IMG/VR virus record: IMGVR_UViG_3300017917_003175
Location: 1 to 54,140 of that record
DNA length: 54,140 nucleotides
Reading direction: 5' to 3' (one strand)
DNA from: a virus
The position numbers and the translations under genes are program-made. Below are positions 1 through 54,140 of the stretch, piece by piece (positions within the stretch are counted from its first letter, which is position 1; every line of letters starts with the position of its first letter). The notes below the pieces were generated by a model that did not search any database, was not told the DNA's origin, and worked only from the letters and a program-made list of their open reading frames with translations.

Positions 1-340
1 CGATATTTGCATTACCTGTAACAGTTAATACACCACCTGTTACTAAATTAGCACCAGTTATGTTACCTGTAGCTGTAATTAGTCCAGCTGTACCAATATT
101 ACCAATATTAGCATTACTGGTAACACTTAATACACCACCTGTGACTAAGTTAGCACCTTGTATATTACCTGTTGCAGTAATTAATCCAGCTGTACCTATA
201 TTACCTATGTTAGCATTACCACTGACAGTTAATGTTGCACTATTTGCAAGACCTGCTGTATTGAAATTACCTGCATTAACATTACCAGTTGCAGTTATTA
301 ATCCAGCTGTACCTATATTACCTATGTTAGCATTACCAGT
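1..340 (-). repeat. Further ~100-bp coding repeats at the window edge
   Basis: The same repeat family as at 1690-2540 resumes, with units near positions 7, 111, 210 and about 315, and continues beyond the window. Between the two blocks (about 350-1690) the fibre is more divergent but keeps the Gly/Asn/Thr-rich texture. Confidence 0.75.
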
Positions 341-3034
341 AACATTTACTGTACCTGTAATATTAGCACCAGTGCCTGTCACAATAAGTGCTGTATTACC
401 TGAAGAAGTTATATTTATATTACCATTTGCTATAGGAATTTCAACATTACTATTACCATTACTTATTCCTGTACCCGAAGGTAATCCAGTTAGTTGACTA
501 CCATTACCTAAAATAAAATTACCTGTAATATTACCAGTTGCACTTATTACCCCACCTGTAATGATATTACCACCTGTTATATTACCAGTAACGGTTACTA
601 AACCACTAGTCCCTAAATTCCCAACGTTTGCATTACCTGTACTACTTAATGTTCCTGTTGCAATTAAATTACCTGCTTTATTGACACTAAATTTACTAGT
701 ACCACCGACTAAGGTGTTAATTAAAAGTGAATTTCCATCACTTGCTGTATCTGTAACTGCTAATTCAAATGCTGAAAACTGTACTGCTGAATTGTTCCAT
801 GTTTGTGAGGCCTGTATTGCATGTACATTTGTAGTATATGTTCCTGCAACAACGGCTAATCTTCCTGTGTTAACATTAGACTGTAAAATAGTTGCGCCAT
901 TTACAGTTAAAGTAGTTAGTGTACCTGTAGTTGTTATATTAGGTTGACTACCAGTAGTCAAAGTACCTGTAACATAATTTGCACTTACTAAATTACCACC
1001 AATAACATTACCAGTACCTACTAAAGTAATATTATCAACAGTTAGTGTATTAGTGCTGTCATTATAAGAAAATGCACTTTCTCCTGTATAAACAGCGGAA
1101 CTATTATATTGTACTGCACCATTTGGACCACCAGGTGGTGTGCCTGCAAAGGCTGTAAAACTTAATCCACCACTACCGTCTGTTGTAAGCACTGTGGTTG
1201 GACTGCCACCAGAAATATGTAGATTAGCAACCGCACCCAATGTTACATTTGCACCTGAAAGTGTAACATTTCCTGATACTGTTAGATTTCCTGCTGTTGA
1301 AAGATTACCTGCTGTTACTGTCCCGTCAGCAGTTATTATACCAGTTGTACCTAAATTACCTACGTTTGAATTACCTGAACTACTTAATGTTGTAGAAAAT
1401 AAACCAGTAGCGCCTAAGTTTCCTACGTTACTATTACCTGTTCCACTTATGTTGCCTACGAATAGTGATGCACTTATATTACCAACATTTGCATTTCCAC
1501 TAACACTCAATGTACCAGTTACGTTAGCACCTGTGCTAGTAATATTTAAAACATCAACAACGCCACCAACACTTACAGTTACATTACCGCTTACCCCAAC
1601 TATATCTACATTGCTTGTTCCATTTGAAATACTTGAAACACCTATATCACCTGCTTGCAGATTGCCTGTAACAGTAAGGTTGCCTATACTTGCATTACCA
1701 GTAACACTTAAATTCCCACTGTTAACGTTTCCAGTAGCAGTTATAAGACCTGCTGTACCAATGTTACCTATATTTGCATTACCAGTAACACTTAATACGC
1801 CACTGGTATCGATATTACCACCAGTTATGTTACCTGTAGCAGTGATTAATCCAGCAGTACCAATATTACCAATATTAGCATTACCAGTAACACTTAATAC
1901 TCCACTTGTATTGATATTACCACCATCTATATTTCCAGTGGCTGTTATTAGTCCAGCCGTACCAATGTTACCTATATTTGCATTACCAGTAACACTTAGT
2001 ACACCAGCTGTGACTAAGTTCCCCCCAGTTATATTTCCTGTAGCAGTGATTAATCCAGCAGTGCCAATGTTACCTATATTTGCATTACCTGTTACACTTA
2101 GTACACCACTTGTAACTAAATTAGCACCAGTTATATTTCCTGTAGCAGTGATAAGACCGGCTGTTCCGATATTACCTATGTTTGCATTACCAGTAACACT
2201 AAGTGTGGCAATATTTGCAACACCTGCTGTATTGATATTACCACCATCTATATTTCCAGTAGCAGTAATTAATCCAGCTGTACCAATGTTACCGATATTA
2301 GCATTACCATTAACACTCAATGTGGCACTATTTGCAACACCTGCTGTATTGATATTACCACCAGTTATATTTCCTGTAGCAATGATAAGCCCAGCTGTAC
2401 CAATGTTACCGATATTAGCATTTCCTGTTACACTTAATACACCACCTGTCACTAAGTTACCACCAGTTACATTGCCTGTAGCAGTAATTAATCCAGCTGT
2501 ACCAATGTTACCGATATTAGCATTACCTGTAGCACTAAAGTTATTAACTGTAACATTGCCTGTCAAAGAAATATTTCCTGCAATATTAGCATTACCTGTT
2601 ACAACTATTTCACCGCTTACACCTAAATTGCCAACGTTACTATTGCCTACTACTGTTAAGGTACCTTGGACATTTGCATATCCTGCTAAATTTATATTTG
2701 AAACATTCGATATATTTGCTGGTAAATCTATCCAAAGAGTTTGTGAACTTTGTGTTATTGTTGTATCAGTATTTCCGTTAGCATCACGACCAATACTTAG
2801 TGTACTTGTATGTACTTGTAACGTCGCAATATTAGCGGTTACGATTACATTTCCTGTAGGTTGACTTACAGTTATACCTGCGCCAGGTGTTTTGTTAATG
2901 CTAGAAACCGCTGCTGTTTCAACACCCGCATATACTTCAGTAAAATTTTGTTGTACTTTTTGAAATGCGGTTCTAATAGCATCGGCATCTGGATCGTCTG
3001 GAAAACTACCAAAATCAATATTTCTTTGGGCCAT
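1..3034 (-). CDS. Repeat-rich tail fibre-like structural protein, C-terminus missing
   Basis: The frame is open from the ATG at 3034 leftwards off the window edge, giving at least 1,011 codons without the C-terminus; I spot-checked several stretches and saw no in-frame stop. The N-terminus (MAQRNIDFGSFPDDPDA) resembles the start of structural or fibre proteins of T4-like phages. The rest is low-complexity Gly/Asn/Thr/Val sequence built of about 34-residue repeats with phrases such as GNANIGNIGTAGLITATGN and NLVTGGVLSVTGN, expected to form a beta-rich elongated fibre. A late promoter lies 21 bases upstream. The same repeat occurs in the fibre gene at 27199. The role as a fibre is inferred from composition and repeats; receptor specificity cannot be read because the tip domain is outside the window. 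Confidence 0.8.
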   Translation of the reverse strand, partial: MAQRNIDFGSFPDDPDADAIRTAFQKVQQNFTEVYAGVETAAVSSINKTPGAGITVSQPTGNVIVTANIATLQVHTSTLSIGRDANGNTDTTITQSSQTLWIDLPANISNVSNINLAGYANVQGTLTVVGNSNVGNLGVSGEIVVTGNANIAGNISLTGNVTVNNFSATGNANIGNIGTAGLITATGNVTGGNLVTGGVLSVTGNANIGNIGTAGLIIATGNITGGNINTAGVANSATLSVNGNANIGNIGTAGLITATGNIDGGNINTAGVANIATLSVTGNANIGNIGTAGLITATGNITGANLVTSGVLSVTGNANIGNIGTAGLITATGNITGGNLVTAGVLSVTGNANIGNIGTAGLITATGNIDGGNINTSGVLSVTGNANIGNIGTAGLITATGNITGGNIDTSGVLSVTGNANIGNIGTAGLITATGNVNSGNLSVTGNASIGNLTVTGNLQAGDIGVSSISNGTSNVDIVGVSGNVTVSVGGVVDVLNITSTGANVTGTLSVSGNANVGNISASLFVGNISGTGNSNVGNLGATGLFSTTLSSSGNSNVGNLGTTGIITADGTVTAGNLSTAGNLTVSGNVTLSGANVTLGAVANLHISGGSPTTVLTTDGSGGLSFTAFAGTPPGGPNGAVQYNSSAVYTGESAFSYNDSTNTLTVDNITLVGTGNVIGGNLVSANYVTGTLTTGSQPNITTTGTLTTLTVNGATILQSNVNTGRLAVVAGTYTTNVHAIQASQTWNNSAVQFSAFELAVTDTASDGNSLLINTLVGGTSKFSVNKAGNLIATGTLSSTGNANVGNLGTSGLVTVTGNITGGNIITGGVISATGNITGNFILGNGSQLTGLPSGTGISNGNSNVEIPIANGNINITSSGNTALIVTGTGANITGTVNVTGNANIGNIGTAGLITATGNVNAGNFNTAGLANSATLTVSGNANIGNIGTAGLITATGNIQGANLVTGGVLSVTSNANIGNIGTAGLITATGNITGANLVTGGVLTVTGNANI
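1690..2540 (-). repeat. Tandem ~102-bp coding repeats in fibre gene 1
   Basis: Near-identical units recur about every 102 bases (34 codons), with some units of about 117 bases. The landmark plus-strand text gcattaccagtaacactta or a close variant appears near 1696, 1780, 1877, 1978, 2080, 2182, 2299, 2416 and 2518. All units stay in the minus-strand reading frame. Long AT-rich identical stretches between units make unequal recombination possible. Confidence 0.85.
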
Positions 3035-3054
3035 ATCTATTCTACCTTATTTTG

Positions 3055-3062
3055 TATTTATC
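3055..3062 (-). promoter_or_regulatory. Late promoter GATAAATA for fibre gene 1
   Basis: The minus strand reads GATAAATA, one base from the T4 late consensus TATAAATA, 21 bases before the ATG at 3034. It sits just past the terminator of the preceding gene. Confidence 0.7.
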
Positions 3063-3086
3063 GTTAATTATATAAACATATAGACC

Positions 3087-3116
3087 AAAAAAAACCCGAC
3101 TATATAGTCGGGTTTT
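3087..3116 (-). terminator. Rho-independent terminator after the core-like gene
   Basis: A perfect inverted repeat (AAAACCCGACTA and its complement, 3091-3116) is followed on the minus strand by a run of eight T. It lies just downstream of the stop at 3134. Confidence 0.92.
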
Positions 3117-3133
3117 CTTAATTAAAGGTAAAT

Positions 3134-5257
3134 TTAAATTCCAGCTAGTTTTTTCCAAGCACTTATATCTTCATAACCTGTTCTAGCGTCTTGACCTGGT
3201 ATAACTGGTATAGTTGTTTGACCTGTTGCTTTAGGTTTATTTAATCCACCAGCAATAATTTTAGTCATAAATTCTATATCTTCTTCAAAACTTGCATCTG
3301 TTCCTTTTCCTGGACCTTTACCTACTTGATTAGCCCATTCTTTTAATTCATCTGCTCTTGCTAATGCTTCATCTTCCTCTGCTTCAGCGTTTTCATCTGC
3401 TGAAGTTTCTGCTTCATCACTATCAGGAGGGTTATCTTCTGCTACTTCTTCTTCCTCTTGACCATATGATTCATCTTCGTCAACTACAGCTTCCTCATCA
3501 CATTGACAATCACTTTCCATATAACCGCATTCATTACATTCGTCTTCATGTCCATGGTCGTCATGGTGTTCCTCATCACGATAATCCCCGTCATCACCTT
3601 GGTCCATACCTGATAATTTTTTCATTATACTCATCATACCATCATGATCATCAACAACTTCAATGTCACCATGTGCATGTTTAGGTGTTTCGCCAGTTGG
3701 AGCACCATAGTTACTATGATTCTCATCACCAAATAATCCTAAGCCAGTTTGTTTTATAAAACTTAACAATTTTTCAGCTTCACTGTCTTGTGCGCTTACT
3801 GTAACACTATCTGGTGCACCTTGATTACCTTTGCTAATTGAAACACTCATACCTTCTTCAACTACTTCCCCTTCTGTTAATAAATCATGTAGTTGTTTAT
3901 CTAATGATTCAAAAGCTAAACTAGTTTCTAAAACATCTTTGTCATACATTGTTTGACCGAATGCTTTAAATGTAGGACCTGGTGTTTTGATTGCTTGTTG
4001 CTTCATATATGAAGTTTTATCCATTTCATCCAAATCATCTTCCATTGCAGCATGAGCCATACCAGACATTGTTGAAGGTGGCATGACTGGGGCTGTTTCA
4101 TATACACCTTGACCATAACATTCATCAAGACCTTCTTTAAATCCATCATGGTAAGCTTTTGCTTCTTCCATGTCTTCATATCTGCAATTATAAGCTTCTT
4201 TAGCTAAAGCATGTGCTTTACCCATTAATCTTGCCGAAGAATGTCTGTGCATACTTTCATTAACTTTCTTTTTCTTATCCTTCTTTTCATCATACTCAAT
4301 GTCTTTGGCAACTTTTTTACCAGCCTTTTCTGCCTTCTCATCTTCTGCACCGCGCTTTTTGCCATGAATACCATCTTTTTTCTTTTCATCGTATTCGATA
4401 TCTTTTGTAACCTTTTCACCTGCTTTTTCTGCTTTATTGTCAGCCTTGGCACGGCCTTCAAATGTTGTTTGACTACGCCCAGCACCTAAACCAGCACCCA
4501 GGTCAGCATCATCACTTGGACGCTCTGCTTCATTTACACCTTTACGTAGTTTCGCCAATACAGCACCTGCAACACGTTCACCTGCTGCCTTAGAACCATA
4601 ACGTTCACCTGCATCTTTAGCAATCTTGCCAAATGCCTTACCTGGTTTGCCAATGTCTTTACCGGCACGTGCTTTCTTAGCACTATAATCATCGCTGCCT
4701 TCTTCCATCTTGCCTGGCATTTGTACTTCACCTTGTGCCATTGATTTTTGCATAGCAGCAATTTTATCTGCTCTACCTGTTGCAACTACTTTTTGTGTGG
4801 CAGGATCAACTAGTTGACTTGCGCCTGGCATTGGCTTAACTTGTAATGCCTGACCAGGCGTAGCTTCTTTTATTAACCTTTCTTGGTCAATTTGATCAAA
4901 GAATTCTTTTAGACTATGTTTTTTACTTGGTAAGTTTTTCAATTCTTTACTTGGCTTTTTAGGCACATTACCTACAATAAAGCTTTGTAAATTTTTGCTA
5001 GCTTCTTCTTTGTCTTTTTGTTTTTTCTTTTCTGCTGGACTACTTACATGTGCACCAGTTTTTGCTGGACGGCCACGACTACGTTTTTCTTGAGGTTTCT
5101 TGGCATCTTTATCGCCATCTTTCTCTTCACCTTCTTCGTCAGTGTCATACTTACGACCATAGCCGCCTGGTTCTGCTTTGTGAACACGACCTTTTTCTGT
5201 TTCTTTGGTAGCTTCACTAAGCATTGATAAAGTTTCTAACATGTCTTTAAAATTCAT
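3134..5257 (-). CDS. Highly charged head/core-like structural protein (707 aa)
   Basis: No enzymatic motif is visible. The protein is dominated by Lys/Glu/Asp. A Lys/Arg-rich N-terminal third (about 20-120) is followed by a duplicated segment around residues 270-335 (AEKAGEKVTKDIEYDEKKK, then AEKAGKKVAKDIEYDEKK). A histidine-containing middle follows, then a very acidic stretch with a CNECGYMESDCQC cysteine cluster near residues 577-590, and a more ordered C-terminus. Such composition is typical of prohead core or internal head proteins of T4-like phages. The N-terminus contains LSE at residues 13-15, matching the (L/I)-x-E rule for cleavage by the T4 prohead protease. It follows the 207-aa gene by 17 bases and is closed by a strong terminator. 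The core assignment is an inference. Confidence 0.5.
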   Translation of the reverse strand: MNFKDMLETLSMLSEATKETEKGRVHKAEPGGYGRKYDTDEEGEEKDGDKDAKKPQEKRSRGRPAKTGAHVSSPAEKKKQKDKEEASKNLQSFIVGNVPKKPSKELKNLPSKKHSLKEFFDQIDQERLIKEATPGQALQVKPMPGASQLVDPATQKVVATGRADKIAAMQKSMAQGEVQMPGKMEEGSDDYSAKKARAGKDIGKPGKAFGKIAKDAGERYGSKAAGERVAGAVLAKLRKGVNEAERPSDDADLGAGLGAGRSQTTFEGRAKADNKAEKAGEKVTKDIEYDEKKKDGIHGKKRGAEDEKAEKAGKKVAKDIEYDEKKDKKKKVNESMHRHSSARLMGKAHALAKEAYNCRYEDMEEAKAYHDGFKEGLDECYGQGVYETAPVMPPSTMSGMAHAAMEDDLDEMDKTSYMKQQAIKTPGPTFKAFGQTMYDKDVLETSLAFESLDKQLHDLLTEGEVVEEGMSVSISKGNQGAPDSVTVSAQDSEAEKLLSFIKQTGLGLFGDENHSNYGAPTGETPKHAHGDIEVVDDHDGMMSIMKKLSGMDQGDDGDYRDEEHHDDHGHEDECNECGYMESDCQCDEEAVVDEDESYGQEEEEVAEDNPPDSDEAETSADENAEAEEDEALARADELKEWANQVGKGPGKGTDASFEEDIEFMTKIIAGGLNKPKATGQTTIPVIPGQDARTGYEDISAWKKLAGI

Positions 5258-5274
5258 TTTATTAGTTCCTATTT

Positions 5275-5898
5275 TTAAGCACTAGCACCAGTTTTTGGTT
5301 TAGCAGGTCTAGTTATTTTACTCATTGGACTGTTAAGTCCTCTTGGATCATTTGCTAAATATGGTTTAAATGGGTCGAATGCATTTGGAGTCACTTTAGC
5401 ATCAAATGGCATATCAATCTTATCATCTTTGGTCTGCTCTTTTATACTTGACAAATAACTATCACCATAAGCTTTACTGGCTTGTTTAGCAGCATCAGTA
5501 GTTTCCATTTCTTCGTGAGTCAATACTGGGCTATGCTTCATTTGATTATCATATTGTTCTGCCTCAGCATTCATACTATCATCAAAATTTGTAGAAATAA
5601 CTCTAACCATGTTTACATTGTATCCGCATAATTGTGCTATTTGTTGTATCATAGGTTCTGTAGCTGGATATCTAAATTTTGCTTTCATAACCAAGACAGG
5701 TTGATTAGTAATACCTTGAAAGCCAAAAGGTGTTTTTTGAATTGGAGTGGTTACTGGTTCACTAAATTCAATAGGATCAAACTTTTTTAAATTAAATTTA
5801 AATAAATCCAAAAAGTTTTTATCTACCTCTCCGGCAATCTTAATCGTACAATTATAAGTATGTACACTTTCTGCGATATATTGTTTTAGGCTTTTCAT
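5275..5898 (-). CDS. Putative head-associated protein with capsid-targeting N-terminus
   Basis: The 207-aa product starts MKSLKQYIAES. This is a short basic/hydrophobic leader ending in I-A-E, which fits the (L/I)-x-E cleavage signal of T4-type prohead proteases. Residues 15-110 look like a compact alpha/beta domain; the C-terminal 100 residues are polar and Pro/Lys-rich. It has its own late promoter at 5918, an AGGA ribosome site, and neighbours that are head or packaging genes. I recognise the type from T4-like phages but no assigned function. An internal head or scaffold role is inferred from the leader and position. Confidence 0.45.
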   Translation of the reverse strand: MKSLKQYIAESVHTYNCTIKIAGEVDKNFLDLFKFNLKKFDPIEFSEPVTTPIQKTPFGFQGITNQPVLVMKAKFRYPATEPMIQQIAQLCGYNVNMVRVISTNFDDSMNAEAEQYDNQMKHSPVLTHEEMETTDAAKQASKAYGDSYLSSIKEQTKDDKIDMPFDAKVTPNAFDPFKPYLANDPRGLNSPMSKITRPAKPKTGASA

Positions 5899-5917
5899 TC
5901 TATAATCCTGTATTACG

Positions 5918-5925
5918 TATTTATC
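5918..5925 (-). promoter_or_regulatory. Late promoter GATAAATA upstream of the 207-aa head gene
   Basis: The minus strand reads GATAAATACG, 20 bases before the ATG at 5898 and overlapping the stop of the upstream terminase-like gene. Confidence 0.7.
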
Positions 5926-6406
5926 ATTTGGTATCAGATTTTGGTGACAATATTTTTAACAATTCGTTTCTATCCAATAGTTTACCTTCTCCAATAGGTA
6001 CAGATTCAATTTGTTTTTCTTTATGTTCACTTTTTTGATCAAGTGCTGCCTTTTTTAATTGTAGGTCAATCATTTTTAATTTCTTATTAATCTTAGCAGT
6101 TTTAGCAGTTATAGCATGTCCCAACATATTACCTGCTATTCCAAATATTTCAGCACTAAATCTACTATCAACTTGCATACCAAGGTCCATCAAATCTTTA
6201 TAACTGTTTTGTGCTAATTCTGCTAAACCATCCATTTCTATATCACTTGCTTCAAGACCACGTACTTGTGGTAAAGCATTTTCTATTTTTTCTAAATTTG
6301 TATAAGCTTCTTTTGTAATTTCATGTGCAAGTGGAGCATTTAATTCATCAACATCATCATTTTCATTAGTTGACATTTCAAAAAGTTCTTCTAATTTTTT
6401 AGTCAT
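5924..6406 (-). CDS. 16: Probable terminase small subunit (gp16-like)
   Basis: The product is 160 aa, close to T4 gp16 (164 aa). It has an acidic N-terminus (NENDDVDELNAPL) and a predicted helical core with RFSAEIFGIAGNMLGHAI followed by KINKKLKMIDLQLKKAAL. This is the helical hairpin pattern of T4-type small terminases, which bind DNA ends and regulate the gp17 packaging motor. The large subunit gp17 is not in this window, which is unusual since the two are usually adjacent. It overlaps the upstream gene by 8 bases. The call rests on length and helical pattern rather than a unique motif. Confidence 0.65.
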   Translation of the reverse strand: MTKKLEELFEMSTNENDDVDELNAPLAHEITKEAYTNLEKIENALPQVRGLEASDIEMDGLAELAQNSYKDLMDLGMQVDSRFSAEIFGIAGNMLGHAITAKTAKINKKLKMIDLQLKKAALDQKSEHKEKQIESVPIGEGKLLDRNELLKILSPKSDTK

Positions 6407-7676
6407 TTATAATATCCAATGTAAACGGACTTTGCTTATACATCATTTCCATTAGCAAATTAAAATTATGATATGTAGTTTCAAGCATTAAATCACTGCG
6501 TAAACCATTGTTTTTATTTATTAAATTTTCAAAACTTAGGTCACTCAGCCTATCTATCTCCTCAACAACTTTTTTAATCCTTTCATCATAATCTAAAATG
6601 TTATCATAAGACTCGTCTATAAAAAAATCAAAAGTTTTAAAACCTAAGTCTTTTAAATATTTAAGTGTAAATGGTATACTTATAATAATAAAAGGCTTTC
6701 TATGAAAGATTGCTTTCCAAGTTTTTTCTGAAACAAACTCTAGATAATTAGTACCTTCATCGGTATAATCTACAAAAGTTTCAAAAATTATATTTATTTC
6801 GGAGTGATGATAAAAATACTGCAATGATAAAGGATATGGATTAGTTATTTCTTCATCCAATATACAAGGTAAAGTTTTTACCCATTCATTTATTTTATCA
6901 CTCTTTTTGTTTATTTTAACAATATTTTCAACTAAATAATCTTCAACTGGTTCAGTACAATTTTTTCCATAATTTAGTGAAAAAGTATAATGAGTTTTAT
7001 TTATAATATCTCTGTCCACTAATTCACATATAAATTTAAATCTTTTTTCAGTAAATCGTCTTATAAAACAAGAAAATATTTTAATATAATTGGCATCAAA
7101 ATATTCATAATTTTTTTGATTTATTCCTAAACTTTCAGAAATTCTATCTACAATTGCTGTTTTATATTCATATAACCATTTATCCATGTAAGTCATATTA
7201 GCTTGAGGAAATGATTTTTTTGCTTTCGTTATATCTATTTTACTTTGTAATAATAAATAATGTGATTTTTGTACATCTATATCATTCACTATTTCACAAA
7301 CTGCTAGTTCACGGTAATAATTTTTTGATGTAAATTTACTGTTTTGATCAATTGGCCAACATTTACTTGTGTTAAAATTCATTTCATCAATTATAGTTTC
7401 TTTTACATCAAAACATCGTAACATATTTCTTATAATATTTGAACCAAACCTATCATCAAAACAAATACCATTTAATACATAAATTAGTTTTTTATTTTTA
7501 ATTTTTTTAATTTTTTCACATACTTCATCAGAGATTAACAAATTAGGCAAATATATAAGTGCTTTATCATTTACATATTCGTCGATGTTAACAAAATCTA
7601 TTAAATTAACATTAAAAAAATATTTTAGATACGTGCTTTCGTCAGTAAAATGTTCAGGAGTAAAATATATTTTCAT
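6399..7676 (-). CDS. Glycosyltransferase-like protein, SEKTWK family, copy 1
   Basis: A 425-aa protein with a conserved C-terminal block: SEKTWKAIFHRKPFIII near residue 315, then LGFKTFDFFIDESYDN near 345-360. The layout (S/T-E-K, a 'kPfii' strand, then a DESYD loop) recalls the donor-binding half of GT-B fucosyl- and exostosin-type glycosyltransferases. The N-terminal half is divergent and AT-rich. A paralogue lies at 23212-24447. It sits among head genes, so it could glycosylate a virion protein or host surface glycan. It has no Shine-Dalgarno sequence; TCTAAATA ends 6 bases before the ATG, so the mRNA may be leaderless. Function is inferred from one conserved block only. Confidence 0.45.
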   Translation of the reverse strand: MKIYFTPEHFTDESTYLKYFFNVNLIDFVNIDEYVNDKALIYLPNLLISDEVCEKIKKIKNKKLIYVLNGICFDDRFGSNIIRNMLRCFDVKETIIDEMNFNTSKCWPIDQNSKFTSKNYYRELAVCEIVNDIDVQKSHYLLLQSKIDITKAKKSFPQANMTYMDKWLYEYKTAIVDRISESLGINQKNYEYFDANYIKIFSCFIRRFTEKRFKFICELVDRDIINKTHYTFSLNYGKNCTEPVEDYLVENIVKINKKSDKINEWVKTLPCILDEEITNPYPLSLQYFYHHSEINIIFETFVDYTDEGTNYLEFVSEKTWKAIFHRKPFIIISIPFTLKYLKDLGFKTFDFFIDESYDNILDYDERIKKVVEEIDRLSDLSFENLINKNNGLRSDLMLETTYHNFNLLMEMMYKQSPFTLDIIND

Positions 7677-7693
7677 AAGAATATTTAGAAAAT

Positions 7694-8122
7694 TTATTTT
7701 TTGTAAAATAAATCATTTTCACTTATAACACGAAAGGTATAACCTTGTGTTTTACAATATGCCATTGCACTTGCCCATTTGGCATGATTAATAGCAACGA
7801 TTGCTCTATCTTTTGCACTAGCCACTTTACTTTCTATAATACTTTGTTTTTTAGGTTTAATTTCAACGACTTCAGCAAGTTGTTTACCATATCTATTTTG
7901 ATAAACAACAAAAAAATCTGGAATATAATTGGCTATTTTTCCAGTCAATGGGTGCCTGTATGGTATAGCCATTGCCTCACTAGCCCAATGTAATACATTT
8001 TTATTATTGTCACAAAACATCATAAAGGTCATTTCCCATCCTGACCTATATTTTGGTTTATGTTTACCTATATATTTTTCAGGATTTTTAGGTGTATAAA
8101 TGCCTTGCGCCCATTTTTTCAT
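7694..8122 (-). CDS. 4: Head completion protein gp4
   Basis: The 142-aa product matches the T4 gp4 family. The N-terminal KYRSGWEMTFMMFCDNN is followed by a conserved W-A-S-E, PYRHPLTGKIANYIPDFFV and a VEIKPK motif. The Y-P-D-F plus E-x-K arrangement is the PD-(D/E)XK nuclease-like core known in this family, which acts when the packaged head is finished before tail joining. T4 gp4 is about 150 aa, so the gene is full length. Start and upstream stop overlap as TAATG with the 120-aa gene, implying translational coupling. Confidence 0.85.
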   Translation of the reverse strand: MKKWAQGIYTPKNPEKYIGKHKPKYRSGWEMTFMMFCDNNKNVLHWASEAMAIPYRHPLTGKIANYIPDFFVVYQNRYGKQLAEVVEIKPKKQSIIESKVASAKDRAIVAINHAKWASAMAYCKTQGYTFRVISENDLFYKK

Positions 8123-8484
8123 TACTGGACAACATTCCTAGCTACTGCTTGATTTGGTTGCGGTACTGCTCCTACACCATATAAACTTGTTCTTGATTTA
8201 AAACTGTTTAGGTAATAACATAATACTTTTGTTAATTCTAGTTTATTACCTGTTCCTTTTATTTGATCTAATAATACCAAAGCATCAATATTAGCCTCTT
8301 GTGCTATTCTAAAAAATACTGCTGTAAAGTTTTTTGCTATATTTTTCGTGTCACAAACACTTGTAAAATAACCATAAACAATATCATATTGGTCAGATGG
8401 TATAATAAGATTTTGACTATAAAAACTATCAAATATTCTTACAGTTTGATCTAAACTAGTTCTATTATCAATAATTTTTGCCAT
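8122..8484 (-). CDS. Small conserved structural-region protein (120 aa)
   Basis: I do not recognise a named family with certainty. The protein is mostly helical (SLDQTVRIFDSFYSQ, ALVLLDQIKGTGNKLELT) with a short Pro/Gln/Ala tail. It lies between the tube-like gene and gp4 and is coupled to gp4 by a TAATG junction, so it is probably expressed late and concerned with tail or head assembly. No catalytic motif or membrane segment is visible. Confidence 0.5.
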   Translation of the reverse strand: MAKIIDNRTSLDQTVRIFDSFYSQNLIIPSDQYDIVYGYFTSVCDTKNIAKNFTAVFFRIAQEANIDALVLLDQIKGTGNKLELTKVLCYYLNSFKSRTSLYGVGAVPQPNQAVARNVVQ

Positions 8485-8490
8485 TTAATT

Positions 8491-9714
8491 TTACGTCCAA
8501 TCTTCAGGTATGTAATTTACTTGTTTTCCTGCTGTGGTAATAGTACCTATATTTTGTGGTGCAGGACGTGCATTCGTGGGAGAACCTGCAGTACCTTGAT
8601 TACTAGGTGAAGAACCATACACAGGTATATCAAATAGTTTTTGTCTCGTTACATTTGTTGAATTATTTAATGCATTTTGTATTGACTGTGACACTTCTTG
8701 TTTTAAGGTTTGTTTTAAATTAATGTTTTTTACACCATTATAAACTCTACCAGCGGTTTGTATTGCACCTAAAATATTTCCCCCTGCAAAATCTTTTACT
8801 GCTCCCCCTGCACTAGCGATTAATCCATCATTTCCTAATATATTTCCATTAGAACCAGGCTGACTTATAGGACTTAACTTTCTATCATATATTGTACCAT
8901 CAGCAAAACCAGTCACTATATTGTTAGGCGATTGACCGTCTAGATTTCCTTGATTATATACAACTGTTTCGTAGTCAATTGTCATATTATTTTCCATAAC
9001 TTCATTGTTAGCATAGGCATAAGTGTCATGTGAAAATGAAGTTATAACCGGATTAATTAAAGTATACGCTATCCAATTATGTTGTTCAAAACCATATACG
9101 GTTATATTTTTAAAGAATGGAATTTTTTTTCCACTTGGATTACTAGGTACACTGGTTTCTCCTATATAACCCCAGTTATCGTCACCTGTTATGCTAGGTT
9201 CGTATTGATTTCTATTATTATAATTAGCTGCTGTAGGACTTATAAGTGATCCGCCACCTCCTATTTCTGTTTGGGTAGCACCACCTCTTGATCCTGAAAA
9301 TACAACTTTAGGTTTAGTACCATCTGCATAGTAATAAGTATAGTACCTGTACCATAGACTATTAATTAAATTACGATTATCATCATGAAATGAAATATCA
9401 ACAGGTTTATAATTTATTTTTGTCTGTATTAATCGTTTTCTATTGTATTGATTTTTTGTTTCGACTGTGAAATCATATGATGGTAATTTTACAGATTTTA
9501 CTAATACACCAAAGTTTGTTGGTTGTGTAGCTGTACTAGGAAATGCACTAGGATTTATGTCAAAATAGACATGGAATAAAAACTTAAACTTAGGTGCGTT
9601 TTGATAATTACCTGAGCGAAACGTTTTACTGGCATGTGTAAAGTCTCTAAGGTAATCGTTGCCGAAGAATCCTCCGGCAACGTCTGTAAGAAATTTTTTA
9701 ATAGCTCCTGGCAT
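8491..9714 (-). CDS. Tail-tube-fold structural protein (baseplate/tube junction candidate)
   Basis: The 407-aa protein shares the texture of phage tail tube proteins. NFGVLVKSVKLPSYDF, then NRKRLIQTKINYKPVDI, then a SFHDDNRNL segment, and later NITVYGFEQHNWIAYTLINP with SFSHDTYAYA, form the strand-rich core. The C-terminal 140 residues are Gly/Asn/Ser-rich and probably extended. It lies directly downstream of gp19 with a 19-base gap. In T4-like phages the tube initiator proteins gp48 and gp54 are tube-like, so such a role is plausible, but I cannot say which. It could instead be a second tube or neck-proximal protein. Confidence 0.55.
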   Translation of the reverse strand: MPGAIKKFLTDVAGGFFGNDYLRDFTHASKTFRSGNYQNAPKFKFLFHVYFDINPSAFPSTATQPTNFGVLVKSVKLPSYDFTVETKNQYNRKRLIQTKINYKPVDISFHDDNRNLINSLWYRYYTYYYADGTKPKVVFSGSRGGATQTEIGGGGSLISPTAANYNNRNQYEPSITGDDNWGYIGETSVPSNPSGKKIPFFKNITVYGFEQHNWIAYTLINPVITSFSHDTYAYANNEVMENNMTIDYETVVYNQGNLDGQSPNNIVTGFADGTIYDRKLSPISQPGSNGNILGNDGLIASAGGAVKDFAGGNILGAIQTAGRVYNGVKNINLKQTLKQEVSQSIQNALNNSTNVTRQKLFDIPVYGSSPSNQGTAGSPTNARPAPQNIGTITTAGKQVNYIPEDWT

Positions 9715-9732
9715 AGGAACCTTTCTTAATTA

Positions 9733-10377
9733 TTAGGTTGTAGCGCCGATACCTGTAGCTGGACCAGTAGCTCCACCAAATGCACGACCAACACTTGTAC
9801 CAACACCTGATGTTAATGGTGCTTGTACTGCATTGTCATAACGTATTGATAATGATATTGTTACAACTTCACTTGTACCATAGTTTAATGTATTATAATT
9901 TGCTGTTTGTAAAAAACATCCATATAATTCCCATGTTTCTAATACTGTCGGGGCCAATGTTCCGTTACCACCATCTAGTATTTGAATATTAGTTTGGAAT
10001 TTATAATCTGCACCAACTGCTGCACTTGCTTGTTCAACAAAATCTAATTGCTTTTGTAATTGTTGTCCTACAGCTTTTGAAATACTTCCACTTGCATCAT
10101 CACGAATATTAACACTCATTGGTTGCCATGCATGTTTACCTGCCAAATACATTGTTGAATTGTATATTGGCATAGTAATTTCTGTAAATTGAACTTGAGG
10201 TCTACTACAGTCAATAACCTGTTTTGTTAGCTCTAAACCGTTAACGGCATCAACTCCAAAATTTAGAAAGTTAACTCTAAATCTAAATTGCAGTTTAGGC
10301 ATCAACAGACCTTGGTTATTACCAGCATTATCTGCTGCAACTGTCATGTTGAATAATGATTGTGAGGCTATTGCCAT
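9733..10377 (-). CDS. 19: Tail tube protein gp19
   Basis: The 214-aa product is slightly longer than T4 gp19 (163 aa). LQFRFRVNFLNFGVD, then PQVQFTEITMPIYNSTMYLAGKH [residues ~55-80] and the W-E-L-Y-G-C-F-L segment are hallmarks of the gp19 fold that stacks into the inner tube. It lies directly after gp18, the usual T4 order, with a late promoter (GATAAATA at 10396) and a strong AGGAG ribosome site, as expected for an abundant structural protein. The Gly/Ala-rich C-terminal 25 residues are an extension. Confidence 0.88.
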   Translation of the reverse strand: MAIASQSLFNMTVAADNAGNNQGLLMPKLQFRFRVNFLNFGVDAVNGLELTKQVIDCSRPQVQFTEITMPIYNSTMYLAGKHAWQPMSVNIRDDASGSISKAVGQQLQKQLDFVEQASAAVGADYKFQTNIQILDGGNGTLAPTVLETWELYGCFLQTANYNTLNYGTSEVVTISLSIRYDNAVQAPLTSGVGTSVGRAFGGATGPATGIGATT

Positions 10378-10395
10378 GTTGTTTCTCCTATCTTA

Positions 10396-10403
10396 TATTT
10401 ATC
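10396..10403 (-). promoter_or_regulatory. Late promoter GATAAATA for gp19
   Basis: The minus strand reads GATAAATATAAG with AGGAG and the gp19 ATG following, 19 bases from box to ATG. Confidence 0.75.
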
Positions 10404-10413
10404 TTTGTAAAAA

Positions 10414-13400
10414 TTATGCACCTGATAACTCACCTGTGTTCAATATTCTAACTGGAATGTAAATGAATTCAGCAGCCTTAACAGGTTCAACTGCAACATC
10501 CACCCAAAGTTCGTTTCTATCTATTCGTGCTGGAGTGTTATTGCTTTCATCACAAACAACTAAGTAATCATATAAACCACGTTTTGCAACTAAATCAATC
10601 ATCAGTGTCTCAACGACGCCTGCAATTTGTTGTCTTGTTAATGGATCATTTGGTTCAAATACAAATGGTCTAGCTGCAATAGTAAGTTGACGACGTATAT
10701 AAGCTACTAATCTTGCAACGTTAGTTCTGTCTAATGCTGACTGACTATTAAAGCTAGTTTTATTACCATAATTTAATAAACCATTACCTGTAAAGAATAC
10801 CATTGGATTAATAAAGTTTAGATATAAAACATCTCTAATTCCTAACCTTGTCTTAATAACTTGGAATTCACCAGTTGTCCTATTTAAATAACCAATACTT
10901 GCAGCATTATCAATAATACCACGACGTGTACCTGCAGCAGCTAACCAAGGATAAGCTATTGTATCATTGCGTAGGAAAGTACGCAACATCATATGACTTG
11001 AAGGAACTGCGACTTCATTACCTGATAAATCAAAAGCTATGCCACTTGGATAGAAAAGACCTAAATAAGTATCTCTAGTAACACAACCAGCTTCGCCTGT
11101 ACTTGTTGCACCTGCTGCATTTGTAGCCCATGCTTGAATATCAGTAGCACTATCTGCTAGTCCCATTGGTGTATCTCCAATGATATAACCAGTTTGCCCA
11201 CGATCATTATTTAATACGACCATATTAGGCTGCATTTCAGGATAATTTGGCGATGCAATTAAGTTAAAGAAATTATCTTCGTCACGTATTTCAACGTTTG
11301 TATCAATCGCACTTCTTAATGAAGCAACAACCATTGCACGTTGTGCTTTTCTTCCCATATATGGTGAACCATTTGATTGAAGTCCTGACACACTTACCCA
11401 AGCATTTGTCTCAGTTGGTAATGATTCTCCTGGAAAGTTTGTATTATTAAAATAATTTGATCTAAATTGTTTAACATTATATCCTGAGCGTCTTGTATTG
11501 AATAATAACATTCCAACTGGATATAAACTATCGTTCGGGGCATCTAAATCAAGATAATTACTTGCTAATAGACTTATTATTGTTGGAATAGGATCATCTG
11601 TTACACTTGTTGTACCATTAGTAGCCCAACGTGCGTCAGCGAATAGCACCCCTGTTGCTGTTGTTTGGTCAGTATTATCAATTAACACCCACTGATCTAC
11701 AGTATCGACATTTTGCCAACGATAAATTACAGGATAATCCTCGAGATTACTAGTGCTAATCCAAATATCTCCATATTCAAGGGCAGTACCATCGCTTTGT
11801 GTTGTTGGCTCACTTGCACTAACTATAGGACCATTTGGGTCTGTAACGTTTGTACCACTAGGTAATGGGAAACCGTTACTGTCATAATCAACGTTTCCAT
11901 AGCCTTTCCATCCTGTTGATGTATTCACCATTATATCAACTTCATCAACCACTGAATAGAACCAGTTAGTATTGTTTGCTGGTTCTGCTACTAGTTGTCC
12001 TTCATTGGCTGTATAAGTAAATTCTCTCCAGTTGCTTAAAGTTGCAAAATGTGCATCTGCTGCTGTTCCTGAAACAATAGTTAATCCCGTCACAGCGCCT
12101 GCGCTTACGGATACAACTTCACAAACTAAATCGTTTGCTGGACTAGTACCTCCTAAATCAGTACCTAAAAATGTAACTTGATCTCCTACTACAAATCCTG
12201 ATCCTGCATCTCCAAAAGTATTTGGATCAAGAAAATAATTGTTATATCTACTAGTAACATTAATTGTTAAATCAATTCCAACACCTGTAGTTGAATCGAA
12301 AGCAACTCCGCTGTAATTAAAATTTACACTTGAACCATATTTTACTCCAGGCGTTGTTCCTATTATAAAACCAGCTTCTGTCAAAATATTATTACTTATA
12401 CCAGTATTGGGATCATAATCATTAAGTCCAAATTCCCCTCCAACTGTATGAGTTATTTGAATTGCTCCATCAGTTGTAACTTCAGCACTTGAATATGGAA
12501 TATTTGCAGCTGCCCAAGCTGTTACAAAATCAGTAGCATCACTATTATCTGGTATGGACACCGTATATGGACCCAAACTAGTTGAAGAATTAGGTTCCGT
12601 AGTAAAAACTTGTAGTGTATACGGCCCATTAGTAAATGAAGGATTTGTTACATCTCCTGTTATAACTGTGGGTCCTGTTGCATAACGCTTCCATAAAAAA
12701 ACTGGACTTAAATTATAATTTCCATTAAAACCATATTGTGCGTATATTGTATTAATTGGAATAGCTTGCCCACCTGTGCTATCCAATTGAACTGTGGCAG
12801 TAGCATCACTTGTAGCCAATGTCATTTCTTTATCCTGCCATACTCCTAAAGCAGAGTTATACACTAAAACAGACGGTAATAAACCAGTACCGTTTACCTT
12901 TATCCATACTGCACCACTAGGAGCAGGATAAGTTTGACCAGTTGTCCATAATGGTTGTTGTGCTGCTGTACCATAAACTAATTTTGGTTGATAATAAGTT
13001 CCTGCTAGGATACCTAAAGCTGTTAATAAACCTGCAGTCCCACTTGCTATAGTAATTGAATTTTGTGTTGAAGGTAAACTTTCAGGGAAACTAGAATAGA
13101 TACATAATTTTCCACTTTGAACTCCTGCTGTGAGATATAGGTAACCTAAATTATTAATTGTAGTTGCTACGTCATTAACTGTTTGACCACCACTTATAGT
13201 AATTGTTGTAGTTACACTCCCACTAGGCTGTTGCATCTGTATTGTAAATGTTCCAGCAACTAAGGTTGGGTTACTTGCAGTACTAATTACTGTTGGAGTG
13301 TCATTAAGCCATTCATAAGTACCTAAACCAACCCATTGGTTACTTGTATTTTTATAAAAATACTGTCTACTAGAAGTATTAGCGGGATCATTATAGCTTG

Positions 13401-13971
13401 GTATAGCATTTACTGCATAATCTCCAATATTACCTATACTATTGATAGGAAAACCTGCAGATAAGTTAGAGCTATCTGTTATTACAATAGGAGTTTGTAA
13501 TTCAAATGTTTGTGTTACAGCATTAAATTCATAAATACCCCAAGTCGAAGTTGTTGTATCTAACCAGTATGTATTGTTATCTGGTGCACCAGTTGGTCTT
13601 CCAGTTTGTCCTACTAAACTTGCTAAGTCTATATCAGCACGTAGAACATAACAACGATTACTAACACCAAGCAAACTATAAGCTGCTAACAGGCCATATT
13701 CGTTTAATTCATAACCCTGAATTGGAGTACCATTAGTCGATGTATAGAAAAATGGATTTCCGTATAATGTAACTAAATCACGTTGACTTGTTACTTGATA
13801 TAGTTTATTTGCATTAGCAGCGGTAGTAGCTGCTGCTACACCCACCCCATTAGGGTCTGCTTTGTTTTGCGCTGTTGCTAATAAAACCAGTGGAACTGAA
13901 GTTGATCCACCTGGTAAATATTGGCTTTGGTCAATGATAGTTACTTCTACGCCTGGTGATGTTAATGCCAT
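10414..13971 (-). CDS. 18: Tail sheath protein gp18, greatly enlarged
   Basis: The C-terminal 300 residues are classical T4-type sheath: GIIDNAASIGYLNRTT, VARLVAYIRRQL, then VVETLMIDLVAKRGLYDYLV with VCDESNNTPARIDRNELWVD and the terminal EFIYIPVRILNTGEL. The N-terminus (MALTSPGVEVTIIDQSQY) is also typical. T4 gp18 is 659 aa; this protein is 1,185. The excess lies mainly between about residues 140 and 750 and is a Thr/Ser/Gly-rich beta-type insertion, probably surface-exposed domains on the contractile sheath. Transcription is from TATAAATA at 14022, with an AGGAAG ribosome site. Confidence 0.95.
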   Translation of the reverse strand: MALTSPGVEVTIIDQSQYLPGGSTSVPLVLLATAQNKADPNGVGVAAATTAANANKLYQVTSQRDLVTLYGNPFFYTSTNGTPIQGYELNEYGLLAAYSLLGVSNRCYVLRADIDLASLVGQTGRPTGAPDNNTYWLDTTTSTWGIYEFNAVTQTFELQTPIVITDSSNLSAGFPINSIGNIGDYAVNAIPSYNDPANTSSRQYFYKNTSNQWVGLGTYEWLNDTPTVISTASNPTLVAGTFTIQMQQPSGSVTTTITISGGQTVNDVATTINNLGYLYLTAGVQSGKLCIYSSFPESLPSTQNSITIASGTAGLLTALGILAGTYYQPKLVYGTAAQQPLWTTGQTYPAPSGAVWIKVNGTGLLPSVLVYNSALGVWQDKEMTLATSDATATVQLDSTGGQAIPINTIYAQYGFNGNYNLSPVFLWKRYATGPTVITGDVTNPSFTNGPYTLQVFTTEPNSSTSLGPYTVSIPDNSDATDFVTAWAAANIPYSSAEVTTDGAIQITHTVGGEFGLNDYDPNTGISNNILTEAGFIIGTTPGVKYGSSVNFNYSGVAFDSTTGVGIDLTINVTSRYNNYFLDPNTFGDAGSGFVVGDQVTFLGTDLGGTSPANDLVCEVVSVSAGAVTGLTIVSGTAADAHFATLSNWREFTYTANEGQLVAEPANNTNWFYSVVDEVDIMVNTSTGWKGYGNVDYDSNGFPLPSGTNVTDPNGPIVSASEPTTQSDGTALEYGDIWISTSNLEDYPVIYRWQNVDTVDQWVLIDNTDQTTATGVLFADARWATNGTTSVTDDPIPTIISLLASNYLDLDAPNDSLYPVGMLLFNTRRSGYNVKQFRSNYFNNTNFPGESLPTETNAWVSVSGLQSNGSPYMGRKAQRAMVVASLRSAIDTNVEIRDEDNFFNLIASPNYPEMQPNMVVLNNDRGQTGYIIGDTPMGLADSATDIQAWATNAAGATSTGEAGCVTRDTYLGLFYPSGIAFDLSGNEVAVPSSHMMLRTFLRNDTIAYPWLAAAGTRRGIIDNAASIGYLNRTTGEFQVIKTRLGIRDVLYLNFINPMVFFTGNGLLNYGNKTSFNSQSALDRTNVARLVAYIRRQLTIAARPFVFEPNDPLTRQQIAGVVETLMIDLVAKRGLYDYLVVCDESNNTPARIDRNELWVDVAVEPVKAAEFIYIPVRILNTGELSGA

Positions 13972-14021
13972 TTTGTTCTTCCTTTTGTAAAATTATGAGG
14001 TTTACTACCTGTTTATAAAGT

Positions 14022-14029
14022 TATTTATA
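14022..14029 (-). promoter_or_regulatory. Perfect T4-type late promoter TATAAATA for gp18
   Basis: The minus strand reads TATAAATA exactly, about 50 bases before the gp18 ATG at 13971. The 13972-14210 gap also holds the palindrome CCTTCGAAGG at 14060 and an AGGAG-preceded five-codon mini-ORF (ATG at 14156) ahead of the HNH gene. Confidence 0.8.
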
Positions 14030-14210
14030 GATATTTTTAAAAAACACTGGTTTACCGTACCTTCGAAGGCAGGGACACGAAAATGGAATAAATAAAAATG
14101 AGGATCGCGGATTTGAACAATTTCACCCTCTCTAATATTACAAGGAGCAATCAGCATGACATGGCGGTGAGGGTGCTAGTACAGGACCTAAAAACACAAA
14201 AGAGGGTCAT

Positions 14211-14561
14211 GTGATTAAACGTCCTATTTGTAAAAAGTGCAATAAGAACTTTTGCGCTATTAATTACAAACGAAATGATGTTACTCATTACCGTAGCATA
14301 TGTGATGAGTGTGGTAGGAAGAAAAACAAACTTAAACCACAAAAGCCTAATTGGACAAAAAGTAATTATAGAAAAAAAACCACATGTGACTTATGTGGTT
14401 TTATAAGTTTATACCAAACACAAATGTTAGTTTTTCACATAGACGGAAATTTAACTAATATTTCACTTAACAACTTAAGGACAATTTGTTTAAATTGTGT
14501 TGAAGTAGTAAAAAAGAAAAACGTATTATGGAAACGCGGAGATCTACAAGTTGATTATTGA
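14211..14561 (+). CDS. HNH endonuclease-like zinc protein
   Basis: The 116-aa product has two zinc-type knuckles before the HNH core (CKKC near residue 8, CDEC near residue 31), CDLCGF near residue 59, and a core reading VFHIDGNLTNISLNNLRTIC followed by LNC. H-x-D-G-N with N-N-L-x-x-L/I-C is the betabeta-alpha metal nuclease signature. Small free-standing HNH proteins of this type are common in T4-like phages, as homing nucleases or packaging-associated nickases. The start is GTG with GAGG five bases upstream; the frame is open back to 14160. It is a lone plus-strand gene between two minus-strand genes and overlaps the dNMP kinase end by 18 bases, consistent with a mobile insertion. Confidence 0.75.
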   Translation: MIKRPICKKCNKNFCAINYKRNDVTHYRSICDECGRKKNKLKPQKPNWTKSNYRKKTTCDLCGFISLYQTQMLVFHIDGNLTNISLNNLRTICLNCVEVVKKKNVLWKRGDLQVDY

Positions 14562-15176
14562 ATCAATTTGTTTATGTAGTTCATCAATTGTTTTATTATT
14601 GTCTATATAAAAGTCATAATCTAATCCTACGCTACTATACTCACTGGCATGTACATTATGTTGATCAAGTATAGGTTTTGCGAGAGCCCAACCAATTGCA
14701 TTAGGTCCTTTGTTATAGTTTATTGCGTCATCATACCATACAGGTCTGGGTCCACGTTCTACTCTGCAAGTTATTCCACCTACTTTTTTAATGGCTTCAA
14801 TTTCATTTTTAAATCTACAGTCTGTGATAACAACATTATCTACTGTATTTTTTAACTTATGCTCAACACTTGCTACCCAAATATCTGAATGAAATGCATT
14901 GCGTCCAACTTCAGTGCCCCAATGTTGAAGTACCCATCTTGGAGTAAGATTTGGAATCTTAAGTCTTTCAGCCCACCATGTATCTACCGTATCTCTCCAT
15001 TCTCTACTACTTTTAGTAGTACCTTCTAATAATTCACGATTCCAATTAAAAATAACAGATACAGCATCTTTTAATGATCCTGCAAAACTTAATCTTTTAA
15101 AACCATGAAATGTACAAACATAATCTGCAATTGTGTCCTTACCCGAACCGATAAAACCTGTTATTCCCAATATCAT
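14544..15176 (-). CDS. 1: Deoxynucleoside monophosphate kinase (gp1-like)
   Basis: A P-loop kinase of 210 aa (T4 gp1 is 241). Walker A is GFIGSGKDT at residues 7-15, where the D after K is typical of dNMP kinases. A conserved WRDTVDTWWAER region, a LQHWGTEVGR motif and VVITDCRFKNE (the substrate or lid region in this family) follow. It phosphorylates dNMPs to dNDPs to supply phage DNA synthesis in the cytoplasm. It has its own sigma-70-type promoter (15201) and a GGAG ribosome site, so it is expressed early although surrounded by late genes. Confidence 0.85.
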   Translation of the reverse strand: MILGITGFIGSGKDTIADYVCTFHGFKRLSFAGSLKDAVSVIFNWNRELLEGTTKSSREWRDTVDTWWAERLKIPNLTPRWVLQHWGTEVGRNAFHSDIWVASVEHKLKNTVDNVVITDCRFKNEIEAIKKVGGITCRVERGPRPVWYDDAINYNKGPNAIGWALAKPILDQHNVHASEYSSVGLDYDFYIDNNKTIDELHKQIDSIINL

Positions 15177-15200
15177 GTGTCACTCCTGTGATAGTTGAGT

Positions 15201-15229
15201 ATAATATAATTTTGTAAAGAAACTGTAAA
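15201..15229 (-). promoter_or_regulatory. Sigma-70-type promoter for dNMP kinase
   Basis: TTTACA at 15224-15229, 17-base spacer, TATTAT at 15201-15206 on the minus strand, 25 bases before the ATG. Confidence 0.6.
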
Positions 15230-15238
15230 GAACTTAGG

Positions 15239-16024
15239 TTAACCTTGTACCCATGTCAGGGGCTGGCTGGCGTCTTGATATTTACGTAAATCATCGAGTA
15301 ATGTTTCTTGTAGTGCTTTTGATTCAGCTTTCATAGCAGTGCCATTAAGAGTAGTACCTCCTCCAGGCCCAGCAATTGTGCCAAATTTTTCACGTGCCTC
15401 ACCTATAATACCCTTTAAAACAGCAAGTGTGAAATCTCCAATCCAAACACCTGCACCTGGATCTTGAAGCAATTCAACAACTGGTCTTTGTATATCTGCC
15501 CAAATTAAAATTCTTTCTCCAGTGCCTTTAAAGTCACGAACAACTTTTAAGACTTTCGTAACAGGATTAAATGTATAAGTAACATACCCACCAAACATAC
15601 GTGCTGCTAACTCAACATAACCTGCATAAAAATCGTAAGTAGCCATGCCCCCTGTGTAATTATAATTTAACAAATACGTATTTAAAATAGCACTACTAAA
15701 AGGATCAAATGAACTTGAACTAGGCCCTGTTTCTAATCCAACAGTGCGTCTAAAAAGAGCCCTTACATTTATAAATTCACTTGGTAATGTGTAAGTATCA
15801 ACATTTTTAATTACTGTAAATAAAGTATATGATTCAATGTTAGCATTTTGTGCTCTTTGACGATAAAGTTTTATTGCATAATTAAATGCAGCTTCATAAT
15901 GTTGCGGATCCAATTCAATATCAATTATACCATCACCTAAACGAAGGCGTATATTGTTAAAAAGTGCTTCTTTAAGTTCTTCTTCATTCAAATTAGTTGG
16001 GGTAGATAGTATGCTTGCGACCAT
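15239..16024 (-). CDS. Neck-type structural protein (gp13-like)
   Basis: The 261-aa product begins with a helical region ELKEALFNNIRLRLGDGIID, IELDPQHYEAAFNYAIKLYR. This resembles the start of T4 gp13 (ELKDYILRRLGAPIINVEL), the neck protein that with gp14 seals the portal vertex. The end (AREKFGTIAGPGGGTTLNG) is a strongly conserved block in marine T4-like structural proteins. T4 gp13 is 309 aa. It has a late promoter at 16043 and an AGGA site. The match to gp13 is by N-terminal pattern only, so another connector or structural role is possible. Confidence 0.55.
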   Translation of the reverse strand: MVASILSTPTNLNEEELKEALFNNIRLRLGDGIIDIELDPQHYEAAFNYAIKLYRQRAQNANIESYTLFTVIKNVDTYTLPSEFINVRALFRRTVGLETGPSSSSFDPFSSAILNTYLLNYNYTGGMATYDFYAGYVELAARMFGGYVTYTFNPVTKVLKVVRDFKGTGERILIWADIQRPVVELLQDPGAGVWIGDFTLAVLKGIIGEAREKFGTIAGPGGGTTLNGTAMKAESKALQETLLDDLRKYQDASQPLTWVQG

Positions 16025-16042
16025 TTGATTATCCTGTTTTAT

Positions 16043-16050
16043 TATTTATC
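16043..16050 (-). promoter_or_regulatory. Late promoter GATAAATA for the neck-like gene
   Basis: GATAAATAAT on the minus strand, 18 bases before the ATG at 16024. Confidence 0.72.
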
Positions 16051-16057
16051 AGGATTT

Positions 16058-16498
16058 TTAAAGATCACCTTGTTTTCTATTTTCACTATACCAAGTATCA
16101 AATTGACCACCTGGATATCTTGACTTTAATTTTTCAACATTCTCTGAAATTACATCATTTGGATCTAAATCAAGTGCCCTGCATGTATTAATCCAATACC
16201 AAATAATATCACCTAGTTCTCTTTTCATATGAAATACTGTTTCGTCTGTGAGCGGTTTACCTTGGAATGTGATTTTCTTTATGACTTCCATAAGCTCACC
16301 TGACTCAGAACACAGTCCCATAGCACCAGTCAGCATAAGTGGAACATTTACACTGGGACCATGTTGTTTATTATCGAAATCATAATTGCCATCAATTATA
16401 TCTAATCTATTCATAAAAGTGGTTAAATCATTACTAGCTTCACTTGTTACCTCTTTTACGAATTCAGAATATTTATTTAAGTCTATTTTTTTTGTCAT
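16058..16498 (-). CDS. MazG-like nucleoside triphosphate pyrophosphohydrolase
   Basis: A 146-aa all-alpha NTP pyrophosphatase. The first metal motif is ESGELMEVIKK (E-x-x-E) and the second is RELGDIIWYW (E-x-x-D), separated by about 30 residues, as in MazG/dUTPase-superfamily enzymes. Phages use such enzymes to cleanse or rebalance nucleotide pools or to alter ppGpp-type signalling; the substrate here is unknown. It overlaps the 70-aa gene by 26 bases and belongs to the early operon started at 17897. Confidence 0.8.
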   Translation of the reverse strand: MTKKIDLNKYSEFVKEVTSEASNDLTTFMNRLDIIDGNYDFDNKQHGPSVNVPLMLTGAMGLCSESGELMEVIKKITFQGKPLTDETVFHMKRELGDIIWYWINTCRALDLDPNDVISENVEKLKSRYPGGQFDTWYSENRKQGDL

Positions 16499-16685
16499 TT
16501 ACTAAGTCCTCAAACATTTTGATTGCTCCTTTACATCCTAGTGTGCTTACAAATATTTCATCGGTGCGTTGTAACATAGCACATGCTAGCATAAGTAATT
16601 CACTTGAATCATCTACCATTTGTATTGATTGGTCAATTATATTCATTAACTCAACCATTCTTTCTTTTATTTGTCCTTGGTCCAT
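16473..16685 (-). CDS. Small conserved helical protein (70 aa)
   Basis: I cannot assign a function. The product is almost entirely helical and amphipathic (KERMVELMNIIDQSIQMV) with two cysteines (LACAML and LGCKGA). Start and upstream stop overlap as TAATG, and the 3' end overlaps the MazG-like gene, so the three genes are translationally coupled. Confidence 0.55.
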   Translation of the reverse strand: MDQGQIKERMVELMNIIDQSIQMVDDSSELLMLACAMLQRTDEIFVSTLGCKGAIKMFEDLVNDKKNRLK

Positions 16686-17866
16686 TAGAATGCCTTTAAA
16701 ATCAACATATCATCGTTGAACCTACCATTTGGATTAGTTGCAACTGCTTTTATACTAGTAAAATATTTACGTGCAGCAGGCTTACTTCCCATAATTTCTT
16801 TAATCTGTTCACTAGGTTTACGTAAAGTTTTTACTTCACTTAATTTAGTGCAAAAACCTAAAATAGTGTTACCTTTTACTGTAAATGTTTTACTGTATTC
16901 GTCAGCAACGTAATGATGCAATTTGCGTTTGGCAGTATCATAGACCCAAGCTTCACTTGCTCCATGCAATTTGATAGGATGTAAACTTACTAAATCTAAC
17001 TTTGTAGCATCATCCTTAAATTGTTTACAAAATTTTAGCTTTGAAACAATTTTTTCAATTGGTATTGGTTTACGCTTTCTAGGCGCTTTACTTGCTTTTT
17101 TAACACTTACATATGCATTTAAATCAGAAATTAGTTGTTCAATAAACTTAATAATATTTTTAATTTGTGGTTTACTATAATGGCTATAAGCTTGTACTAA
17201 TTGCGAATCTTTACCTTCAAGCACAAGTTCAAACTCTGTAAGTTTTTTCTTCCACACTTCTGTAAGAATACTTATATGTTGTGGTAATACATTCTTTTTA
17301 GCAACTTCATCTATGGGGCGCAAATTATGTTTTAGATTAGCACCTGATGTAATAAACTCATCAAATAACCCTTCAAGTTCACCACCTGCCTCTTTCGCCT
17401 TTTCTTTCATTACTTCTTGTACATTTTTACGAAGGCTTTCAGACTTTTCAACTTTTTGTTTACCAGTTGAGGATGTTCTAATTTCAGGTTTATAAACTGC
17501 TTTTAGTAATCGACTAGTCTCGTTTTGCAACGTCATCGTTTCATGTTCAGTAAGTTCTAGACCGCGCAGTGTCATTCTTGCTAACCAACATATGGTTGGT
17601 ATTAGTTCCGCTTCATCAACTTTACGAAGCAATTTTGCATCTGCTTCACGATTGTTTAATTCGAGGTATTGGCATAATAGTTCTTTAGCATCTTTACGTG
17701 CATAAAAACGATTATACCATGTGAATGCTTTGGCAAGTAATACACCTCTGTTTTCTATGTCAGCATCAAAAACAGGTTCATTACCAAAGTATTTGGTGTC
17801 GGGATCCTTTGGGTCAAGTGACTTAACACTAATTACTACTGATGTTGCTTTGATTTTTTTACGCAT
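16685..17866 (-). CDS. Early protein of unknown function (393 aa)
   Basis: No family recognised with confidence. The N-terminal 120 residues are mixed alpha/beta, residues 110-260 are strongly helical and Lys/Glu-rich, and a basic patch KAPRKRKPIPIEKIV near residue 255 could bind nucleic acid. The C-terminal region (EAWVYDTAKRKLHHY, then VKGNTILGF) suggests a small beta domain. It is expressed from one of the near-perfect early promoters, has an AGGA site, and heads an operon with the 70-aa gene and the MazG-like gene. The early timing argues for a host-takeover or nucleic-acid role rather than a virion one. Confidence 0.5.
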   Translation of the reverse strand: MRKKIKATSVVISVKSLDPKDPDTKYFGNEPVFDADIENRGVLLAKAFTWYNRFYARKDAKELLCQYLELNNREADAKLLRKVDEAELIPTICWLARMTLRGLELTEHETMTLQNETSRLLKAVYKPEIRTSSTGKQKVEKSESLRKNVQEVMKEKAKEAGGELEGLFDEFITSGANLKHNLRPIDEVAKKNVLPQHISILTEVWKKKLTEFELVLEGKDSQLVQAYSHYSKPQIKNIIKFIEQLISDLNAYVSVKKASKAPRKRKPIPIEKIVSKLKFCKQFKDDATKLDLVSLHPIKLHGASEAWVYDTAKRKLHHYVADEYSKTFTVKGNTILGFCTKLSEVKTLRKPSEQIKEIMGSKPAARKYFTSIKAVATNPNGRFNDDMLILKAF

Positions 17867-17896
17867 TTTTTATCCTAGATTAACCAATATTTAGCT

Positions 17897-17925
17897 ATTA
17901 TACTTTAATATCCATTTATTGTCAA
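17897..17925 (-). promoter_or_regulatory. Early sigma-70 promoter with TTGACAATAAATGG box
   Basis: TTGACA (17920-17925), 17-base spacer beginning ATAAATGG, TATAAT (17897-17902); drives the gene at 16685. It faces the plus-strand late promoter at 17935. Confidence 0.88.
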
Positions 17926-17934
17926 GCTTAAACT

Positions 17935-17942
17935 GATAAATA
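17935..17942 (+). promoter_or_regulatory. Late promoter GATAAATA for gp14-gp15
   Basis: GATAAATA on the plus strand about 120 bases upstream of gp14; it lies nearly back to back with the early promoter at 17897. The rest of the 17867-18061 gap holds only a short GCTAA/TTAGC hairpin (18032-18045). Confidence 0.7.
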
Positions 17943-18061
17943 CTTAATGTTTCATGACTCTAAATATACAAAATGGTATTTTTCTATCATTTCATCTAGA
18001 AAAAATACGGCTACTTTAAAGGCAAATAAATTAGCTAAAAAATTAGCCACTGGAGTTTAAT

Positions 18062-19777
18062 GTGCCACGCCTTAGCCTTTATCGTCCAAATAAACAAAAT
18101 GATTATCGGTTCTTAGATAGGAGCATTAGTGAAATGCTTACTGTTGGGGGTACTGACTTATACATACATAAATATTTAGGGCCTACTAATCAAGGACAAA
18201 GTGTTGATTATACACAACCACAATATGACGCACTTGATCCGACTAATATACAGGATTTACTATTTTTAGAAAATAGAGATAGGACATATGATCCAAATGT
18301 TTATAGATTACGTGGACATTACAATGTACAAAATCTAGATTTTGATTTAAGTCAATTTGGGTTATTTTTAAATAATGACATTATATTTATTACAGTTCAT
18401 TATAATGACATGATTGAAATTGTTGGACGTAAACTTATGGTAGGTGATGTAATAGAGTTGCCACACCTATTAGATTATAATCCATTAAAAGAAACAATTC
18501 CAGTTGCACTTAAACGTTTTATGCAAATTACTGATGCAAATTATGCAAGTGAAGGGTTCAGTCAAACTTGGTATCCACATCTGTGGCGTATAAAATGTGA
18601 ACCACTAGTTGATAGCGAAGAATTTAGTCAAATTCTAAATGAACCAATTAATTTAGATAATTACTTAGGTGTTTGGGACGCAACAAAAATATATCCTGCA
18701 GGATATGTAATTAGCTTCGGTGATAAAAATTACATAAGTAAAATTGAAGTTCCAGCAGGCATTGTGCCACCAAACGCAACATATTGGGAACTTGACACAT
18801 CACAAGACTTAAGAGATATTTTGGCAACATATAATAGAAACATTGAAATTAATAATGCTCAATTAGAAGAAGCAGCACGTATATTACCAAAAACAGGTTA
18901 CGATACAAAAAATCTATATATTGTTCCAACATATGGAACTTTTGAATCTAATACAGAATTATCAGGAAAAAATAATCAACCAGCACCACCTACTTTTGTA
19001 ATTACAGGATCGGATGGAGCACCTAGTACTACTGCAACAGGAGTAGTAACTTATTATCATAGCAAAAAATATAAAGTACCTAGTGTTGGCATAAAAATAA
19101 GCAAAAAATTACTAGACAATTTAAAATTATTATCTTTAAAAGTAAATAACCCACATCATTTTGACAAATTTAATCAAGTCAATATAGAAACATTTCAATT
19201 ACGACCTGAACGAACAGATACAAATTCAGGTAGAGTATCAGGGGATTATGGATTCACAGTTTTTAGTTTGGGTCCTGTTACAGGACCATATGGTACAGCA
19301 GACAATATGTATGCAACAGCAGATCAAGATCCTAGTGCTCCAGGATTTACTGCTGAAATTACACCACAGATGGACTATAGAGCCGACTGTGATCCTAGAT
19401 TCCAATATATATCACGTAGCAGTCCTAGATCATTTGGTTATAGTATAGGGCTTAATACAGGAGACGGTACTGCACCTAATGGATATCCCAGTGGTGCAGG
19501 CATTGCTTTCCCACAAAATCCACAAGTTGGTGATTATTTCTTACGTATTGATTACTTTCCAAATATATTATATCGTTGGGACGGAAGACTATGGGTAAGA
19601 TTAAGTACTAATATAAGAACACAAACTGGCTTTACATCACAAGATAAATCATTGTTGTCATTGTTTATAAATGATGACGCAACAACGACATTAACTGATG
19701 GTACGACTGTTCCACAATCACAACCATTAAGTTCTATGTTGCAACAAGCACCAACCCCAATACCACCTGAAGTTTAA
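18062..19777 (+). CDS. 14: Neck protein gp14-like, enlarged
   Basis: A 571-aa protein whose N-terminal 170 residues follow the T4 gp14 pattern: LDRSISEMLTVGGTDLYIHK, then FGLFLNNDIIFITVHYNDM and GRKLMVGDVIELPHL (compare FGMQVQDEVTLSI and KEGDLIYFP in T4). gp14 joins head to tail. T4 gp14 is 256 aa, so over 300 residues are additional. Residues about 204-243 (VWDATKIYPAGYVISF, then ATYWEL) look like a carbohydrate-binding module 5/12 fold. The C-terminal part has an NPQVGDYFLRIDYFPNILYR beta module. The start is GTG with GGAG six bases upstream. gp15 follows after 2 bases. Confidence 0.75.
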   Translation: MPRLSLYRPNKQNDYRFLDRSISEMLTVGGTDLYIHKYLGPTNQGQSVDYTQPQYDALDPTNIQDLLFLENRDRTYDPNVYRLRGHYNVQNLDFDLSQFGLFLNNDIIFITVHYNDMIEIVGRKLMVGDVIELPHLLDYNPLKETIPVALKRFMQITDANYASEGFSQTWYPHLWRIKCEPLVDSEEFSQILNEPINLDNYLGVWDATKIYPAGYVISFGDKNYISKIEVPAGIVPPNATYWELDTSQDLRDILATYNRNIEINNAQLEEAARILPKTGYDTKNLYIVPTYGTFESNTELSGKNNQPAPPTFVITGSDGAPSTTATGVVTYYHSKKYKVPSVGIKISKKLLDNLKLLSLKVNNPHHFDKFNQVNIETFQLRPERTDTNSGRVSGDYGFTVFSLGPVTGPYGTADNMYATADQDPSAPGFTAEITPQMDYRADCDPRFQYISRSSPRSFGYSIGLNTGDGTAPNGYPSGAGIAFPQNPQVGDYFLRIDYFPNILYRWDGRLWVRLSTNIRTQTGFTSQDKSLLSLFINDDATTTLTDGTTVPQSQPLSSMLQQAPTPIPPEV

Positions 19778-19779
19778 TT

Positions 19780-21150
19780 ATGGCAACTTTTTTTTACGAT
19801 CAACAGATACGCAGGTTTTTACTACAGTTTGCGAAGATCTTCTCCAATTGGTATGTTACGAAAGGAAAAGATCCTGCAGGTAATGACATACTTATTAGAG
19901 TGCCAATAATGTATGGAGACAGTAGTAGACAAGCCTCAACAATAATTGCAAACAATAGTGCAAGTAATTTGCCAAGTGCGCCACTTATTACATATTATAT
20001 TACTGCATTAGAATATGATCAACGTAGAACTCAAGAACCTTTTTTTGTTGATAAAATACAAGTAAGACAACGTGCTTATAATTTGGAAACAGAAAGTTAT
20101 GAGACTACACAAGGACAAGCATTTTCTGTTGAAAGACTTATGCCTGTACCTTACACTTTAAGAATCACTGTAGATTTTTGGACAACAAACTATAATCAAA
20201 AATTGCAACTTATTGAACAATTGGGTACAATTTTTAACCCAGCACTCGATATACAAAGCACTGATAATTTTGTTGATTGGACATCGTTGACAGTAGTATT
20301 TCAAGATGGGTTGACTTGGTCTAGTAGAAGTATTCCGCAAGGAACAAATAATCCAATAGATGTGATGAGTTGGAAATTTTACATGCCTATATGGATTAGT
20401 ACAAGTGCCAAACTAAAGAAAATGGGTGTTATTAATAAGATTATTGCGAGTATATATAAAGGTACAGCTTTACAAGATATTAATGACGAAGATTTATTAT
20501 TAGGAACTAGACAAAAAATTACTCCATATGGTTATAAATTGTTGTTAAAGGGTAACACATTACAATTATTGCCTGCAAATAGTGCATTTAATCCTCCAAA
20601 TACAGATTTGAATGATCCTCCAAGTCCAAATACTGATTTATATTGGACATCATTGTTAAATGTATATGGAACATATAAACCAGGTATAAGTCAAATTTGG
20701 TTACAAAATCCATATCTTGAAACAGAAATTGTTGGTACTATTGTAATTGATCCATTAGATGATAGATTATTAATTTATAGTATAGACACAGATACCTTAC
20801 CACAAAATACACTTGTTCCTGTTAATGCAGTGGTGAATCCGCAACTATCAGGTCCTAATGCTGGGCTGCCTGGACCAGTTAATGGAGTTCGTTATTTAAT
20901 TGTAGAAAACATAGGAAGTGATGGAGAAAGTACAGTAGCTTGGGGAACAGTTGTTGCAAATGCTAATGACATTATAGAATATAACGCTAGTATAGGACAA
21001 TGGGAAGTAAGTTTTGATTCAGTAGCCACTACAACTGTTGAATTTGTAACTAATTTAAATACAAACATTCAATACCGTTACGCAGATAATCAATGGAGTA
21101 AATCTTATGAAGGTTGGTATGATCAGGGAGATTATAGTATTGTAATTTAA
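19780..21150 (+). CDS. 15: Tail completion / sheath terminator gp15
   Basis: The N-terminus (FFYDQQIRRFLLQFAKIFSN, then RVPIMYGDSSRQASTI) matches T4 gp15 (FYNSSFRRYATLMGDLFSN, IRVPITYASKEHF). PVPYTLRITVDFWTTNYNQK and the IEQLGTIFNP segment continue the match. gp15 forms the hexameric cap on the finished tail and binds the neck. T4 gp15 is 272 aa; here residues beyond about 230 add roughly 220 residues of beta-rich sequence with NGVRYLIVENIG. It is translated with gp14 (2-base gap). Confidence 0.88.
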   Translation: MATFFYDQQIRRFLLQFAKIFSNWYVTKGKDPAGNDILIRVPIMYGDSSRQASTIIANNSASNLPSAPLITYYITALEYDQRRTQEPFFVDKIQVRQRAYNLETESYETTQGQAFSVERLMPVPYTLRITVDFWTTNYNQKLQLIEQLGTIFNPALDIQSTDNFVDWTSLTVVFQDGLTWSSRSIPQGTNNPIDVMSWKFYMPIWISTSAKLKKMGVINKIIASIYKGTALQDINDEDLLLGTRQKITPYGYKLLLKGNTLQLLPANSAFNPPNTDLNDPPSPNTDLYWTSLLNVYGTYKPGISQIWLQNPYLETEIVGTIVIDPLDDRLLIYSIDTDTLPQNTLVPVNAVVNPQLSGPNAGLPGPVNGVRYLIVENIGSDGESTVAWGTVVANANDIIEYNASIGQWEVSFDSVATTTVEFVTNLNTNIQYRYADNQWSKSYEGWYDQGDYSIVI

Positions 21151-21168
21151 ATTTCAATAGTATATAAT
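21140..21168 (+). promoter_or_regulatory. Promoter for Nudix gene, possibly leaderless
   Basis: TTGTAA, 17-base spacer, TATAAT (21163-21168). The expected start, 7 bases beyond the -10 box, is the A of the ATG at 21175. Confidence 0.55.
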
Positions 21169-21174
21169 AACTTA

Positions 21175-21579
21175 ATGTCAATGTCTGCTGGGGTATTTTT
21201 TTATAGTAAACTAACTCGTCGGTTTTTATACTTGCTTAGAAAAGATAATAAAAATCCAGGTTACTGGGGTATACCTGGTGGTAAGATAAAAGTTGATGAA
21301 TCATTATTAGAAGGATTAGAACGTGAATGCCAAGAAGAATTAAGTTATTGGCCCACTAATCCCAAATTAGTTCCAATACAAAAATTTGTTAATAATAATT
21401 TTGTTTATCATACGTTTTTTTGTGCTATAGACTATGAGTTTATTCCTATACTAAATGATGAACATTGTGGGTATGCTTGGGTGGGTGATAACCAATACCC
21501 TAAACCATTACATCCCGGAGTGTTTAATATGATAAACTTCGATTTAGTACAACAGAAATTATTACAATTGACTACTTAA
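21175..21579 (+). CDS. Nudix hydrolase
   Basis: A complete Nudix box runs from G36 to L56: G36-x5-E42-x7-R50-E51-x2-E54-E55-L56 (GGKIKVDES ... RECQEEL); the final glycine of the consensus is replaced. The protein (134 aa) is the usual single-domain length. Such enzymes hydrolyse nucleoside diphosphates linked to another group (oxidised dNTPs, NDP-sugars, ADP-ribose or mRNA caps); the substrate cannot be read here. No Shine-Dalgarno sequence precedes the ATG, and the promoter position suggests a leaderless message, although read-through from gp15 is also possible. Confidence 0.88.
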   Translation: MSMSAGVFFYSKLTRRFLYLLRKDNKNPGYWGIPGGKIKVDESLLEGLERECQEELSYWPTNPKLVPIQKFVNNNFVYHTFFCAIDYEFIPILNDEHCGYAWVGDNQYPKPLHPGVFNMINFDLVQQKLLQLTT

Positions 21580-21886
21580 ATAATTTACTTAAAGCATCAA
21601 ATCCCAAAGATCCGACCACGATACCAGCACCCATCATCATCCATCTCCATTTTTCAAGCATTGTTACTTTTTTTGATAGTGCCTCATGAGCTTTTGCATC
21701 TTGATCTTGCATATCTAAAATCATTTGTTTAAGTTCTTTATTATTGTTATCAATACAAGTATAAACATGCTTCAAATCTTCTTTAAGTTCGTTGACTTTT
21801 TCCTCAACATTCTTAAATTCGACTTGAAGCACGGCGATTTCCGTTGAAGTCTTTTGACTTGTTCTGGGCATCTTAATTGGTGTCAT
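21572..21886 (-). CDS. Coiled-coil protein with C-terminal membrane helix
   Basis: The 104-aa product has a long heptad-like coiled coil (about residues 14-75: VLQVEFKNVEEKVNELKEDL) and one C-terminal hydrophobic segment, MMMGAGIVVGSLGF, preceded by KWRW. This is the plan of small phage membrane-anchored proteins such as XhlA-type holin accessories, but I see no proof of a lysis role. It is coupled to the upstream structural gene by a TAATG junction and overlaps the Nudix gene end by 8 bases in convergent orientation. Confidence 0.55.
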   Translation of the reverse strand: MTPIKMPRTSQKTSTEIAVLQVEFKNVEEKVNELKEDLKHVYTCIDNNNKELKQMILDMQDQDAKAHEALSKKVTMLEKWRWMMMGAGIVVGSLGFDALSKLFK

Positions 21887-23139
21887 TATGTATTAGCAAT
21901 TGTTACTATAGGTTGTGGCTGGCCACCATATGTGTTTGCTGCATATGCTGTACCAAATGTTCCTACAATACTTGGATATGCATTTGCATTTGAAGTATTA
22001 TAAAATACAATTGAATTGTAATCATTTAATGACTGTACATATACTGTACTTGTGTTAGCATAAGTACCCAAAATGTTCATTGTGTTTGGTGTTAATGCTG
22101 TATTAGCAACATTAGCAGTATAACAAGGAGCGGTCAAACCAGATGTTGCTCCTGTAACCAAATACTTTGTCTTACCTTTTTGACGAACAATAAATGCAGC
22201 TTCATCATCGGCATACACCCAACTTGCCATTGGATTAGTATTAAAAATTGAATTAGCACTTGCACTAGCACCTAATGTAAGAACATCCTGAGTTGCATTA
22301 ACAGATTGAGTATCATTTGAAACTGCAACTGCTGCACCACCTAATGTTGTACTAACTTGGAAGTGAGTAGTATTTGCACCAGTTAAAACAAAATAAGTAG
22401 TATCTGTAGTTAGTCCACCAATATTACCATCAAATGTAATTGGAGCATCGGCAGCAAAGTTTGTCGCATCACCTGATGTTACAACAAAACTTCCAGTAGC
22501 TTCTGTATCTGTAATAGCTTCAGTCGTATAACCACCAATAGAACTTACAAAACCAACATTAGTTGCATTACCAGTTTGTTGATTTATAATTTGTATGGCT
22601 GATCCTGCTGATACTGTATTACTAAAATCAGTACCTGAACCATATACATCAGCAGTTCCTGTACTTGTATAAATTGTACCTGTACCACTTATGCCAATAG
22701 CTGCACGAACTAGAGTTTGTGAACCATATAATGTAGTATTTCCACCTACAACACCATATGTAGCACCTGGGTTAGTTGATGTGCCACCTGATGCTGCTGC
22801 TGTTGCTGGATTAGCAAAACCTGTATCAACCAAATTAAAGCTTAGTGCAACTGATAAGCCTGCTGCTGTGCTTAAGTTTACTTTGGTATAATTAGGATTG
22901 GCACTAAGTGGTTCTGATGACACGGTAAATGTACTGCTTGCACCTGTACTTAGTACTTGAAGAACATAATAAGTTGTTCCACCTGTTAGTCCACCTGCTG
23001 TAGAGGCTGGTACAAAAGGCATTCCTGCTACAATATTAAGCGTTGCAAAATTTGACGAAGCTGTAGCAACTTCTGTTGTGCCATTTGTAGCTGTTAAAGT
23101 TACAACGACACCTTTAGCGATTTTTAAAGGACGTCCCAT
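21886..23139 (-). CDS. Beta-rich virion structural protein with duplicated module
   Basis: A 417-aa Thr/Ala/Gly/Ser-rich protein. An approximately 50-residue module is visible near residues 39-93 (GGLTGGTTYYVLQVLSTG) and again near 229-285 (GGLTTDTTYFVLTGANTTHF). A related module is in the fibre at 27199. The region ADDEAAFIVRQKGKTKYLVTG near residue 310 looks like a globular core. The C-terminus is Asn/Thr-rich. It has a late promoter (23222) and a GGAG-type site, and the texture suggests an exposed decoration or fibre component, but no named family is recognised. Confidence 0.55.
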   Translation of the reverse strand: MGRPLKIAKGVVVTLTATNGTTEVATASSNFATLNIVAGMPFVPASTAGGLTGGTTYYVLQVLSTGASSTFTVSSEPLSANPNYTKVNLSTAAGLSVALSFNLVDTGFANPATAAASGGTSTNPGATYGVVGGNTTLYGSQTLVRAAIGISGTGTIYTSTGTADVYGSGTDFSNTVSAGSAIQIINQQTGNATNVGFVSSIGGYTTEAITDTEATGSFVVTSGDATNFAADAPITFDGNIGGLTTDTTYFVLTGANTTHFQVSTTLGGAAVAVSNDTQSVNATQDVLTLGASASANSIFNTNPMASWVYADDEAAFIVRQKGKTKYLVTGATSGLTAPCYTANVANTALTPNTMNILGTYANTSTVYVQSLNDYNSIVFYNTSNANAYPSIVGTFGTAYAANTYGGQPQPIVTIANT

Positions 23140-23211
23140 TTTTTTCTCCTTATAAAAGTGGGTTCTATTCCACTACGCGGCGGGGACCGCATAAGTCATT
23201 TAAACTTTTAA

Positions 23212-24447
23212 ATGAACTTAGTATTTATCGAAGTAAATAGAAATAATATGACTATAATTAACTATGATCAAATACCACTGATTAAAATTAATAATGCAAA
23301 ATTAGAAATGATTACCAAGTATAATATAGATAATTATGTAAATACAAATGATTTAAAAAAAGAAATAGTTTACTATTATTTTTTCTATGAAAATTTAAAA
23401 AGGTATCATAATGATACTAATTTGTATTATATTTTTGAATTTTACGATCCAAACTTACTTAAAGATTTTGATATAAAGGATTTTATACCTTGCAATATTA
23501 TTAAAATGATTGTTAATAAAAAAATAAGATTAATTATTAATAATACAGGACATGGATATCATACAATTGTCAATGACCTTTATAAAAATATAATATTAGA
23601 ATACAATGTAGATCCTAACTTTATTTTTTTAAGCAGTGAATCATATGACATGGGTAATGAAATAACAAAGGTAGCAAATCATTATAAATTACCAAAAATT
23701 CATTATAGTTGGAATACCGAATTTGAAAAGATTGTAAGAGAACAAATTGATGGTATAGAATTTAATAAAGTAAAAAATATTGATAAAATATTTTTAAATT
23801 TTAATGGAAGACAAACACACCATAGAACTCTCTTAATTTTTTTACTCAAATCCTTAAATTTATTACAATATGGATATGTAAGTTATAATAAAAATCTATA
23901 TGATCATGAATCTGCACTTACTTACTATATGAATATTTTTAAAGATAATGCCGAACTAATAAAAATACTAAAAGAAAATCAAGAAAACATACTTAGCATA
24001 GAAAATATGGTATTGGATGATTGTAATACTCAAGATAAATTTAAAATTACAAGTAATAATTTATATAATAAATCACTACTAAGTTTAGTAACCGAAACAA
24101 ATTTTTATGGAAAGACTTTATACAACGAAAATAATGGAAGAATTTTAAGTGAAAAAACTTTTAAACCTATTGCCATGAAACATCCTTTTATAATAGTTTC
24201 AAATAAAAACTTTTTAGATTGTATTAGATTATTAGGATATAAAACATTTTATCCATATATAGATGAATCATATGATTTAATTGATGATGATGCTGAAAGA
24301 TTATTGGCTATAGTAAAAGAAATAGAAAGATTAACAAAAATGAGTAAAGACGAACAAAAAACTTTTATAAAATTTACAAATGATATATGTGAATATAACT
24401 ATCAAGTTTTAAAAAATAAAAAAGTTTTTACTAGAGTTATATTTTAA
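23212..24447 (+). CDS. Glycosyltransferase-like protein, SEKTFK family, copy 2
   Basis: A 411-aa protein with the same C-terminal block as the gene at 6399: RILSEKTFKPIAMKHPFIIV near residue 313, then RLLGYKTFYPYIDESYDL. The N-terminal half contains NNTGHGYH and NFNGRQTHHRTL, absent from copy 1. The S/T-E-K block recalls GT-B glycosyltransferases. It is the only plus-strand member next to a DUF6165-like gene, a sugar C-methyltransferase and an epimerase, which supports a role in glycan assembly. The first ATG is at 23212; an alternative at 23248 would free the late promoter on the other strand. Neither has a clear ribosome site. Confidence 0.5.
   Translation: MNLVFIEVNRNNMTIINYDQIPLIKINNAKLEMITKYNIDNYVNTNDLKKEIVYYYFFYENLKRYHNDTNLYYIFEFYDPNLLKDFDIKDFIPCNIIKMIVNKKIRLIINNTGHGYHTIVNDLYKNIILEYNVDPNFIFLSSESYDMGNEITKVANHYKLPKIHYSWNTEFEKIVREQIDGIEFNKVKNIDKIFLNFNGRQTHHRTLLIFLLKSLNLLQYGYVSYNKNLYDHESALTYYMNIFKDNAELIKILKENQENILSIENMVLDDCNTQDKFKITSNNLYNKSLLSLVTETNFYGKTLYNENNGRILSEKTFKPIAMKHPFIIVSNKNFLDCIRLLGYKTFYPYIDESYDLIDDDAERLLAIVKEIERLTKMSKDEQKTFIKFTNDICEYNYQVLKNKKVFTRVIF
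23222..23229 (-). promoter_or_regulatory. Late promoter GATAAATA for the 417-aa structural gene
   Basis: GATAAATACT on the minus strand, 83 bases upstream of the ATG at 23139. It lies within the first codons of the oppositely oriented gene if that gene starts at 23212. Confidence 0.65.
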
Positions 24448-24799
24448 AATCTCCGTATTGTTTTTTCTCTCTAACAGGATCACCTAACTTTTCAGCCATT
24501 TTGTTTTTTAAGATATATCTTTCTTCCATTATGTTTCTTACATAAAGTGCTCTACGTCCAATTTCTTCTAAATCATATTTAGAATCTACCCTATATTTTT
24601 TAAAATCATCTTCAACTTCCCAAACACGTTCATGTACAACATAAAGTTCATTTAATTCATCTTTTATTAAATTTATATCTAGTAATTTGATTTGCTCAGT
24701 GTAAAAATTTAATTCTTCAATATTATTACCTAGTTTATTGTATTTTAATTTAGCAATACAATATCTATCTACTAACTCTATGACAGGAAATTTAAACAT
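24437..24799 (-). CDS. DUF6165-like protein
   Basis: The 120-aa helical protein follows the layout I know as DUF6165: an N-terminal FPVIELVDRYCIAKLKYNKL, a central HERVWEVEDDFKKY (conserved W-x-[IV]-E-D-x-[IL]) and the C-terminal NIMEERYILKNKM, KLGD, REKKQY. The biochemical role of the family is unknown; its members often lie in polysaccharide or LPS gene clusters, which fits the neighbours here. It overlaps the methyltransferase by 8 bases and so is in the same operon. Confidence 0.6.
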   Translation of the reverse strand: MFKFPVIELVDRYCIAKLKYNKLGNNIEELNFYTEQIKLLDINLIKDELNELYVVHERVWEVEDDFKKYRVDSKYDLEEIGRRALYVRNIMEERYILKNKMAEKLGDPVREKKQYGDFKI

Positions 24800-25988
24800 G
24801 AATTTCTACTTTTGGAAAATATTTGCAAAATTTATCATTACTTTTATTTCTAACTTTTTTAATTTTTTCCTTAATTTCTTTAAAAAAATTCCAAGCTAAT
24901 GGGACAAATAATACTTTATCAGATTCAAGTAATTCATTTAATTTTTGGATACTAAATATAGGTATGTTTAAACCAGGTGAAAACTTATTTTGTTTATATA
25001 CACTATCATCCAAAATATAGTCTAAAGGTTCATTAATATAATTTAAAAGTGTGTTACCCTTAGCAGCAGCTCCATATCCTATAATCTTATAATCCATTTG
25101 CCTATAAATTCGTATTGTTTCTTTTAATTCTTTTGTATTAAATTTAATATTTCTTTGCCATGTCTCATAAGTTGATTCATTATAAAGTTTATTTTCCATT
25201 TCAATAAAATTTTTAATAGTATTTGGTCTATATTTACTTTTACTGATTGTGAATATATAACTTACACCATGTATGGGACTTTTTATAACATCGACTAAAT
25301 TAAGTCCTGCCCTATTACAAATAATATTCATACTTTTTATATTAAAAAAGTTGATGTGTTCATGATAAATTGTATCAAATTCATTGTTAATAATCATATC
25401 TGCTTGACTTGTTTGTATAAACAATAAGGTGTGGTCATCCATAATTTTTTTGCAATTCATTAAAAACTCGTATGGATTGGGATTATGAGCAAAAACATTC
25501 TGAGCAACAATTGCATCAAAGTTAATATTTTCCCATAAATTAATATCGCTATTAAAAAAATCACTTATTATTTTATGATTATTATTAGCCAATTTAAATG
25601 CAGGATCTATACCATAAGTGTTAAATCCATTATTTTTAAAGCTATTAAGTTGTGTGCCATCGTTGCAACCAATGTCTAAAACATTATTTGTTACTTTAGT
25701 TATATTTTCATCAACGTAGTTACTGAACCAATTACTATAATCTTTTAAAGTATTACTTGTACCAGCTGCGTACAGATAATTTTTATAAATTATATTTGGA
25801 TTAACACTATGTGTAAGTTGTACATGATAGCAATTTTTACAGTAATTTACACTTAATGGATATAAAGTTTGTTCAGAAGGTAAATCTAAAAAATTATTTG
25901 CTAAGGGTTGATTTCCTAAATCAAGTGATAATTGTAAATCATCATTACCACATGCTAAACATTGTTTATTTTCAGTTATTGTATTCAT
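24792..25988 (-). CDS. NDP-sugar C-methyltransferase-type SAM methyltransferase
   Basis: A three-part architecture is visible in 398 aa. The N-terminal zinc knuckle has CLACG (residues 9-13) and CKNC (50-53). A class I SAM-binding core has VLDIGCNDGTQLNSF near residue 104 and HEHINFF near residue 213. A C-terminal Rossmann-like domain has IIGYGAAAKGNTLLNYI and LDYILDD. This is the layout of TylC3/EvaC-type sugar C-methyltransferases (Methyltransf_13, core, Methyltransf_14). The donor is SAM, the acceptor a nucleotide-linked keto sugar. It overlaps the epimerase by 17 bases and is rare among phage genes. Confidence 0.85.
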   Translation of the reverse strand: MNTITENKQCLACGNDDLQLSLDLGNQPLANNFLDLPSEQTLYPLSVNYCKNCYHVQLTHSVNPNIIYKNYLYAAGTSNTLKDYSNWFSNYVDENITKVTNNVLDIGCNDGTQLNSFKNNGFNTYGIDPAFKLANNNHKIISDFFNSDINLWENINFDAIVAQNVFAHNPNPYEFLMNCKKIMDDHTLLFIQTSQADMIINNEFDTIYHEHINFFNIKSMNIICNRAGLNLVDVIKSPIHGVSYIFTISKSKYRPNTIKNFIEMENKLYNESTYETWQRNIKFNTKELKETIRIYRQMDYKIIGYGAAAKGNTLLNYINEPLDYILDDSVYKQNKFSPGLNIPIFSIQKLNELLESDKVLFVPLAWNFFKEIKEKIKKVRNKSNDKFCKYFPKVEIHV

Positions 25989-26883
25989 AGTTTATAAAAA
26001 TATTTCTATTAGAAAATTTAATATTATCAAAATTATCTATAATTTCTTTAATAAGTGATATTGGTGAACAATTAAATTGAAAATTATAAGTATTAGTAAA
26101 TTTTTCTGTATCCATGATAAAATCATAATTGTTGCCAACATTTACTGTCTCAATAATGCTTGAACCACAATAATTACTTACATATTTACTAAAATTTTCA
26201 ACATTGTCTGTAAAGCTTGCCAAATTATAAATTCCAGGTATAGGATTACTAATTATCTTTTCTACAGCGTAAACTAAATCATTTAAACCTAATATTGGTC
26301 TATTGATCGTTTTATTGTTTATAGTAATTTTTTTATTAACTATGCTTGATTTAATCATAGAATTTAACATGAGTTCTTCTCTTGTGTTTGGACTAAAACC
26401 ATTTACAGTGCCAAATCTTAATCCAACTATGTTATAACCTTCGCTAATAAATTTTTTGGCTTCTATATCGATTGTATATTTTGTCAAATCATAATTATTT
26501 ATGGGTTTAAATTCTAATACAAAATCCTCTTTACCATACAGATTATTTGATCCATAAACACTTCCACTACTACTATAAATGAGCAGTTGTGATTTATCAA
26601 TTTTTTTTATTAAATTAATAAAATTATTTACATTATTGTTCCAACATGATAATACTGGACCATCACACATTTTCACTGAACTGTGCCCAGCAAATAATAA
26701 AATAATATCAAATTTTTCTAGGTATTTAGTTTTTAAATCTCTAAAATCTTTTACTTCACTATCAATATTGTTTCCAAACCATACCAAATCAATATTTTTA
26801 ATGTTATATTTTAAATTTAAATCATGGTATATTCTTGAACCAATATAACCATTTCCACCTATAAGTAATATGGATTTAGACAT
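25972..26883 (-). CDS. NAD-dependent sugar epimerase/dehydratase (extended SDR)
   Basis: The Rossmann motif GGNGYIGSR lies near the N-terminus, the active-site strand reads IYSSSGSVYGS, and the catalytic Y-x-x-x-K is in NYDLTKYTID. LRFGTVNGFSPNT and the GLNDLVYAVEKII segment complete the extended SDR fold. Substrates are NDP-sugars; epimerase, dehydratase or reductase cannot be told apart. I prefer the ATG at 26883 (MSKSILLIGG) over that at 26889: the AATAAATA box ends 6 bases before it. It is the first gene of a coupled operon with the methyltransferase and the DUF6165-like gene. Confidence 0.82.
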   Translation of the reverse strand: MSKSILLIGGNGYIGSRIYHDLNLKYNIKNIDLVWFGNNIDSEVKDFRDLKTKYLEKFDIILLFAGHSSVKMCDGPVLSCWNNNVNNFINLIKKIDKSQLLIYSSSGSVYGSNNLYGKEDFVLEFKPINNYDLTKYTIDIEAKKFISEGYNIVGLRFGTVNGFSPNTREELMLNSMIKSSIVNKKITINNKTINRPILGLNDLVYAVEKIISNPIPGIYNLASFTDNVENFSKYVSNYCGSSIIETVNVGNNYDFIMDTEKFTNTYNFQFNCSPISLIKEIIDNFDNIKFSNRNIFINYEYNN

Positions 26884-26916
26884 ATCCATATTTATTAATT
26901 CTAAATCTTTAAAATT

Positions 26917-27189
26917 TTAACCTATCGGCATTCCAAGCTCTGTAATTGAAAATGCTCCAGCTGAGCCAGCTACGTTTATATAGGCAATATAATTACCTTC
27001 ACCCACAATCACACTATTTAAAACTGTATTAGCTGGTACAATTTCACAACCAGTTAAATTAGCAGTGACATTTGCATTACCTATTGCTATAGCTATTGCA
27101 GATGTGGTTGTAGAAATACGCACTTTATCTGTGTCTATAGAATCCGATAATTGACTTGTTGAGTTTGCTGTATAAATGTAAGATGCCAT
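26917..27189 (-). CDS. Small beta-type virion protein (90 aa)
   Basis: No family is recognised. The Ser/Thr/Ala/Ile-rich sequence with TTSAIAIAIGNANVTANLTG and a GEGNYIAYINVAGSAGAF segment suggests a compact beta sandwich. It follows the fibre gene by 9 bases with an AGGA site and is probably co-transcribed from the late promoter at 29923. Its position and composition suggest a fibre-associated or decoration protein. Confidence 0.5.
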   Translation of the reverse strand: MASYIYTANSTSQLSDSIDTDKVRISTTTSAIAIAIGNANVTANLTGCEIVPANTVLNSVIVGEGNYIAYINVAGSAGAFSITELGMPIG

Positions 27190-27198
27190 AAAATATCC

Positions 27199-29895
27199 TT
27201 AAATTCTTCCTACGGCAATTTCAATTACACCTTGAATGCCATCAAAATTTTCTAATGCTTTACCTATGATTGTTCCTATCTGTGGGGTAGTAGTAGGTCT
27301 AGCATAACCTCCACCTCCACTTATTAACATATCACCTTTACTGATTTTACCACGTACTTTAACAGGAGTTCTACCTTGTAGTGCTAGGGCTACAACATAT
27401 TTTCCTGGACATGACGTATTCATAACATATGCAGGATTAGTACTAACAACTCCCGCAACTTTTTTAGAACCATCTTCTGCCATTGTAACTTCTGCATTAC
27501 CACCAAATTCTAAAACAGTACCAGGTCCATAATTTTCATCTGATGAATAATATTCTGCTAAGTCAGCGTATGTTGCCTGTAGCCTTGATCCTGCGCTTAG
27601 TGACCAATTACCAGTAATTGTTCCTAAGTTAGTATTTGCGCCTGTCGTTAGTGTTAAGTTATTGCCTGTAATTATTTGAGCATTTGCAAATGTTAAATTT
27701 GTAAAAGATGTACTAACACTTGTAACATTTGGCTGTGCAGCAGTAGTTAATGTTCCTGTTAACAGGCTAGCACCTATTGTACCTGAATTAGCATATACAT
27801 TTCCTGCTACTATATTACCTGTAACTGTTATTAATCCAGCTGTACCTAAATTACCTACATTAGCATTACCAGTAGCATTTAATGTACCTGAAACATTTAC
27901 GCCTGTTCCTGTTATGACTAAGATGTTAGCATTACCAATTGCACTTATATTAACATTTCCATTTGCTGCTGGTATATTAACATTACTATTTCCATTTGCA
28001 TGTGGTCCTAATAAATTTCCACCAGTTATGTTTCCTGTAGCAATGATAAGCCCAGCTGTACCAATATTACCAATATTAGCATTACCTGTTACACTTAATA
28101 CGCCACCTGTAACTAAGTTACCACCTGTGATATTACCAGTAGCAGTAATAAGTCCTGCTGTACCAATATTACCAATATTAGCATTACCAGTAACACTTAA
28201 TACGCCACCTGTGACTAAATTACCTCCAGTTATGTTACCTGTTGCAGTTATTAATCCAGCTGTGACTAAGTTACCACCTTGTATATTGCCTGTAGCAGTA
28301 ATTAATCCAGCCGTACCAATATTACCAATATTTGCATTACCAGTAACGCTAAGTACACCACCTGTGACTAAGTTAGCCCCTCGTATATTACCTGTAGCAG
28401 TAATTAATCCTGCTGTTCCTATGTTACCTATATTTGCATTACCACTTACTGTTAGTGTTGCACTATTTGCAACACCTGCTGTATTGAAATTACCTGCATT
28501 AACATTGCCAGTTGCTGTTATTAAACCACTTGTACCTAAATTACCTACATTAGCATTACCATTAGCATTTAAAAGTGTAGTTGATAAGTTTCCTGTCGCT
28601 GCATTAAAAGAAATATTTGAGTTTGATCCTAATGCATAATTTGCAGTGGTATTTGCATTTACAAAAACTGGATAAAAAGTACCTGTGGTCTGTGTTGTAA
28701 CTACTTCAAAATCACTGACATTAGAATAACTTACATTTAAATTTGAAACTCTTGTTGTAGAAGTAACTGTTAATGGAGCTGTACCTGTTGAAACATTTGA
28801 AGTAAATCTACTAGCAACAACAAGTGTTGTACTATTTAAATTTGAAACATTTGCATTTCCTGCTAATGATAAAATATTATTAGCAAAATCAAATGTTAAA
28901 TTTGCAGAACCATCTAATAAGCTACTGTTATTAAATTGAATTGTGGTATTTGATCCACCTGCACTTCCTGATCCCCCTGAACCAGCGACTGCTGCAATAA
29001 TTCTTCCGCCCGTTACATATACATTTGCTGTTACACTACCATTAGTAGTTAATTGAACAACATTACTAACATTACCATCACCACTTGTACTAACTCTTAT
29101 TGTAGTACCAGTTGGTTTATCATAAACAAAATATGCTGTTTCTTCTGAAAGACCTGTTCCTGTCATTGTACCAACAAATTCTATTGGATCATTATTACTA
29201 AAAGCACTACTGCTTCCCACAGTCACTCTATCAGTAGTTGAATTTGTAGCAGAAACACTAGTATAAGGAAAAGCACCATATCCTGATGAATTCACTGGAG
29301 TTGTAAGTGCCAAATCCGTATAAAGTGCAAAAGAATTTGAACTTATTACGTTTGCATAATAACTATTTCCATTTAATTGTGTCATTCCAGTTACGTTGGT
29401 TATTGTAACTTCTTGCGCTTCAGTAAAAAAATTGTCTTCTGTTGTTGTAATTACACAAGGATTGGCTTGTGTAGCATTTTTAATAAAAGCAATAATAGTG
29501 GATTTTGGTGTCCAACTTAAGTTACCTGTACCATCTGTTTCTAAAACATAACCAATTGCGCCGCCAGTTATCCTTACATTACTTACACTTCCTAAATCTA
29601 TTAATCCACCTGCATTACCACCTCTATTGACCCAGTTAGTGCCATCATATGTTAAAACTTGACCATCTTCAATTGTAACAGAATCTATATCCAAATTTCC
29701 AACTGCACCCAAAACTTGATCAAAACTTATATTGCTGTAACTAGTTAAAACCTCAATGTTTTCATTTGGGCTTTCTTTGCCTATAAAAAGCCTTTTTGCA
29801 TCAGTTGCCCAACCAAATTCAGCTTCGTCTAACTGGGGTAAATCAACAATGTTTCCTGATCGTTGTTGAAGTTTTGAGATTTGTATAATAGCCAT
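27199..29895 (-). CDS. Repeat-rich tail fibre protein with C-terminal chaperone-like domain
   Basis: An 898-aa fibre. Residues 1-45 (QRSGNIVDLPQLDEAEFGWA, KRLFIGKE) match the attachment motif found at the N-terminus of fibres such as Mtd of phage BPP-1. Residues 160-290 hold two beta modules. Residues about 450-690 are 34-residue GNANIGNIGTAGLITATGN repeats shared with the gene at 1-3034. The C-terminus (ADLAEYYSSDENYGPGTVLE, KVAGVVSTNPAYVMN) resembles the peptidase_G2 or intramolecular-chaperone-type tips of phage fibres, which may self-cleave; no catalytic residues can be assigned. Late promoter at 29923. Confidence 0.8.
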   Translation of the reverse strand: MAIIQISKLQQRSGNIVDLPQLDEAEFGWATDAKRLFIGKESPNENIEVLTSYSNISFDQVLGAVGNLDIDSVTIEDGQVLTYDGTNWVNRGGNAGGLIDLGSVSNVRITGGAIGYVLETDGTGNLSWTPKSTIIAFIKNATQANPCVITTTEDNFFTEAQEVTITNVTGMTQLNGNSYYANVISSNSFALYTDLALTTPVNSSGYGAFPYTSVSATNSTTDRVTVGSSSAFSNNDPIEFVGTMTGTGLSEETAYFVYDKPTGTTIRVSTSGDGNVSNVVQLTTNGSVTANVYVTGGRIIAAVAGSGGSGSAGGSNTTIQFNNSSLLDGSANLTFDFANNILSLAGNANVSNLNSTTLVVASRFTSNVSTGTAPLTVTSTTRVSNLNVSYSNVSDFEVVTTQTTGTFYPVFVNANTTANYALGSNSNISFNAATGNLSTTLLNANGNANVGNLGTSGLITATGNVNAGNFNTAGVANSATLTVSGNANIGNIGTAGLITATGNIRGANLVTGGVLSVTGNANIGNIGTAGLITATGNIQGGNLVTAGLITATGNITGGNLVTGGVLSVTGNANIGNIGTAGLITATGNITGGNLVTGGVLSVTGNANIGNIGTAGLIIATGNITGGNLLGPHANGNSNVNIPAANGNVNISAIGNANILVITGTGVNVSGTLNATGNANVGNLGTAGLITVTGNIVAGNVYANSGTIGASLLTGTLTTAAQPNVTSVSTSFTNLTFANAQIITGNNLTLTTGANTNLGTITGNWSLSAGSRLQATYADLAEYYSSDENYGPGTVLEFGGNAEVTMAEDGSKKVAGVVSTNPAYVMNTSCPGKYVVALALQGRTPVKVRGKISKGDMLISGGGGYARPTTTPQIGTIIGKALENFDGIQGVIEIAVGRI
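27840..28500 (-). repeat. Tandem ~102-bp coding repeats in fibre gene 2
   Basis: Units recur about every 100 bases with the same plus-strand text as in fibre gene 1 (for example accaatattaccaatatta and gcattaccagtaacactta). The two loci are about 27 kb apart, in the same orientation, and share long near-identical stretches. Confidence 0.82.
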
Positions 29896-29922
29896 AGGTT
29901 AAAAAGTCTTTATTGATGTTAT

Positions 29923-29930
29923 TATTTATC
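29923..29930 (-). promoter_or_regulatory. Late promoter GATAAATA for fibre gene 2
   Basis: GATAAATAAT on the minus strand, 27 bases upstream of the ATG at 29895. Confidence 0.72.
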
Positions 29931-29949
29931 TTTTAACCTTTTCAACAAG

Positions 29950-30660
29950 CTATAGAAATTGCGTATAATACTTTTCCAATTTACCAAACCATATATCAGT
30001 ATATTTGTCGAATTCTGAACCTTCAATAATAAATTCTTGGTATTCATTATTGGCACTACACATAAAAATAACTCCTTTTTTTATGTTAGTTTTATAAAAC
30101 TCATTATGGGCAGCTGCATATGCCGCAAGCTGTATAAAATAATCTTCTATCCATTCACGTTTTTTTGGTTTGTTTGTTTGTTTGTGATCCATAATGCATT
30201 CTATATTATTGTGTACACCAACTAAATCAGTTGTACCTGCATATATTTTTGGATAATATAAACTTACTTCCGTGCCATAAAATTCATTACAATTACTTAA
30301 TCCATTTTTAATTATTGTTTGTGCCATATTAAAACTTTGAATACTATAAGGATTAGTTCCAGGTTCTCCTACTATCCCTGTTTTAATATAATTTTCAAGC
30401 CACTTATGCATTCTTGTACCTCTACTAGCTGCTTCAGTAGTAATTGCTTGTGCTTGTATGTGACCTATTCTGTTTCTCCAAGCTTGTAATGCTTTCTTAG
30501 ATTCTTCTGACTTCGTAAAATCTAAAATTGTTGTAACACTTGGTAAGCATTCACCGTCAGGACTAATATAATTTCTTTTACCGTTGTTGGTTTCTTTTTT
30601 TAAAGTAAAGTATGAATATTTTGTATTATTCAAAATACTAATCCCAATCTTTATTTCCAC
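29950..30660 (-). CDS. PD-(D/E)XK exonuclease (RecB/Cas4-like)
   Basis: A 236-aa nuclease. The N-terminal PSVTTILDFTKSEE and GTRMHKWLENYI segments match phage RecB-type exonucleases. The catalytic core reads AGTTDLVG (Asp), then CIMDHKQTNKPKK (D-x-K), then IQLAAYAAAHNEF with the Q-x-x-x-Y helix typical of RecB/Cas4 nucleases. A role in DNA recombination or host-DNA degradation is likely; polarity is unknown. No CRISPR genes are present. It overlaps the SGNH-like gene by 23 bases. Confidence 0.8.
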   Translation of the reverse strand: MEIKIGISILNNTKYSYFTLKKETNNGKRNYISPDGECLPSVTTILDFTKSEESKKALQAWRNRIGHIQAQAITTEAASRGTRMHKWLENYIKTGIVGEPGTNPYSIQSFNMAQTIIKNGLSNCNEFYGTEVSLYYPKIYAGTTDLVGVHNNIECIMDHKQTNKPKKREWIEDYFIQLAAYAAAHNEFYKTNIKKGVIFMCSANNEYQEFIIEGSEFDKYTDIWFGKLEKYYTQFL

Positions 30661-31381
30661 GCCTAATCAGAGGACTAATCAGGTGTTTTCTAGGTATAAA
30701 ATTTGCATTCTGTAAAATAATAGGTTTACTATAATTCTTTAATATATCATTATAAAAAGTGTCAGCTATTTCAAACATAGCTTCTGGTCCATCATGTCCA
30801 CATGGTAAGGGTTTGTATTTTCTAGAAATATAATAAAGGTCTGTTGCGTTGTTAATTTCAACAAATTGAGTATACATATTTGGTATTCGTTTAAAAACTT
30901 TTTTTAATAAAGAATCTTTAAAATTATCATGAAAAGCATCACACGATAAGTAAGGTATATTATGATATCTTAATAAAGTTGTAGTTGCTATTTTGTCTAA
31001 TATTGTACTTCTTAAAAAATCTTCTTCATTAAAATTTTCTAAAAAAGCCTTTTGATAATTATCAAATGATAATATCTCATTTCCTTTTGGATAAGGTATT
31101 ATATCAAAATCATTTACGTTGCTATACCAAGCTTCTTTTCTAGCATATTGGCTCCATAATATTACGAAAAATGGTTTACTATTTGTTGGAAGATTTTCAC
31201 AAACATATTCAAATGTTCTACGCATGATGCTACGATTGCCAGTACCAGGCACAGCAATGTTTACAACTTCGCAACCTAATTTTTTTGCTAATAATGTTGG
31301 CCAACCCTGCTCTTTGGGATTTTCTAACCCTTGACAATATGTCCAACTACAACCATTTGTTACTAAATGTGTAATTTCCAT
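30638..31381 (-). CDS. SGNH/GDSL-like hydrolase
   Basis: The 247-aa product has an N-terminal NGCSWTYCQG block with the candidate nucleophile Ser in GCS-W, a GTGNRSIMRR segment that could be the oxyanion block, and a late PCGHDGPEAMFEIAD that could supply the catalytic Asp/His. Together these suggest an SGNH-fold esterase or acyl hydrolase, a family used for removing acetyl groups from glycans. The blocks are not canonical in spacing. It lies between a nuclease and the Fe-S carrier gene and abuts the latter. Function is inferred. Confidence 0.55.
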   Translation of the reverse strand: MEITHLVTNGCSWTYCQGLENPKEQGWPTLLAKKLGCEVVNIAVPGTGNRSIMRRTFEYVCENLPTNSKPFFVILWSQYARKEAWYSNVNDFDIIPYPKGNEILSFDNYQKAFLENFNEEDFLRSTILDKIATTTLLRYHNIPYLSCDAFHDNFKDSLLKKVFKRIPNMYTQFVEINNATDLYYISRKYKPLPCGHDGPEAMFEIADTFYNDILKNYSKPIILQNANFIPRKHLISPLIRRGNKDWD

Positions 31382-31702
31382 TTATACCCTAAAACTTTCA
31401 CCACAGCCACATCTATCTTTTTCTAAAGGATTTATAAATTCAAACCCTTCATTTAATCCTTTTTTCTGATAGTCAATAGTAATGTCGCTTAAATAAACTA
31501 AAGATTTTTTATCAACATATATGTTAAAATCATTTTTATTATAAACAACATCAGTTATTGTAGGGTTATCAACATACTCAAGTTGATAAGCTAAACCTGA
31601 ACATCCAGTGGTTTTTACGCCAATTCTAATTCCTAAACCTTTCCCTCGTTTATGTAAATTGTTTTTTATCTTATGATAAGCAGGTTCAGTTAAATTAAGC
31701 AT
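31382..31702 (-). CDS. A-type iron-sulfur carrier (IscA/ErpA/HesB family)
   Basis: The 106-aa product has all three cluster-binding cysteines of the family: Cys34 in TGCSGLAYQLEY, and Cys98 and Cys100 in the C-terminal CGCGESF. Length is normal (about 105-110 aa). These proteins pass [2Fe-2S] or [4Fe-4S] clusters to apo-enzymes in the cytoplasm. Phages of marine bacteria carry such genes as auxiliary genes. A perfect TATAAATA late promoter (31800) lies 97 bases upstream. In addition ACTAAATA ends six bases before the ATG, which could make a second, leaderless start. Confidence 0.9.
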   Translation of the reverse strand: MLNLTEPAYHKIKNNLHKRGKGLGIRIGVKTTGCSGLAYQLEYVDNPTITDVVYNKNDFNIYVDKKSLVYLSDITIDYQKKGLNEGFEFINPLEKDRCGCGESFRV

Positions 31703-31799
31703 AACTTTATTTAGTTAAAGCTATATTGCAATATTTTTTCAAAAAATTTTATTACAATAGATAATCATTAAGGTTAATATTAAATTACAAACACAATTG

Positions 31800-31807
31800 T
31801 ATTTATA
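31800..31807 (-). promoter_or_regulatory. Perfect late promoter TATAAATA ahead of the Fe-S carrier
   Basis: TATAAATA on the minus strand between the stop at 31808 and the start at 31702. The intervening 97 bases are AT-rich with no other clear feature. Confidence 0.7.
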
Positions 31808-32143
31808 TTAAGATTTGCTTGCATTTTTTGCCATTTGTTTAACTATTTCTTTATTATCATCTTTTGCATCTATTGCATTTTCAGTGTCACTAAACATAAT
31901 AAATTTATCATTTATATTTTTAACGACACTTTTTAATGGCTCTTGGTTATACATATTCATTAAATCTGATTTGTCTAATATTACGTTATATTTTTCTCTT
32001 AAATGTTTTAAGAAAGCATCAGTACTTATTTTGGTAGGTATTTTTTTGTTGTCTACATCTGTTTTTATTCTGTCTATAGCAACAATCAAATCTTCAGGAG
32101 AATTAGTTGGTGAATCTGCGCTAGCAAACTCAAATAAGCGCAT
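31808..32143 (-). CDS. Head-region protein of unknown function (111 aa)
   Basis: No family is recognised. The start MRLFEFASADS resembles short hydrophobic leaders of T4-like internal head proteins. The body is helical and polar, with KISTDAFLKHLREKYNV. It lies 4 bases downstream of the 238-aa core-like gene and shares its late promoter. An internal head or scaffold role is a guess from position and leader. Confidence 0.45.
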   Translation of the reverse strand: MRLFEFASADSPTNSPEDLIVAIDRIKTDVDNKKIPTKISTDAFLKHLREKYNVILDKSDLMNMYNQEPLKSVVKNINDKFIMFSDTENAIDAKDDNKEIVKQMAKNASKS

Positions 32144-32147
32144 GTTA

Positions 32148-32864
32148 TTATCTCTTTTCTCTACCTACCGATGATACAGGTTTTTCAGGTGTTTGTGGTT
32201 CCATATCCATTGCCGCATCAGCACCCATTTCTAATCCAGCATCCATGCCTGCTTCTGCACCAGCTTCCGCGCCTAAATCTAATCCAGCATCCATACCTGC
32301 TTCTGCACCAGCATCAAAAGACCCTGCAACTTCTTGTCCAGTCAACGCATCTCTTGCTGATTTTAATGCTGCAAATGTATCTTTTAATGTAGTGCTCAAG
32401 GTATCTAGTTGCGTTGAAACTTGTTCATTATAAGCATTGGCTTCATTTGCACCAACTTCAGATTCTATTGAATCTACAAGCGCAGGTAATTCTTTTACTT
32501 GCATTTGTCCAATATCCTCTAACATTTTTTGTATGGTGTCACAAAAATCTTGAGCAGCAAGTGTAACTTGAGCTTCTTCAACGGCCTCATTTTCAAAAAC
32601 AATTTTAGCTTTAGGTTGTTTCAATAATTTGTTATAGTGTTCAACTAAAGCTTCTTCCATAAATATTAATCTCATATATTCTGGACTTGAAGTTTGTTGA
32701 TAATAATTATCAGATTCTTTGATTGTACCAGCAAGACTACGTATTTTTTGTAGCATTTCTTGTGTTTTGTTTTTTGAAAGTTTACTAAAATCTATACCCA
32801 CATTATAGTTTTCTTCTAAAGCTTTGGTGGCATAAGTTTTTTTATCAAAATCAGTTAATTTCAT
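32148..32864 (-). CDS. Prohead core/scaffold-like protein
   Basis: A 238-aa helical, acidic protein. An LEE tripeptide at 16-18 fits the prohead-protease cleavage rule. The centre (LAAQDFCDTIQKMLEDIGQM, KELPALVDSIESEVG) is long amphipathic helix. The C-terminus is a repetitive Ala/Gly/Asp tract (DAGLDLGAEAGAEAGMDAG) of about 45 residues ending in a basic tail. This composition matches T4-like prohead core proteins (gp22 type), which are cleaved before packaging. The identity with gp22 itself is uncertain. Late promoter at 32893. Confidence 0.5.
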   Translation of the reverse strand: MKLTDFDKKTYATKALEENYNVGIDFSKLSKNKTQEMLQKIRSLAGTIKESDNYYQQTSSPEYMRLIFMEEALVEHYNKLLKQPKAKIVFENEAVEEAQVTLAAQDFCDTIQKMLEDIGQMQVKELPALVDSIESEVGANEANAYNEQVSTQLDTLSTTLKDTFAALKSARDALTGQEVAGSFDAGAEAGMDAGLDLGAEAGAEAGMDAGLEMGADAAMDMEPQTPEKPVSSVGREKR

Positions 32865-32892
32865 AGTTTGTTCCTGAAATAAGGTATAATAT

Positions 32893-32900
32893 TATTTATC
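32893..32900 (-). promoter_or_regulatory. Late promoter GATAAATA for core-like gene
   Basis: GATAAATAAT on the minus strand, 28 bases before the ATG at 32864. Confidence 0.72.
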
Positions 32901-32904
32901 ACTT

Positions 32905-33372
32905 TTAATTATTATTAAAGTCCTTGTATTGGTAGCTTTTTCCTTGCATAATATAATCGTCCGCTTCTTTTATAAAATTTTTTTTACGGTACAAGTTCTC
33001 GGTAAGCTTACTTAAATATACATCTTTTGTATTAATGTCTTTGGACTTTTTTATTAAATTTTTATGAATTTCTATTTCAGCATTTATTGATTCAATCATT
33101 TTATCTAAGAATTCTAATCTATTTGATGCAGCAAATAAAGTTTTTTGGCAAAATATACAGTATGTTACAGCATATTTAAGTGAGAAAAAACTCTTGTCTT
33201 GGTATGTGTTTTTTACCTTCACTATAAAAGTATTTTGTTCTTTAACGATAATAAATCTATCAAATAAATCAAAAGTTCCATTTTCATTTTGAAAAATTGC
33301 AATCTTTGATTGTTGCTTAAATTCTTTTTCAAAAAATTTATTTAATTTCTTAACTTCTATCTTATTCATCAT
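32905..33372 (-). CDS. Conserved phage protein of unknown function (155 aa)
   Basis: I recognise the type from T4-like phages of aquatic bacteria but not a function. The N-terminal FEKEFKQQSKIAIFQNEN and a beta segment FDRFIIVKEQNTFIVKV are followed by a conserved KYAVTYCIFCQKTLFA and a long helix. It overlaps the 150-aa gene by 11 bases and has a GAGG site inside it. The position among head genes suggests an assembly role. Confidence 0.55.
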   Translation of the reverse strand: MMNKIEVKKLNKFFEKEFKQQSKIAIFQNENGTFDLFDRFIIVKEQNTFIVKVKNTYQDKSFFSLKYAVTYCIFCQKTLFAASNRLEFLDKMIESINAEIEIHKNLIKKSKDINTKDVYLSKLTENLYRKKNFIKEADDYIMQGKSYQYKDFNNN

Positions 33373-33814
33373 TTATTACCTCAAAATATATATTACGTAA
33401 TTCATTTGATGTATCTAAGAAATTAGGTAATTTTTTCCATTCTGTACCACAGTGAACCATTGGAATATTGTTACAATCATTATATAAATATCCTAATCTT
33501 TCTATCCCATCATCAAATACACTAGCATGTTGTACAGTGAAATCAAATGTCCAACATGGATATTTTTTATTTTCTTCTGATAGAAACATAAACCCAAAAT
33601 TTTCAAATTCTTCAATTTGAATTTGTTTTGGTTTTGATATGACCTCAGGTTGGCTTCGTAAACTTATTGCCTGTAAAACAGTATCAAAGTTACATTGTGT
33701 GTTACGTTTGTATCTCCAATCGACAGGATCAACATCTTCGCTTGGTTTAGAACGATTAATTACTCCACTTTGAGTAATATCAAACAGTGTATAACAACGA
33801 ATTATATGTGGCAT
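33362..33814 (-). CDS. Conserved phage protein of unknown function (150 aa)
   Basis: The N-terminus MPHIIRCYTLFDITQSGV and the block WRYKRNTQCNFDTVLQAISL, RSQPE are strongly conserved in T4-like phages, as I recall, but no function is known to me. The centre (CWTFDFTVQHASVFDDG) looks like a beta domain. No Shine-Dalgarno sequence is seen; GTTAAATA ends about five bases before the ATG, a possible leaderless late start. It follows a terminator. Confidence 0.6.
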   Translation of the reverse strand: MPHIIRCYTLFDITQSGVINRSKPSEDVDPVDWRYKRNTQCNFDTVLQAISLRSQPEVISKPKQIQIEEFENFGFMFLSEENKKYPCWTFDFTVQHASVFDDGIERLGYLYNDCNNIPMVHCGTEWKKLPNFLDTSNELRNIYFEVINDE

Positions 33815-33843
33815 TAATTATTTAACTAATAATATATAACCAT

Positions 33844-33872
33844 AAAAAAAGGCCCATAATTGGGCCTTTTTT
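33844..33872 (-). terminator. Rho-independent terminator after the 123-aa structural gene
   Basis: GGCCCATAATTGGGCC stem-loop (33851-33866) flanked by runs of seven A and six T, so it can act on the minus strand just past the stop at 33889. It isolates the 123-aa gene as a monocistronic unit. Confidence 0.92.
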
Positions 33873-33888
33873 AGATGCAAACTAATAA

Positions 33889-34260
33889 TTAGTTTGTAAA
33901 TGTTGCTGTTGCTGTTACTGTTGATGAACCACCTGTTGCTGTGTCAATAGCAGTTGTTAATGTACCAGTTGTCCAAGCACCTGTAGGATAAACTGCTACT
34001 GCTAAAGTATCTGTACCTGTATCAGTGAATTCATAGATATAGATTGTAGCTAATTGTTGAATTGTTTGTACAGCTTGAAGTGCAATAGTTGTGTTGGCTG
34101 TAACATCTGCTAAAGTGATGGTAAAAAAGTCAAGTTTTGGACCTTGTGGTTGAACTGTTACTGCTGATGTAACTGCATTAACGCCAGTATTGGTATATGA
34201 TGGTGCATCTAACCATAATACCTGTTTCATATCTCCATTTGCGCGGGTAAATTGTGCCAT
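33889..34260 (-). CDS. Small abundant-type structural protein (123 aa)
   Basis: No family recognised. The product is Thr/Ala/Val-rich, with ITLADVTANTTIALQAVQ and a TATGGSSTVTATATFTN tail, suggesting a beta-sandwich. It has its own late-type promoter (34299), an AAGGAA ribosome site, and a strong terminator directly after the stop. Such a self-contained unit is typical of a highly expressed virion protein such as a decoration protein. Confidence 0.5.
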   Translation of the reverse strand: MAQFTRANGDMKQVLWLDAPSYTNTGVNAVTSAVTVQPQGPKLDFFTITLADVTANTTIALQAVQTIQQLATIYIYEFTDTGTDTLAVAVYPTGAWTTGTLTTAIDTATGGSSTVTATATFTN

Positions 34261-34298
34261 TTGAATTTCCTTTTAAGTATGAGCCTTAGCTCTACACT

Positions 34299-34306
34299 TA
34301 TTTATG
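34299..34306 (-). promoter_or_regulatory. Late-type promoter CATAAATA
   Basis: CATAAATAAG on the minus strand, 38 bases before the ATG at 34260; one base from the consensus. Confidence 0.55.
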
Positions 34307-34334
34307 CCAATACTAAAAAAATATGGTTTTGGAT

Positions 34335-35648
34335 TTATTTTTTCATTCTTCCAATAGCATTCAAGCGACTAAACTTAGGTCTGTTAACAAATTTAATACC
34401 ATGTGAAACGTAACCTTCTTGTCCTAACGTTTTATCGCTTAAGACTCCGGTAACTGGACTATTTGCCTCTGCTTGGTCTAATTGTTGCCATACTGCCATT
34501 TTCAATTGATATATAGCTAACCATAGCATAAAAAATGCTTGTATGCCTTCTGTATTATTATCTAAGTATCCTGGAACTGTTTGATTTGTTTTAGGATCAA
34601 CATGTGTGAATAATGCTGCCTTATGAGATTTTGGCATATTTCTTTGTTTAGCAAAATCATAAAAGTCTTGTGCTAAATTACTTTGTAAATTTCTACCTGT
34701 ACCATCATCTGTATTAATTTTATTATTAATAAAAACCCCTAGTAAATTGTCTCTAAATGCATCTACAGGTATGGGTGCATTGCTTAAAAATTGATCAACA
34801 CTTTTCCCATATGCTTGTATAGCTTTATTTACATTAGCTAATGCTTGTGTAGGAACTTGTAAATCTGTCTTTTGAGTAAGCTTACTGGGTAATATAGCAA
34901 CGTTAGTATTATTTTTTAACTTACCTATAGTCCCGCCTAAACTACTACTCATATCGGTTGGGCTTATTTTTTTGGCTTTACGGCCTTCTTTTTCAGCTAA
35001 TTTATTTTCTAATTCTTGCTGTTTTAACGCACGTTCAGCGGCATCAGCTGGTAATGTCATATGTACACCAACACCTGCTATTTTATTTGTAATTAATCTA
35101 CCCAAGTCACTATTTACATCAATCTTATATTCAACTCCATTTGGATTAGCTTTAAAACTATAAACATCACGTACACGATTACCTATTTTTTCTTTTGTAG
35201 GAGTCAGTGGTTGACTAAAAAGAAAGTCTCCCCAATAATAACCTTTAGTACCTTGACTTGCACGTTCTAGGTCGTCCCAAATATTTGTTATATAATCTAA
35301 TAAATTACTACGATCTTTGCCACGTGCTAAATCATAATCTCTAAATTCTTCAGGGCTATGTATATTTCTACCTGATCCATCAGCTTTATTAAACATATGT
35401 TTATCTGCAATAATAAATTTACCATCTTTGCCACGACCAAATATCAATGCAGGATAACCGTCCCATTTAATAGTAATGTCATTTGGATTTTCTATTGTAG
35501 ATATTATAGCATTTTTTGCATCTTCGGCACCCTTTTTACCATTCATGTAAACCCAATCTTCAGGATGTGGTGCATGTCCTCCTTTAAAGGCTTCAGTAAT
35601 ATACTCTAGTTTGTCTCTAAAATATGCTAGTGATTCAGTTATGTTCAT
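34335..35648 (-). CDS. Nucleotidyltransferase/ligase-like head-associated protein (DUF6267-like)
   Basis: A 437-aa protein. Residues 57-66 read DITIKWDGYP: K61-W-D-G fits the K-x-D-G nucleotidyl-lysine motif of DNA/RNA ligases and capping enzymes. A strand at 77-88 (KFIIADKHMFNK) and YYWGDFLFS near 138 follow, like ligase motifs Ia and III; VEYKIDVNS could be motif IV. The N-terminus MNITESLAYFRDKLEYITE has I-T-E at 17-19, a possible prohead-protease site. If both readings are right, this is an enzyme packed inside the head. No clear OB fold is evident. It overlaps the 81-aa gene by 14 bases. Catalysis is not proven. Confidence 0.55.
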   Translation of the reverse strand: MNITESLAYFRDKLEYITEAFKGGHAPHPEDWVYMNGKKGAEDAKNAIISTIENPNDITIKWDGYPALIFGRGKDGKFIIADKHMFNKADGSGRNIHSPEEFRDYDLARGKDRSNLLDYITNIWDDLERASQGTKGYYWGDFLFSQPLTPTKEKIGNRVRDVYSFKANPNGVEYKIDVNSDLGRLITNKIAGVGVHMTLPADAAERALKQQELENKLAEKEGRKAKKISPTDMSSSLGGTIGKLKNNTNVAILPSKLTQKTDLQVPTQALANVNKAIQAYGKSVDQFLSNAPIPVDAFRDNLLGVFINNKINTDDGTGRNLQSNLAQDFYDFAKQRNMPKSHKAALFTHVDPKTNQTVPGYLDNNTEGIQAFFMLWLAIYQLKMAVWQQLDQAEANSPVTGVLSDKTLGQEGYVSHGIKFVNRPKFSRLNAIGRMKK

Positions 35649-35880
35649 TTTTTTTAAGTGACTTGGTAAATTTATCTTGGTCTCTTACCCTAATTGAATT
35701 CAAAAGCTTACGCTCTAATACTTCTGCTGTATTTTTATCGTAGTGCTTGTTTATAAGTTCTAATAGATTTATAGCACTGGTAATTATATTTCTAGCCCTA
35801 TTTTCAATAAGGTGTGAAACATCACGATTATTGCCTATAAGTTCTAATTCTTCTAAAAGGCTTCTAGTTTTCTTTTGCAT
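35635..35880 (-). CDS. Conserved small helical protein (81 aa)
   Basis: All-helical, with ENRARNIITSAINLLELINK as the conserved centre and a basic C-terminus (VRDQDKFTKSLKK). In T4-like aquatic phages similar small proteins precede the KWDG-type gene, as here, suggesting cooperation. GATAAATA (35886) ends six bases before the ATG and no ribosome site is seen, so the transcript may be leaderless. Confidence 0.55.
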   Translation of the reverse strand: MQKKTRSLLEELELIGNNRDVSHLIENRARNIITSAINLLELINKHYDKNTAEVLERKLLNSIRVRDQDKFTKSLKKNEHN

Positions 35881-35885
35881 TAAAA

Positions 35886-35893
35886 TATTTATC
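35886..35893 (-). promoter_or_regulatory. Late promoter GATAAATA abutting the start codon (leaderless candidate)
   Basis: GATAAATA on the minus strand with its last base six positions before the A of the ATG at 35880. T4 late transcription would start on or next to that A. Confidence 0.55.
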
Positions 35894-36578
35894 GTAAATT
35901 ATACTTTTGGACAAGTTCGTTTCTGTTTTCAATATAAGTTTCAAGTGCTGTATAACATGCTTTTGGTATATTTTCAATTCCTGTAATATTTTGAAGTATG
36001 GTAAAAAGTTTATACTTCCCATTTTCTTTTTCAAATATACTTTGATAATTAATTTCTATAACATTATTGAAATTTGACTTTTTTTCTATAAACCAATTTA
36101 ATGAATTTTTTTCTTTAAATTTATTATTAATCTTTACAAACAATTCTAATGCTTTTTTGCTAACTACAATTTCAGAATTTTCAGAATTTTTGTACAAACC
36201 ATTAAAAGTTATTTCTTTAACATCATCTATCGTCAATCTTAATAAAATAATAGTGCTTTTAGCAACGTCTTCATTAATGTTTTCAGAAGAATTAAATGGA
36301 AAACAATGTGTGCATATTAAAAAAAGTCTGTTTAATTTATATTCAGGAAGTATATAATGTTTATGATTTATATTATCATGCCAAATCAATCGCTCATAAA
36401 TATTAAAGTTTGGGTCATACATTCCATGACCTACGTAATATGTATTTTCATGGGCGGAATTATTTTTACTTATAATGATTGGGTCCTCACTCTGATTAAT
36501 TAATCTATGTACCAAGACGGCTAAAAATCTTCCAGAACTTCCAGGATAAAAACTTATAATAAATTTATTGTTATTCAT
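35889..36578 (-). CDS. Sulfotransferase-like P-loop protein
   Basis: The 229-aa product begins with FIISFYPGSSGRFLAVLVHR. The strand followed by YPGSSGR (residues 11-17) resembles the 5'-phosphosulfate loop of sulfotransferases (YPKSGTT type). The later region (STIILLRLTIDDVKEITF) and an FINKACYTALE-like helical C-terminus are compatible with a P-loop fold, but I do not see the 3'-phosphate motif. It overlaps the helicase start region by 4 bases. An alternative is an unrelated phage P-loop protein; function is unproven. Confidence 0.4.
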   Translation of the reverse strand: MNNNKFIISFYPGSSGRFLAVLVHRLINQSEDPIIISKNNSAHENTYYVGHGMYDPNFNIYERLIWHDNINHKHYILPEYKLNRLFLICTHCFPFNSSENINEDVAKSTIILLRLTIDDVKEITFNGLYKNSENSEIVVSKKALELFVKINNKFKEKNSLNWFIEKKSNFNNVIEINYQSIFEKENGKYKLFTILQNITGIENIPKACYTALETYIENRNELVQKYNLR

Positions 36579-38017
36579 TTTTTATTAGTAAGCGTATTAA
36601 GCAAACTTTTTAATCTAGTTGATTGTATATCCGCTGTTATTTTTTTATTTATAGGATCAACTACTTCATGTACCTTATCATTTAAAGTTAAATTTGGTTT
36701 AATTTGTTTCATAAGTTCGTTCGCTGATGGTTGCTGAACATATTTAGCTTTATCTTCTAAATCAGGATCGGTTATGCGTAATGTTTCTACGTTGAATTCA
36801 AGTTCTATTTTTTGTCCTACCCCACTACTACTACGTGTTTTCATTAACTGTAATTGATATTGTCCTCGTTCCCGCATATGTCGACTAGTAAATATGCCGA
36901 ACACGTTATCTGCTGTATTAATTTTACTAATACCACCACTAATATGACTATGATCAAATTCAATTTCATCCACTGCCGTTCTATTCAATTGACTAGCAGT
37001 GACTAACAATACATTTAACTCTTTTGCTAAGTTTCTTAATTCTTCACTAACATATTTGTCTTTTACGAATAAATCACTAGGACTTACTTTTGCTCCTACA
37101 GGCATTAATAAATCTAAGTAATCAATACAAAGAAAATCTACTTTAACTCCTGTTTGTATTTCAAGTTCTTTTACATAAGCACGTACATCATTTACATTAC
37201 TTTGTGCAGGGAGATATTTAATTCTAAACTTTCCTGTTTTTTTAGATAACATTTTAATTTTCATTTCAACTGTATCTAATTCTTTAAAAATTTCACGGCT
37301 TGGTGTATCAGTCATCATAGCATCAATTCTATGGGCACATAAGCCTTCATTTAATTCAAGTGTAATATATGCTCCATTAATACCTGCAAGTAACCAATTA
37401 ACTGATAAATTTTGCATGATAAGTGATTTTCCCGAACCAGATCCACCTGCAAATATTTGTAATTCTCCTCTATTAAATCCTCCATATAACTTATTGTCAA
37501 GTGTAGGCCATCCTGAACTTATCTGCCCATTATTTGATTTAAGACCTAAAAGTCTTCCTCTAGGATCTGCAAAGTAATCAGTACCCATGTCACGTTGTAA
37601 ACTAATTTGCACTGCATTTTTAATTAGATTTTCAATTAGACTCCAATTTTTAGTTTCTTTGTTGTCTAATAAATCAACTGACTTATAAATTGCTCTTGTT
37701 ATTTCTTCCTGTCTTGTAAATATTTCAAATTCATGCAAAAACCATTCATAATGACCATCTGATAATTCTGTAATTGTTTCAACTTCTATACCCGTAGTTG
37801 CTTTTATCTGTAAAGGATTAGGCATTGCATTGTAGTCTTTGCAATGATTAATTATAAATTCAACTGCAGGTCTTAAACTTTTATCAAAGTTATTTACATT
37901 CATAATGTTCATAACTCTAGTATAAAGCTCAACATTTGTTATCATCATACGCAAAAATAACATTTGTACTTCAACTTTATTAAGTTCGTCTTTAATGTTA
38001 TTATAATTGTCTTTCAA
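36575..38017 (-). CDS. 41: Replicative DNA helicase gp41 (DnaB family)
   Basis: A 480-aa RecA-fold helicase, close to T4 gp41 (475 aa). Walker A is GGSGSGKS near residue 190, Walker B FLCIDYLDLL near residue 295, and motif H4/arginine-finger region is QLMKTRSSSG near 410. The N-terminal domain is helical, as in DnaB. It unwinds DNA 5' to 3' on the lagging strand with the gp61 primase. It overlaps the primase gene by 17 bases and so is translationally coupled to it. Confidence 0.93.
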   Translation of the reverse strand: MKDNYNNIKDELNKVEVQMLFLRMMITNVELYTRVMNIMNVNNFDKSLRPAVEFIINHCKDYNAMPNPLQIKATTGIEVETITELSDGHYEWFLHEFEIFTRQEEITRAIYKSVDLLDNKETKNWSLIENLIKNAVQISLQRDMGTDYFADPRGRLLGLKSNNGQISSGWPTLDNKLYGGFNRGELQIFAGGSGSGKSLIMQNLSVNWLLAGINGAYITLELNEGLCAHRIDAMMTDTPSREIFKELDTVEMKIKMLSKKTGKFRIKYLPAQSNVNDVRAYVKELEIQTGVKVDFLCIDYLDLLMPVGAKVSPSDLFVKDKYVSEELRNLAKELNVLLVTASQLNRTAVDEIEFDHSHISGGISKINTADNVFGIFTSRHMRERGQYQLQLMKTRSSSGVGQKIELEFNVETLRITDPDLEDKAKYVQQPSANELMKQIKPNLTLNDKVHEVVDPINKKITADIQSTRLKSLLNTLTNKK

Positions 38018-38975
38018 TTCGTCTCCTTTGTAATTCTACCTTTAATTTATTATTTGAAGCATTATTTAATATACTCAAAAATGTAGGAACTTTTCCATAT
38101 TTTACAACAGCATCATTAACATCTTTAATATTTTTATCCCACTTAGGTATACTAACATAATATCCTAATTCCAATGCTTTATCTATTGTAGCTAGTCCTG
38201 CTATATCCTGATCAGGTACAAATATAATCGGTCTGTTTAATTCTTCTAGTAACATTGACTGGTTTTCATTAATAGTATTATGTGTTAATGCACATCCATT
38301 TATTGATAATGCGTCAAATATTCCTTCTACTAATATACAAACCTCATACTCTGGTTTTTGAAAATCAATACCAAATACATAACCAGGTTGATTTTCATTT
38401 ATAAATTTAGGCTTTCTATCATCCAAATATCTACTTGTTCTACCAACAATTTTATTTTTGTAAGTGAATGGGATTATAATACGATTAGATTGACGACCTT
38501 CTAGATTTGGAGTTACTAAAAAAGGATAATCATTGTAATTTATCCCACGTTTAATTAGATACTCGATAAATTTTCTATGTTGTTTGTTATTACTGTCAAT
38601 TAGATCACCTTCATCTAATATGAATTCATTAAATTTAATTTTGTTTTTTTGTTTTTTAATTTTTACCAAATTTAATAAATCTTTATGTTGTGCGCTTTCC
38701 AAACTATATTTGTTAATTTGTGCCTCTTCTACACCGCACCAACTAAGTAATTTTTTTGTATTTTTAGTTAAGCTTTTACCTAACATAAACCCACATTTGA
38801 AACCACAATTAAAACAATGGTAAGACCAGTTCTCACCATCTTTTTTGATACCACCGCGTAATCTTGTATCAGGTTTATGTCCTCTATTTCCACAACAAAT
38901 AGCATTAAAGCTATACCAACCACTTTGTGTTAGTTTCTTTTTGCCTGCTATTAATGTAAGGATATCAATCATCAT
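38001..38975 (-). CDS. 61: DNA primase gp61
   Basis: The 324-aa product (T4 gp61 is 342) has an N-terminal zinc-type region with CCGNRGH near residue 27 and YHCFNCGFKCGF near residue 54. A TOPRIM-type core follows: ILVEGIFDALS (acidic Glu) near 213 and IIFVPDQDIAGL (Asp-x-Asp) near 250. It makes RNA primers for lagging-strand synthesis with gp41. The start is ATG at 38975 or 38972. TATAAT lies three bases before the first ATG, so transcription would begin at about 38972, giving a leaderless message. Confidence 0.9.
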   Translation of the reverse strand: MMIDILTLIAGKKKLTQSGWYSFNAICCGNRGHKPDTRLRGGIKKDGENWSYHCFNCGFKCGFMLGKSLTKNTKKLLSWCGVEEAQINKYSLESAQHKDLLNLVKIKKQKNKIKFNEFILDEGDLIDSNNKQHRKFIEYLIKRGINYNDYPFLVTPNLEGRQSNRIIIPFTYKNKIVGRTSRYLDDRKPKFINENQPGYVFGIDFQKPEYEVCILVEGIFDALSINGCALTHNTINENQSMLLEELNRPIIFVPDQDIAGLATIDKALELGYYVSIPKWDKNIKDVNDAVVKYGKVPTFLSILNNASNNKLKVELQRRRIERQL

Positions 38976-38978
38976 GTA

Positions 38979-38984
38979 ATTATA
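38979..38984 (-). promoter_or_regulatory. -10 box TATAAT abutting the primase start (leaderless candidate)
   Basis: Minus strand CATGTTATAATTAC followed directly by ATGATG. No convincing -35 is seen, and the identical 14-base word precedes the gene at 48950. Confidence 0.5.
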
Positions 38985-39020
38985 ACATGATACTACGTAA
39001 AATAAAAGTATGTTGGATAC

Positions 39021-39722
39021 TTATCTAGCCAATATATTGGTTATAGCGCCTGTATTACTAGTGAATTGCATTCTAACATATGGATGGTATCCACTAATTG
39101 TATAACCTTTGGTATCACTATTATTAGCATAAGCAGCGGTAGTAATAGGATACCAATCTCCATTTACAATTGTTGACCCTTCAATTAATACATCACCATT
39201 ATACTGGTAAAAACTAGTTTGAATAGTAAGTATTGGATTGTCTTCTGTATTAATAACACTACTATAATAAGTATTAGCGTTTGGTAATACATTTGAAATG
39301 CTATTATTAGGATCAAGGTTGGGAAATGGTTGTCCAGTAGGAATAGTTACATTACTAGATGGTACAAAACTAGGAAGTACACTATTAACAATATTTAAAT
39401 CACCCCTTGCGCCTGCATTTTGATCAACAAACACAGGGTAGTCAAATTCTCCAACTGGTATTTCAAGTGAGTAGTGTGCTAATTGTGGTATAAAATCTTC
39501 AATATCAGCAGCATTAAGTTGAATCGCTGCTATACCAGTTGCAGGTAATTGTAAAGTTAATGCTTTTTGTAACAATACTTCTGTGCCATTGTTATTAATA
39601 ATTCTAAAGGTAATAGATTTACCTGTAATATCAACTGGTTTTTGTTCTTGATTTAAAAATTGAAATTGTATTTGATTGTCCACACCTTTATGCAAGGTTA
39701 GTGTTTTGGCATAAACTGGCAT
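39021..39722 (-). CDS. Baseplate/fibre-type structural protein with BppU-like N-terminus
   Basis: I place the start at ATG 39722, preceded by AGGAGATAT; an upstream in-frame ATG at 39800 lacks a ribosome site. The 233-aa product begins with YAKTLTLHKGVDNQIQFQF, KPVDITGKSITFRII and QLPATGIAAIQLNAADI, the beta-sandwich pattern of BppU-type N-terminal domains in baseplate and fibre proteins. The C-terminal 110 residues (ILTIQTSFYQYNGDVLIEGS, YHPYVRMQF) look like a second beta domain. It is a lone structural gene beside replication genes. Confidence 0.6.
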   Translation of the reverse strand: MPVYAKTLTLHKGVDNQIQFQFLNQEQKPVDITGKSITFRIINNNGTEVLLQKALTLQLPATGIAAIQLNAADIEDFIPQLAHYSLEIPVGEFDYPVFVDQNAGARGDLNIVNSVLPSFVPSSNVTIPTGQPFPNLDPNNSISNVLPNANTYYSSVINTEDNPILTIQTSFYQYNGDVLIEGSTIVNGDWYPITTAAYANNSDTKGYTISGYHPYVRMQFTSNTGAITNILAR

Positions 39723-39788
39723 ATATCTCCTCGCAGATGTTCCTGATATTAAGACAACAATTTGTCTTTGAGTGTAAATGAAAACTGA

Positions 39789-39837
39789 TGTACTGTACAC
39801 AAATATTTTCCTCTGTTGTATTTAGCAGGAAAATATT
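39789..39837. promoter_or_regulatory. Operator-like palindromes between divergent genes
   Basis: The 39723-39889 gap between divergent genes carries two symmetric elements. TGTAC-T-GTACA lies at 39789-39799. A perfect 11-base inverted repeat, AATATTTTCCT (39802-39812) and AGGAAAATATT (39827-39837), has a 14-base loop. They could bind a repressor or form a hairpin. No poly-T tract follows, so this is not a standard terminator. Confidence 0.45.
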
Positions 39838-39889
39838 AATTTATATAAACGGGCAAATTAGATTAAATAAAAACTGTTACATAAAATTT

Positions 39890-40270
39890 ATGGTTAAAAA
39901 CGACTTTTTTAAAAAACTTTCAGAACTACATCCATTTATAACAGTTTGTTCCTATGCAAATCAAGATTATGTAGGAATCATTCAAAACAGAGATGATATG
40001 GTTACGACAATATACGATTATGGTAGTATAATAGATCCATTAACTAAATCAAAATTTTTAGAATTAGGGGATGTTTGGTGGTGGGAAAGTAATCGCTTAA
40101 TACCAATCAACTTATTTTTAAAAGACGAATGGAGTATATTTAAACCATATCTTAAAACATTTATGAATAAAAGTTTGCAGATTGTACATGGCCCTATATG
40201 TAGTATGAATGAATTGCATAAAAGACGTAGTAAAAGACGTAGCATTACATTAGTAAAAAGAATTATTTAA
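39890..40270 (+). CDS. Conserved phage protein of unknown function (126 aa)
   Basis: Start placed at ATG 39890 (MVKNDFFKKLSE), where the conserved sequence begins; the frame is open further upstream but that part looks non-coding. The blocks DYVGIIQNRDDMVTTIYDYG, LELGDVWWWESNRLIPINLF and the basic end KRRSKRRSITLVKR are conserved in aquatic T4-like phages as I recall them. The basic tail suggests nucleic-acid binding. Function unknown. It is an isolated plus-strand gene overlapping the deformylase end by 8 bases. Confidence 0.6.
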   Translation: MVKNDFFKKLSELHPFITVCSYANQDYVGIIQNRDDMVTTIYDYGSIIDPLTKSKFLELGDVWWWESNRLIPINLFLKDEWSIFKPYLKTFMNKSLQIVHGPICSMNELHKRRSKRRSITLVKRII

Positions 40271-40739
40271 GTTTTTTTCTACGTTTTTTTGCTAAATTTA
40301 AACTAACTCTACTAATCTTAGTATCAAAGCATATTCCATCTAAATGTTCTAATTCATGTTGATAAACTCTTGCCATTAAACCATTCAAGGTAACTTCCTT
40401 AACTGTTCCATCAACTTGATAAAATCTAACATCTATTTCTGACGCACGATTAACATTTAACCATAAATTTGGAAAACTTAAACAACCTTCTTGGTCTTTA
40501 TGTAGGCCTCTATAGTTAACTATAACTGGATTAATACAAGCAACTAATAAATCTTTATTTCCCATTATAAAAATTCTACTATTAATTCCTACCTGTGGTA
40601 GTGCTAATCCTATACCATTATTTTCAAACATGACTTTTGTCATTTTTTCTATGATTGGCATAGGATCACCATCTATGTCAAAGTCATAATCTATACACTT
40701 TGTTCTAAGTATTTCACTGTTTTCGTTAACTAATTCCAT
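40263..40739 (-). CDS. def: Peptide deformylase
   Basis: All three family motifs are present in 158 aa: GIGLALPQ at 42-49 (motif I), EGCLSFP at 84-90 with metal-binding Cys86 (motif II), and QHELEH at 127-132 with the HExxH metal site (motif III). The enzyme removes N-terminal formyl groups from new proteins. Phage copies are known in marine T4-like phages and are thought to sustain translation of phage or organelle-like targets. Basic C-terminus KKRRKKLK. It overlaps the DnaE-like mini-protein by 14 bases, in the exonuclease operon. Confidence 0.93.
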   Translation of the reverse strand: MELVNENSEILRTKCIDYDFDIDGDPMPIIEKMTKVMFENNGIGLALPQVGINSRIFIMGNKDLLVACINPVIVNYRGLHKDQEGCLSFPNLWLNVNRASEIDVRFYQVDGTVKEVTLNGLMARVYQHELEHLDGICFDTKISRVSLNLAKKRRKKLK

Positions 40740-41307
40740 TATTTTCTTCTAATAAATTCATATGTACTACAACTAAATGTGCATAGGCAATAGCATGACT
40801 TTTCTTAAATACATATTCGTCTTGGTTCTTATCCCATATTGTTTTAGCAATTTCTGAATAAGATTGACCTAACAAGTGTCTTTTACCAGGACGTATTACT
40901 GCTAAAAACATTGCTAGTCTTGTTATAGAATTTACTGGTTCAGGCATTCTATTTAGAATATCATATTGATTATTTAAATGTATTAATTTTTCAACAAATT
41001 TTCTATGTTTTAAATTATCCCAATTTGGTTCTTTCATGAGTTTTATTAAGTGATCATTATCTTTTACAAGTCCATAAACATGAACATTTAAGAAGTCTAA
41101 TTTAAAATAACCTCTATCTTCAGCAGATTTATAATCTAATGCTGATAAGTCATTTATTGGATCATATGGAATATTTGTTACATAAATACCAGTAGGATGT
41201 TTTTTAATTGTTTTATCATTTCTAATGCTAGCAGGTATGTGATTTATTATTTTTAATATGTCATCACGGTTAGCATAATCAATATCAATGTCACCTTTAA
41301 AATTCAT
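40726..41307 (-). CDS. DnaE-like mini-protein
   Basis: A 193-aa protein that carries, in order, short blocks resembling conserved motifs of bacterial DNA polymerase III alpha (DnaE): DIDIDYANRDDI at 6-17 (compare PDFDIDF-x-x-x-RD); HPTGIYV at 37-43 (KHAGGVVI); SAEDRGYFKLDFLNV at 61-75 (V-x-x-G-L-x-KxDFLGL); LAMFLAVIRPGKR near 131-143 (ALVALFRPGP); and FKKSHAIAYAHLVV near 167-180 (FNKSHAAAYA). The rest of the 1,100-aa polymerase is absent. Homology is an inference from these blocks; whether Asp8 and Asp10 act as metal ligands is unknown. It is coupled to the exonuclease and deformylase genes. Confidence 0.55.
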   Translation of the reverse strand: MNFKGDIDIDYANRDDILKIINHIPASIRNDKTIKKHPTGIYVTNIPYDPINDLSALDYKSAEDRGYFKLDFLNVHVYGLVKDNDHLIKLMKEPNWDNLKHRKFVEKLIHLNNQYDILNRMPEPVNSITRLAMFLAVIRPGKRHLLGQSYSEIAKTIWDKNQDEYVFKKSHAIAYAHLVVVHMNLLEENNGIS

Positions 41308-41849
41308 ATCAATTTTAATTTTTTATATGCCTGTTGTACAACTATAACTTGTCTCTCTGCATCTTCAATAGCCTTATGTGTTGTTTTATAAGAACCACTG
41401 TTTAATTTTACATTTGCTATTTCATACAATGTTCTAGTATCACGTACAGTATAGAATGGCCATGGAATAGGATTAGGATATTCTGTAAGTGTTTGTCGCA
41501 TACCAGTTTCACAAGCCACTATATCAAATGCTGCTCCATTGCTCCATACAGCACGACGATTCCAACAAAATTTATACAATGTCTCCATACAATGTCTAAA
41601 TGATGTACGCCCATTATCTCCTAAAGCTTCTTCAAGTGCTGCTGTACTTTGTTCACTCCACCATCTTAATGTATCTTCATTAATAATTCTATGATATATT
41701 TCTGTTTGGTCTTCTATAGTAGGACGTAGTTCTAACTTTTCTACGATTCCATTTTCTCTAGGGTTAAACGACACTGCACCGATTGTAAGAATGGTGCAAA
41801 ATGGACTTGTATCAAGTGTTTCTAAATCTATCATTACATCTAGTGTCAT
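41304..41849 (-). CDS. DEDDh 3'-5' exonuclease (DexA-like)
   Basis: The 181-aa product has the Exo I motif MIDLETLDT (Asp7, Glu9), an Exo II region SNGAAFDIVACE and an Exo III region THKAIEDAERQ with the His/Asp pair of the DEDDh class. The length and fold type fit T4 DexA or RNase T-type exonucleases, which degrade single-stranded DNA or RNA from the 3' end. It overlaps the next gene by 4 bases (ATGA-type). Proofreading or host-DNA degradation is likely. Confidence 0.85.
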   Translation of the reverse strand: MTLDVMIDLETLDTSPFCTILTIGAVSFNPRENGIVEKLELRPTIEDQTEIYHRIINEDTLRWWSEQSTAALEEALGDNGRTSFRHCMETLYKFCWNRRAVWSNGAAFDIVACETGMRQTLTEYPNPIPWPFYTVRDTRTLYEIANVKLNSGSYKTTHKAIEDAERQVIVVQQAYKKLKLI

Positions 41850-41880
41850 TCAAATATTACCTTAAAATAATATATAGCTA

Positions 41881-42570
41881 TTAATTATTGCTATCCCAAA
41901 TATTGTCTAATACTTTTACCTCACTTATTATATTACTATCTAAGTAATTAAGCAACAGTGCAGGGCGAATCATATCAGCATCATTTGGCATACTACTATG
42001 CAATAGTCTGCAATTATACAATAATATATCCCCTTTATTAAGTTTAGGGCGTATACAATGTTGCATAAAATAGTTATCATAATATCCTTGATAACATAGT
42101 TTTATACTAAAGTCTTTCAATTGACTACTAGGAACTAAGCCTGTAGCACCATTATTTTCATCAAGATCAAAAAATGGAATAATACATTGTATACCTAATA
42201 ACTCTTTATTATAATTATACTTTTTAAAACGATGGGGTGTGTCAATATGTGGATTGACCCAAGTGCTTTTTGGTTTTAAAAAAACAATATCACTTGCATA
42301 AAGTAAAGCACTTTTTAAATATTTAAAAACTTCGTATTCAACTAGTTTATTAATTTGCTGTACTTCATACCAATCTGTTACAAGTTGACTCCACCAAACG
42401 CTTATATCTTGTAAATCCTTGATATTTTCTTTTTCAGCATATTGTTTAAGTGAACTACTAGCACGTACAGGATATGTTGTATCAAGCTTATTATATAGGT
42501 CGTCCAATATATTATAAGGAATTAAATTATTGACAATTACATATCCAGACCCTTCTACTAATTCATTCAT
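41881..42570 (-). CDS. Fe(II)/2-oxoglutarate dioxygenase, PhyH-like
   Basis: A 229-aa double-stranded beta-helix oxygenase. The metal triad candidates are the H-x-D in NPHIDTPHRF near residues 107-109 and the distal His in LLHSSMPNDADMIRP near 191, where the Arg 11-12 residues later would bind 2-oxoglutarate. The sequence GIQCIIPFFDLDENNGATG is typical of phytanoyl-CoA-type hydroxylases. The substrate is unknown. It lies in a run of tightly packed early genes. Two other oxygenases of a different subtype lie at 45212 and 45839. Confidence 0.8.
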   Translation of the reverse strand: MNELVEGSGYVIVNNLIPYNILDDLYNKLDTTYPVRASSSLKQYAEKENIKDLQDISVWWSQLVTDWYEVQQINKLVEYEVFKYLKSALLYASDIVFLKPKSTWVNPHIDTPHRFKKYNYNKELLGIQCIIPFFDLDENNGATGLVPSSQLKDFSIKLCYQGYYDNYFMQHCIRPKLNKGDILLYNCRLLHSSMPNDADMIRPALLLNYLDSNIISEVKVLDNIWDSNN

Positions 42571-42773
42571 AATAATTTTAATTTATAAAAGGTATAATTT
42601 TTTTCATCAGTAAACACAAATTCTACTTTTGCTTTATAATCTATTTCAGTAGGTCTATAATATTTCCAAACAAAATCTTTGTCCATAAGTAATCCATCGT
42701 TTATTAACATGTCTCTATAACCCAAAGCTTCATAAACTGAATTAAGGTTACATATAATAAGTGATTTTACCAA
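42567..42773 (-). CDS. Small protein of unknown function (68 aa)
   Basis: The first codon is TTG at 42773 and no ribosome site is seen, so the start is uncertain. The product (SVYEALGYRDMLINDGLL, DYKAKVEFVFTDEKNYTFY) is mixed alpha/beta. It overlaps both neighbours by a few bases and is therefore probably translated within the operon. No function can be suggested. Confidence 0.4.
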   Translation of the reverse strand: MVKSLIICNLNSVYEALGYRDMLINDGLLMDKDFVWKYYRPTEIDYKAKVEFVFTDEKNYTFYKLKLL

Positions 42774-42940
42774 TTGGAGTTTTCTTGATTACTTTCTTCT
42801 AGTCTTGTGTAATTTAAAACATTACCCACACCATATTGAGCCTCACCTAATATTTTTGCAGCATAATCATTTTCAGCATAAACAATTGTATTTGCTGTTT
42901 GATAATCATTTAATCTTACCCATAATTGATATTTGTACAT
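42767..42940 (-). CDS. Small conserved protein (57 aa)
   Basis: I choose ATG 42940 (MYKYQLWVRLND), preceded by AGGA seven bases upstream, rather than the earlier ATG at 42958 inside the previous gene. The product is a short beta-alpha domain, with TIVYAENDYAAKILGEAQYG and GNVLNYTRL. A similar small protein is common in T4-like aquatic phages to my recollection. Function unknown. Confidence 0.5.
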   Translation of the reverse strand: MYKYQLWVRLNDYQTANTIVYAENDYAAKILGEAQYGVGNVLNYTRLEESNQENSNW

Positions 42941-42948
42941 AAATATTC

Positions 42949-43179
42949 CTATAACCATCTTAACATAAATTTTAAATAATCTCGTTCATATCTAAACCGT
43001 ACTTCAATACCTTCACTAATTACTCTCCATCTAGCATGCCGAATAGGTAATTCTATGTTTATACCTAACCAATCCAACATATCATAGTATTTAGATATAG
43101 TAAAATTATCTAAAGGTATTATTATGCCATACCACTTTGATTGTTTTTCATCAAAGTTTTCAATTGGCAACTTATACAT
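42949..43179 (-). CDS. Small protein, paralogue of the next gene upstream (76 aa)
   Basis: The pattern K-W-x-G/D-x-x-x..., LDWLGIN, WRVISEGIEVRFRYERDYLKF parallels the 67-aa neighbour (WAIENFGMQ, FNFRCEKDAIHFALV): an N-terminal strand, a helix with 'W...G', and a C-terminal RDxxxF/KDAxxF helix. The two are probably an old tandem duplication. Function unknown. Confidence 0.45.
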   Translation of the reverse strand: MYKLPIENFDEKQSKWYGIIIPLDNFTISKYYDMLDWLGINIELPIRHARWRVISEGIEVRFRYERDYLKFMLRWL

Positions 43180-43184
43180 AATAT

Positions 43185-43388
43185 CTATATATTAACTAAC
43201 GCAAAATGTATAGCATCCTTTTCACACCTAAAATTGAAATCCATATAATCTTCGGTTGAGTAAGTCGTAAATTTATCTCCTTGCATTCCAAAATTTTCTA
43301 TAGCCCATATACATATGTCATCCCATTTAGTGATTGTATCATAATTTTTCCAATATATTCTTATCGAATATTTAAAGTCAGTAACCAT
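43185..43388 (-). CDS. Small protein, paralogue of the next gene downstream (67 aa)
   Basis: YSIRIYWKNYDTITKWDDIC, AIENFGMQGDKFTTY and MDFNFRCEKDAIHFALV form a small alpha/beta domain like that at 42949. It overlaps the zinc-finger gene by 11 bases. No known function. Confidence 0.45.
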   Translation of the reverse strand: MVTDFKYSIRIYWKNYDTITKWDDICIWAIENFGMQGDKFTTYSTEDYMDFNFRCEKDAIHFALVNI

Positions 43389-44088
43389 TTTCTTGTAATA
43401 TTTGTTTTACTGTAGATACTTCATCTGTATTTCTAATAAATTTTAATGCCCAGGCTTCAGGATTAATGTAATCAACAATTAATTTTACTTGAGATTCATC
43501 TAGTGTATCTAAGAATTTTGTCCCACTTGAAGATTGATATAACATCCATGGACTTATTTTTCCTTTTGTTATGTTATAACAAATTTTATTAAAATTTCCA
43601 TACCTTAAAATGTCTTTACTTAATATTCCTTGTTGTTCTGATAACATATTACATGTTTCAAAACTACGATTTATTGCATCTAATGGATTTTCTCTTAGCA
43701 AATAATCTTTTATAAAATCAGTGTAAACACTATCATTACACCAAGTATGTATTTTAATATTGTTTTTTAATAACCAATCTAAATATCGATTTGGTTGCAC
43801 AACGTTTACATCAACACAATAATTTCCAAATTTTACAAAAGCTATATACACACTACTTTTTATAAAATCCGTATAGTCACGTTTTTTTGAATTTGTATTT
43901 TTACTTAGAAATTCTACCCAAGCTTGATATCCTATGCGATTTCCGTGTTTGTCTTTATCCTGCCATCTACGCTTTTGTTCACATACATGATTATAAATAG
44001 TAGATTCACGTATAAAACTTCTACCACAAAAATCACAACTTAGCTTTTTAGTTTCCTCTGTCTTTTTCATACTGCAAAATGTCTTCAT
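43378..44088 (-). CDS. Zinc-finger protein of the replication region (236 aa)
   Basis: An N-terminal zinc finger is clear: CDFCGRSFIRESTIYNHVC (C-x2-C-x12-H-x-C, residues 18-36) followed by a basic EQKRRW. The rest is helical, with conserved-looking blocks RYLDWLLKNNIKIHTWCNDS, RYGNFNKICYNITKGKISPW and a C-terminal INPEAW. I recall similar proteins beside clamp-loader genes in aquatic T4-like phages, but no function is known. DNA binding is inferred from the finger. The gene overlaps its neighbour by 41 bases; a second ATG at 44070 would shorten this. Confidence 0.6.
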   Translation of the reverse strand: MKTFCSMKKTEETKKLSCDFCGRSFIRESTIYNHVCEQKRRWQDKDKHGNRIGYQAWVEFLSKNTNSKKRDYTDFIKSSVYIAFVKFGNYCVDVNVVQPNRYLDWLLKNNIKIHTWCNDSVYTDFIKDYLLRENPLDAINRSFETCNMLSEQQGILSKDILRYGNFNKICYNITKGKISPWMLYQSSSGTKFLDTLDESQVKLIVDYINPEAWALKFIRNTDEVSTVKQILQENGY

Positions 44089-44635
44089 CTGTTATGAGTG
44101 AATTTAATGTATCAATGTCTTCTAATTTAAGTGTTGGATAAATTTCAGCAATGTAAAATTTACGTTTTTGATTTTTTACATAGTCCCTAGCTAAATTATC
44201 AATAGACTCAACACTAAGTGTTTTATATATCTTTTTATAATAATCTAATAAATCTTGTTTTTTAGCTGACTCTTTTAATAAAGATATACGTTCTTTTATA
44301 TGAGGAATAAATTGATGAAATTGTTTTCCCAATCCTGGACTGGCAGCACATAACATAAGCCACTGAAGTTTTGGAAATTTTTGAACATTTTCATTGAACA
44401 AATATTTGTTTGCATGGTATTCTGTACTTAATACATAATAACTTTGCAATTCAACATTACCTTTTACACAACTCATCCATAATATTAACAAATATGGAAC
44501 AAATTTTCGCTGTTGTTCGGTAGTTAATCTATCGTAATAAGAGTAATCTTTTTTATCCAAAGCATTTAGTGCTTCAAATAAATCAAAATCAATCTTAGAA
44601 AACTTTTCTTCACTTGTTAGTTTTTTACTTGACAT
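44048..44635 (-). CDS. Clamp-loader small subunit candidate (gp62-like)
   Basis: A 195-aa helical protein (T4 gp62 is 187). The block QWLMLCAASPGLGKQFHQFI resembles the T4 gp62 segment NYLMAAVPRGKRYGKWAKL. The N-terminus FDLFEALNALDKKDYSYYDR, a central LLILWMSCVKG and C-terminal leucine-rich helices fit aquatic T4-like clamp-loader small subunits as I recall them. In T4, gp62 works with gp44 to load the gp45 clamp; neither gp44 nor gp45 is in the window. The call is tentative. Confidence 0.45.
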   Translation of the reverse strand: MSSKKLTSEEKFSKIDFDLFEALNALDKKDYSYYDRLTTEQQRKFVPYLLILWMSCVKGNVELQSYYVLSTEYHANKYLFNENVQKFPKLQWLMLCAASPGLGKQFHQFIPHIKERISLLKESAKKQDLLDYYKKIYKTLSVESIDNLARDYVKNQKRKFYIAEIYPTLKLEDIDTLNSLITDEDILQYEKDRGN

Positions 44636-44636
44636 A

Positions 44637-45137
44637 TCAAAAAACCATTGAATAATCTACAATCTCACAATTACGACTTATTTCCTTTACAAAATATACA
44701 CATCTAGGTTTATTACCATCGTCAATTGGAACACATAAAAACTGTCCGTTTCTTAGTCTGGGAGCGTACCAAGTTACATCATGGTAGATATCAACTATTT
44801 CAATAGGTAAAAAAGAAGGACTAAATGATGATAATGGATTAAATTCAAATGCACTAAAACCCCTATCATTGATACTTGTAAGTGGTAATGTTTCTAGGTC
44901 TCCGTGATCTTTTTCACCAATTAATATTTGCCAATCAACTGGCATTTTTATTTTACTGTTTCCAATTTTTAATACCAGTGCAGGAGAACTGAATGATTCT
45001 AAAAATATTAGTGGAATATAATGGTAATCAACATTTTGTGGATTACTATTATCCAAAATAGCAAATCTAACATCGTCTACTTCCTCAGGAAGGTTCTCTA
45101 AATTATATTTTGTATTATCTAATAATAGTATATTCAT
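44637..45137 (-). CDS. Conserved protein of unknown function (166 aa)
   Basis: Beta-rich, with HYIPLIFLESFSSPALVLKI, MPVDWQILIGEKDHGDLETL and CVYFVKEISRNCEIVDYS. I recall the type from aquatic T4-like phages but not a function. The promoter (TTGCAT, 17 bases, TAAACT) is placed so that transcription would start on the ATG at 45137. It is the first gene of a coupled operon with the clamp-loader-like and zinc-finger genes, suggesting a replication link. Confidence 0.5.
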   Translation of the reverse strand: MNILLLDNTKYNLENLPEEVDDVRFAILDNSNPQNVDYHYIPLIFLESFSSPALVLKIGNSKIKMPVDWQILIGEKDHGDLETLPLTSINDRGFSAFEFNPLSSFSPSFLPIEIVDIYHDVTWYAPRLRNGQFLCVPIDDGNKPRCVYFVKEISRNCEIVDYSMVF

Positions 45138-45143
45138 GATTAT

Positions 45144-45172
45144 AGTTTATCATTTTTCTTCTTTGGATGCAA
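45144..45172 (-). promoter_or_regulatory. Promoter for the 166-aa gene, start codon at +1 (leaderless candidate)
   Basis: Minus strand TTGCAT (45167-45172), 17-base spacer, TAAACT (45144-45149). +1 predicted 7 bases beyond the -10 is the A of ATG 45137. A TATAAT also overlaps at 45139-45144. Confidence 0.5.
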
Positions 45173-45211
45173 TAGATTAGGGTTTAATTTACATTTATTT
45201 TTTAAAATACA

Positions 45212-45820
45212 TTAAATTATTAAATGTTTATACCTATCTAAAAAAGTGTTATAAGTAAGTATACCTTGTATATCAGTATCCAAAACTAATGAAAATAATA
45301 ATCTTGTGTTTTCAATATTTTCAACACTATGGTAATATTGAACATTATAGGCATGCCAAGTTTTTATTGGTATACAGGTTTTAAAATTTATTTCTAAATC
45401 CTCGTATCTTGCGTCTTGTGCTTTTGATAAATCTAAATTAGTTCTTCCAGTTTTATAGATGACTGTTTCAACATTACATCCTCCTGATTTCATTAAATAA
45501 TTTATAGCTATTAACCTTCTACGATCACAGTGTGGGGGAATACATACAGTACCATTACCATATACATTTTTCAGTTTTCCTATTATTGCAGTAAAATTAC
45601 AATTAAAATAAGATGAATAAATTTCGTTCAATTCCAATTGCATATCATTAGGTAAAATAGCATTAACTCTACCATAAACATGGCTGCCAACTCGGATAGA
45701 ATTTCCATACCATGACTGTACTCCATTCATACCTATTAGGTCATCAGGAACTTCTTCACTTATTAATAATGCTTGATTAAAAATATGTTCAGGTAATTGT
45801 GGAATATTCAAATATACCAT
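45212..45820 (-). CDS. Fe(II)/2-oxoglutarate oxygenase-like protein, tandem copy A
   Basis: The 202-aa product has H97-x-D99 in IPPHCDRRRL, a distal H164 in QYYHSVENI and R173 nine residues later, the metal triad and 2-oxoglutarate Arg pattern of the cupin oxygenases. The intervening INYLMKSGGCNVETVIY and TWHAYN form the jelly-roll strands. Substrate unknown. The neighbour at 45839 is a paralogue, separated by 18 bases. It has no clear own promoter and probably uses that of the UvsW operon. Confidence 0.7.
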   Translation of the reverse strand: MVYLNIPQLPEHIFNQALLISEEVPDDLIGMNGVQSWYGNSIRVGSHVYGRVNAILPNDMQLELNEIYSSYFNCNFTAIIGKLKNVYGNGTVCIPPHCDRRRLIAINYLMKSGGCNVETVIYKTGRTNLDLSKAQDARYEDLEINFKTCIPIKTWHAYNVQYYHSVENIENTRLLFSLVLDTDIQGILTYNTFLDRYKHLII

Positions 45821-45838
45821 TTAAAATTTTTTATGATT

Positions 45839-46483
45839 TTATAATAAGGTGATTATATTTTTTATAAAATGATTATAGGTGACAACTTTTTCTTTATCAC
45901 TCAATATAAGAAAAAACACATATCGGTCACTTTGTAAGTTTTCTACACTATGAAATTCATCAGCATTAAAGCAATACCATTTATGAATCGGAACACATTC
46001 TCTAACATCTACTATAAGATTTTCATAATAAATTATTTTGTCATTATAGGGATTATTTATATTTTTTTTTGTAATTGTATTGTTACTTATTTTTTTACTA
46101 TAGGTAACCGTTTCTACATGATCTCCACCTGGAATAATTAAAAAATTTATACCTAAACATCTATTTTTGTCCCTATGTGGAGGAAATGAACAGTTTATAC
46201 TATGAATGTTTGAAAATTTTCTAATACAAAAATTAATATCCTCAGAAAAATATTCCCTATATAAATTTTTTAATTGTTTTCTTGTATTATAACTAAATAC
46301 ATTACCTAATGCTTCATATTTACCAATTTTTTGGTTATTGTTAAATTTCAAGGCTTTCGTCATATTTAAGAAATCATCATATTGTTTATTATGTATGAGA
46401 TTTTTATGTTTTTTAGCAGCAAATAAGCATTCTTGGATTGCGTTTTCAGGTAACATTGGAAGATCTAAATAAACTAAACTCAT
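45839..46483 (-). CDS. Fe(II)/2-oxoglutarate oxygenase-like protein, tandem copy B
   Basis: A 214-aa paralogue of copy A: H103-x-D105 in PPHRDKNRCL, distal H178 in DEFHSVENL and R187, with matching GINFLIIPGGDHVETVTY and PIHKWYCFN. Both keep all four key residues, so both may be active, perhaps on different substrates. The start overlaps the UvsW stop as ATGA, so it is coupled to UvsW. Peptide, nucleotide and lipid substrates are all possible. Confidence 0.7.
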   Translation of the reverse strand: MSLVYLDLPMLPENAIQECLFAAKKHKNLIHNKQYDDFLNMTKALKFNNNQKIGKYEALGNVFSYNTRKQLKNLYREYFSEDINFCIRKFSNIHSINCSFPPHRDKNRCLGINFLIIPGGDHVETVTYSKKISNNTITKKNINNPYNDKIIYYENLIVDVRECVPIHKWYCFNADEFHSVENLQSDRYVFFLILSDKEKVVTYNHFIKNIITLL

Positions 46484-47937
46484 AAGTAATTCAACTTTTC
46501 TATTGTAAACGGATACTTAGCTTCATTATAATAAGATTTACGCTGTGTCAAATGACGTTTTGCAAACTTACAATTACTTGTTATATCCCAGATTTGTACG
46601 AAGTTTTTATCTTCTGCTTTTCTAATACCTCTTCCAATACTTTGGATAACTCTAACAAAGCTTTTTCCGGGTTCCAAAAGAACCAAATTAAAAATCCTAG
46701 GAATATTAATACCCACACTGGCCACACCATAAGTCGCCACAATAACCTTGTTATCGCTAGTCGCAATTTCATCGTATTCTTCTTTTCTTTCTGTCAATTT
46801 AGTTTCTCCACTTACGAAAACACTGTTAGGTATTTTTGTTACTAAGTCTTTACCTGCCATTACTCGATCTATAAGAATTAATGTATTCCCTGTCTGTTTT
46901 ATTTTATCAACTAATTGAGCAATAGTATTTATTCTATTTTGATTTTCTAGTAAGTGTTTTAATTCAGTATGATAATTTGTAAACTCTAAATTGTCCTGTA
47001 ATTGTACGATATTAACATGACATTGTGCTAGCACACCTTTGTCTTGCAATTCACTTGCACTAAGCTTACCTATTACATTACCTAATGATACATATAATGC
47101 TTGTGCTTCATATAATGCTTTTGGTATAGTACCAGTAAGTCCCCAACGTATAGGAACTTTACTAAACACTCCTGTTAATAATGTTTTAAGGGCATCAGCT
47201 TTTACCATGTGTACTTCATCAACCATTACACATACAACATCTTCTATGAATTCGTGTATTGTAAACTCAGCGGTACCAGATTGTGTGTCTTTAAGTAGAT
47301 TATTTAAACTTTGCCATGTACATATCGTATGTTGTTTATTAAATTCTTTGCGATCACCAAAATATACACCAACATCAAGTCCTACATTACGATAGTCATC
47401 TTCGGTTTGTGTAACAAGACTTTTATTCGGTACAATAATAATACTACGACCATAATCTTGTACACTATAGCTAAGTGCAGCAGTAGTAATTGTTTTACCT
47501 GCTCCAGTAGCAACTTCTTGTATTGATTGTGGATTAGCTAAAAAGTTATTAATGACCTCAATTTGATAATCACGTAATACGATTGGTTCATTTTCTTTTG
47601 GATGACCTTTTGGCCATTTATACTCTATAAACGTATGTTCGGACACTTTGCATAAGTTGAATTCTTGTGTGTATGCTCGTTGGTCCTCAAGTGTAATATT
47701 ATATCCAGTTTTTTCCAATACAGGAAGTATTTCGGGAAGTAAGTTTATATATGTGCTTCCCCCTAAACTAAAGTAACTTACTTTACCATTCCATCTACCT
47801 AGTCTGACACTTGGACTATATCTAGCTCCAGGCTTTTCATACTCAAACATCTTCATCAATGTTTTTCGTTCAGAAAGTTCTAAGCCTTCAATCTTAACAT
47901 TTACTTCATCTTTAATGACTAGTTTACATTGTCTCAT
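46480..47937 (-). CDS. uvsW: UvsW-type DNA helicase
   Basis: A superfamily 2 helicase of about 485 aa (T4 UvsW is 502). Motif I is VATGAGKT near residue 142, motif II MVDEVHMV (DEVH) near 240, motif III GLTGTIPK, and motif VI QSIGRGIRKAED. The N-terminal RYSPSVRLGRWNGKVSYF is typical of the UvsW substrate-binding domain. It unwinds branched intermediates and R-loops and helps shift T4 replication from origin- to recombination-dependent. An ATG at 47937 is preferred to the TTG at 47943. It is coupled by overlap to the 336-aa gene. Confidence 0.92.
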   Translation of the reverse strand: MRQCKLVIKDEVNVKIEGLELSERKTLMKMFEYEKPGARYSPSVRLGRWNGKVSYFSLGGSTYINLLPEILPVLEKTGYNITLEDQRAYTQEFNLCKVSEHTFIEYKWPKGHPKENEPIVLRDYQIEVINNFLANPQSIQEVATGAGKTITTAALSYSVQDYGRSIIIVPNKSLVTQTEDDYRNVGLDVGVYFGDRKEFNKQHTICTWQSLNNLLKDTQSGTAEFTIHEFIEDVVCVMVDEVHMVKADALKTLLTGVFSKVPIRWGLTGTIPKALYEAQALYVSLGNVIGKLSASELQDKGVLAQCHVNIVQLQDNLEFTNYHTELKHLLENQNRINTIAQLVDKIKQTGNTLILIDRVMAGKDLVTKIPNSVFVSGETKLTERKEEYDEIATSDNKVIVATYGVASVGINIPRIFNLVLLEPGKSFVRVIQSIGRGIRKAEDKNFVQIWDITSNCKFAKRHLTQRKSYYNEAKYPFTIEKLNYL

Positions 47938-47939
47938 AT

Positions 47940-48950
47940 TCAATCTACCGAAAAAATAATCTGTTTTTTAATGTTGTATAAACTTTTTTTCATTGCAGTT
48001 GATTGTGTATGAAATTGTAAAAGTACTGGATAATTATAATTATGTGCTAGAGTAATATCAGAGTACCTATATTCTGATAAAGTTTTAATAGCCACAGAGT
48101 TTTTTTGCAATTCAGTATTTATGATATTTTTTTCAACAACCTTGTAAAAGCTTTTACTGAAAAAAATTACATCACATTTAATTTTAATTAACCAATCAAT
48201 AATTTTATCATAGTTATCAATATGACACTCATAGTTAAATGAATTAGCGAACCTTAATTCTTCATTCAATAAACTTTCGTGAATTTTTATACCATATTCA
48301 CCCAAAGTTTTAGCAGTTAACATGTCAAGTTTTAATTTCAAATTTTTGGTTGCTAAATATAATGGTTGGTTACAAGCAGCAATATAATAATGTGTTCCTG
48401 TTTTATACAGTGTTGGATCGTATGTATAGCTTAATTTATGATTTATGTCGTCTAATAACTTTAAAGATACCTCGCATAACTTTACATCACTGTAAAACTT
48501 TTTTGCAACTGAACATATAAATTTAAATGAGTGGGTACTAAATTCGCTAATATAAAGTTTATTTTCTTTATCCCATATAAAATAATTATGTTTTTGTTTT
48601 CTAAAATATTCAAGGAATTTTTTATTAAAAGGATTTCTAAAAAATATTTTGTTGTCTATTATCTTAATATAGGTCTGCGTAAACTCGTTGCTACTAGGAA
48701 TGATTTGTGTATAAGCAAAGGGTAATTTAATTAAATCCATGTAATTAAGTTGATTTTTATTTAATTGTTTTTTATATTTTTTGATAATAAAGTTTAACAA
48801 GTTTTCTTGATTCTTTGTAAGTTTTTTTGATCCAAAAGTAATAATATAATGTAGGTTTGAAACAAAATGCAAATCAGTTTTAGACAGTCGCATAACACCT
48901 GAGTTCAGGTATATAATTACATTTTCTTTCGTAGTTAATGAATAGTACAT
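47940..48950 (-). CDS. UvsW-coupled protein of unknown function (336 aa)
   Basis: No catalytic motif is visible. The segment IKIIDNKIFFRNPFNKKFLE followed by YFIWDKENKLYISEF resembles the accessory domain that precedes SNF2-type helicase cores, but no helicase motif follows. The C-terminus has alternating strands and helices (IDWLIKIKCDVIFFSKSF). It sits directly before UvsW with a 4-base overlap. The start may be ATG 48950 (leaderless, see promoter) or ATG 48893, which has AGGTG before it. Confidence 0.45.
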   Translation of the reverse strand: MYYSLTTKENVIIYLNSGVMRLSKTDLHFVSNLHYIITFGSKKLTKNQENLLNFIIKKYKKQLNKNQLNYMDLIKLPFAYTQIIPSSNEFTQTYIKIIDNKIFFRNPFNKKFLEYFRKQKHNYFIWDKENKLYISEFSTHSFKFICSVAKKFYSDVKLCEVSLKLLDDINHKLSYTYDPTLYKTGTHYYIAACNQPLYLATKNLKLKLDMLTAKTLGEYGIKIHESLLNEELRFANSFNYECHIDNYDKIIDWLIKIKCDVIFFSKSFYKVVEKNIINTELQKNSVAIKTLSEYRYSDITLAHNYNYPVLLQFHTQSTAMKKSLYNIKKQIIFSVD

Positions 48951-48956
48951 TAAGTA

Positions 48957-48984
48957 ATTATAACATGGTTAAAAAACTAAGCAA
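48957..48984 (-). promoter_or_regulatory. Promoter for UvsW operon, start codon at +1 (leaderless candidate)
   Basis: Minus strand TTGCTT (48979-48984), 16-base spacer, TATAAT (48957-48962). +1 seven bases on is the A of ATG 48950. The word CATGTTATAATTAC is identical to that before the primase. Confidence 0.6.
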
Positions 48985-48994
48985 GTATAAAGGC

Positions 48995-49018
48995 AAAAAA
49001 AGGGAGCAATTGCTCCCT
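48995..49018 (-). terminator. Rho-independent terminator after AAA ATPase gene
   Basis: Perfect palindrome AGGGAGCAATTGCTCCCT (49001-49018) followed on the minus strand by seven T; 17 bases past the stop at 49036. Confidence 0.92.
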
Positions 49019-49035
49019 ATAAAAACTGTATAAAA

Positions 49036-50061
49036 CTATCGTTTCATAACAGTAGACTCTGCTAGAATCTTCCAGTTAGTTTCTGACACTTTAACCAAGT
49101 CTGCAATTTTAAGTGCCATACGCAATGAAAGTTCACGCAACTTATTCTTGTTAGTTTCCATAAAGTTAAGAATTTCTTCTTGACGTTCTTGGGTAAAGAA
49201 ATAATCCTTAAACAATCCACCATCGGTATCACGATGAACCTGCTTGATACGCAAGATTTTATCACGCTCGGTGTCAATTGTAAGGTCCAAAAAGTGACAA
49301 CGACTTTGCAATGCCTCAAGATGGTCTTGCAATTTTTTACTCTTAAGGTTCTCAAACTTCAAGTTGGTAATAAAGATTGCCGAACCCTTAAACTCAAATT
49401 GATCGGGTACACCTTCACGGCGTAGCATAGCACTATCACTATTCCAGCAAATACGCCGACGTTTTCCTGAATCAAGTGCAGCCTTAAGAATATTAAGTGC
49501 AAGGTCATCTTGAAATACTGAATCGCAGTCATCAAAGACAAGGACATTTTTAGGATCACTGTATTTGTGTAGAGTGCAATACAGACCAATTGGAGTCATT
49601 GCACCCTTAACAATTTCAAAACGAACACGCTTGCCTGCAATTTTGTCAAACATTGCAGCCTTTTCAAGTTGCATTTCAACACCAAAAGATTTACCTACAC
49701 CTGGGGGACCACTTACAATCATGGCCCTAATATCACCATTAATACAAGCCTTACTCATTTCATCTAAAATGCTAAATCTTGTAGCAATTCGATCCATTGC
49801 TTGTTCATCAGATTCGGTAACAATTGGTTTAGAAAATTTTACAGTATTATCCAAATTACTTTCTCCATCGACATATTCAATATCGCTAATATTATCTACT
49901 TTAATCTTTATGTTGTCAATATTGACTGGAAACATACCTTTATTTTTTACTGTTACATAATTACCCTTTACCCCTTTTGTAAACCCCTTGACAAGAGTAA
50001 ATTTAGTGTTTACAACTGATAAATTACGATATGTACCTGAAATTATACGAATCGTTGACAT
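49036..50061 (-). CDS. AAA+ ATPase
   Basis: A 341-aa AAA+ protein. Walker A is SGPPGVGKS near residue 117, Walker B VLVFDDCDSVF near 175, a sensor-1 region FKGSAIFITNL, and an ARLRE-type C-terminal lid with LSLRMALKIADL. The N-terminal 80 residues (GTYRNLSVVN, KNKGMFPVNI) form a beta domain. It is not gp44 by sequence pattern. Similar single AAA proteins occur in many phages, possibly acting in DNA replication or protein remodelling. Expressed early (50097 promoter), AGGA site, closed by a terminator. GC content and codon use look higher than in its neighbours, by eye. Confidence 0.8.
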   Translation of the reverse strand: MSTIRIISGTYRNLSVVNTKFTLVKGFTKGVKGNYVTVKNKGMFPVNIDNIKIKVDNISDIEYVDGESNLDNTVKFSKPIVTESDEQAMDRIATRFSILDEMSKACINGDIRAMIVSGPPGVGKSFGVEMQLEKAAMFDKIAGKRVRFEIVKGAMTPIGLYCTLHKYSDPKNVLVFDDCDSVFQDDLALNILKAALDSGKRRRICWNSDSAMLRREGVPDQFEFKGSAIFITNLKFENLKSKKLQDHLEALQSRCHFLDLTIDTERDKILRIKQVHRDTDGGLFKDYFFTQERQEEILNFMETNKNKLRELSLRMALKIADLVKVSETNWKILAESTVMKR

Positions 50062-50096
50062 TTACTTGTTCCTATGTAGCAGTTTCAATACTATGT

Positions 50097-50125
50097 ATTA
50101 TACACCCAAAATCATTTAATGTCAA
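50097..50125 (-). promoter_or_regulatory. Early sigma-70 promoter for AAA ATPase
   Basis: TTGACA (50120-50125), 17-base spacer starting TTAAATG, TATAAT (50097-50102); 35 bases before the ATG. It overlaps the stop of the upstream gene. Confidence 0.85.
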
Positions 50126-50126
50126 C

Positions 50127-50477
50127 CTAGGCTAATATCCAATCATCTTCATTTTCCAAAACCACTGATTCAGACCCATCATATTCATGTATACGAAACT
50201 TGGTTCCAATTGGCACCCAGCGTATAGCTAAATCCATTGTACCACCAATTGTAGGGAGATCCTCAGTTTTTACCCCATATTTGGTCTCTAGATTGGGGTA
50301 ATCTCCTACTTTTCCATTTAAAACCCAAGTTACAACTTCAGGATCAAATAGCAGTTTTTCAGCCAGTTCAGGAAATGCCCAACTAGACCATCCAGACCCG
50401 AAACCTGGGCTATATAATACCGCTACTTTATTATCACATACCACACGCCCTGCTAAAATATAAAGAGAATTTGTCAC
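50127..50477 (-). CDS. Small early protein of unknown function (116 aa)
   Basis: The start is GTG at 50477, just after the previous stop. The block KVAVLYSPGFGSGWSSW and LLFDPEVVTWVLNGKVG is conserved in a wide phage family I cannot name, and IRWVPIGTKFRIHEYDG closes a beta domain. It lies in the early small-gene cluster and is probably co-transcribed with the 89-aa gene. No function can be assigned. Confidence 0.5.
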   Translation of the reverse strand: MTNSLYILAGRVVCDNKVAVLYSPGFGSGWSSWAFPELAEKLLFDPEVVTWVLNGKVGDYPNLETKYGVKTEDLPTIGGTMDLAIRWVPIGTKFRIHEYDGSESVVLENEDDWILA

Positions 50478-50479
50478 AA

Positions 50480-50749
50480 TTAAACCAAGTCTACTTGAAC
50501 ATCAATCTCGACCTGTTTACTATCATGGTCATATACTGACATGCGAGTACCAAAACCACTTGGACGACGGTCTGCAGGTAATGCCTGATCGAACCCAAGC
50601 GAGGTTAATGCTGAAGTTACCGCAATACGTTGGCTATGAAAGCACATATCAAAAGCACCACGAACTGTGGTGTAGAAACCAACACCATTGACAATAACAC
50701 GGATTTTTTGGCTATTGTCAAGACCAGTAATCAATCGCTTTGTACGCAT
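50480..50749 (-). CDS. Small early protein of unknown function (89 aa)
   Basis: ATG 50749 is chosen because AGGAG lies six to ten bases upstream; the preceding GTG codon is in the ribosome-site spacer. VIVNGVGFYTTVRGAFDMCF and the VEIDVQVDLV tail look like a small alpha/beta domain. Expressed from the early promoter at 50779. No family recognised. Confidence 0.5.
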   Translation of the reverse strand: MRTKRLITGLDNSQKIRVIVNGVGFYTTVRGAFDMCFHSQRIAVTSALTSLGFDQALPADRRPSGFGTRMSVYDHDSKQVEIDVQVDLV

Positions 50750-50778
50750 CACAATCTCCTGAATTTCAGTATACCGTT

Positions 50779-50807
50779 AGTATATCATTAAACCCATTTA
50801 TTGTCAA
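50779..50807 (-). promoter_or_regulatory. Early sigma-70 promoter with TTGACAATAAATGG box
   Basis: TTGACA (50802-50807), 17-base spacer starting ATAAATGG, TATACT (50779-50784). Confidence 0.85.
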
Positions 50808-51037
50808 CCTAAAACAATTACCCTAGGATCGGTATCATTGTCTAAAAAGCAATTTCCTTGGATAGGGGCAGTAAAATAGTCTGTAGTAAACTTACGATCC
50901 TCACTACCTAGCCAAACACGCTTGATAAACTTAGCCCTAAAAGTGCCGTCAAAATGTATCCCTGTGACTTTTCCAATCATGTAGCAATCTTGTATACCTT
51001 GAAAATCTAAAGACTTAACAATATCACCAATTTTCAT
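50804..51037 (-). CDS. Small early protein of unknown function (77 aa)
   Basis: The ATG at 51037 has GGAG six bases upstream; the frame also has an ATG at 51052, but that overlaps the ribosome site. MKIGDIVKSLDFQGIQDCYM, GKVTGIHFDGTFRAKF and VWLGSEDRKF suggest a small SH3-like beta barrel. Function unknown. The coding sequence overlaps the next promoter's -35. Confidence 0.5.
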   Translation of the reverse strand: MKIGDIVKSLDFQGIQDCYMIGKVTGIHFDGTFRAKFIKRVWLGSEDRKFTTDYFTAPIQGNCFLDNDTDPRVIVLG

Positions 51038-51070
51038 TGCTATCTCCATCAAGCAACTGTCAATAATGCT

Positions 51071-51099
51071 ATTATACTACCAAGCCCATTTATTGTCAA
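51071..51099 (-). promoter_or_regulatory. Early sigma-70 promoter with TTGACAATAAATGG box
   Basis: TTGACA (51094-51099), 17-base spacer starting ATAAATGG, TATAAT (51071-51076). It overlaps the stop region of the 72-aa gene. Confidence 0.88.
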
Positions 51100-51314
51100 G
51101 CCTTCAAAATATCATAGATTCGGCTATGAATCATGTCCATTTCACTCTGGTCTACATAAAAATCAGTGCGAGGATCGTAGTAAAGACCCTCAGTATTGTC
51201 ATAATACAACACCCGTCCTGAGAAATTAAAGGGTCCTTCTAGTCCTTTACGTGGACCATATTTATTACGCATTTCATCCATTTGGAACTTATCTGCGACA
51301 ATCTTGTGACCCAT
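51096..51314 (-). CDS. Small early protein of unknown function (72 aa)
   Basis: ATG 51314 with AGGAGAAG upstream. GPFNFSGRVLYYDNTEGLYY and DPRTDFYVDQSEMDMI suggest a conserved acidic beta-hairpin domain. Function unknown. Monocistronic-looking early unit with its own promoter. Confidence 0.5.
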   Translation of the reverse strand: MGHKIVADKFQMDEMRNKYGPRKGLEGPFNFSGRVLYYDNTEGLYYDPRTDFYVDQSEMDMIHSRIYDILKA

Positions 51315-51343
51315 CAACTTCTCCTGTTTGTCAGTATTTTTGT

Positions 51344-51372
51344 ATTATATAGAGTTATCCATTTATTGTCAA
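51344..51372 (-). promoter_or_regulatory. Early sigma-70 promoter with TTGACAATAAATGG box
   Basis: TTGACA (51367-51372), 17-base spacer starting ATAAATGG, TATAAT (51344-51349): a perfect consensus. Confidence 0.9.
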
Positions 51373-51647
51373 CTATGTTTAATTGCTAAAAAAATGTATT
51401 TGCTATTTCTAGGAGTCCAATTTTTACCTTGAGGCCCACATGATTTATTGTATTCCCCTCTCATTGTGCTACAATAACTAAAATAACCTGGAGTTACTTT
51501 TCCAAAAACAGGATCATAAACAGGTTCATTATAACTACTAGGTATAGTACAACGAAAAAAAGCACTTTCACGTAACAGTCTAGCTATAAACGAACCACTT
51601 GCATGTTTACAATCTTTACACTTTAATTCAGTATTATAATTAGTCAT
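51369..51647 (-). CDS. Cysteine-rich small early protein (92 aa)
   Basis: Cysteines are arranged as CKDCKHA near residues 10-13, FRC near 32, YCS near 59 and a CGPQGKNW near 70, which would form one or two zinc sites. The pattern is that of small zinc-binding phage early proteins. GAGGAA ribosome site before the ATG; its promoter is at 51667. Nucleic-acid or protein binding is possible; function unknown. Confidence 0.5.
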   Translation of the reverse strand: MTNYNTELKCKDCKHASGSFIARLLRESAFFRCTIPSSYNEPVYDPVFGKVTPGYFSYCSTMRGEYNKSCGPQGKNWTPRNSKYIFLAIKHS

Positions 51648-51666
51648 TTATTCCTCATAAAACTAA

Positions 51667-51695
51667 AATATAACAGGATCTTAAATTATTGTCAA
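51667..51695 (-). promoter_or_regulatory. Early sigma-70 promoter, divergent spacer
   Basis: TTGACA (51690-51695), 17-base spacer starting ATAATTTA, TATATT (51667-51672). Confidence 0.75.
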
Positions 51696-52498
51696 CTTAT
51701 GAATTTATATTTGCTTAGTGAATAGTATTCAATATCCTCATGAGTTTTTCTAAAGAAAATTCCATCAATTGTAAGTTGTTTAAAACTTTCCAATATTGGA
51801 AGTAAAGGGTTTTCTACTGCAAAAGCCATGCAAATAATATTCATGTTGTCATCATGATACCAATATTCAGCACGTTTTAATGTTTTTCTTGACCTTATCG
51901 TTTTCCCTATGTAAGTTATTTTTTTAATTTCGCTAACATAATTTGTATTACATTTTGGTAAAATTTTGTTATATGGACTTAATAAATTTTCAACCTTTGT
52001 ATCATAATCATAAAAATTAGGTAAACTATAAGCAATTTTGATATATTCTTCTTTAAATTTTTTATTATCACCATGAATATAATCGTTTAAATCTTCACGA
52101 AACTTAGTTAACTTGATTCCTTTAAGTTTCCACAACATTATTTTTTTGCTGTAATAATTACGTATACTATTAGCATGTTCTCTATCTTTTTCTGTAACAA
52201 GATCAAACAACTCTTTATTTAATAAATTACCTGTATAAAATGTTGTTATATTATTCTGTTTATTTCTACATTTAAAAGCAGCAACGCTTACAGCCAAAAT
52301 ATCTTCTTCAGTTTCTATAATTTCGTATTTTTTAATATGCGAATTTTCACCTAACAATAAACCATTATTCCAGTTTAAATTTAAATTTTGTAAACTTAAA
52401 TTTTGTAATCCTTTTACACCACTACTACCTCCACCACTGCCTCCGCCCCCTATTGCAATAGTATAAGCTTGTTGTGTTGTACCTGCATTTATAGGCAT
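51692..52498 (-). CDS. Protein of unknown function downstream of UvsY (268 aa)
   Basis: The frame is open 5' of 52498, overlapping UvsY, but I take ATG 52498 (MPINAGTTQQAYTI) as the start because the upstream part duplicates UvsY coding. A Gly/Ser linker GGGGSGGGSSG follows residues 1-15. A helical core KKIMLWKLKGIKLTKFREDL and YIHGDNKKFKEEYIKIAYSL and a C-terminal VENLLSPYNKI follow. I recall the type in aquatic T4-like phages, with no function. No clear ribosome site. Confidence 0.5.
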   Translation of the reverse strand: MPINAGTTQQAYTIAIGGGGSGGGSSGVKGLQNLSLQNLNLNWNNGLLLGENSHIKKYEIIETEEDILAVSVAAFKCRNKQNNITTFYTGNLLNKELFDLVTEKDREHANSIRNYYSKKIMLWKLKGIKLTKFREDLNDYIHGDNKKFKEEYIKIAYSLPNFYDYDTKVENLLSPYNKILPKCNTNYVSEIKKITYIGKTIRSRKTLKRAEYWYHDDNMNIICMAFAVENPLLPILESFKQLTIDGIFFRKTHEDIEYYSLSKYKFIS

Positions 52499-52514
52499 CA
52501 ACGATTTATAAAGA

Positions 52515-52973
52515 TTAGCCAATTGATATATCCTCCATTCCTGATACTCTAAGACGTACAATGTGGCCCATTTGCCACTGTTTTGCTTCAAGACCTTTTA
52601 TAATTCCTAACCATTTATTGCGTAATAGTGCTACTTCATTAATTAAAACTTCAAAATCAATTACTTCATCCTCACCATCAACATACTTTTCGGCATCACG
52701 GCTAGTTAATGCTCTATTATACGCTTCTAAATATTTTTGAAAATGTTTTCGGCGAATTTTTCTTAATTTGATATTAAGATAATTTAATACTGCTTCTACT
52801 TCTTGCAATTGGTTAAAACGATGTTCTGTGATACCAGGTAAATTAGCAATGCTTTTTTCTACATTGCCATAAACTTTTACTTCTTGTTTAGCAGATACTA
52901 ATTCTGATTCATAATGTACAATAAAATCTGGTATAACACTTAAGTCTTGCGTTATTTGTGTGTACCAATTCAT
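52515..52973 (-). CDS. uvsY: Recombination mediator UvsY
   Basis: The 152-aa product (T4 UvsY is 137) has the family block LNYLNIKLRKIRRKHFQKYL with a basic, helical character, then a DGEDEVIDFEVLINEV acidic segment and KQWQMGHIVRLRVSGMEDI at the C-terminus. UvsY loads UvsX onto gp32-coated single-stranded DNA and forms hexameric rings. Two genes (80 aa and the GIY-YIG endonuclease) separate it from UvsX here. Confidence 0.88.
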   Translation of the reverse strand: MNWYTQITQDLSVIPDFIVHYESELVSAKQEVKVYGNVEKSIANLPGITEHRFNQLQEVEAVLNYLNIKLRKIRRKHFQKYLEAYNRALTSRDAEKYVDGEDEVIDFEVLINEVALLRNKWLGIIKGLEAKQWQMGHIVRLRVSGMEDISIG

Positions 52974-52976
52974 TGA

Positions 52977-53219
52977 TCACCATTCTTCGTGGTCTTCTTC
53001 CCAATCTTCATAATCTTCTTCATCTATTTGTTCAGTTGTAAAATAACTTAATGCTGATACAATTTCTTTATCTCCACGAAATGCTTCTTTAATTTCTTCA
53101 GCATCATAATCATTATCAACCAATAAATTAACTAATGTATCAGCAGCATCACCTTTGTCAGCCAATTGGATATGTTGGCGTAATGCGTCCCAAACCTCTG
53201 CTATTAAATTTAAACTCAT
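52977..53219 (-). CDS. Small acidic conserved protein (80 aa)
   Basis: Strongly acidic C-terminus (DEEDYEDWEEDHEEW). The conserved N-terminal block NLIAEVWDALRQHI, ADKGDAADTLVNLLVDNDYD is found in T4-like aquatic phages near UvsY, as I recall. It lies 3 bases upstream of uvsY and overlaps the GIY-YIG gene by 4 bases. A role as a recombination partner is possible but unproven. Confidence 0.5.
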   Translation of the reverse strand: MSLNLIAEVWDALRQHIQLADKGDAADTLVNLLVDNDYDAEEIKEAFRGDKEIVSALSYFTTEQIDEEDYEDWEEDHEEW

Positions 53220-53896
53220 GTTATTTTTCTCTTAAGTTTTGCCTTATGACTAGGATTATTTATTCCTTTTATTGCTTCCCCTTGATTCAAAGTTTCTCTC
53301 ACAGTTCCTTTACCTGTATCCAAATCAAAGCCTTGCCAGCCAGCACATTTACCTCTTTTAGGAATCCAACCTCCTCTAATCGCAGCTTTCATAGTATTAG
53401 AAGAAATATTTTTTGATTTACAAAATTCATCTATACTACCATGAAATTCAAAAACTTCATTATTTGGAGAAATTAGTTTCCAGTGTTTTGATTTGTTATT
53501 TTCAGGTCCTTTTCTTGATCTCCATGAATCTTTTTTTAATTTACGAACATCTTTCATGGTATTACTAATTTTATTAATAACTTCATCAAATCTTGTGTAG
53601 TTATTCCTTCCACCTTTATCAAGATTTATACATAAAGGATCATTTAATGTGCTTTCAGTTATATATTTTGCTTCTAACAAATTCATCTCTTTCCATGAAA
53701 AACCAAAATCTAAAATTTCTCTTATTAAATTTTCTTTACCTTTAGATTTTAAATAATCTTTTATAATTACTCCTGAACCAAAATACAAAGGATCAAGAGT
53801 ATTATGACTTATAATTTTATGTTGTCCAATATAAAATTTACCGTCAGGTAAAATTGTTTTATAAATAAAACCGTACGCTTTATTGGCTATGCTCAT
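53216..53896 (-). CDS. GIY-YIG homing endonuclease
   Basis: The 226-aa product begins with the nuclease domain: YGFIYKTILPDGKFYIGQHK (G-F-I-Y ... Y-I-G) at residues 8-27, YFGSGVIIKDYLKSKGKEN, and the catalytic Glu in LLEAKYI near 76. A C-terminal DNA-binding region follows: WKLISPNNEVFEFHGSIDEF with SSNTMKAAIRGGW (NUMOD/HTH-like repeat). Such freestanding nucleases resemble T4 Seg proteins. It lies directly between UvsX and the UvsY cluster with overlaps at both ends (17 and 4 bases), suggesting insertion without disrupting either gene. Confidence 0.88.
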   Translation of the reverse strand: MSIANKAYGFIYKTILPDGKFYIGQHKIISHNTLDPLYFGSGVIIKDYLKSKGKENLIREILDFGFSWKEMNLLEAKYITESTLNDPLCINLDKGGRNNYTRFDEVINKISNTMKDVRKLKKDSWRSRKGPENNKSKHWKLISPNNEVFEFHGSIDEFCKSKNISSNTMKAAIRGGWIPKRGKCAGWQGFDLDTGKGTVRETLNQGEAIKGINNPSHKAKLKRKIT

Positions 53897-54140
53897 CGGT
53901 TATAATATCATGTTCAATGTTGTGTTGTTTTTCAAAATTTTCCATTAATTTATCTAAACAACCATTTTCGTTTGATTCCCAGCCTTTTCTGAAGTATTTA
54001 ACAATTTCCCCATCTGGAGTTGTAAATGCTAATCTATTTCCATCTTTAGTAAGCAACCCTTTTGTTTCAGCTAGATCAACTAAACCTGAATGGGGATTCA
54101 TTCCTGTAGTATATGGAATTTTAATCTGTACACTTTCAAA
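53880..54140 (-). CDS. uvsX: UvsX recombinase, C-terminal end only
   Basis: The frame stays open to the right edge (residues to F-E-S-V-Q-I-K-I-P-Y-T-T-G before MNPHSGLVDLAETKGLL). The block TTGMNPHSGLVDLAE, then KDGNRLAFTTPDGEIV, matches the C-terminal part of T4-type UvsX (compare MNPYSGLLDIALE). UvsX is the RecA-like strand-exchange protein. The ATP-binding core is outside the window. It overlaps the GIY-YIG gene by 17 bases. The call is from this C-terminal block alone. Confidence 0.75.
   Translation of the reverse strand, partial: FESVQIKIPYTTGMNPHSGLVDLAETKGLLTKDGNRLAFTTPDGEIVKYFRKGWESNENGCLDKLMENFEKQHNIEHDIITDEHSQ

What the first reader, a model, noticed from the sequence alone, without database searches (positions are those of the whole stretch)
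7676..48962. A class of probably leaderless phage genes
In several genes without a Shine-Dalgarno sequence the promoter box sits at a nearly constant distance from the ATG. Early type: TATAAT or TAAACT places +1 on the A of the ATG at 21175, 45137 and 48950, and on the second ATG (38972) of the primase. Late type: a box ending in TAAATA ends exactly 6 bases before the ATG at 7676, 26883, 31702 and 35880, and about 5 before 33814. A given six-base A/T word at one fixed position should be rare even in this AT-rich DNA (a rough estimate is 0.35 to the sixth, under 0.2 percent per gene). Neighbouring late genes have leaders with AGGAG. Leaderless translation is not described for T4 genes to my knowledge.
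Basis: partly seen in the sequence, partly recalled or inferred. Interest (0 to 1): 0.7.

Follow-up and report, generated by a model that had tools for sequence, protein, structure and literature searches.

The report
Leaderless late genes in T4-type phages
In this uncultured T4-type phage and its relatives many genes have their promoter placed so that the messenger RNA should begin at the start codon itself, with no leader and no ribosome-binding site, an arrangement that phage T4 was not found to use.

Summary
In the window a T4-type late box (TAAATA) ends 4-5 nt before the ATG in 4 of 65 called genes, against 3 of 2006 other ATGs. In 11 contigs of the same phage group (984 non-redundant genes) it ends 4/5/6 nt before the ATG in 22/45/9 genes; 99 others have it 15-32 nt upstream, 58 of them with Shine-Dalgarno-like words. 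T4's late box spans -13 to -6, so the peak puts +1 on the A of the ATG. Near-box genes lack such words (4 of 76) and orthologues switch between the two states. Early genes do the same with sigma-70 boxes: the primase keeps -10, 6 nt, start codon in 32 of 34 distinct relatives, 5 as ties. T4, Aeh1, S-PM2 and Atu_ph07 show none; cultured HTVC008M shows 11, all exactly 5 nt, and XacN1 10. Best reading: a class of leaderless genes driven by T4-type late and sigma-70 promoters, not found described in print. No 5' end has been mapped and the host is unknown.

The parts
7682..7687 (-). late box TAAATA, 5 nt before ATG at 7676 (425-aa protein, no family match)
   Evidence: the 5 contigs with a hit do not align at the N-terminus, so conservation is untested
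31708..31713 (-). late box, 5 nt before ATG at 31702 (106 aa, phrog_17776)
   Evidence: box 4-6 nt before ATG in 4 of 13 distinct relatives, the other 9 have no TAAATA within 35 nt
35886..35891 (-). late box, 5 nt before ATG at 35880 (81 aa, virion structural protein phrog_11854)
   Evidence: 33 of 36 distinct relatives are leadered (32 with SD-like words), 3 are leaderless; 3 changes on the primase tree
33819..33824 (-). late box, 4 nt before ATG at 33814 (150 aa, no PHROG match)
   Evidence: box 4-6 nt before ATG in 17 of 20 distinct relatives by rule; the other 3 are box-5-ATG one codon on (L052), box-4-GTG (L064) and ATG 8 nt from the box (L046) (read)
33844..33866 (-). intrinsic-terminator-like hairpin (GGCCC stem) and T-run upstream of the 33814 promoter
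   Evidence: stretch 33840-33876 folds at -16.7 kcal/mol, z -3.6; the pattern scan did not list it
26889..26894 (-). possible late box, 5 nt before the second ATG (26883) of the NAD-dependent epimerase ORF
   Evidence: ambiguous, conservation not testable
21163..21168 (+). -10 TATAAT, 6 nt before ATG at 21175 (NUDIX protein); -35-like TTGTAA at 21140-21145, spacer 17
   Evidence: same spacing in 2 of 7 distinct relatives
38979..38984 (-). -10 TATAAT, 6 nt before the conserved start 38972 of the DNA primase
   Evidence: offset 6 is the best -10 position in 27 of 34 distinct relatives and tied best in 5 more
45144..45149 (-). -10 TAAACT, 6 nt before ATG at 45137 (phrog_11279); -35 TTGCAT at 45167-45172, spacer 17
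   Evidence: read by eye, 11 of 13 distinct relatives have a word with at least 4 of 6 matches to TATAAT exactly 6 nt before ATG, one at 5, one at 7
48957..48962 (-). -10 TATAAT, 6 nt before ATG at 48950
   Evidence: read by eye, a -10-like word lies 5-6 nt before an ATG in the 8 contigs with a hit (7 distinct; two of them aligned only from residue 20, one with two adjacent ATGs)
48995..49018 (-). terminator-like hairpin and T-run upstream of the 48950 promoter
18062..19777 (+). contrast case: GTG-start gene with GGAG leader whose orthologues are leaderless with ATG
   Evidence: box-5-ATG in 9 of 9 contigs with a hit (7 distinct)
39021..39800 (-). contrast case: leadered GTG-start gene (late box and AGAGGA leader) whose orthologues in one subclade are leaderless with ATG

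Best explanation
These are true promoters placed so that transcription starts on, or within one or two bases of, the A of the start codon. The mRNAs are therefore leaderless and are translated without a Shine-Dalgarno sequence, presumably by ribosomes that bind the 5'-terminal AUG. Late ones use a T4-type late box ([A/C]TAAATA), presumably read by host RNA polymerase with a gp55-like sigma; early ones use host sigma-70 promoters (-35, about 17 nt, -10, 6 nt, ATG or rarely GTG). They coexist with ordinary leadered genes that use the same boxes, and genes move between the two states in evolution as the short leader is lost or gained. Shown: placement of promoter words, two modes of spacing, conservation, loss of SD words, AUG bias, switching. 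Inferred: the exact 5' end, the polymerase and the translation route.
For: (1) TAAATA at offset 5 is the most significant hexamer/position upstream of 859 genes in six contigs (38 against 3.7 expected), ahead of SD words; in 984 non-redundant genes of 11 contigs 22/45/9 at offsets 4/5/6, 21 in all at 7-15, then a leadered hump. (2) Each of the 11 contigs shows it (p <= 1e-4 against internal ATGs). (3) T4's box lies at -13 to -6 (PMC1524935, passage); in leadered promoters of T4 (28) and of three outgroup phages (97) the 6th base after the box is A in 57% and 70%, the place of the ATG's A. (4) A stands before the box in 70% of near, 71% of leadered boxes and 18% of TAAATA inside genes. (5) SD-like words in 4 of 76 near-box, 58 of 99 leadered and 347 of 791 other genes. 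(6) 73 of 73 near-box starts in six contigs are ATG, against 1283 of 2084 candidate NTGs (62%) and 59 of 64 leadered SD starts. (7) Terminator within 60 nt: 9 of 66 near-box, 2 of 100 leadered, 14 of 683 other genes. (8) g39800: of 29 distinct relatives 14 leadered, all GTG with SD words, and 14 leaderless, all ATG without; g18062: leaderless with ATG in 9 of 9 contigs with a hit, SD-led with GTG in the window. (9) In 13 of 34 distinct primases an in-frame TAG stands directly before the start. (10) Early boxes: mean -35 match 4.26 of 6 at 19 sites against 2.72 for 1251 TATAATs; with a -35 required, 6 genes at offset 5, 21 at 6, 0 at 7, and a hump at 26-35. (11) gp55-like sigma in G001 and G002.
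Against: No transcript end or protein has been measured. The offset varies 4-6, so some mRNAs may have a 1-nt leader or a shifted start. In this group's own 87 leadered promoters the 6th base after the box is A in 49%, no more than its neighbours (46%, 47%), so +1 rests on T4 and the outgroups. The G two bases before the box is weaker in near boxes (32%) than in leadered ones (57%). A T4 gp45 query found no clamp in the group. Exceptions: L046 has 8 nt between box and ATG, L064 uses GTG at a late box, 2 of 34 primases have no best box at 6, 21175 keeps the exact spacing in 2 of 7 distinct relatives. The start-codon count was made around genes called on ATG, which favours ATG. The coupling of start codon to leader rests on few independent changes; the sign test cannot reach 0.05. 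A generic sigma-70 scan of 38900-49100 found no more sites than shuffles (64 against 74.5), so early sites rest on spacing and conservation.
Confidence: 0.86

Rival explanations
1. Very short leaders: the promoters are real but initiation falls 2-5 nt upstream of the ATG, so translation uses a minimal 5' UTR rather than a strictly leaderless mRNA.
For: Offsets vary 4-6 (22/45/9); this group's leadered promoters show no sharp A at the 6th base; start-site choice by polymerase is flexible (general knowledge).
Against: Sharp peak at offset 5; in the 38 offset-5 genes the base before the ATG is T in 61%, A in 18%, G in 3%, so a purine start just upstream is mostly unavailable there; the AUG bias fits leaderless translation.
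Confidence: 0.08
2. TAAATA/TATAAT near the ATG is not a promoter but an A/U-rich translation element or a by-product of AT-rich DNA or overlapping stop codons; transcripts come from upstream.
For: The DNA is AT-rich (GC 0.24-0.37 per 2 kb of the window); 57 of 66 near-box genes have no terminator found within 60 nt upstream.
Against: Of the 64 A/T hexamers at offset 5, TAAATA has 45 and the next (16) is its own shifted form ATAAAT; offsets 0-3 hold only 3 genes; near boxes share the A before the box with leadered promoters; excess of terminators upstream and -35 elements at early sites.
Confidence: 0.03
3. The boxes are promoters but serve another start codon; the ATG is misannotated.
For: 38975 and 26889 show that the first ATG can be wrong.
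Against: Protein similarity starts at the box-proximal codon across relatives, with an in-frame stop directly upstream in 13 of 34 distinct primases; annotators of HTVC008M chose the same ATGs for the 9 genes that lie in the stretch read.
Confidence: 0.02

Closest known systems
Leaderless genes of bacteria (Zheng et al. 2011, PMC3160421; abstract lines and passages seen)
   Same: -10-like signal about 12 bp upstream of the start codon instead of an SD, read as leaderless
   Different: There cellular genomes with sigma-70-like boxes; here many cases use a T4-type late box, structural and packaging genes among them
T4 late promoters (PMC1524935, PMC2988020; passages seen)
   Same: box core TAAATA with A or C before it (C as in Aeh1); gp55-like sigma in two relatives
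   Different: T4's are leadered: 0 of 240 called T4 genes have the box at offsets 4-6, 28 have it at 16-35
Leaderless phage mRNAs, such as lambda cI (passage in PMC9031893); PMC5312081 says in passing that phage transcripts 'are often leaderless', citing a study of E. coli ribosomes (passage)
   Same: phage mRNA starting at AUG
   Different: No passage seen describes a T4-type late class; the telomere-phage paper PMC4488713, whose search row shows 6 uses of the word, was seen only as a listing
Pelagibacter phage HTVC008M (NC_020484) and Xanthomonas phage XacN1 (AP018399)
   Same: late box exactly 5 nt before ATG in 11 HTVC008M genes; 10 XacN1 genes at 4-6
   Different: The HTVC008M record assigns it to Kyanoviridae. 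How XacN1 is related to this group was not tested; 3 Xanthomonas phages are among the 60 primase hits, names not all listed
Pseudomonas phage PA5oct (NC_071039), among the nearest named phages by primase
   Same: primase has TTGACA-17-TATAAT-6-GTG; the gene before it (gp262) has late box-5-ATG
   Different: no genome-wide excess (1 gene at offsets 4-6, 1.13 expected)

Membership tests
leaderless genes | promoter -10-type box about 10-12 bp upstream of the start codon | tested here: met
leaderless genes | no Shine-Dalgarno | tested here: met
   SD-like words in 4 of 76 late and 0 of 19 early near-box genes
leaderless genes | AUG strongly preferred | tested here: met
   73 of 73 late ATG; early 21 ATG, 2 GTG; GTG exceptions: L064 and 4 of 34 primases
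leaderless genes | mRNA 5' end at the start codon | not testable with these tools
   needs dRNA-seq or 5' RACE
T4-type late promoters | TATAAATA-type box | tested here: met
   core TAAATA; A (70%) or C (20%) before it, close to leadered boxes (71%, 14%); the outermost T of TATAAATA is not conserved
T4-type late promoters | no -35 element | not tested
   only the 10-14 bases before the box were profiled
T4-type late promoters | gp55-like late sigma encoded | tested here: met
   phmmer with T4 gp55: G001 E 4.5e-6, G002 E 5.8e-8; no hit in the window (a fragment), G003, G004 or G007; the follow-up profile rounds failed
T4-type late promoters | gp45 sliding clamp | tested here: inconclusive
   T4 gp45 query hit only T4 and P-SSM2 among 12 records
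sigma-70 promoters (early type) | -35 and -10 with a spacer of about 17 nt | tested here: met
   mean -35 match 4.26 of 6 at 19 sites against 2.72 for 1251 TATAATs; 6 of the 19 match only 2-3 of 6

The most novel reading that the evidence does not exclude
In a wide set of T4-type phages late transcription yields two translation classes from one promoter type, SD-led and leaderless, and the phage biases the cell toward leaderless initiation during infection, for instance through its own initiator-like tRNA or ribosomal protein bS21, both carried by the 352-kb relative.
Probability: 0.12. Interest if true: 0.88.

Novelty: new variant of a known kind. Interest (0 to 1): 0.74.

Why it matters
Here a T4-type late programme appears to use leaderless mRNAs for dozens of genes, a terminase and virion proteins among them, beside SD-led genes with the same promoter box. 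Nature supplies orthologous pairs (leadered GTG with SD against leaderless ATG) for measuring what a leader does. It may also explain why a published late-promoter search failed in pelagimyophages (PMC7029224, passages): in HTVC008M 11 boxes sit at the ATG, more than the 9 found 16-35 nt upstream. Gene finders that take the first ATG or look for an SD can misplace such starts, as this primase shows. HTVC008M and PA5oct are cultured, so the idea is directly testable.

Tried and rejected
Host: a primase scan of genome contigs found no relative, and a bS21 scan gave 10 weak hits (38-55%) in Bacteriovorax-like, Bacteroidota and other bacteria; host left open. The exact pattern TATAAATA-N5-ATG has no match in the window, because the window's boxes have other bases before TAAATA; the six-base core was used afterwards. 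The generic promoter/terminator scans were uninformative: no excess of sigma-70 sites, and the hairpin before 33814 was missed. The gp55 profile rounds failed, so only the single-sequence hits stand. No structure was predicted, since the question is about DNA signals.

Considered and rejected: chance in AT-rich DNA; stop-codon overlap (3 genes in all at offsets 0-3); shared ancestry alone (14 different spacers in 34 primases; repeated switches); redundancy between contigs (some, such as G003, G004 and G005, share sequence; counts were de-duplicated, not).

Rows dropped or not taken: only ORFs of at least 60 aa with an ATG start and 60 nt (80) upstream were counted. Of 12 contigs given handles, mostly the largest, 10 were fetched; G010 and G012 were not. 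G003 was used to base 100,000 of 101,504. P-SSM2, Atu_ph07, SCTP-2 and XacN1 were used as 200-kb parts of 252, 490, 440 and 385 kb. Phosso was searched only with the exact pattern, with 0 matches. Orthologue tables hold only relatives whose match begins within the first 12 residues, identical rows counted once. PHROGs was run on 19 of the 79 leaderless genes listed.

Literature: no paper describing leaderless late genes in T4-type phages was found in the seven searches that used the word. The library holds only openly licensed PMC papers; a search for PA5oct with transcription start sites gave none. phiKZ's late TATG motif has its G as +1 (PMC4666361, passages), a different arrangement.
Full report
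WHAT IS THERE. The window is a 54-kb linear virus record with T4-type features: a gp15-like tail-sheath stabiliser and a primase, phrog_47. Named phages with a related primase are large phages such as Phosso, Atu_ph07, SCTP-2, PA5oct and 121Q, all under 60% identity. A scan of viral contigs gave 69 loci with primase relatives, most of them 58-73% identical; ten of their contigs, one of 352 kb, were fetched.

OBSERVATION. TAAATA is followed by 5 bases and ATG at 7676, 31702, 35880 and 26883 (the last a second in-frame ATG), and by 4 bases at 33814. TATAAT or TAAACT is followed by 6 bases and ATG at 21175, 45137, 48950 and 38972. In the window 4 of 65 called genes have the late word at offset 4-5, against 3 of 2006 other ATGs; 2 of 2000 shuffles reached 4.

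GENOME-WIDE TEST. A count of every hexamer at every position upstream of 859 genes in six contigs put TAAATA at offset 5 first (38 against 3.7 expected), above all SD words; TATAAT at offset 6 was 19 against 1.8. Over 11 contigs and 984 non-redundant genes the late word has 3 genes at offsets 0-3, 22/45/9 at 4/5/6, 21 at 7-15, and a broad hump from 16. With a -35 required, early boxes in six contigs give 6 genes at offset 5, 21 at 6, 0 at 7, and a hump at 26-35. Two separated modes, one a few bases wide, are what leaderless and leadered genes would produce.

WHY +1 SHOULD FALL ON THE ATG. T4's late box lies at -13 to -6 (PMC1524935), so the base after five spacer bases is +1. In leadered promoters that base is A in 57% (T4, 28 sites) and 70% (three outgroup phages, 97 sites); in this group's own 87 it is 49%, no more than its neighbours, which leaves a base or two of doubt. 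Near boxes share the A before the box with leadered ones (70% and 71%, against 18% inside genes), though the G before that is weaker (32% against 57%). They avoid SD words (4 of 76, against 58 of 99 leadered and 347 of 791 others). In the six contigs counted they use ATG only (73 of 73, against 59 of 64 leadered SD starts and 62% of candidates), as expected from the AUG preference of leaderless mRNAs in E. coli (PMC9031893, passages); genes were called on ATG, which helps this number. A terminator lies within 60 nt upstream in 9 of 66, against 2 of 100 leadered genes. At 33814 a -16.7 kcal/mol hairpin with a T-run ends 29 nt before the ATG, and in several relatives, read by eye, closer still, leaving little room for a usual leader.

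CONSERVATION AND SWITCHING. Primase: offset 6 is the best -10 position in 27 of 34 distinct relatives and tied best in 5, with 14 different spacers and ATG (30) or GTG (4) as start; in 13 the spacer ends in an in-frame TAG, and only 7 have the upstream ATG of the window (spacer TACATG). 33814: 17 of 20 distinct relatives have box, 4-6 nt, ATG by rule; L052 fits one codon on, L064 has GTG, L046 has 8 nt. 35880: 33 of 36 leadered, 3 leaderless, three changes on a quick primase tree. g39800: of 29 distinct relatives 14 leadered, all GTG with SD words, 14 leaderless, all ATG without, 1 unclassified; two changes on the tree, PA5oct included, too few for the sign test. g18062: SD-led GTG in the window, box-5-ATG in 9 of 9 contigs with a hit (7 distinct). 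In contrast g10377 and g13971 keep an AGGA-type leader in every contig aligned at the start (9 and 8). That leaderless genes are the less strongly translated ones is my inference. Of 19 leaderless genes sent to PHROGs, one is a terminase large subunit, four match virion structural families, one a baseplate wedge and one (early) an exonuclease; the rest match other or no families. Against: 21175 keeps the exact spacing in 2 of 7 distinct relatives; 7676 and 26883 could not be tested.

BREADTH. Called genes with the late word at offsets 4-6 in named phages: T4 0, Aeh1 0, S-PM2 0, Atu_ph07 0 (200 kb), 121Q 1, PA5oct 1, P-SSM2 3 (200 kb, p 2e-4), SCTP-2 6 (200 kb), XacN1 10 (200 kb), HTVC008M 11. 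In HTVC008M all 11 are at exactly 5 nt, against 9 at 16-35. Nine of the 11 fall in the stretch whose annotation I read, and the annotated starts agree in all nine: DNA end protector, head closure, tail tube cap, two baseplate genes, putative tape measure and three others. The divergent pair at 18916/18943 is 26 bp apart, with a late box 5 nt before each ATG. A published late-promoter search failed in pelagimyophages (PMC7029224, passages); boxes placed at the ATG may explain this (inference). PA5oct's primase has TTGACA-17-TATAAT-6-GTG at 145890, two codons inside the annotated start.

MECHANISM. Shown: promoter words at a fixed distance, conserved, and exchangeable with leadered forms; a gp55-like sigma in two relatives. 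Inferred: polymerase with that sigma starts on the A of AUG, and ribosomes begin on the 5'-terminal AUG. Zheng et al. use the same kind of sequence criterion for leaderless bacterial genes (PMC3160421).

NOVELTY. Leaderless genes are known and T4 late promoters are known. Their combination as a genome-wide class was not found in seven literature searches of an incomplete library; one paper says in passing that phage transcripts are often leaderless (PMC5312081). I rate it a new variant of a known kind. The host is unknown and no transcript has been mapped.

Noticed in passing
L085:3576-3650 (G001 303576-303650, minus strand): One of three tRNA-Met(CAT) genes in this part of the 352-kb relative appears to have a C1-A72 mismatch, as initiator tRNAs do (hallmark recalled; read by eye). 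More initiator tRNA is said to favour leaderless translation (PMC9031893).
   Followed up: partly
G001 about 250,000-252,000 (L187): The 352-kb relative carries ribosomal protein bS21 (PF01165) beside ORFs that look like ClpX, Hsp20 and ClpS (these three names by eye, not searched).
   Followed up: partly
L074:3288-3786 and L091:17217-18402: tmRNA near a CTA-anticodon (amber suppressor-like) tRNA in two relatives; L085 alone holds 34 tRNA genes.
   Followed up: no
HTVC008M 18916-18943 (NC_020484): Divergent DNA end protector and head closure genes 26 bp apart, each with a late box 5 nt before its ATG.
   Followed up: partly
121Q 310584, minus strand (KM507819): An ORF of about 3330 codons starts 6 nt after a late box that itself follows a terminator-like hairpin (hairpin by eye).
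   Followed up: no
window 23139-23212: Divergent genes share a GC-rich stretch (GGTCCCCGCCGCG...) in otherwise AT-rich DNA.
   Followed up: no
window 24000-26900: Lowest-GC stretch (0.24 at 24001-26000) with sugar genes: C-methyltransferase and NAD-dependent epimerase.
   Followed up: no
window 50400-51700: Run of small genes, several with AATAAATGG upstream and sigma-70-like promoters some distance from an SD-led start, unlike the leaderless early genes (by eye).
   Followed up: no

Follow-up and report, generated by a model that had tools for sequence, protein, structure and literature searches.

In bacteriophage T4, the internal head proteins and Alt carry a short N-terminal leader that ends in (L/I)xE. 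T4 also encodes RNA ligase 1 (Rnl1; RnlA, Pfam RNA_lig_T4_1, PF09511), for which the invariant residues of 38 sequences include K99, D101, G102, E159, E227, G228, K240 and K242. Both systems bear on DUF6267 (PF19782), a Pfam family to which no function is assigned, labelled T4-like cluster GC 71 in cyanomyoviruses. The T4 internal proteins are not ligases, unlike the DUF6267 candidate considered here, whose packaging is read from sequences; the (L/I)xE leader is common to the T4 proteins and many DUF6267 members. We propose, with a probability of about 0.5, that DUF6267 proteins are divergent covalent nucleotidyltransferases nearest to T4 RNA ligase 1, which would seal ends and would be packaged in some lineages.

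The window is a 54-kb fragment (54,140 nucleotides; IMG/VR record IMGVR_UViG_3300017917_003175) of a T4-related phage, with genes for a gp41-type helicase, a primase, a UvsW-like helicase, a gp15-like protein and the tail sheath. The closest helicases to that of the window belong to the PA5oct group and Atu_ph07 jumbo phages. The open reading frame under study (Table 1) matched DUF6267 over residues 25-430 with E=7e-33 (114.9 bits; gathering cut-off 27). A near-identical copy of the protein (99%) was found in contig L001, and L002-L011 carry relatives at 40-48% identity; in all of these the 81-aa gene of Table 1 is kept between the helicase and DUF6267. L001 also holds, in tandem, two matches (L001:1572-2858; 91% and 52% identity) to a 229-aa gene of the window at 35889-36578. 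By tblastn, 304 phage records were matched with the window protein as query and 468 with a cyanophage DUF6267 member, and an IMG/VR search yielded hundreds more sequences. The family is common among T4-like ocean phages; its carriers include hundreds of phages with sequenced genomes and viral contigs in the many hundreds, and our literature search found no paper naming it. Within DUF6267, the window protein falls in the clade that diverges most; it has a longer leader than the rest and an additional insert of charged residues.

Table 1. Position of the DUF6267 gene, its sequence features and neighbouring genes in the window
Feature	Position	Strand	Remarks
DUF6267 ORF, 437 aa, candidate ligase-like nucleotidyltransferase	34335..35648	(-)	ATG start, intact; Pfam PF19782
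Candidate capsid-targeting leader, residues 3-19	35592..35642	(-)	I-T-E at 3-5 and 17-19
Invariant H25-xx-H28-x-E30-D31 block, directly after leader	35556..35576	(-)	Both alignments
Motif I, K61-W-D-G64	35457..35468	(-)	Aligned with T4 Rnl1 K99-E-D-G102
Motif Ia lysine, K83	35400..35402	(-)	Aligned with Rnl1 K119
Motif III-like G140-D141	35226..35231	(-)	Position of Rnl1 E159, by motif order
Mostly helical insertion between motifs III and IV, about residues 267-395	34464..34850	(-)	AlphaFold secondary structure
Motif IV, E411-G-Y-V414	34407..34418	(-)	Aligned with Rnl1 E227-G-Y-V
Motif V, K419-x-V-x-R423	34380..34394	(-)	K419 aligned with Rnl1 K240; Rnl1 K242 without counterpart
81-aa gene overlapping DUF6267 start	35635..35880	(-)	phrog_11854 'virion structural protein'
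DnaB/gp41-type replicative helicase, upstream of DUF6267 gene	36575..38017	(-)	~50% identical to PA5oct gp260
DNA primase	38001..38975	(-)	phrog_47

The initial annotation had likened K61-W-D-G and later blocks of the protein to the nucleotidyl-lysine motifs of ATP-dependent ligases. These blocks are present, and their conservation was read from two DUF6267 alignments, of 52 and 72 members. The columns invariant in both include H25, H28, E30, D31, K61, W62, D63, G64, P66, K83, G140, D141, P169, Y174, H196, E411, G412, V414, K419, R423, F426 and N430, among them the K61, D63, G64, GD141, E411-G-x-V and K419 of the proposed motifs. Because of this invariance and the strength of the Pfam match, the motif blocks go beyond a chance resemblance. 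In the cyanophage short forms (about 290-325 aa), the insertion between motifs III and IV is much smaller and motif I reads KYDG, KIDG or KMDG; K, D and G are kept and the tryptophan varies, which suggests that the tryptophan is not essential, a change that the ligase pattern K-x-D-G would allow. In a long form of the family (~630 aa; L012:1876-3777 and about 50 related loci), NTITES stands before a second domain and may be a further site for the prohead protease within the protein. In S-PM2 (L018:5983-7762), DUF6267 is split over two ORFs, the second consisting of the C-terminal half fused to a nucleotidyltransferase; BFVD holds another S-PM2 entry, of 591 aa, that matches over most of its length.

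Motifs I, Ia, IV and V of DUF6267 come in the same order as those of T4 RNA ligase 1 and in register with them, and in both families motif V is followed by an aromatic residue and a polar one. Motif I follows K-x-D-G in all 72 members, and motif IV follows E/D-G-hydrophobic, E411 lying in the hhalign register of Rnl1 E227. Unlike Rnl1, DUF6267 has an invariant D (D141, 72 members) in place of the motif-III E, and its motif V has the first lysine of K-x-K alone. The S that follows KxDG in Rnl1 is mostly replaced by x-P, the helical domain, which in Rnl1 comes after motif V, is placed between III and IV, the HxxHxED block is extra, and many members bear a capsid-type leader.

For profile comparison, we built profiles of Rnl1, RNA ligase 2 (Rnl2) and ATP-dependent DNA ligase; Rnl1 was picked after the motif resemblance had been noticed. 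Aligned by hhalign at full length, DUF6267 matched Rnl1 with P=0.0027 and a score of 31.9, the maximum among decoys from 56 other phage families being 21.8. Rnl1 was the sole responder of the three profiles; those of Rnl2 and DNA ligase, which are narrow, gave no match. The C-terminal segment alone scored above all 56 decoys (P=2.4e-4) in the register E411/E227 and K419/K240, and the N-terminal segment, not significant alone, gave the register K61/K99 and K83/K119. With the insertion omitted, one colinear alignment spanned both halves (P=0.0045). The short forms alone matched weakly (P=0.12), and motif I was out of register both with the mixed A4 alignment (P=0.021) and with a merged alignment (P=0.0024). 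By the same method, the known homologues Rnl1 and Rnl2 gave P=5.6e-4, and Rnl1 against DNA ligase gave P=0.18. By this yardstick, DUF6267 and the bridge proteins described below fall in the range to be expected of true but distant members. Direct searches were negative: the window protein had no match to PF09511 at E<=1, nor had the window record, and PF09511 was absent among the top families of the 52 members. Pfam and PDB sequence searches with the DUF6267 protein returned no ligase, and neither did PDB sequence searches with the 52-member alignment, A4, PA5oct gp256 or Phosso 446.

The last two proteins, gp256 of PA5oct and 446 of Sinorhizobium phage Phosso, form a bridge between DUF6267 and Rnl1. 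Both occupy a comparable place after the helicase and share the motifs of DUF6267 (EKIDG/EKLDGS, EGYVI/EGVVI and K-x-V-D-K); in PA5oct there is also a conserved neighbour, gp255, the gene after gp256, which matches, with E=7e-42, the ORF that lies immediately upstream of the DUF6267 gene in L316. Unlike DUF6267 members, they are not recognised by Pfam DUF6267. Phosso 446 further differs in having KLDGS and a motif-III E, as in a canonical ligase, and its sole Pfam match was RNA_ligase (E=0.085). The joint profile of the two bridges matched Rnl1 with P=4.6e-4 (score 36.1; decoy maximum 26.7) and the short DUF6267 forms nearly end to end with P=1.3e-5. A gene-pair partner of DUF6267 or of the bridges (L441:8460-9479, L439:4037-4954) looks by eye like PD-(D/E)XK nucleases; its PA5oct protein had no Pfam match.

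AlphaFold models of the window protein and of a second member (L098) had mean pLDDT values of 84.9 and 85.6. In the first model, pLDDT was below 50 at residues 15-24, around the second I-T-E site. Its best Foldseek match in the PDB was the adenylyltransferase domain of a tRNA ligase (E=0.1), and T4 Rnl2, Trl1, an archaeal DNA ligase and AsfvLIG stood in the same list; none of these matches was significant. In a viral library, RNA and DNA ligases ranked after the DUF6267 members themselves. The second model returned mostly long-helix proteins and no ligase among the top 50, a result apparently driven by its long helical insertion. Ligases were thus among the Foldseek matches of the first model, below significance, and not among the top 50 of the second. 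The earlier reading of a packaged nucleotidyltransferase is therefore backed in its enzymatic part by sequence (motif register, Rnl1 profile and bridges) and not by structure. Judged from the sequence comparisons, the window protein is quite probably a ligase-type nucleotidyltransferase and, if it is one, true end sealing would be likely.

The initial annotation had also seen an I-T-E processing signal in the N-terminus, like that of T4 internal head proteins. Two I-T-E sites are indeed there, in a leader that is longer than the T4 form M-x-x-F-x-x-(F/Y)-(I/L)-x-E and does not fit it. As a three-residue match, the I-T-E of the window would say little by itself; what strengthens it is that [LIV]xE recurs shortly before HxxHxED: an [LIV]xE is found in the leader of 42 of the 45 DUF6267 clusters with a readable start and in 6/6 members of the window clade, whose leaders are longer and less T4-like. 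Many other DUF6267 leaders resemble those of T4 internal proteins (MKGFTQFIAEQ, MNFKEFITEQ), and the phages with leader-bearing DUF6267 include HTVC008M, the Melnitz phages, DLP6 and C48C1. The L/I of (L/I)xE lies at positions 4-11 in 37/45 clusters (82%), compared with 86 of the 471 remaining proteins encoded at these loci (18%); the 82% is our own count from the 45-cluster table, the dereplicated comparison set having kept just 6 DUF6267 rows. The leader counts are not independent, as they correspond to about three changes on the tree, and the leaderless cyanophage groups cluster together. A gp21-type (S77) prohead protease was found in 18/24 and 5/5 of the records searched of related genomes, including PA5oct and Phosso; it was not found in the window, which is a fragment.

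Virion proteomes of three cyanophages bear on the leader rule. Mass spectrometry lists an HxGH nucleotidyltransferase in the virions of S-CREM2, S-SCSM1 and S-SZBM1 (PMC10665884, PMC9602691, PMC9146016), and the authors of the S-CREM2 and S-SCSM1 studies caution that such proteins might be carry-over from purification. All three enzymes have T4-type leaders (S-CREM2 MKNFSSFLTEA, S-SCSM1 MKSFLQFLKEA, S-SZBM1 MRFRQFIIEA). The DUF6267 proteins of these phages have no leader; within the accessible parts of the reports, they are absent from the virion tables of S-CREM2 and S-SZBM1 and not annotated as a virion protein in S-SCSM1. This pattern fits the leader rule, and it says nothing direct on the window protein. 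A search for direct virion evidence of any leader-bearing DUF6267 protein yielded none. Because these three leaderless relatives are missing from the accessible virion lists or annotations, packaging is unlikely to be universal in DUF6267. The HxGH gene adjoins DUF6267 in S-SZBM1 and lies apart from it in S-CREM2 and S-SCSM1. The S-SCSM1 virion proteins gp89 to gp93 were checked as possible DUF6267 members and are not. HxGH nucleotidyltransferases beside DUF6267 often have a T4-type leader of their own (L290:5694-7082, L337:5760-6893, L440:5619-7571, L424:5257-6345), and relatives are in cyanophage virion lists.

In the mechanism that we propose, K61 would take AMP from ATP (or NAD+), in a pocket that K83, D141, E411 and K419 would complete. 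The AMP would be passed to a 5'-phosphate end, which would then be sealed to a 3'-OH, and the helical insertion that separates motif III from motif IV would probably bind the substrate or a partner. In lineages with an (L/I)xE leader, perhaps including that of the window, DUF6267 would be loaded into the prohead, the gp21-type protease would cut the leader and the enzyme would reach the host along with the DNA. Members that lack the leader would act inside the infected cell only. Delivery in the capsid is plausible where a leader is present; for the window protein itself we put packaging slightly short of an even chance. If leader-bearing forms are indeed packaged, DUF6267 would to our knowledge be without precedent as an enzyme of ligase type that a phage head delivers, and many further injected phage enzymes would be predicted by the leader rule. 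A wider picture, in which T4-like ocean and jumbo phages use an unrecognised ligase family that fills the cyanomyovirus gap, in many lineages packed into the capsid with a leader-bearing nucleotidyltransferase and further leader-bearing proteins and injected to mend nucleic-acid ends as infection begins, seems to us rather improbable.

DUF6267 could instead belong to the replication module, as a DNA or RNA ligase that works inside the cell, is not packaged and in cyanomyoviruses replaces the missing gp30 DNA ligase, its (L/I)xE leader being an ordinary variable N-terminal helix. The family is close to a gp41/DnaB helicase gene in several deep clades, and the three leaderless cyanophage members discussed above agree with this explanation too. 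A 2010 review found no g30 homologues in cyanomyoviruses (PMC2984593), and our searches for PF01068, PF01653 and PF09511 gave no match in ACG-2014e, C48C1, HTVC008M and S-PM2, while finding PF01068 and PF09511 in T4; PF09414 (RNA_ligase), searched in IMG/VR records, was not found over cut-off. If true, a ligase assignment of DUF6267 would bear directly on this gap (PMC2984593). However, a DNA ligase is also present in some DUF6267 carriers (DLP6 and the long-form contigs L196, L217 and L229), so a simple ligase-replacement role is not general, and replacement of a missing ligase as the sole role of DUF6267 is weakened by this co-occurrence. A host ligase could also serve in place of gp30, and the leader pattern is far commoner in DUF6267 than in neighbouring genes. 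We regard a purely intracellular ligase as unlikely. A P-loop kinase (Zeta_toxin/AAA_33) follows DUF6267 in HTVC008M, and one clade has nearby a leader-bearing HAD-like protein (L238:3816-4568, MQLFEDYIYES) with a weak polynucleotide-kinase match; such kinase-type neighbours hint at end repair.

A ligase-fold enzyme with another reaction is a further alternative: nucleotide transfer to a protein, a nucleic-acid end or a small molecule, together with the fused or adjacent HxGH nucleotidyltransferase. The HxGH motif occurs near DUF6267 in 212/336 loci, in S-PM2 the nucleotidyltransferase is fused to the C-terminal half, and motifs III and V deviate from true ligases. Against this, we saw none of the residue patterns that mark known capping or AMPylating families, and Rnl1 was the best match of the three profiles compared; we consider such a reaction quite unlikely. 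That DUF6267 has no enzymatic activity and serves as an internal head protein or binds DNA, its KWDG likeness being convergent, as the lack of a significant Foldseek enzyme match for both models and the predicted virion proteins among nearby window genes might suggest, is very improbable, given that catalytic-type residues are among the most conserved across sequences ~20% identical and that the bridge proteins retain most of them.

Besides the DUF6267 protein and our preferred reading of it as a ligase, packaged in some lineages, other leader-bearing proteins were seen. In the window, a 207-aa protein (5275-5898, (-)) without Pfam or PHROGs match starts with MKSLKQYIAES, which closely fits the capsid-targeting leader of T4. 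A 707-aa charged protein of the window (3134-5257, (-)), with LSEA at residues 13-16 and no family match, is a candidate internal head protein. A third protein, at L310:3111-4025, has the leader MITFKQYIAEQ and weakly matches the Alt ADP-ribosylase family (E=0.005).

Follow-up and report, generated by a model that had tools for sequence, protein, structure and literature searches.

What does a protein of 193 residues do with conserved motif blocks of bacterial DNA polymerase III alpha (Pol III alpha), when polymerases of family C are as a rule very large? The gene, here called mini-DnaE, lies at 40726–41307 on the minus strand of the window, which is the whole 54,140-nucleotide stretch analysed, a 54-kb genome fragment of a large phage. 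Its reading frame is intact, with an ATG start and 193 codons followed by a stop. The protein matches PHROG 11778 ("DNA polymerase") with an E-value of 1.3e-56, residues 3–189 of 193 aligning with positions 5–194 of the 197 in the profile. The gene is a member of this family and an additional, well-preserved example of an arrangement published in 2021, in which the minimal Pol III alpha of group 2.2 jumbo phages is split, its parts being separate proteins encoded by distant genes (Iyer et al., PMC7824862). In that study, the N-terminal part was described as NTP-binding and the C-terminal part as Mg2+- and template-binding, the split enzyme was accompanied by a family B polymerase, one-strand synthesis or repair was suggested as its task, and the minimal Pol III alpha was used in an argument on early polymerase evolution (PMC7824862). 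We found no functional test of the split Pol III alpha in the literature beyond the Iyer et al., CBB, and Atu_ph07 papers. The present analysis adds a residue-level mapping, complementary halves in solved structures, co-occurrence, and selection, and extends the arrangement to a smaller phage and to metagenomic lineages. The genes of the window that bear on the question are as follows.

36575–38017, minus strand: DnaB-like replicative helicase (PF03796), a conserved neighbour
38001–38975, minus strand: DNA primase (phrog_47), a conserved neighbour
39893–40270, plus strand: small conserved opposite-strand gene (phrog_11637), downstream of mini-DnaE in 98 of 101 loci
40263–40739, minus strand: peptide deformylase (PF01327), overlapping the end of mini-DnaE by 14 nt
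40726–41307, minus strand: mini-DnaE, the probable C-terminal half (C-half) of a split minimal Pol III alpha (metal-binding palm and trimmed fingers), 193 aa, with D6/D8/D71 equivalent to E. coli D401/D403/D555
41304–41849, minus strand: DEDDh 3'-5' exonuclease (PF16473, phrog_255), with an ATGA overlap with the start of mini-DnaE
46480–47943, minus strand: UvsW-like helicase (PF04851, UvsW_N), lying upstream within the conserved replication block

Sequence evidence for family C ancestry

Searched as a single sequence, mini-DnaE returned nothing significant from Pfam or, with phmmer, from the PDB, and it barely reached the generic model TIGR00594 (E = 0.015). By the Pfam and phmmer searches alone, the likeness to DnaE, which an earlier note had read from several short motif blocks in the same order, would have been wrongly refuted. 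A profile of 23 homologues compared with 177,635 PDB sequences gave seven matches at E < 10, and all seven are Pol III alpha. These matches consist of at most four collinear blocks that are individually weak, with a best E-value of 0.045. The blocks in mini-DnaE are confirmed to follow the DnaE order above chance, in agreement with the PHROG assignment and with the fold comparison given below. The proposed check against DnaE models thus gave a weak answer for the single sequence, but one confined to Pol III alpha for the homologue profile against the PDB.

Predicted fold and residue mapping of the C-half

The AlphaFold2 model of mini-DnaE, predicted with alignment rows from the window and IMG/VR, has a pLDDT of 90.5. 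Its top 14 matches in the PDB are all family C polymerases, with Z-scores of 6.4–9.9 compared with 3.4 for the next unrelated entry, so the suggested superposition on the DnaE palm is borne out. In a Foldseek search of viral models, the significant named matches were exclusively full-size phage family C polymerases. Residues 1–193 of the model span E. coli DnaE 397–782, Taq 458–839, and PolC 968–1297; the E. coli range is covered with large deletions in the thumb and fingers, and nothing outside it is covered. The thumb (~E. coli 433–510), full fingers, PHP, clamp-binding, and OB parts have no counterpart in the C-half, as the earlier note had it in describing a protein that lacks most of the polymerase. 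The GS motif (GRGS; E. coli 361–364) is not in the chain, which begins at the equivalent of E. coli 397.

When the C-half was compared profile to profile with the single E. coli sequence, the RPG block alone aligned, and therefore the residue mapping was taken from a joint alignment, in which the C-half was joined by a stand-in N-terminal half from a relative. D6, D8, D10, H37, G40, K69, and D71 correspond to D401, D403, D405, H511, G514, K553, and D555 of E. coli; further along the chain, R139, P140, S170, H171, and Y175 correspond to R639, P640, S759, H760, and Y764. D401, D403, and D555 are the established catalytic aspartates of E. coli DnaE. The chain starts at the palm strand with the catalytic DxD and contains all three of these aspartates, and the predicted structure and the joint alignment together indicate a pol-beta-type palm with DxD and D555-type catalytic residues. 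K69 and D71 had been expected to align with DnaE residues, and they do; the proposed aspartate pair D8/D10 also falls on DnaE residues, but the catalytic pair D401/D403 is represented by D6/D8, one step off. Twelve residues are invariant in two homologue alignments (D6, D8, D10, H37, G40, K69, D71, R139, P140, K142, H171, and Y175), and K142 has P642 as its E. coli counterpart. The invariance of the catalytic aspartates and K69 extends down to homologues of ~33% identity.

The N-terminal half

The CBB paper describes CBB_328, a Pol III alpha protein truncated to 172 aa, which is the N-terminal half (N-half) and belongs to PHROG 11127. The profile of the N-half matches Pol III alpha exclusively in the PDB, aligned to E. 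coli 322–392, and a profile comparison gave an E-value of 3.6e-6; the first ~78 residues showed no alignment to DnaE. One N-half reading frame with a stop was left out. For the N-half, the model (pLDDT 90.0) matched 16 family C entries at Z-scores of 7.5–12.3, the next match being at 2.3. It covers E. coli 278–393 and extends to residue 455 in Taq and 965 in PolC. The C-half begins at E. coli 397–399, Taq 458, and PolC 968, leaving a gap of a few residues between the halves in each structure. Nearly all N-halves end in E-F-L-K/R or a near variant, which places the cut within a shared short linker ahead of the DxD strand. In addition, G-GRGSS is invariant in the N-half homologues.

Co-occurrence and distribution

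The C-half is encoded by at least 600 stretches in IMG/VR and was found in 63 phage records, mostly of jumbo phages of the RaK2/CBB/121Q, PA5oct, Atu_ph07, SCTP-2, and XacN1 types. A 141-kb phage of Alishewanella, whose genome is recorded as complete and circular, encodes it as well, and the family is thus not confined to jumbo genomes. The N-half was found in 20 of 24 C-half records, the four misses being contigs of 90–201 kb. Both halves are present in all nine isolate genomes searched from C-half loci and in every other searched record of at least 244 kb. In the reverse direction, 11 of 17 N-half records contain the C-half, including every one above 200 kb. A family B polymerase was detected in 18 of 19 relatives' records. 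By record coordinates, the halves are separated by ~15 kb (XacN1) to more than 200 kb (Phosso).

The C-half of the window shares 32–48% identity with those of the isolates (tblastn) and represents a divergent lineage known from metagenomes. A search for the N-half within the 54-kb window did not find it, and a PF07733 search of the window was empty. This is unsurprising, because the N-half of a near relative (G001) is encoded ~39 kb downstream of its C-half, counted in the direction of transcription, near GroES-like and clamp-loader genes, and an equal distance in the window extends to its left edge.

Gene neighbourhood

The order of genes around the C-half is stable, comprising the opposite-strand small gene, a structural gene, the primase, and the DnaB helicase, and the order in the window is that of PA5oct, CBB, RaK2, Atu_ph07, and SCTP-2. 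The primase is near the C-half in 69 of 71 loci and the DnaB helicase in 67 of 71; in these and the other neighbourhood figures, loci were not dereplicated, and the figures are counts, not independent events. Other genes were noted in or near the replication block on the minus strand, namely a PhyH dioxygenase (41881–42570) and two mutually similar proteins (45212–45820 and 45839–46483), the first of which had no match in Pfam.

The coupling to an exonuclease and a deformylase that had been claimed is real in the window, the exonuclease stop and the mini-DnaE start sharing four nucleotides (ATGA, 41304–41307) and the deformylase overlap amounting to 14 nt, but it is unevenly conserved. The deformylase neighbours the C-half in 35 of 101 loci; we rejected it as a partner, and it is probably an incidental neighbour outside the system. 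The exonuclease is near the C-half in 64 of the 105 loci with enough flank; at least 35 loci have it no more than 40 nt upstream. This link recurs in close relatives only. It was not found adjoining the C-half in annotated isolates, and only 8 of 18 records have this DEDDh exonuclease anywhere in the genome. It was accordingly rejected as an obligate partner; it is possibly a proofreading partner in the lineage of the window and not a defining part of the system.

Proposed function and alternative explanations

The C-half is under strong purifying selection, with dN/dS values of 0.05–0.17 among relatives, which are approximate since dS is high in many pairs. The data show that the two halves are closely complementary and are kept together under strong selection. 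We consider it likely that mini-DnaE encodes the C-half of a split minimal Pol III alpha core, in which two chains rebuild the palm and act as an auxiliary polymerase or nucleotidyltransferase beside the family B replicase. The C-half would contribute the strand on which the three Mg2+-binding aspartates lie, together with a shortened finger or template-contact segment, and another protein, whose gene lies elsewhere in related genomes beside the GroES-like and clamp-loader genes, would supply the palm GRGSS motif, which in DnaE holds the nucleotide triphosphate. The two chains would associate into one rebuilt palm, and gap filling, repair, or lagging-strand synthesis are possible tasks of the resulting enzyme. 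With the thumb, most of the fingers, and the PHP, clamp-binding, and OB parts missing, processive synthesis by the split enzyme alone is unlikely, and we infer that it most plausibly plays an auxiliary part next to the family B replicase of the phage.

The loss of the thumb and most of the fingers, along with the presence of a complete family B polymerase, would suit a non-catalytic DnaE remnant that binds DNA, the clamp, or the replisome, with the N-half as its structural mate. Such a binding subunit would not require the catalytic aspartates, K69, and the GRGSS of the N-half to stay invariant down to ~33% identity, and we regard it as unlikely. The reduced relic with a new job put forward in the earlier note runs against the same invariant aspartates, the strong purifying selection, and the presence of the missing N-half, encoded by a gene of its own, in every searched relative with a complete or near-complete genome. 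These observations also speak against its other suggestion, an antagonist of the host polymerase. A decoy that takes the place of host Pol III alpha on the host clamp, epsilon, or tau would be expected to mimic the host core structurally, as the C-half does; however, what the C-half lacks includes the very parts with which DnaE binds clamp, tau, and epsilon (PHP and the C-terminal parts), and the gene sits among primase and helicase genes, which makes this explanation very improbable. A decaying relic or chance ORF would account for the very weak single-sequence likeness to generic DnaE models, but is refuted by the dN/dS values and by the number of IMG/VR stretches and phage records that encode the C-half.

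The low dN/dS, the invariant catalytic residues, and the invariant GRGSS thus point to two chains forming a catalytically active enzyme more than to a relic, a decoy, or a protein that only binds. Another nucleotidyltransferase activity would equally keep the catalytic residues invariant. More tentatively, proteins of ~170 and ~190 aa may assemble, with no intein, into a thumb-less, active polymerase of family C, perhaps the smallest one known, which works beside the family B replicase and is proofread in the lineage of the window by the translationally coupled DEDDh exonuclease. Should a working palm indeed be rebuilt from two small proteins, the pair would define a minimal core for the bacterial replicase and pose a testable question, namely why phages retain a bacterial-type polymerase in addition to a complete family B enzyme.

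Comparison with known systems

The window C-half resembles that of the split Pol III alpha of RaK2, CBB, GAP32, Atu_ph07, and PA5oct (PMC7824862) in its family (PHROG 11778, E = 1e-56), size, conserved residues, and neighbours (the opposite-strand hypothetical gene, the structural gene, the primase, and the DnaB helicase), and the two-gene split with a family B polymerase is seen in its relatives. Unlike in the jumbo-phage isolates, the exonuclease gene in the window directly overlaps the C-half. The C-half shares with bacterial DnaE and PolC the palm fold, the catalytic aspartates, and the HxxG, RP, and SH..Y motifs in the same order, but it has 193 aa compared with ~1160, and the palm is divided between two genes. 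In cyanobacteria, an intein-split DnaE yields a family C polymerase from two genes, the split inteins rejoining the chains. In contrast, the phage halves end and start cleanly at the junction and have no room for an intein tail.

Outside this system, several observations were made. A 150,743-bp IMG/VR contig (the record of L080) contains both split halves and, in addition, a 559-aa single-chain PHP-less family C polymerase-like protein (L243:1890–3569) with RGS, DIDLDF, and KIDIL motifs and a fingers match (PF17657, E = 4e-18), so that a single phage carries two types of Pol III alpha. In the window, an iron-sulphur cluster biosynthesis protein (PF01521) is encoded at 31382–31702 on the minus strand, and a repeat-rich tail-type protein with GNANIGNIGTAGLITATGNI units at 27199–29895, also on the minus strand. 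Long plus-strand ORFs opposite the latter and at the left edge (60–2864, PAVPILPILALPV units) resemble mirror frames of repeats of this kind. In Bacteroides phage BS-TP1 (L249, PQ571274.1: 2944–4677 and 1–1701, minus strand), a family C polymerase is broken at the same palm position. Its gp3 runs past FERFLLPER into a tail that is intein (Hint)-like by eye, a Dda-helicase gene comes next, and an unannotated remainder of the polymerase (LPDVDNDF onwards) lies beyond it. This break suggests that polymerases are split repeatedly at the palm linker and that breaks of this kind may lead to the split form.
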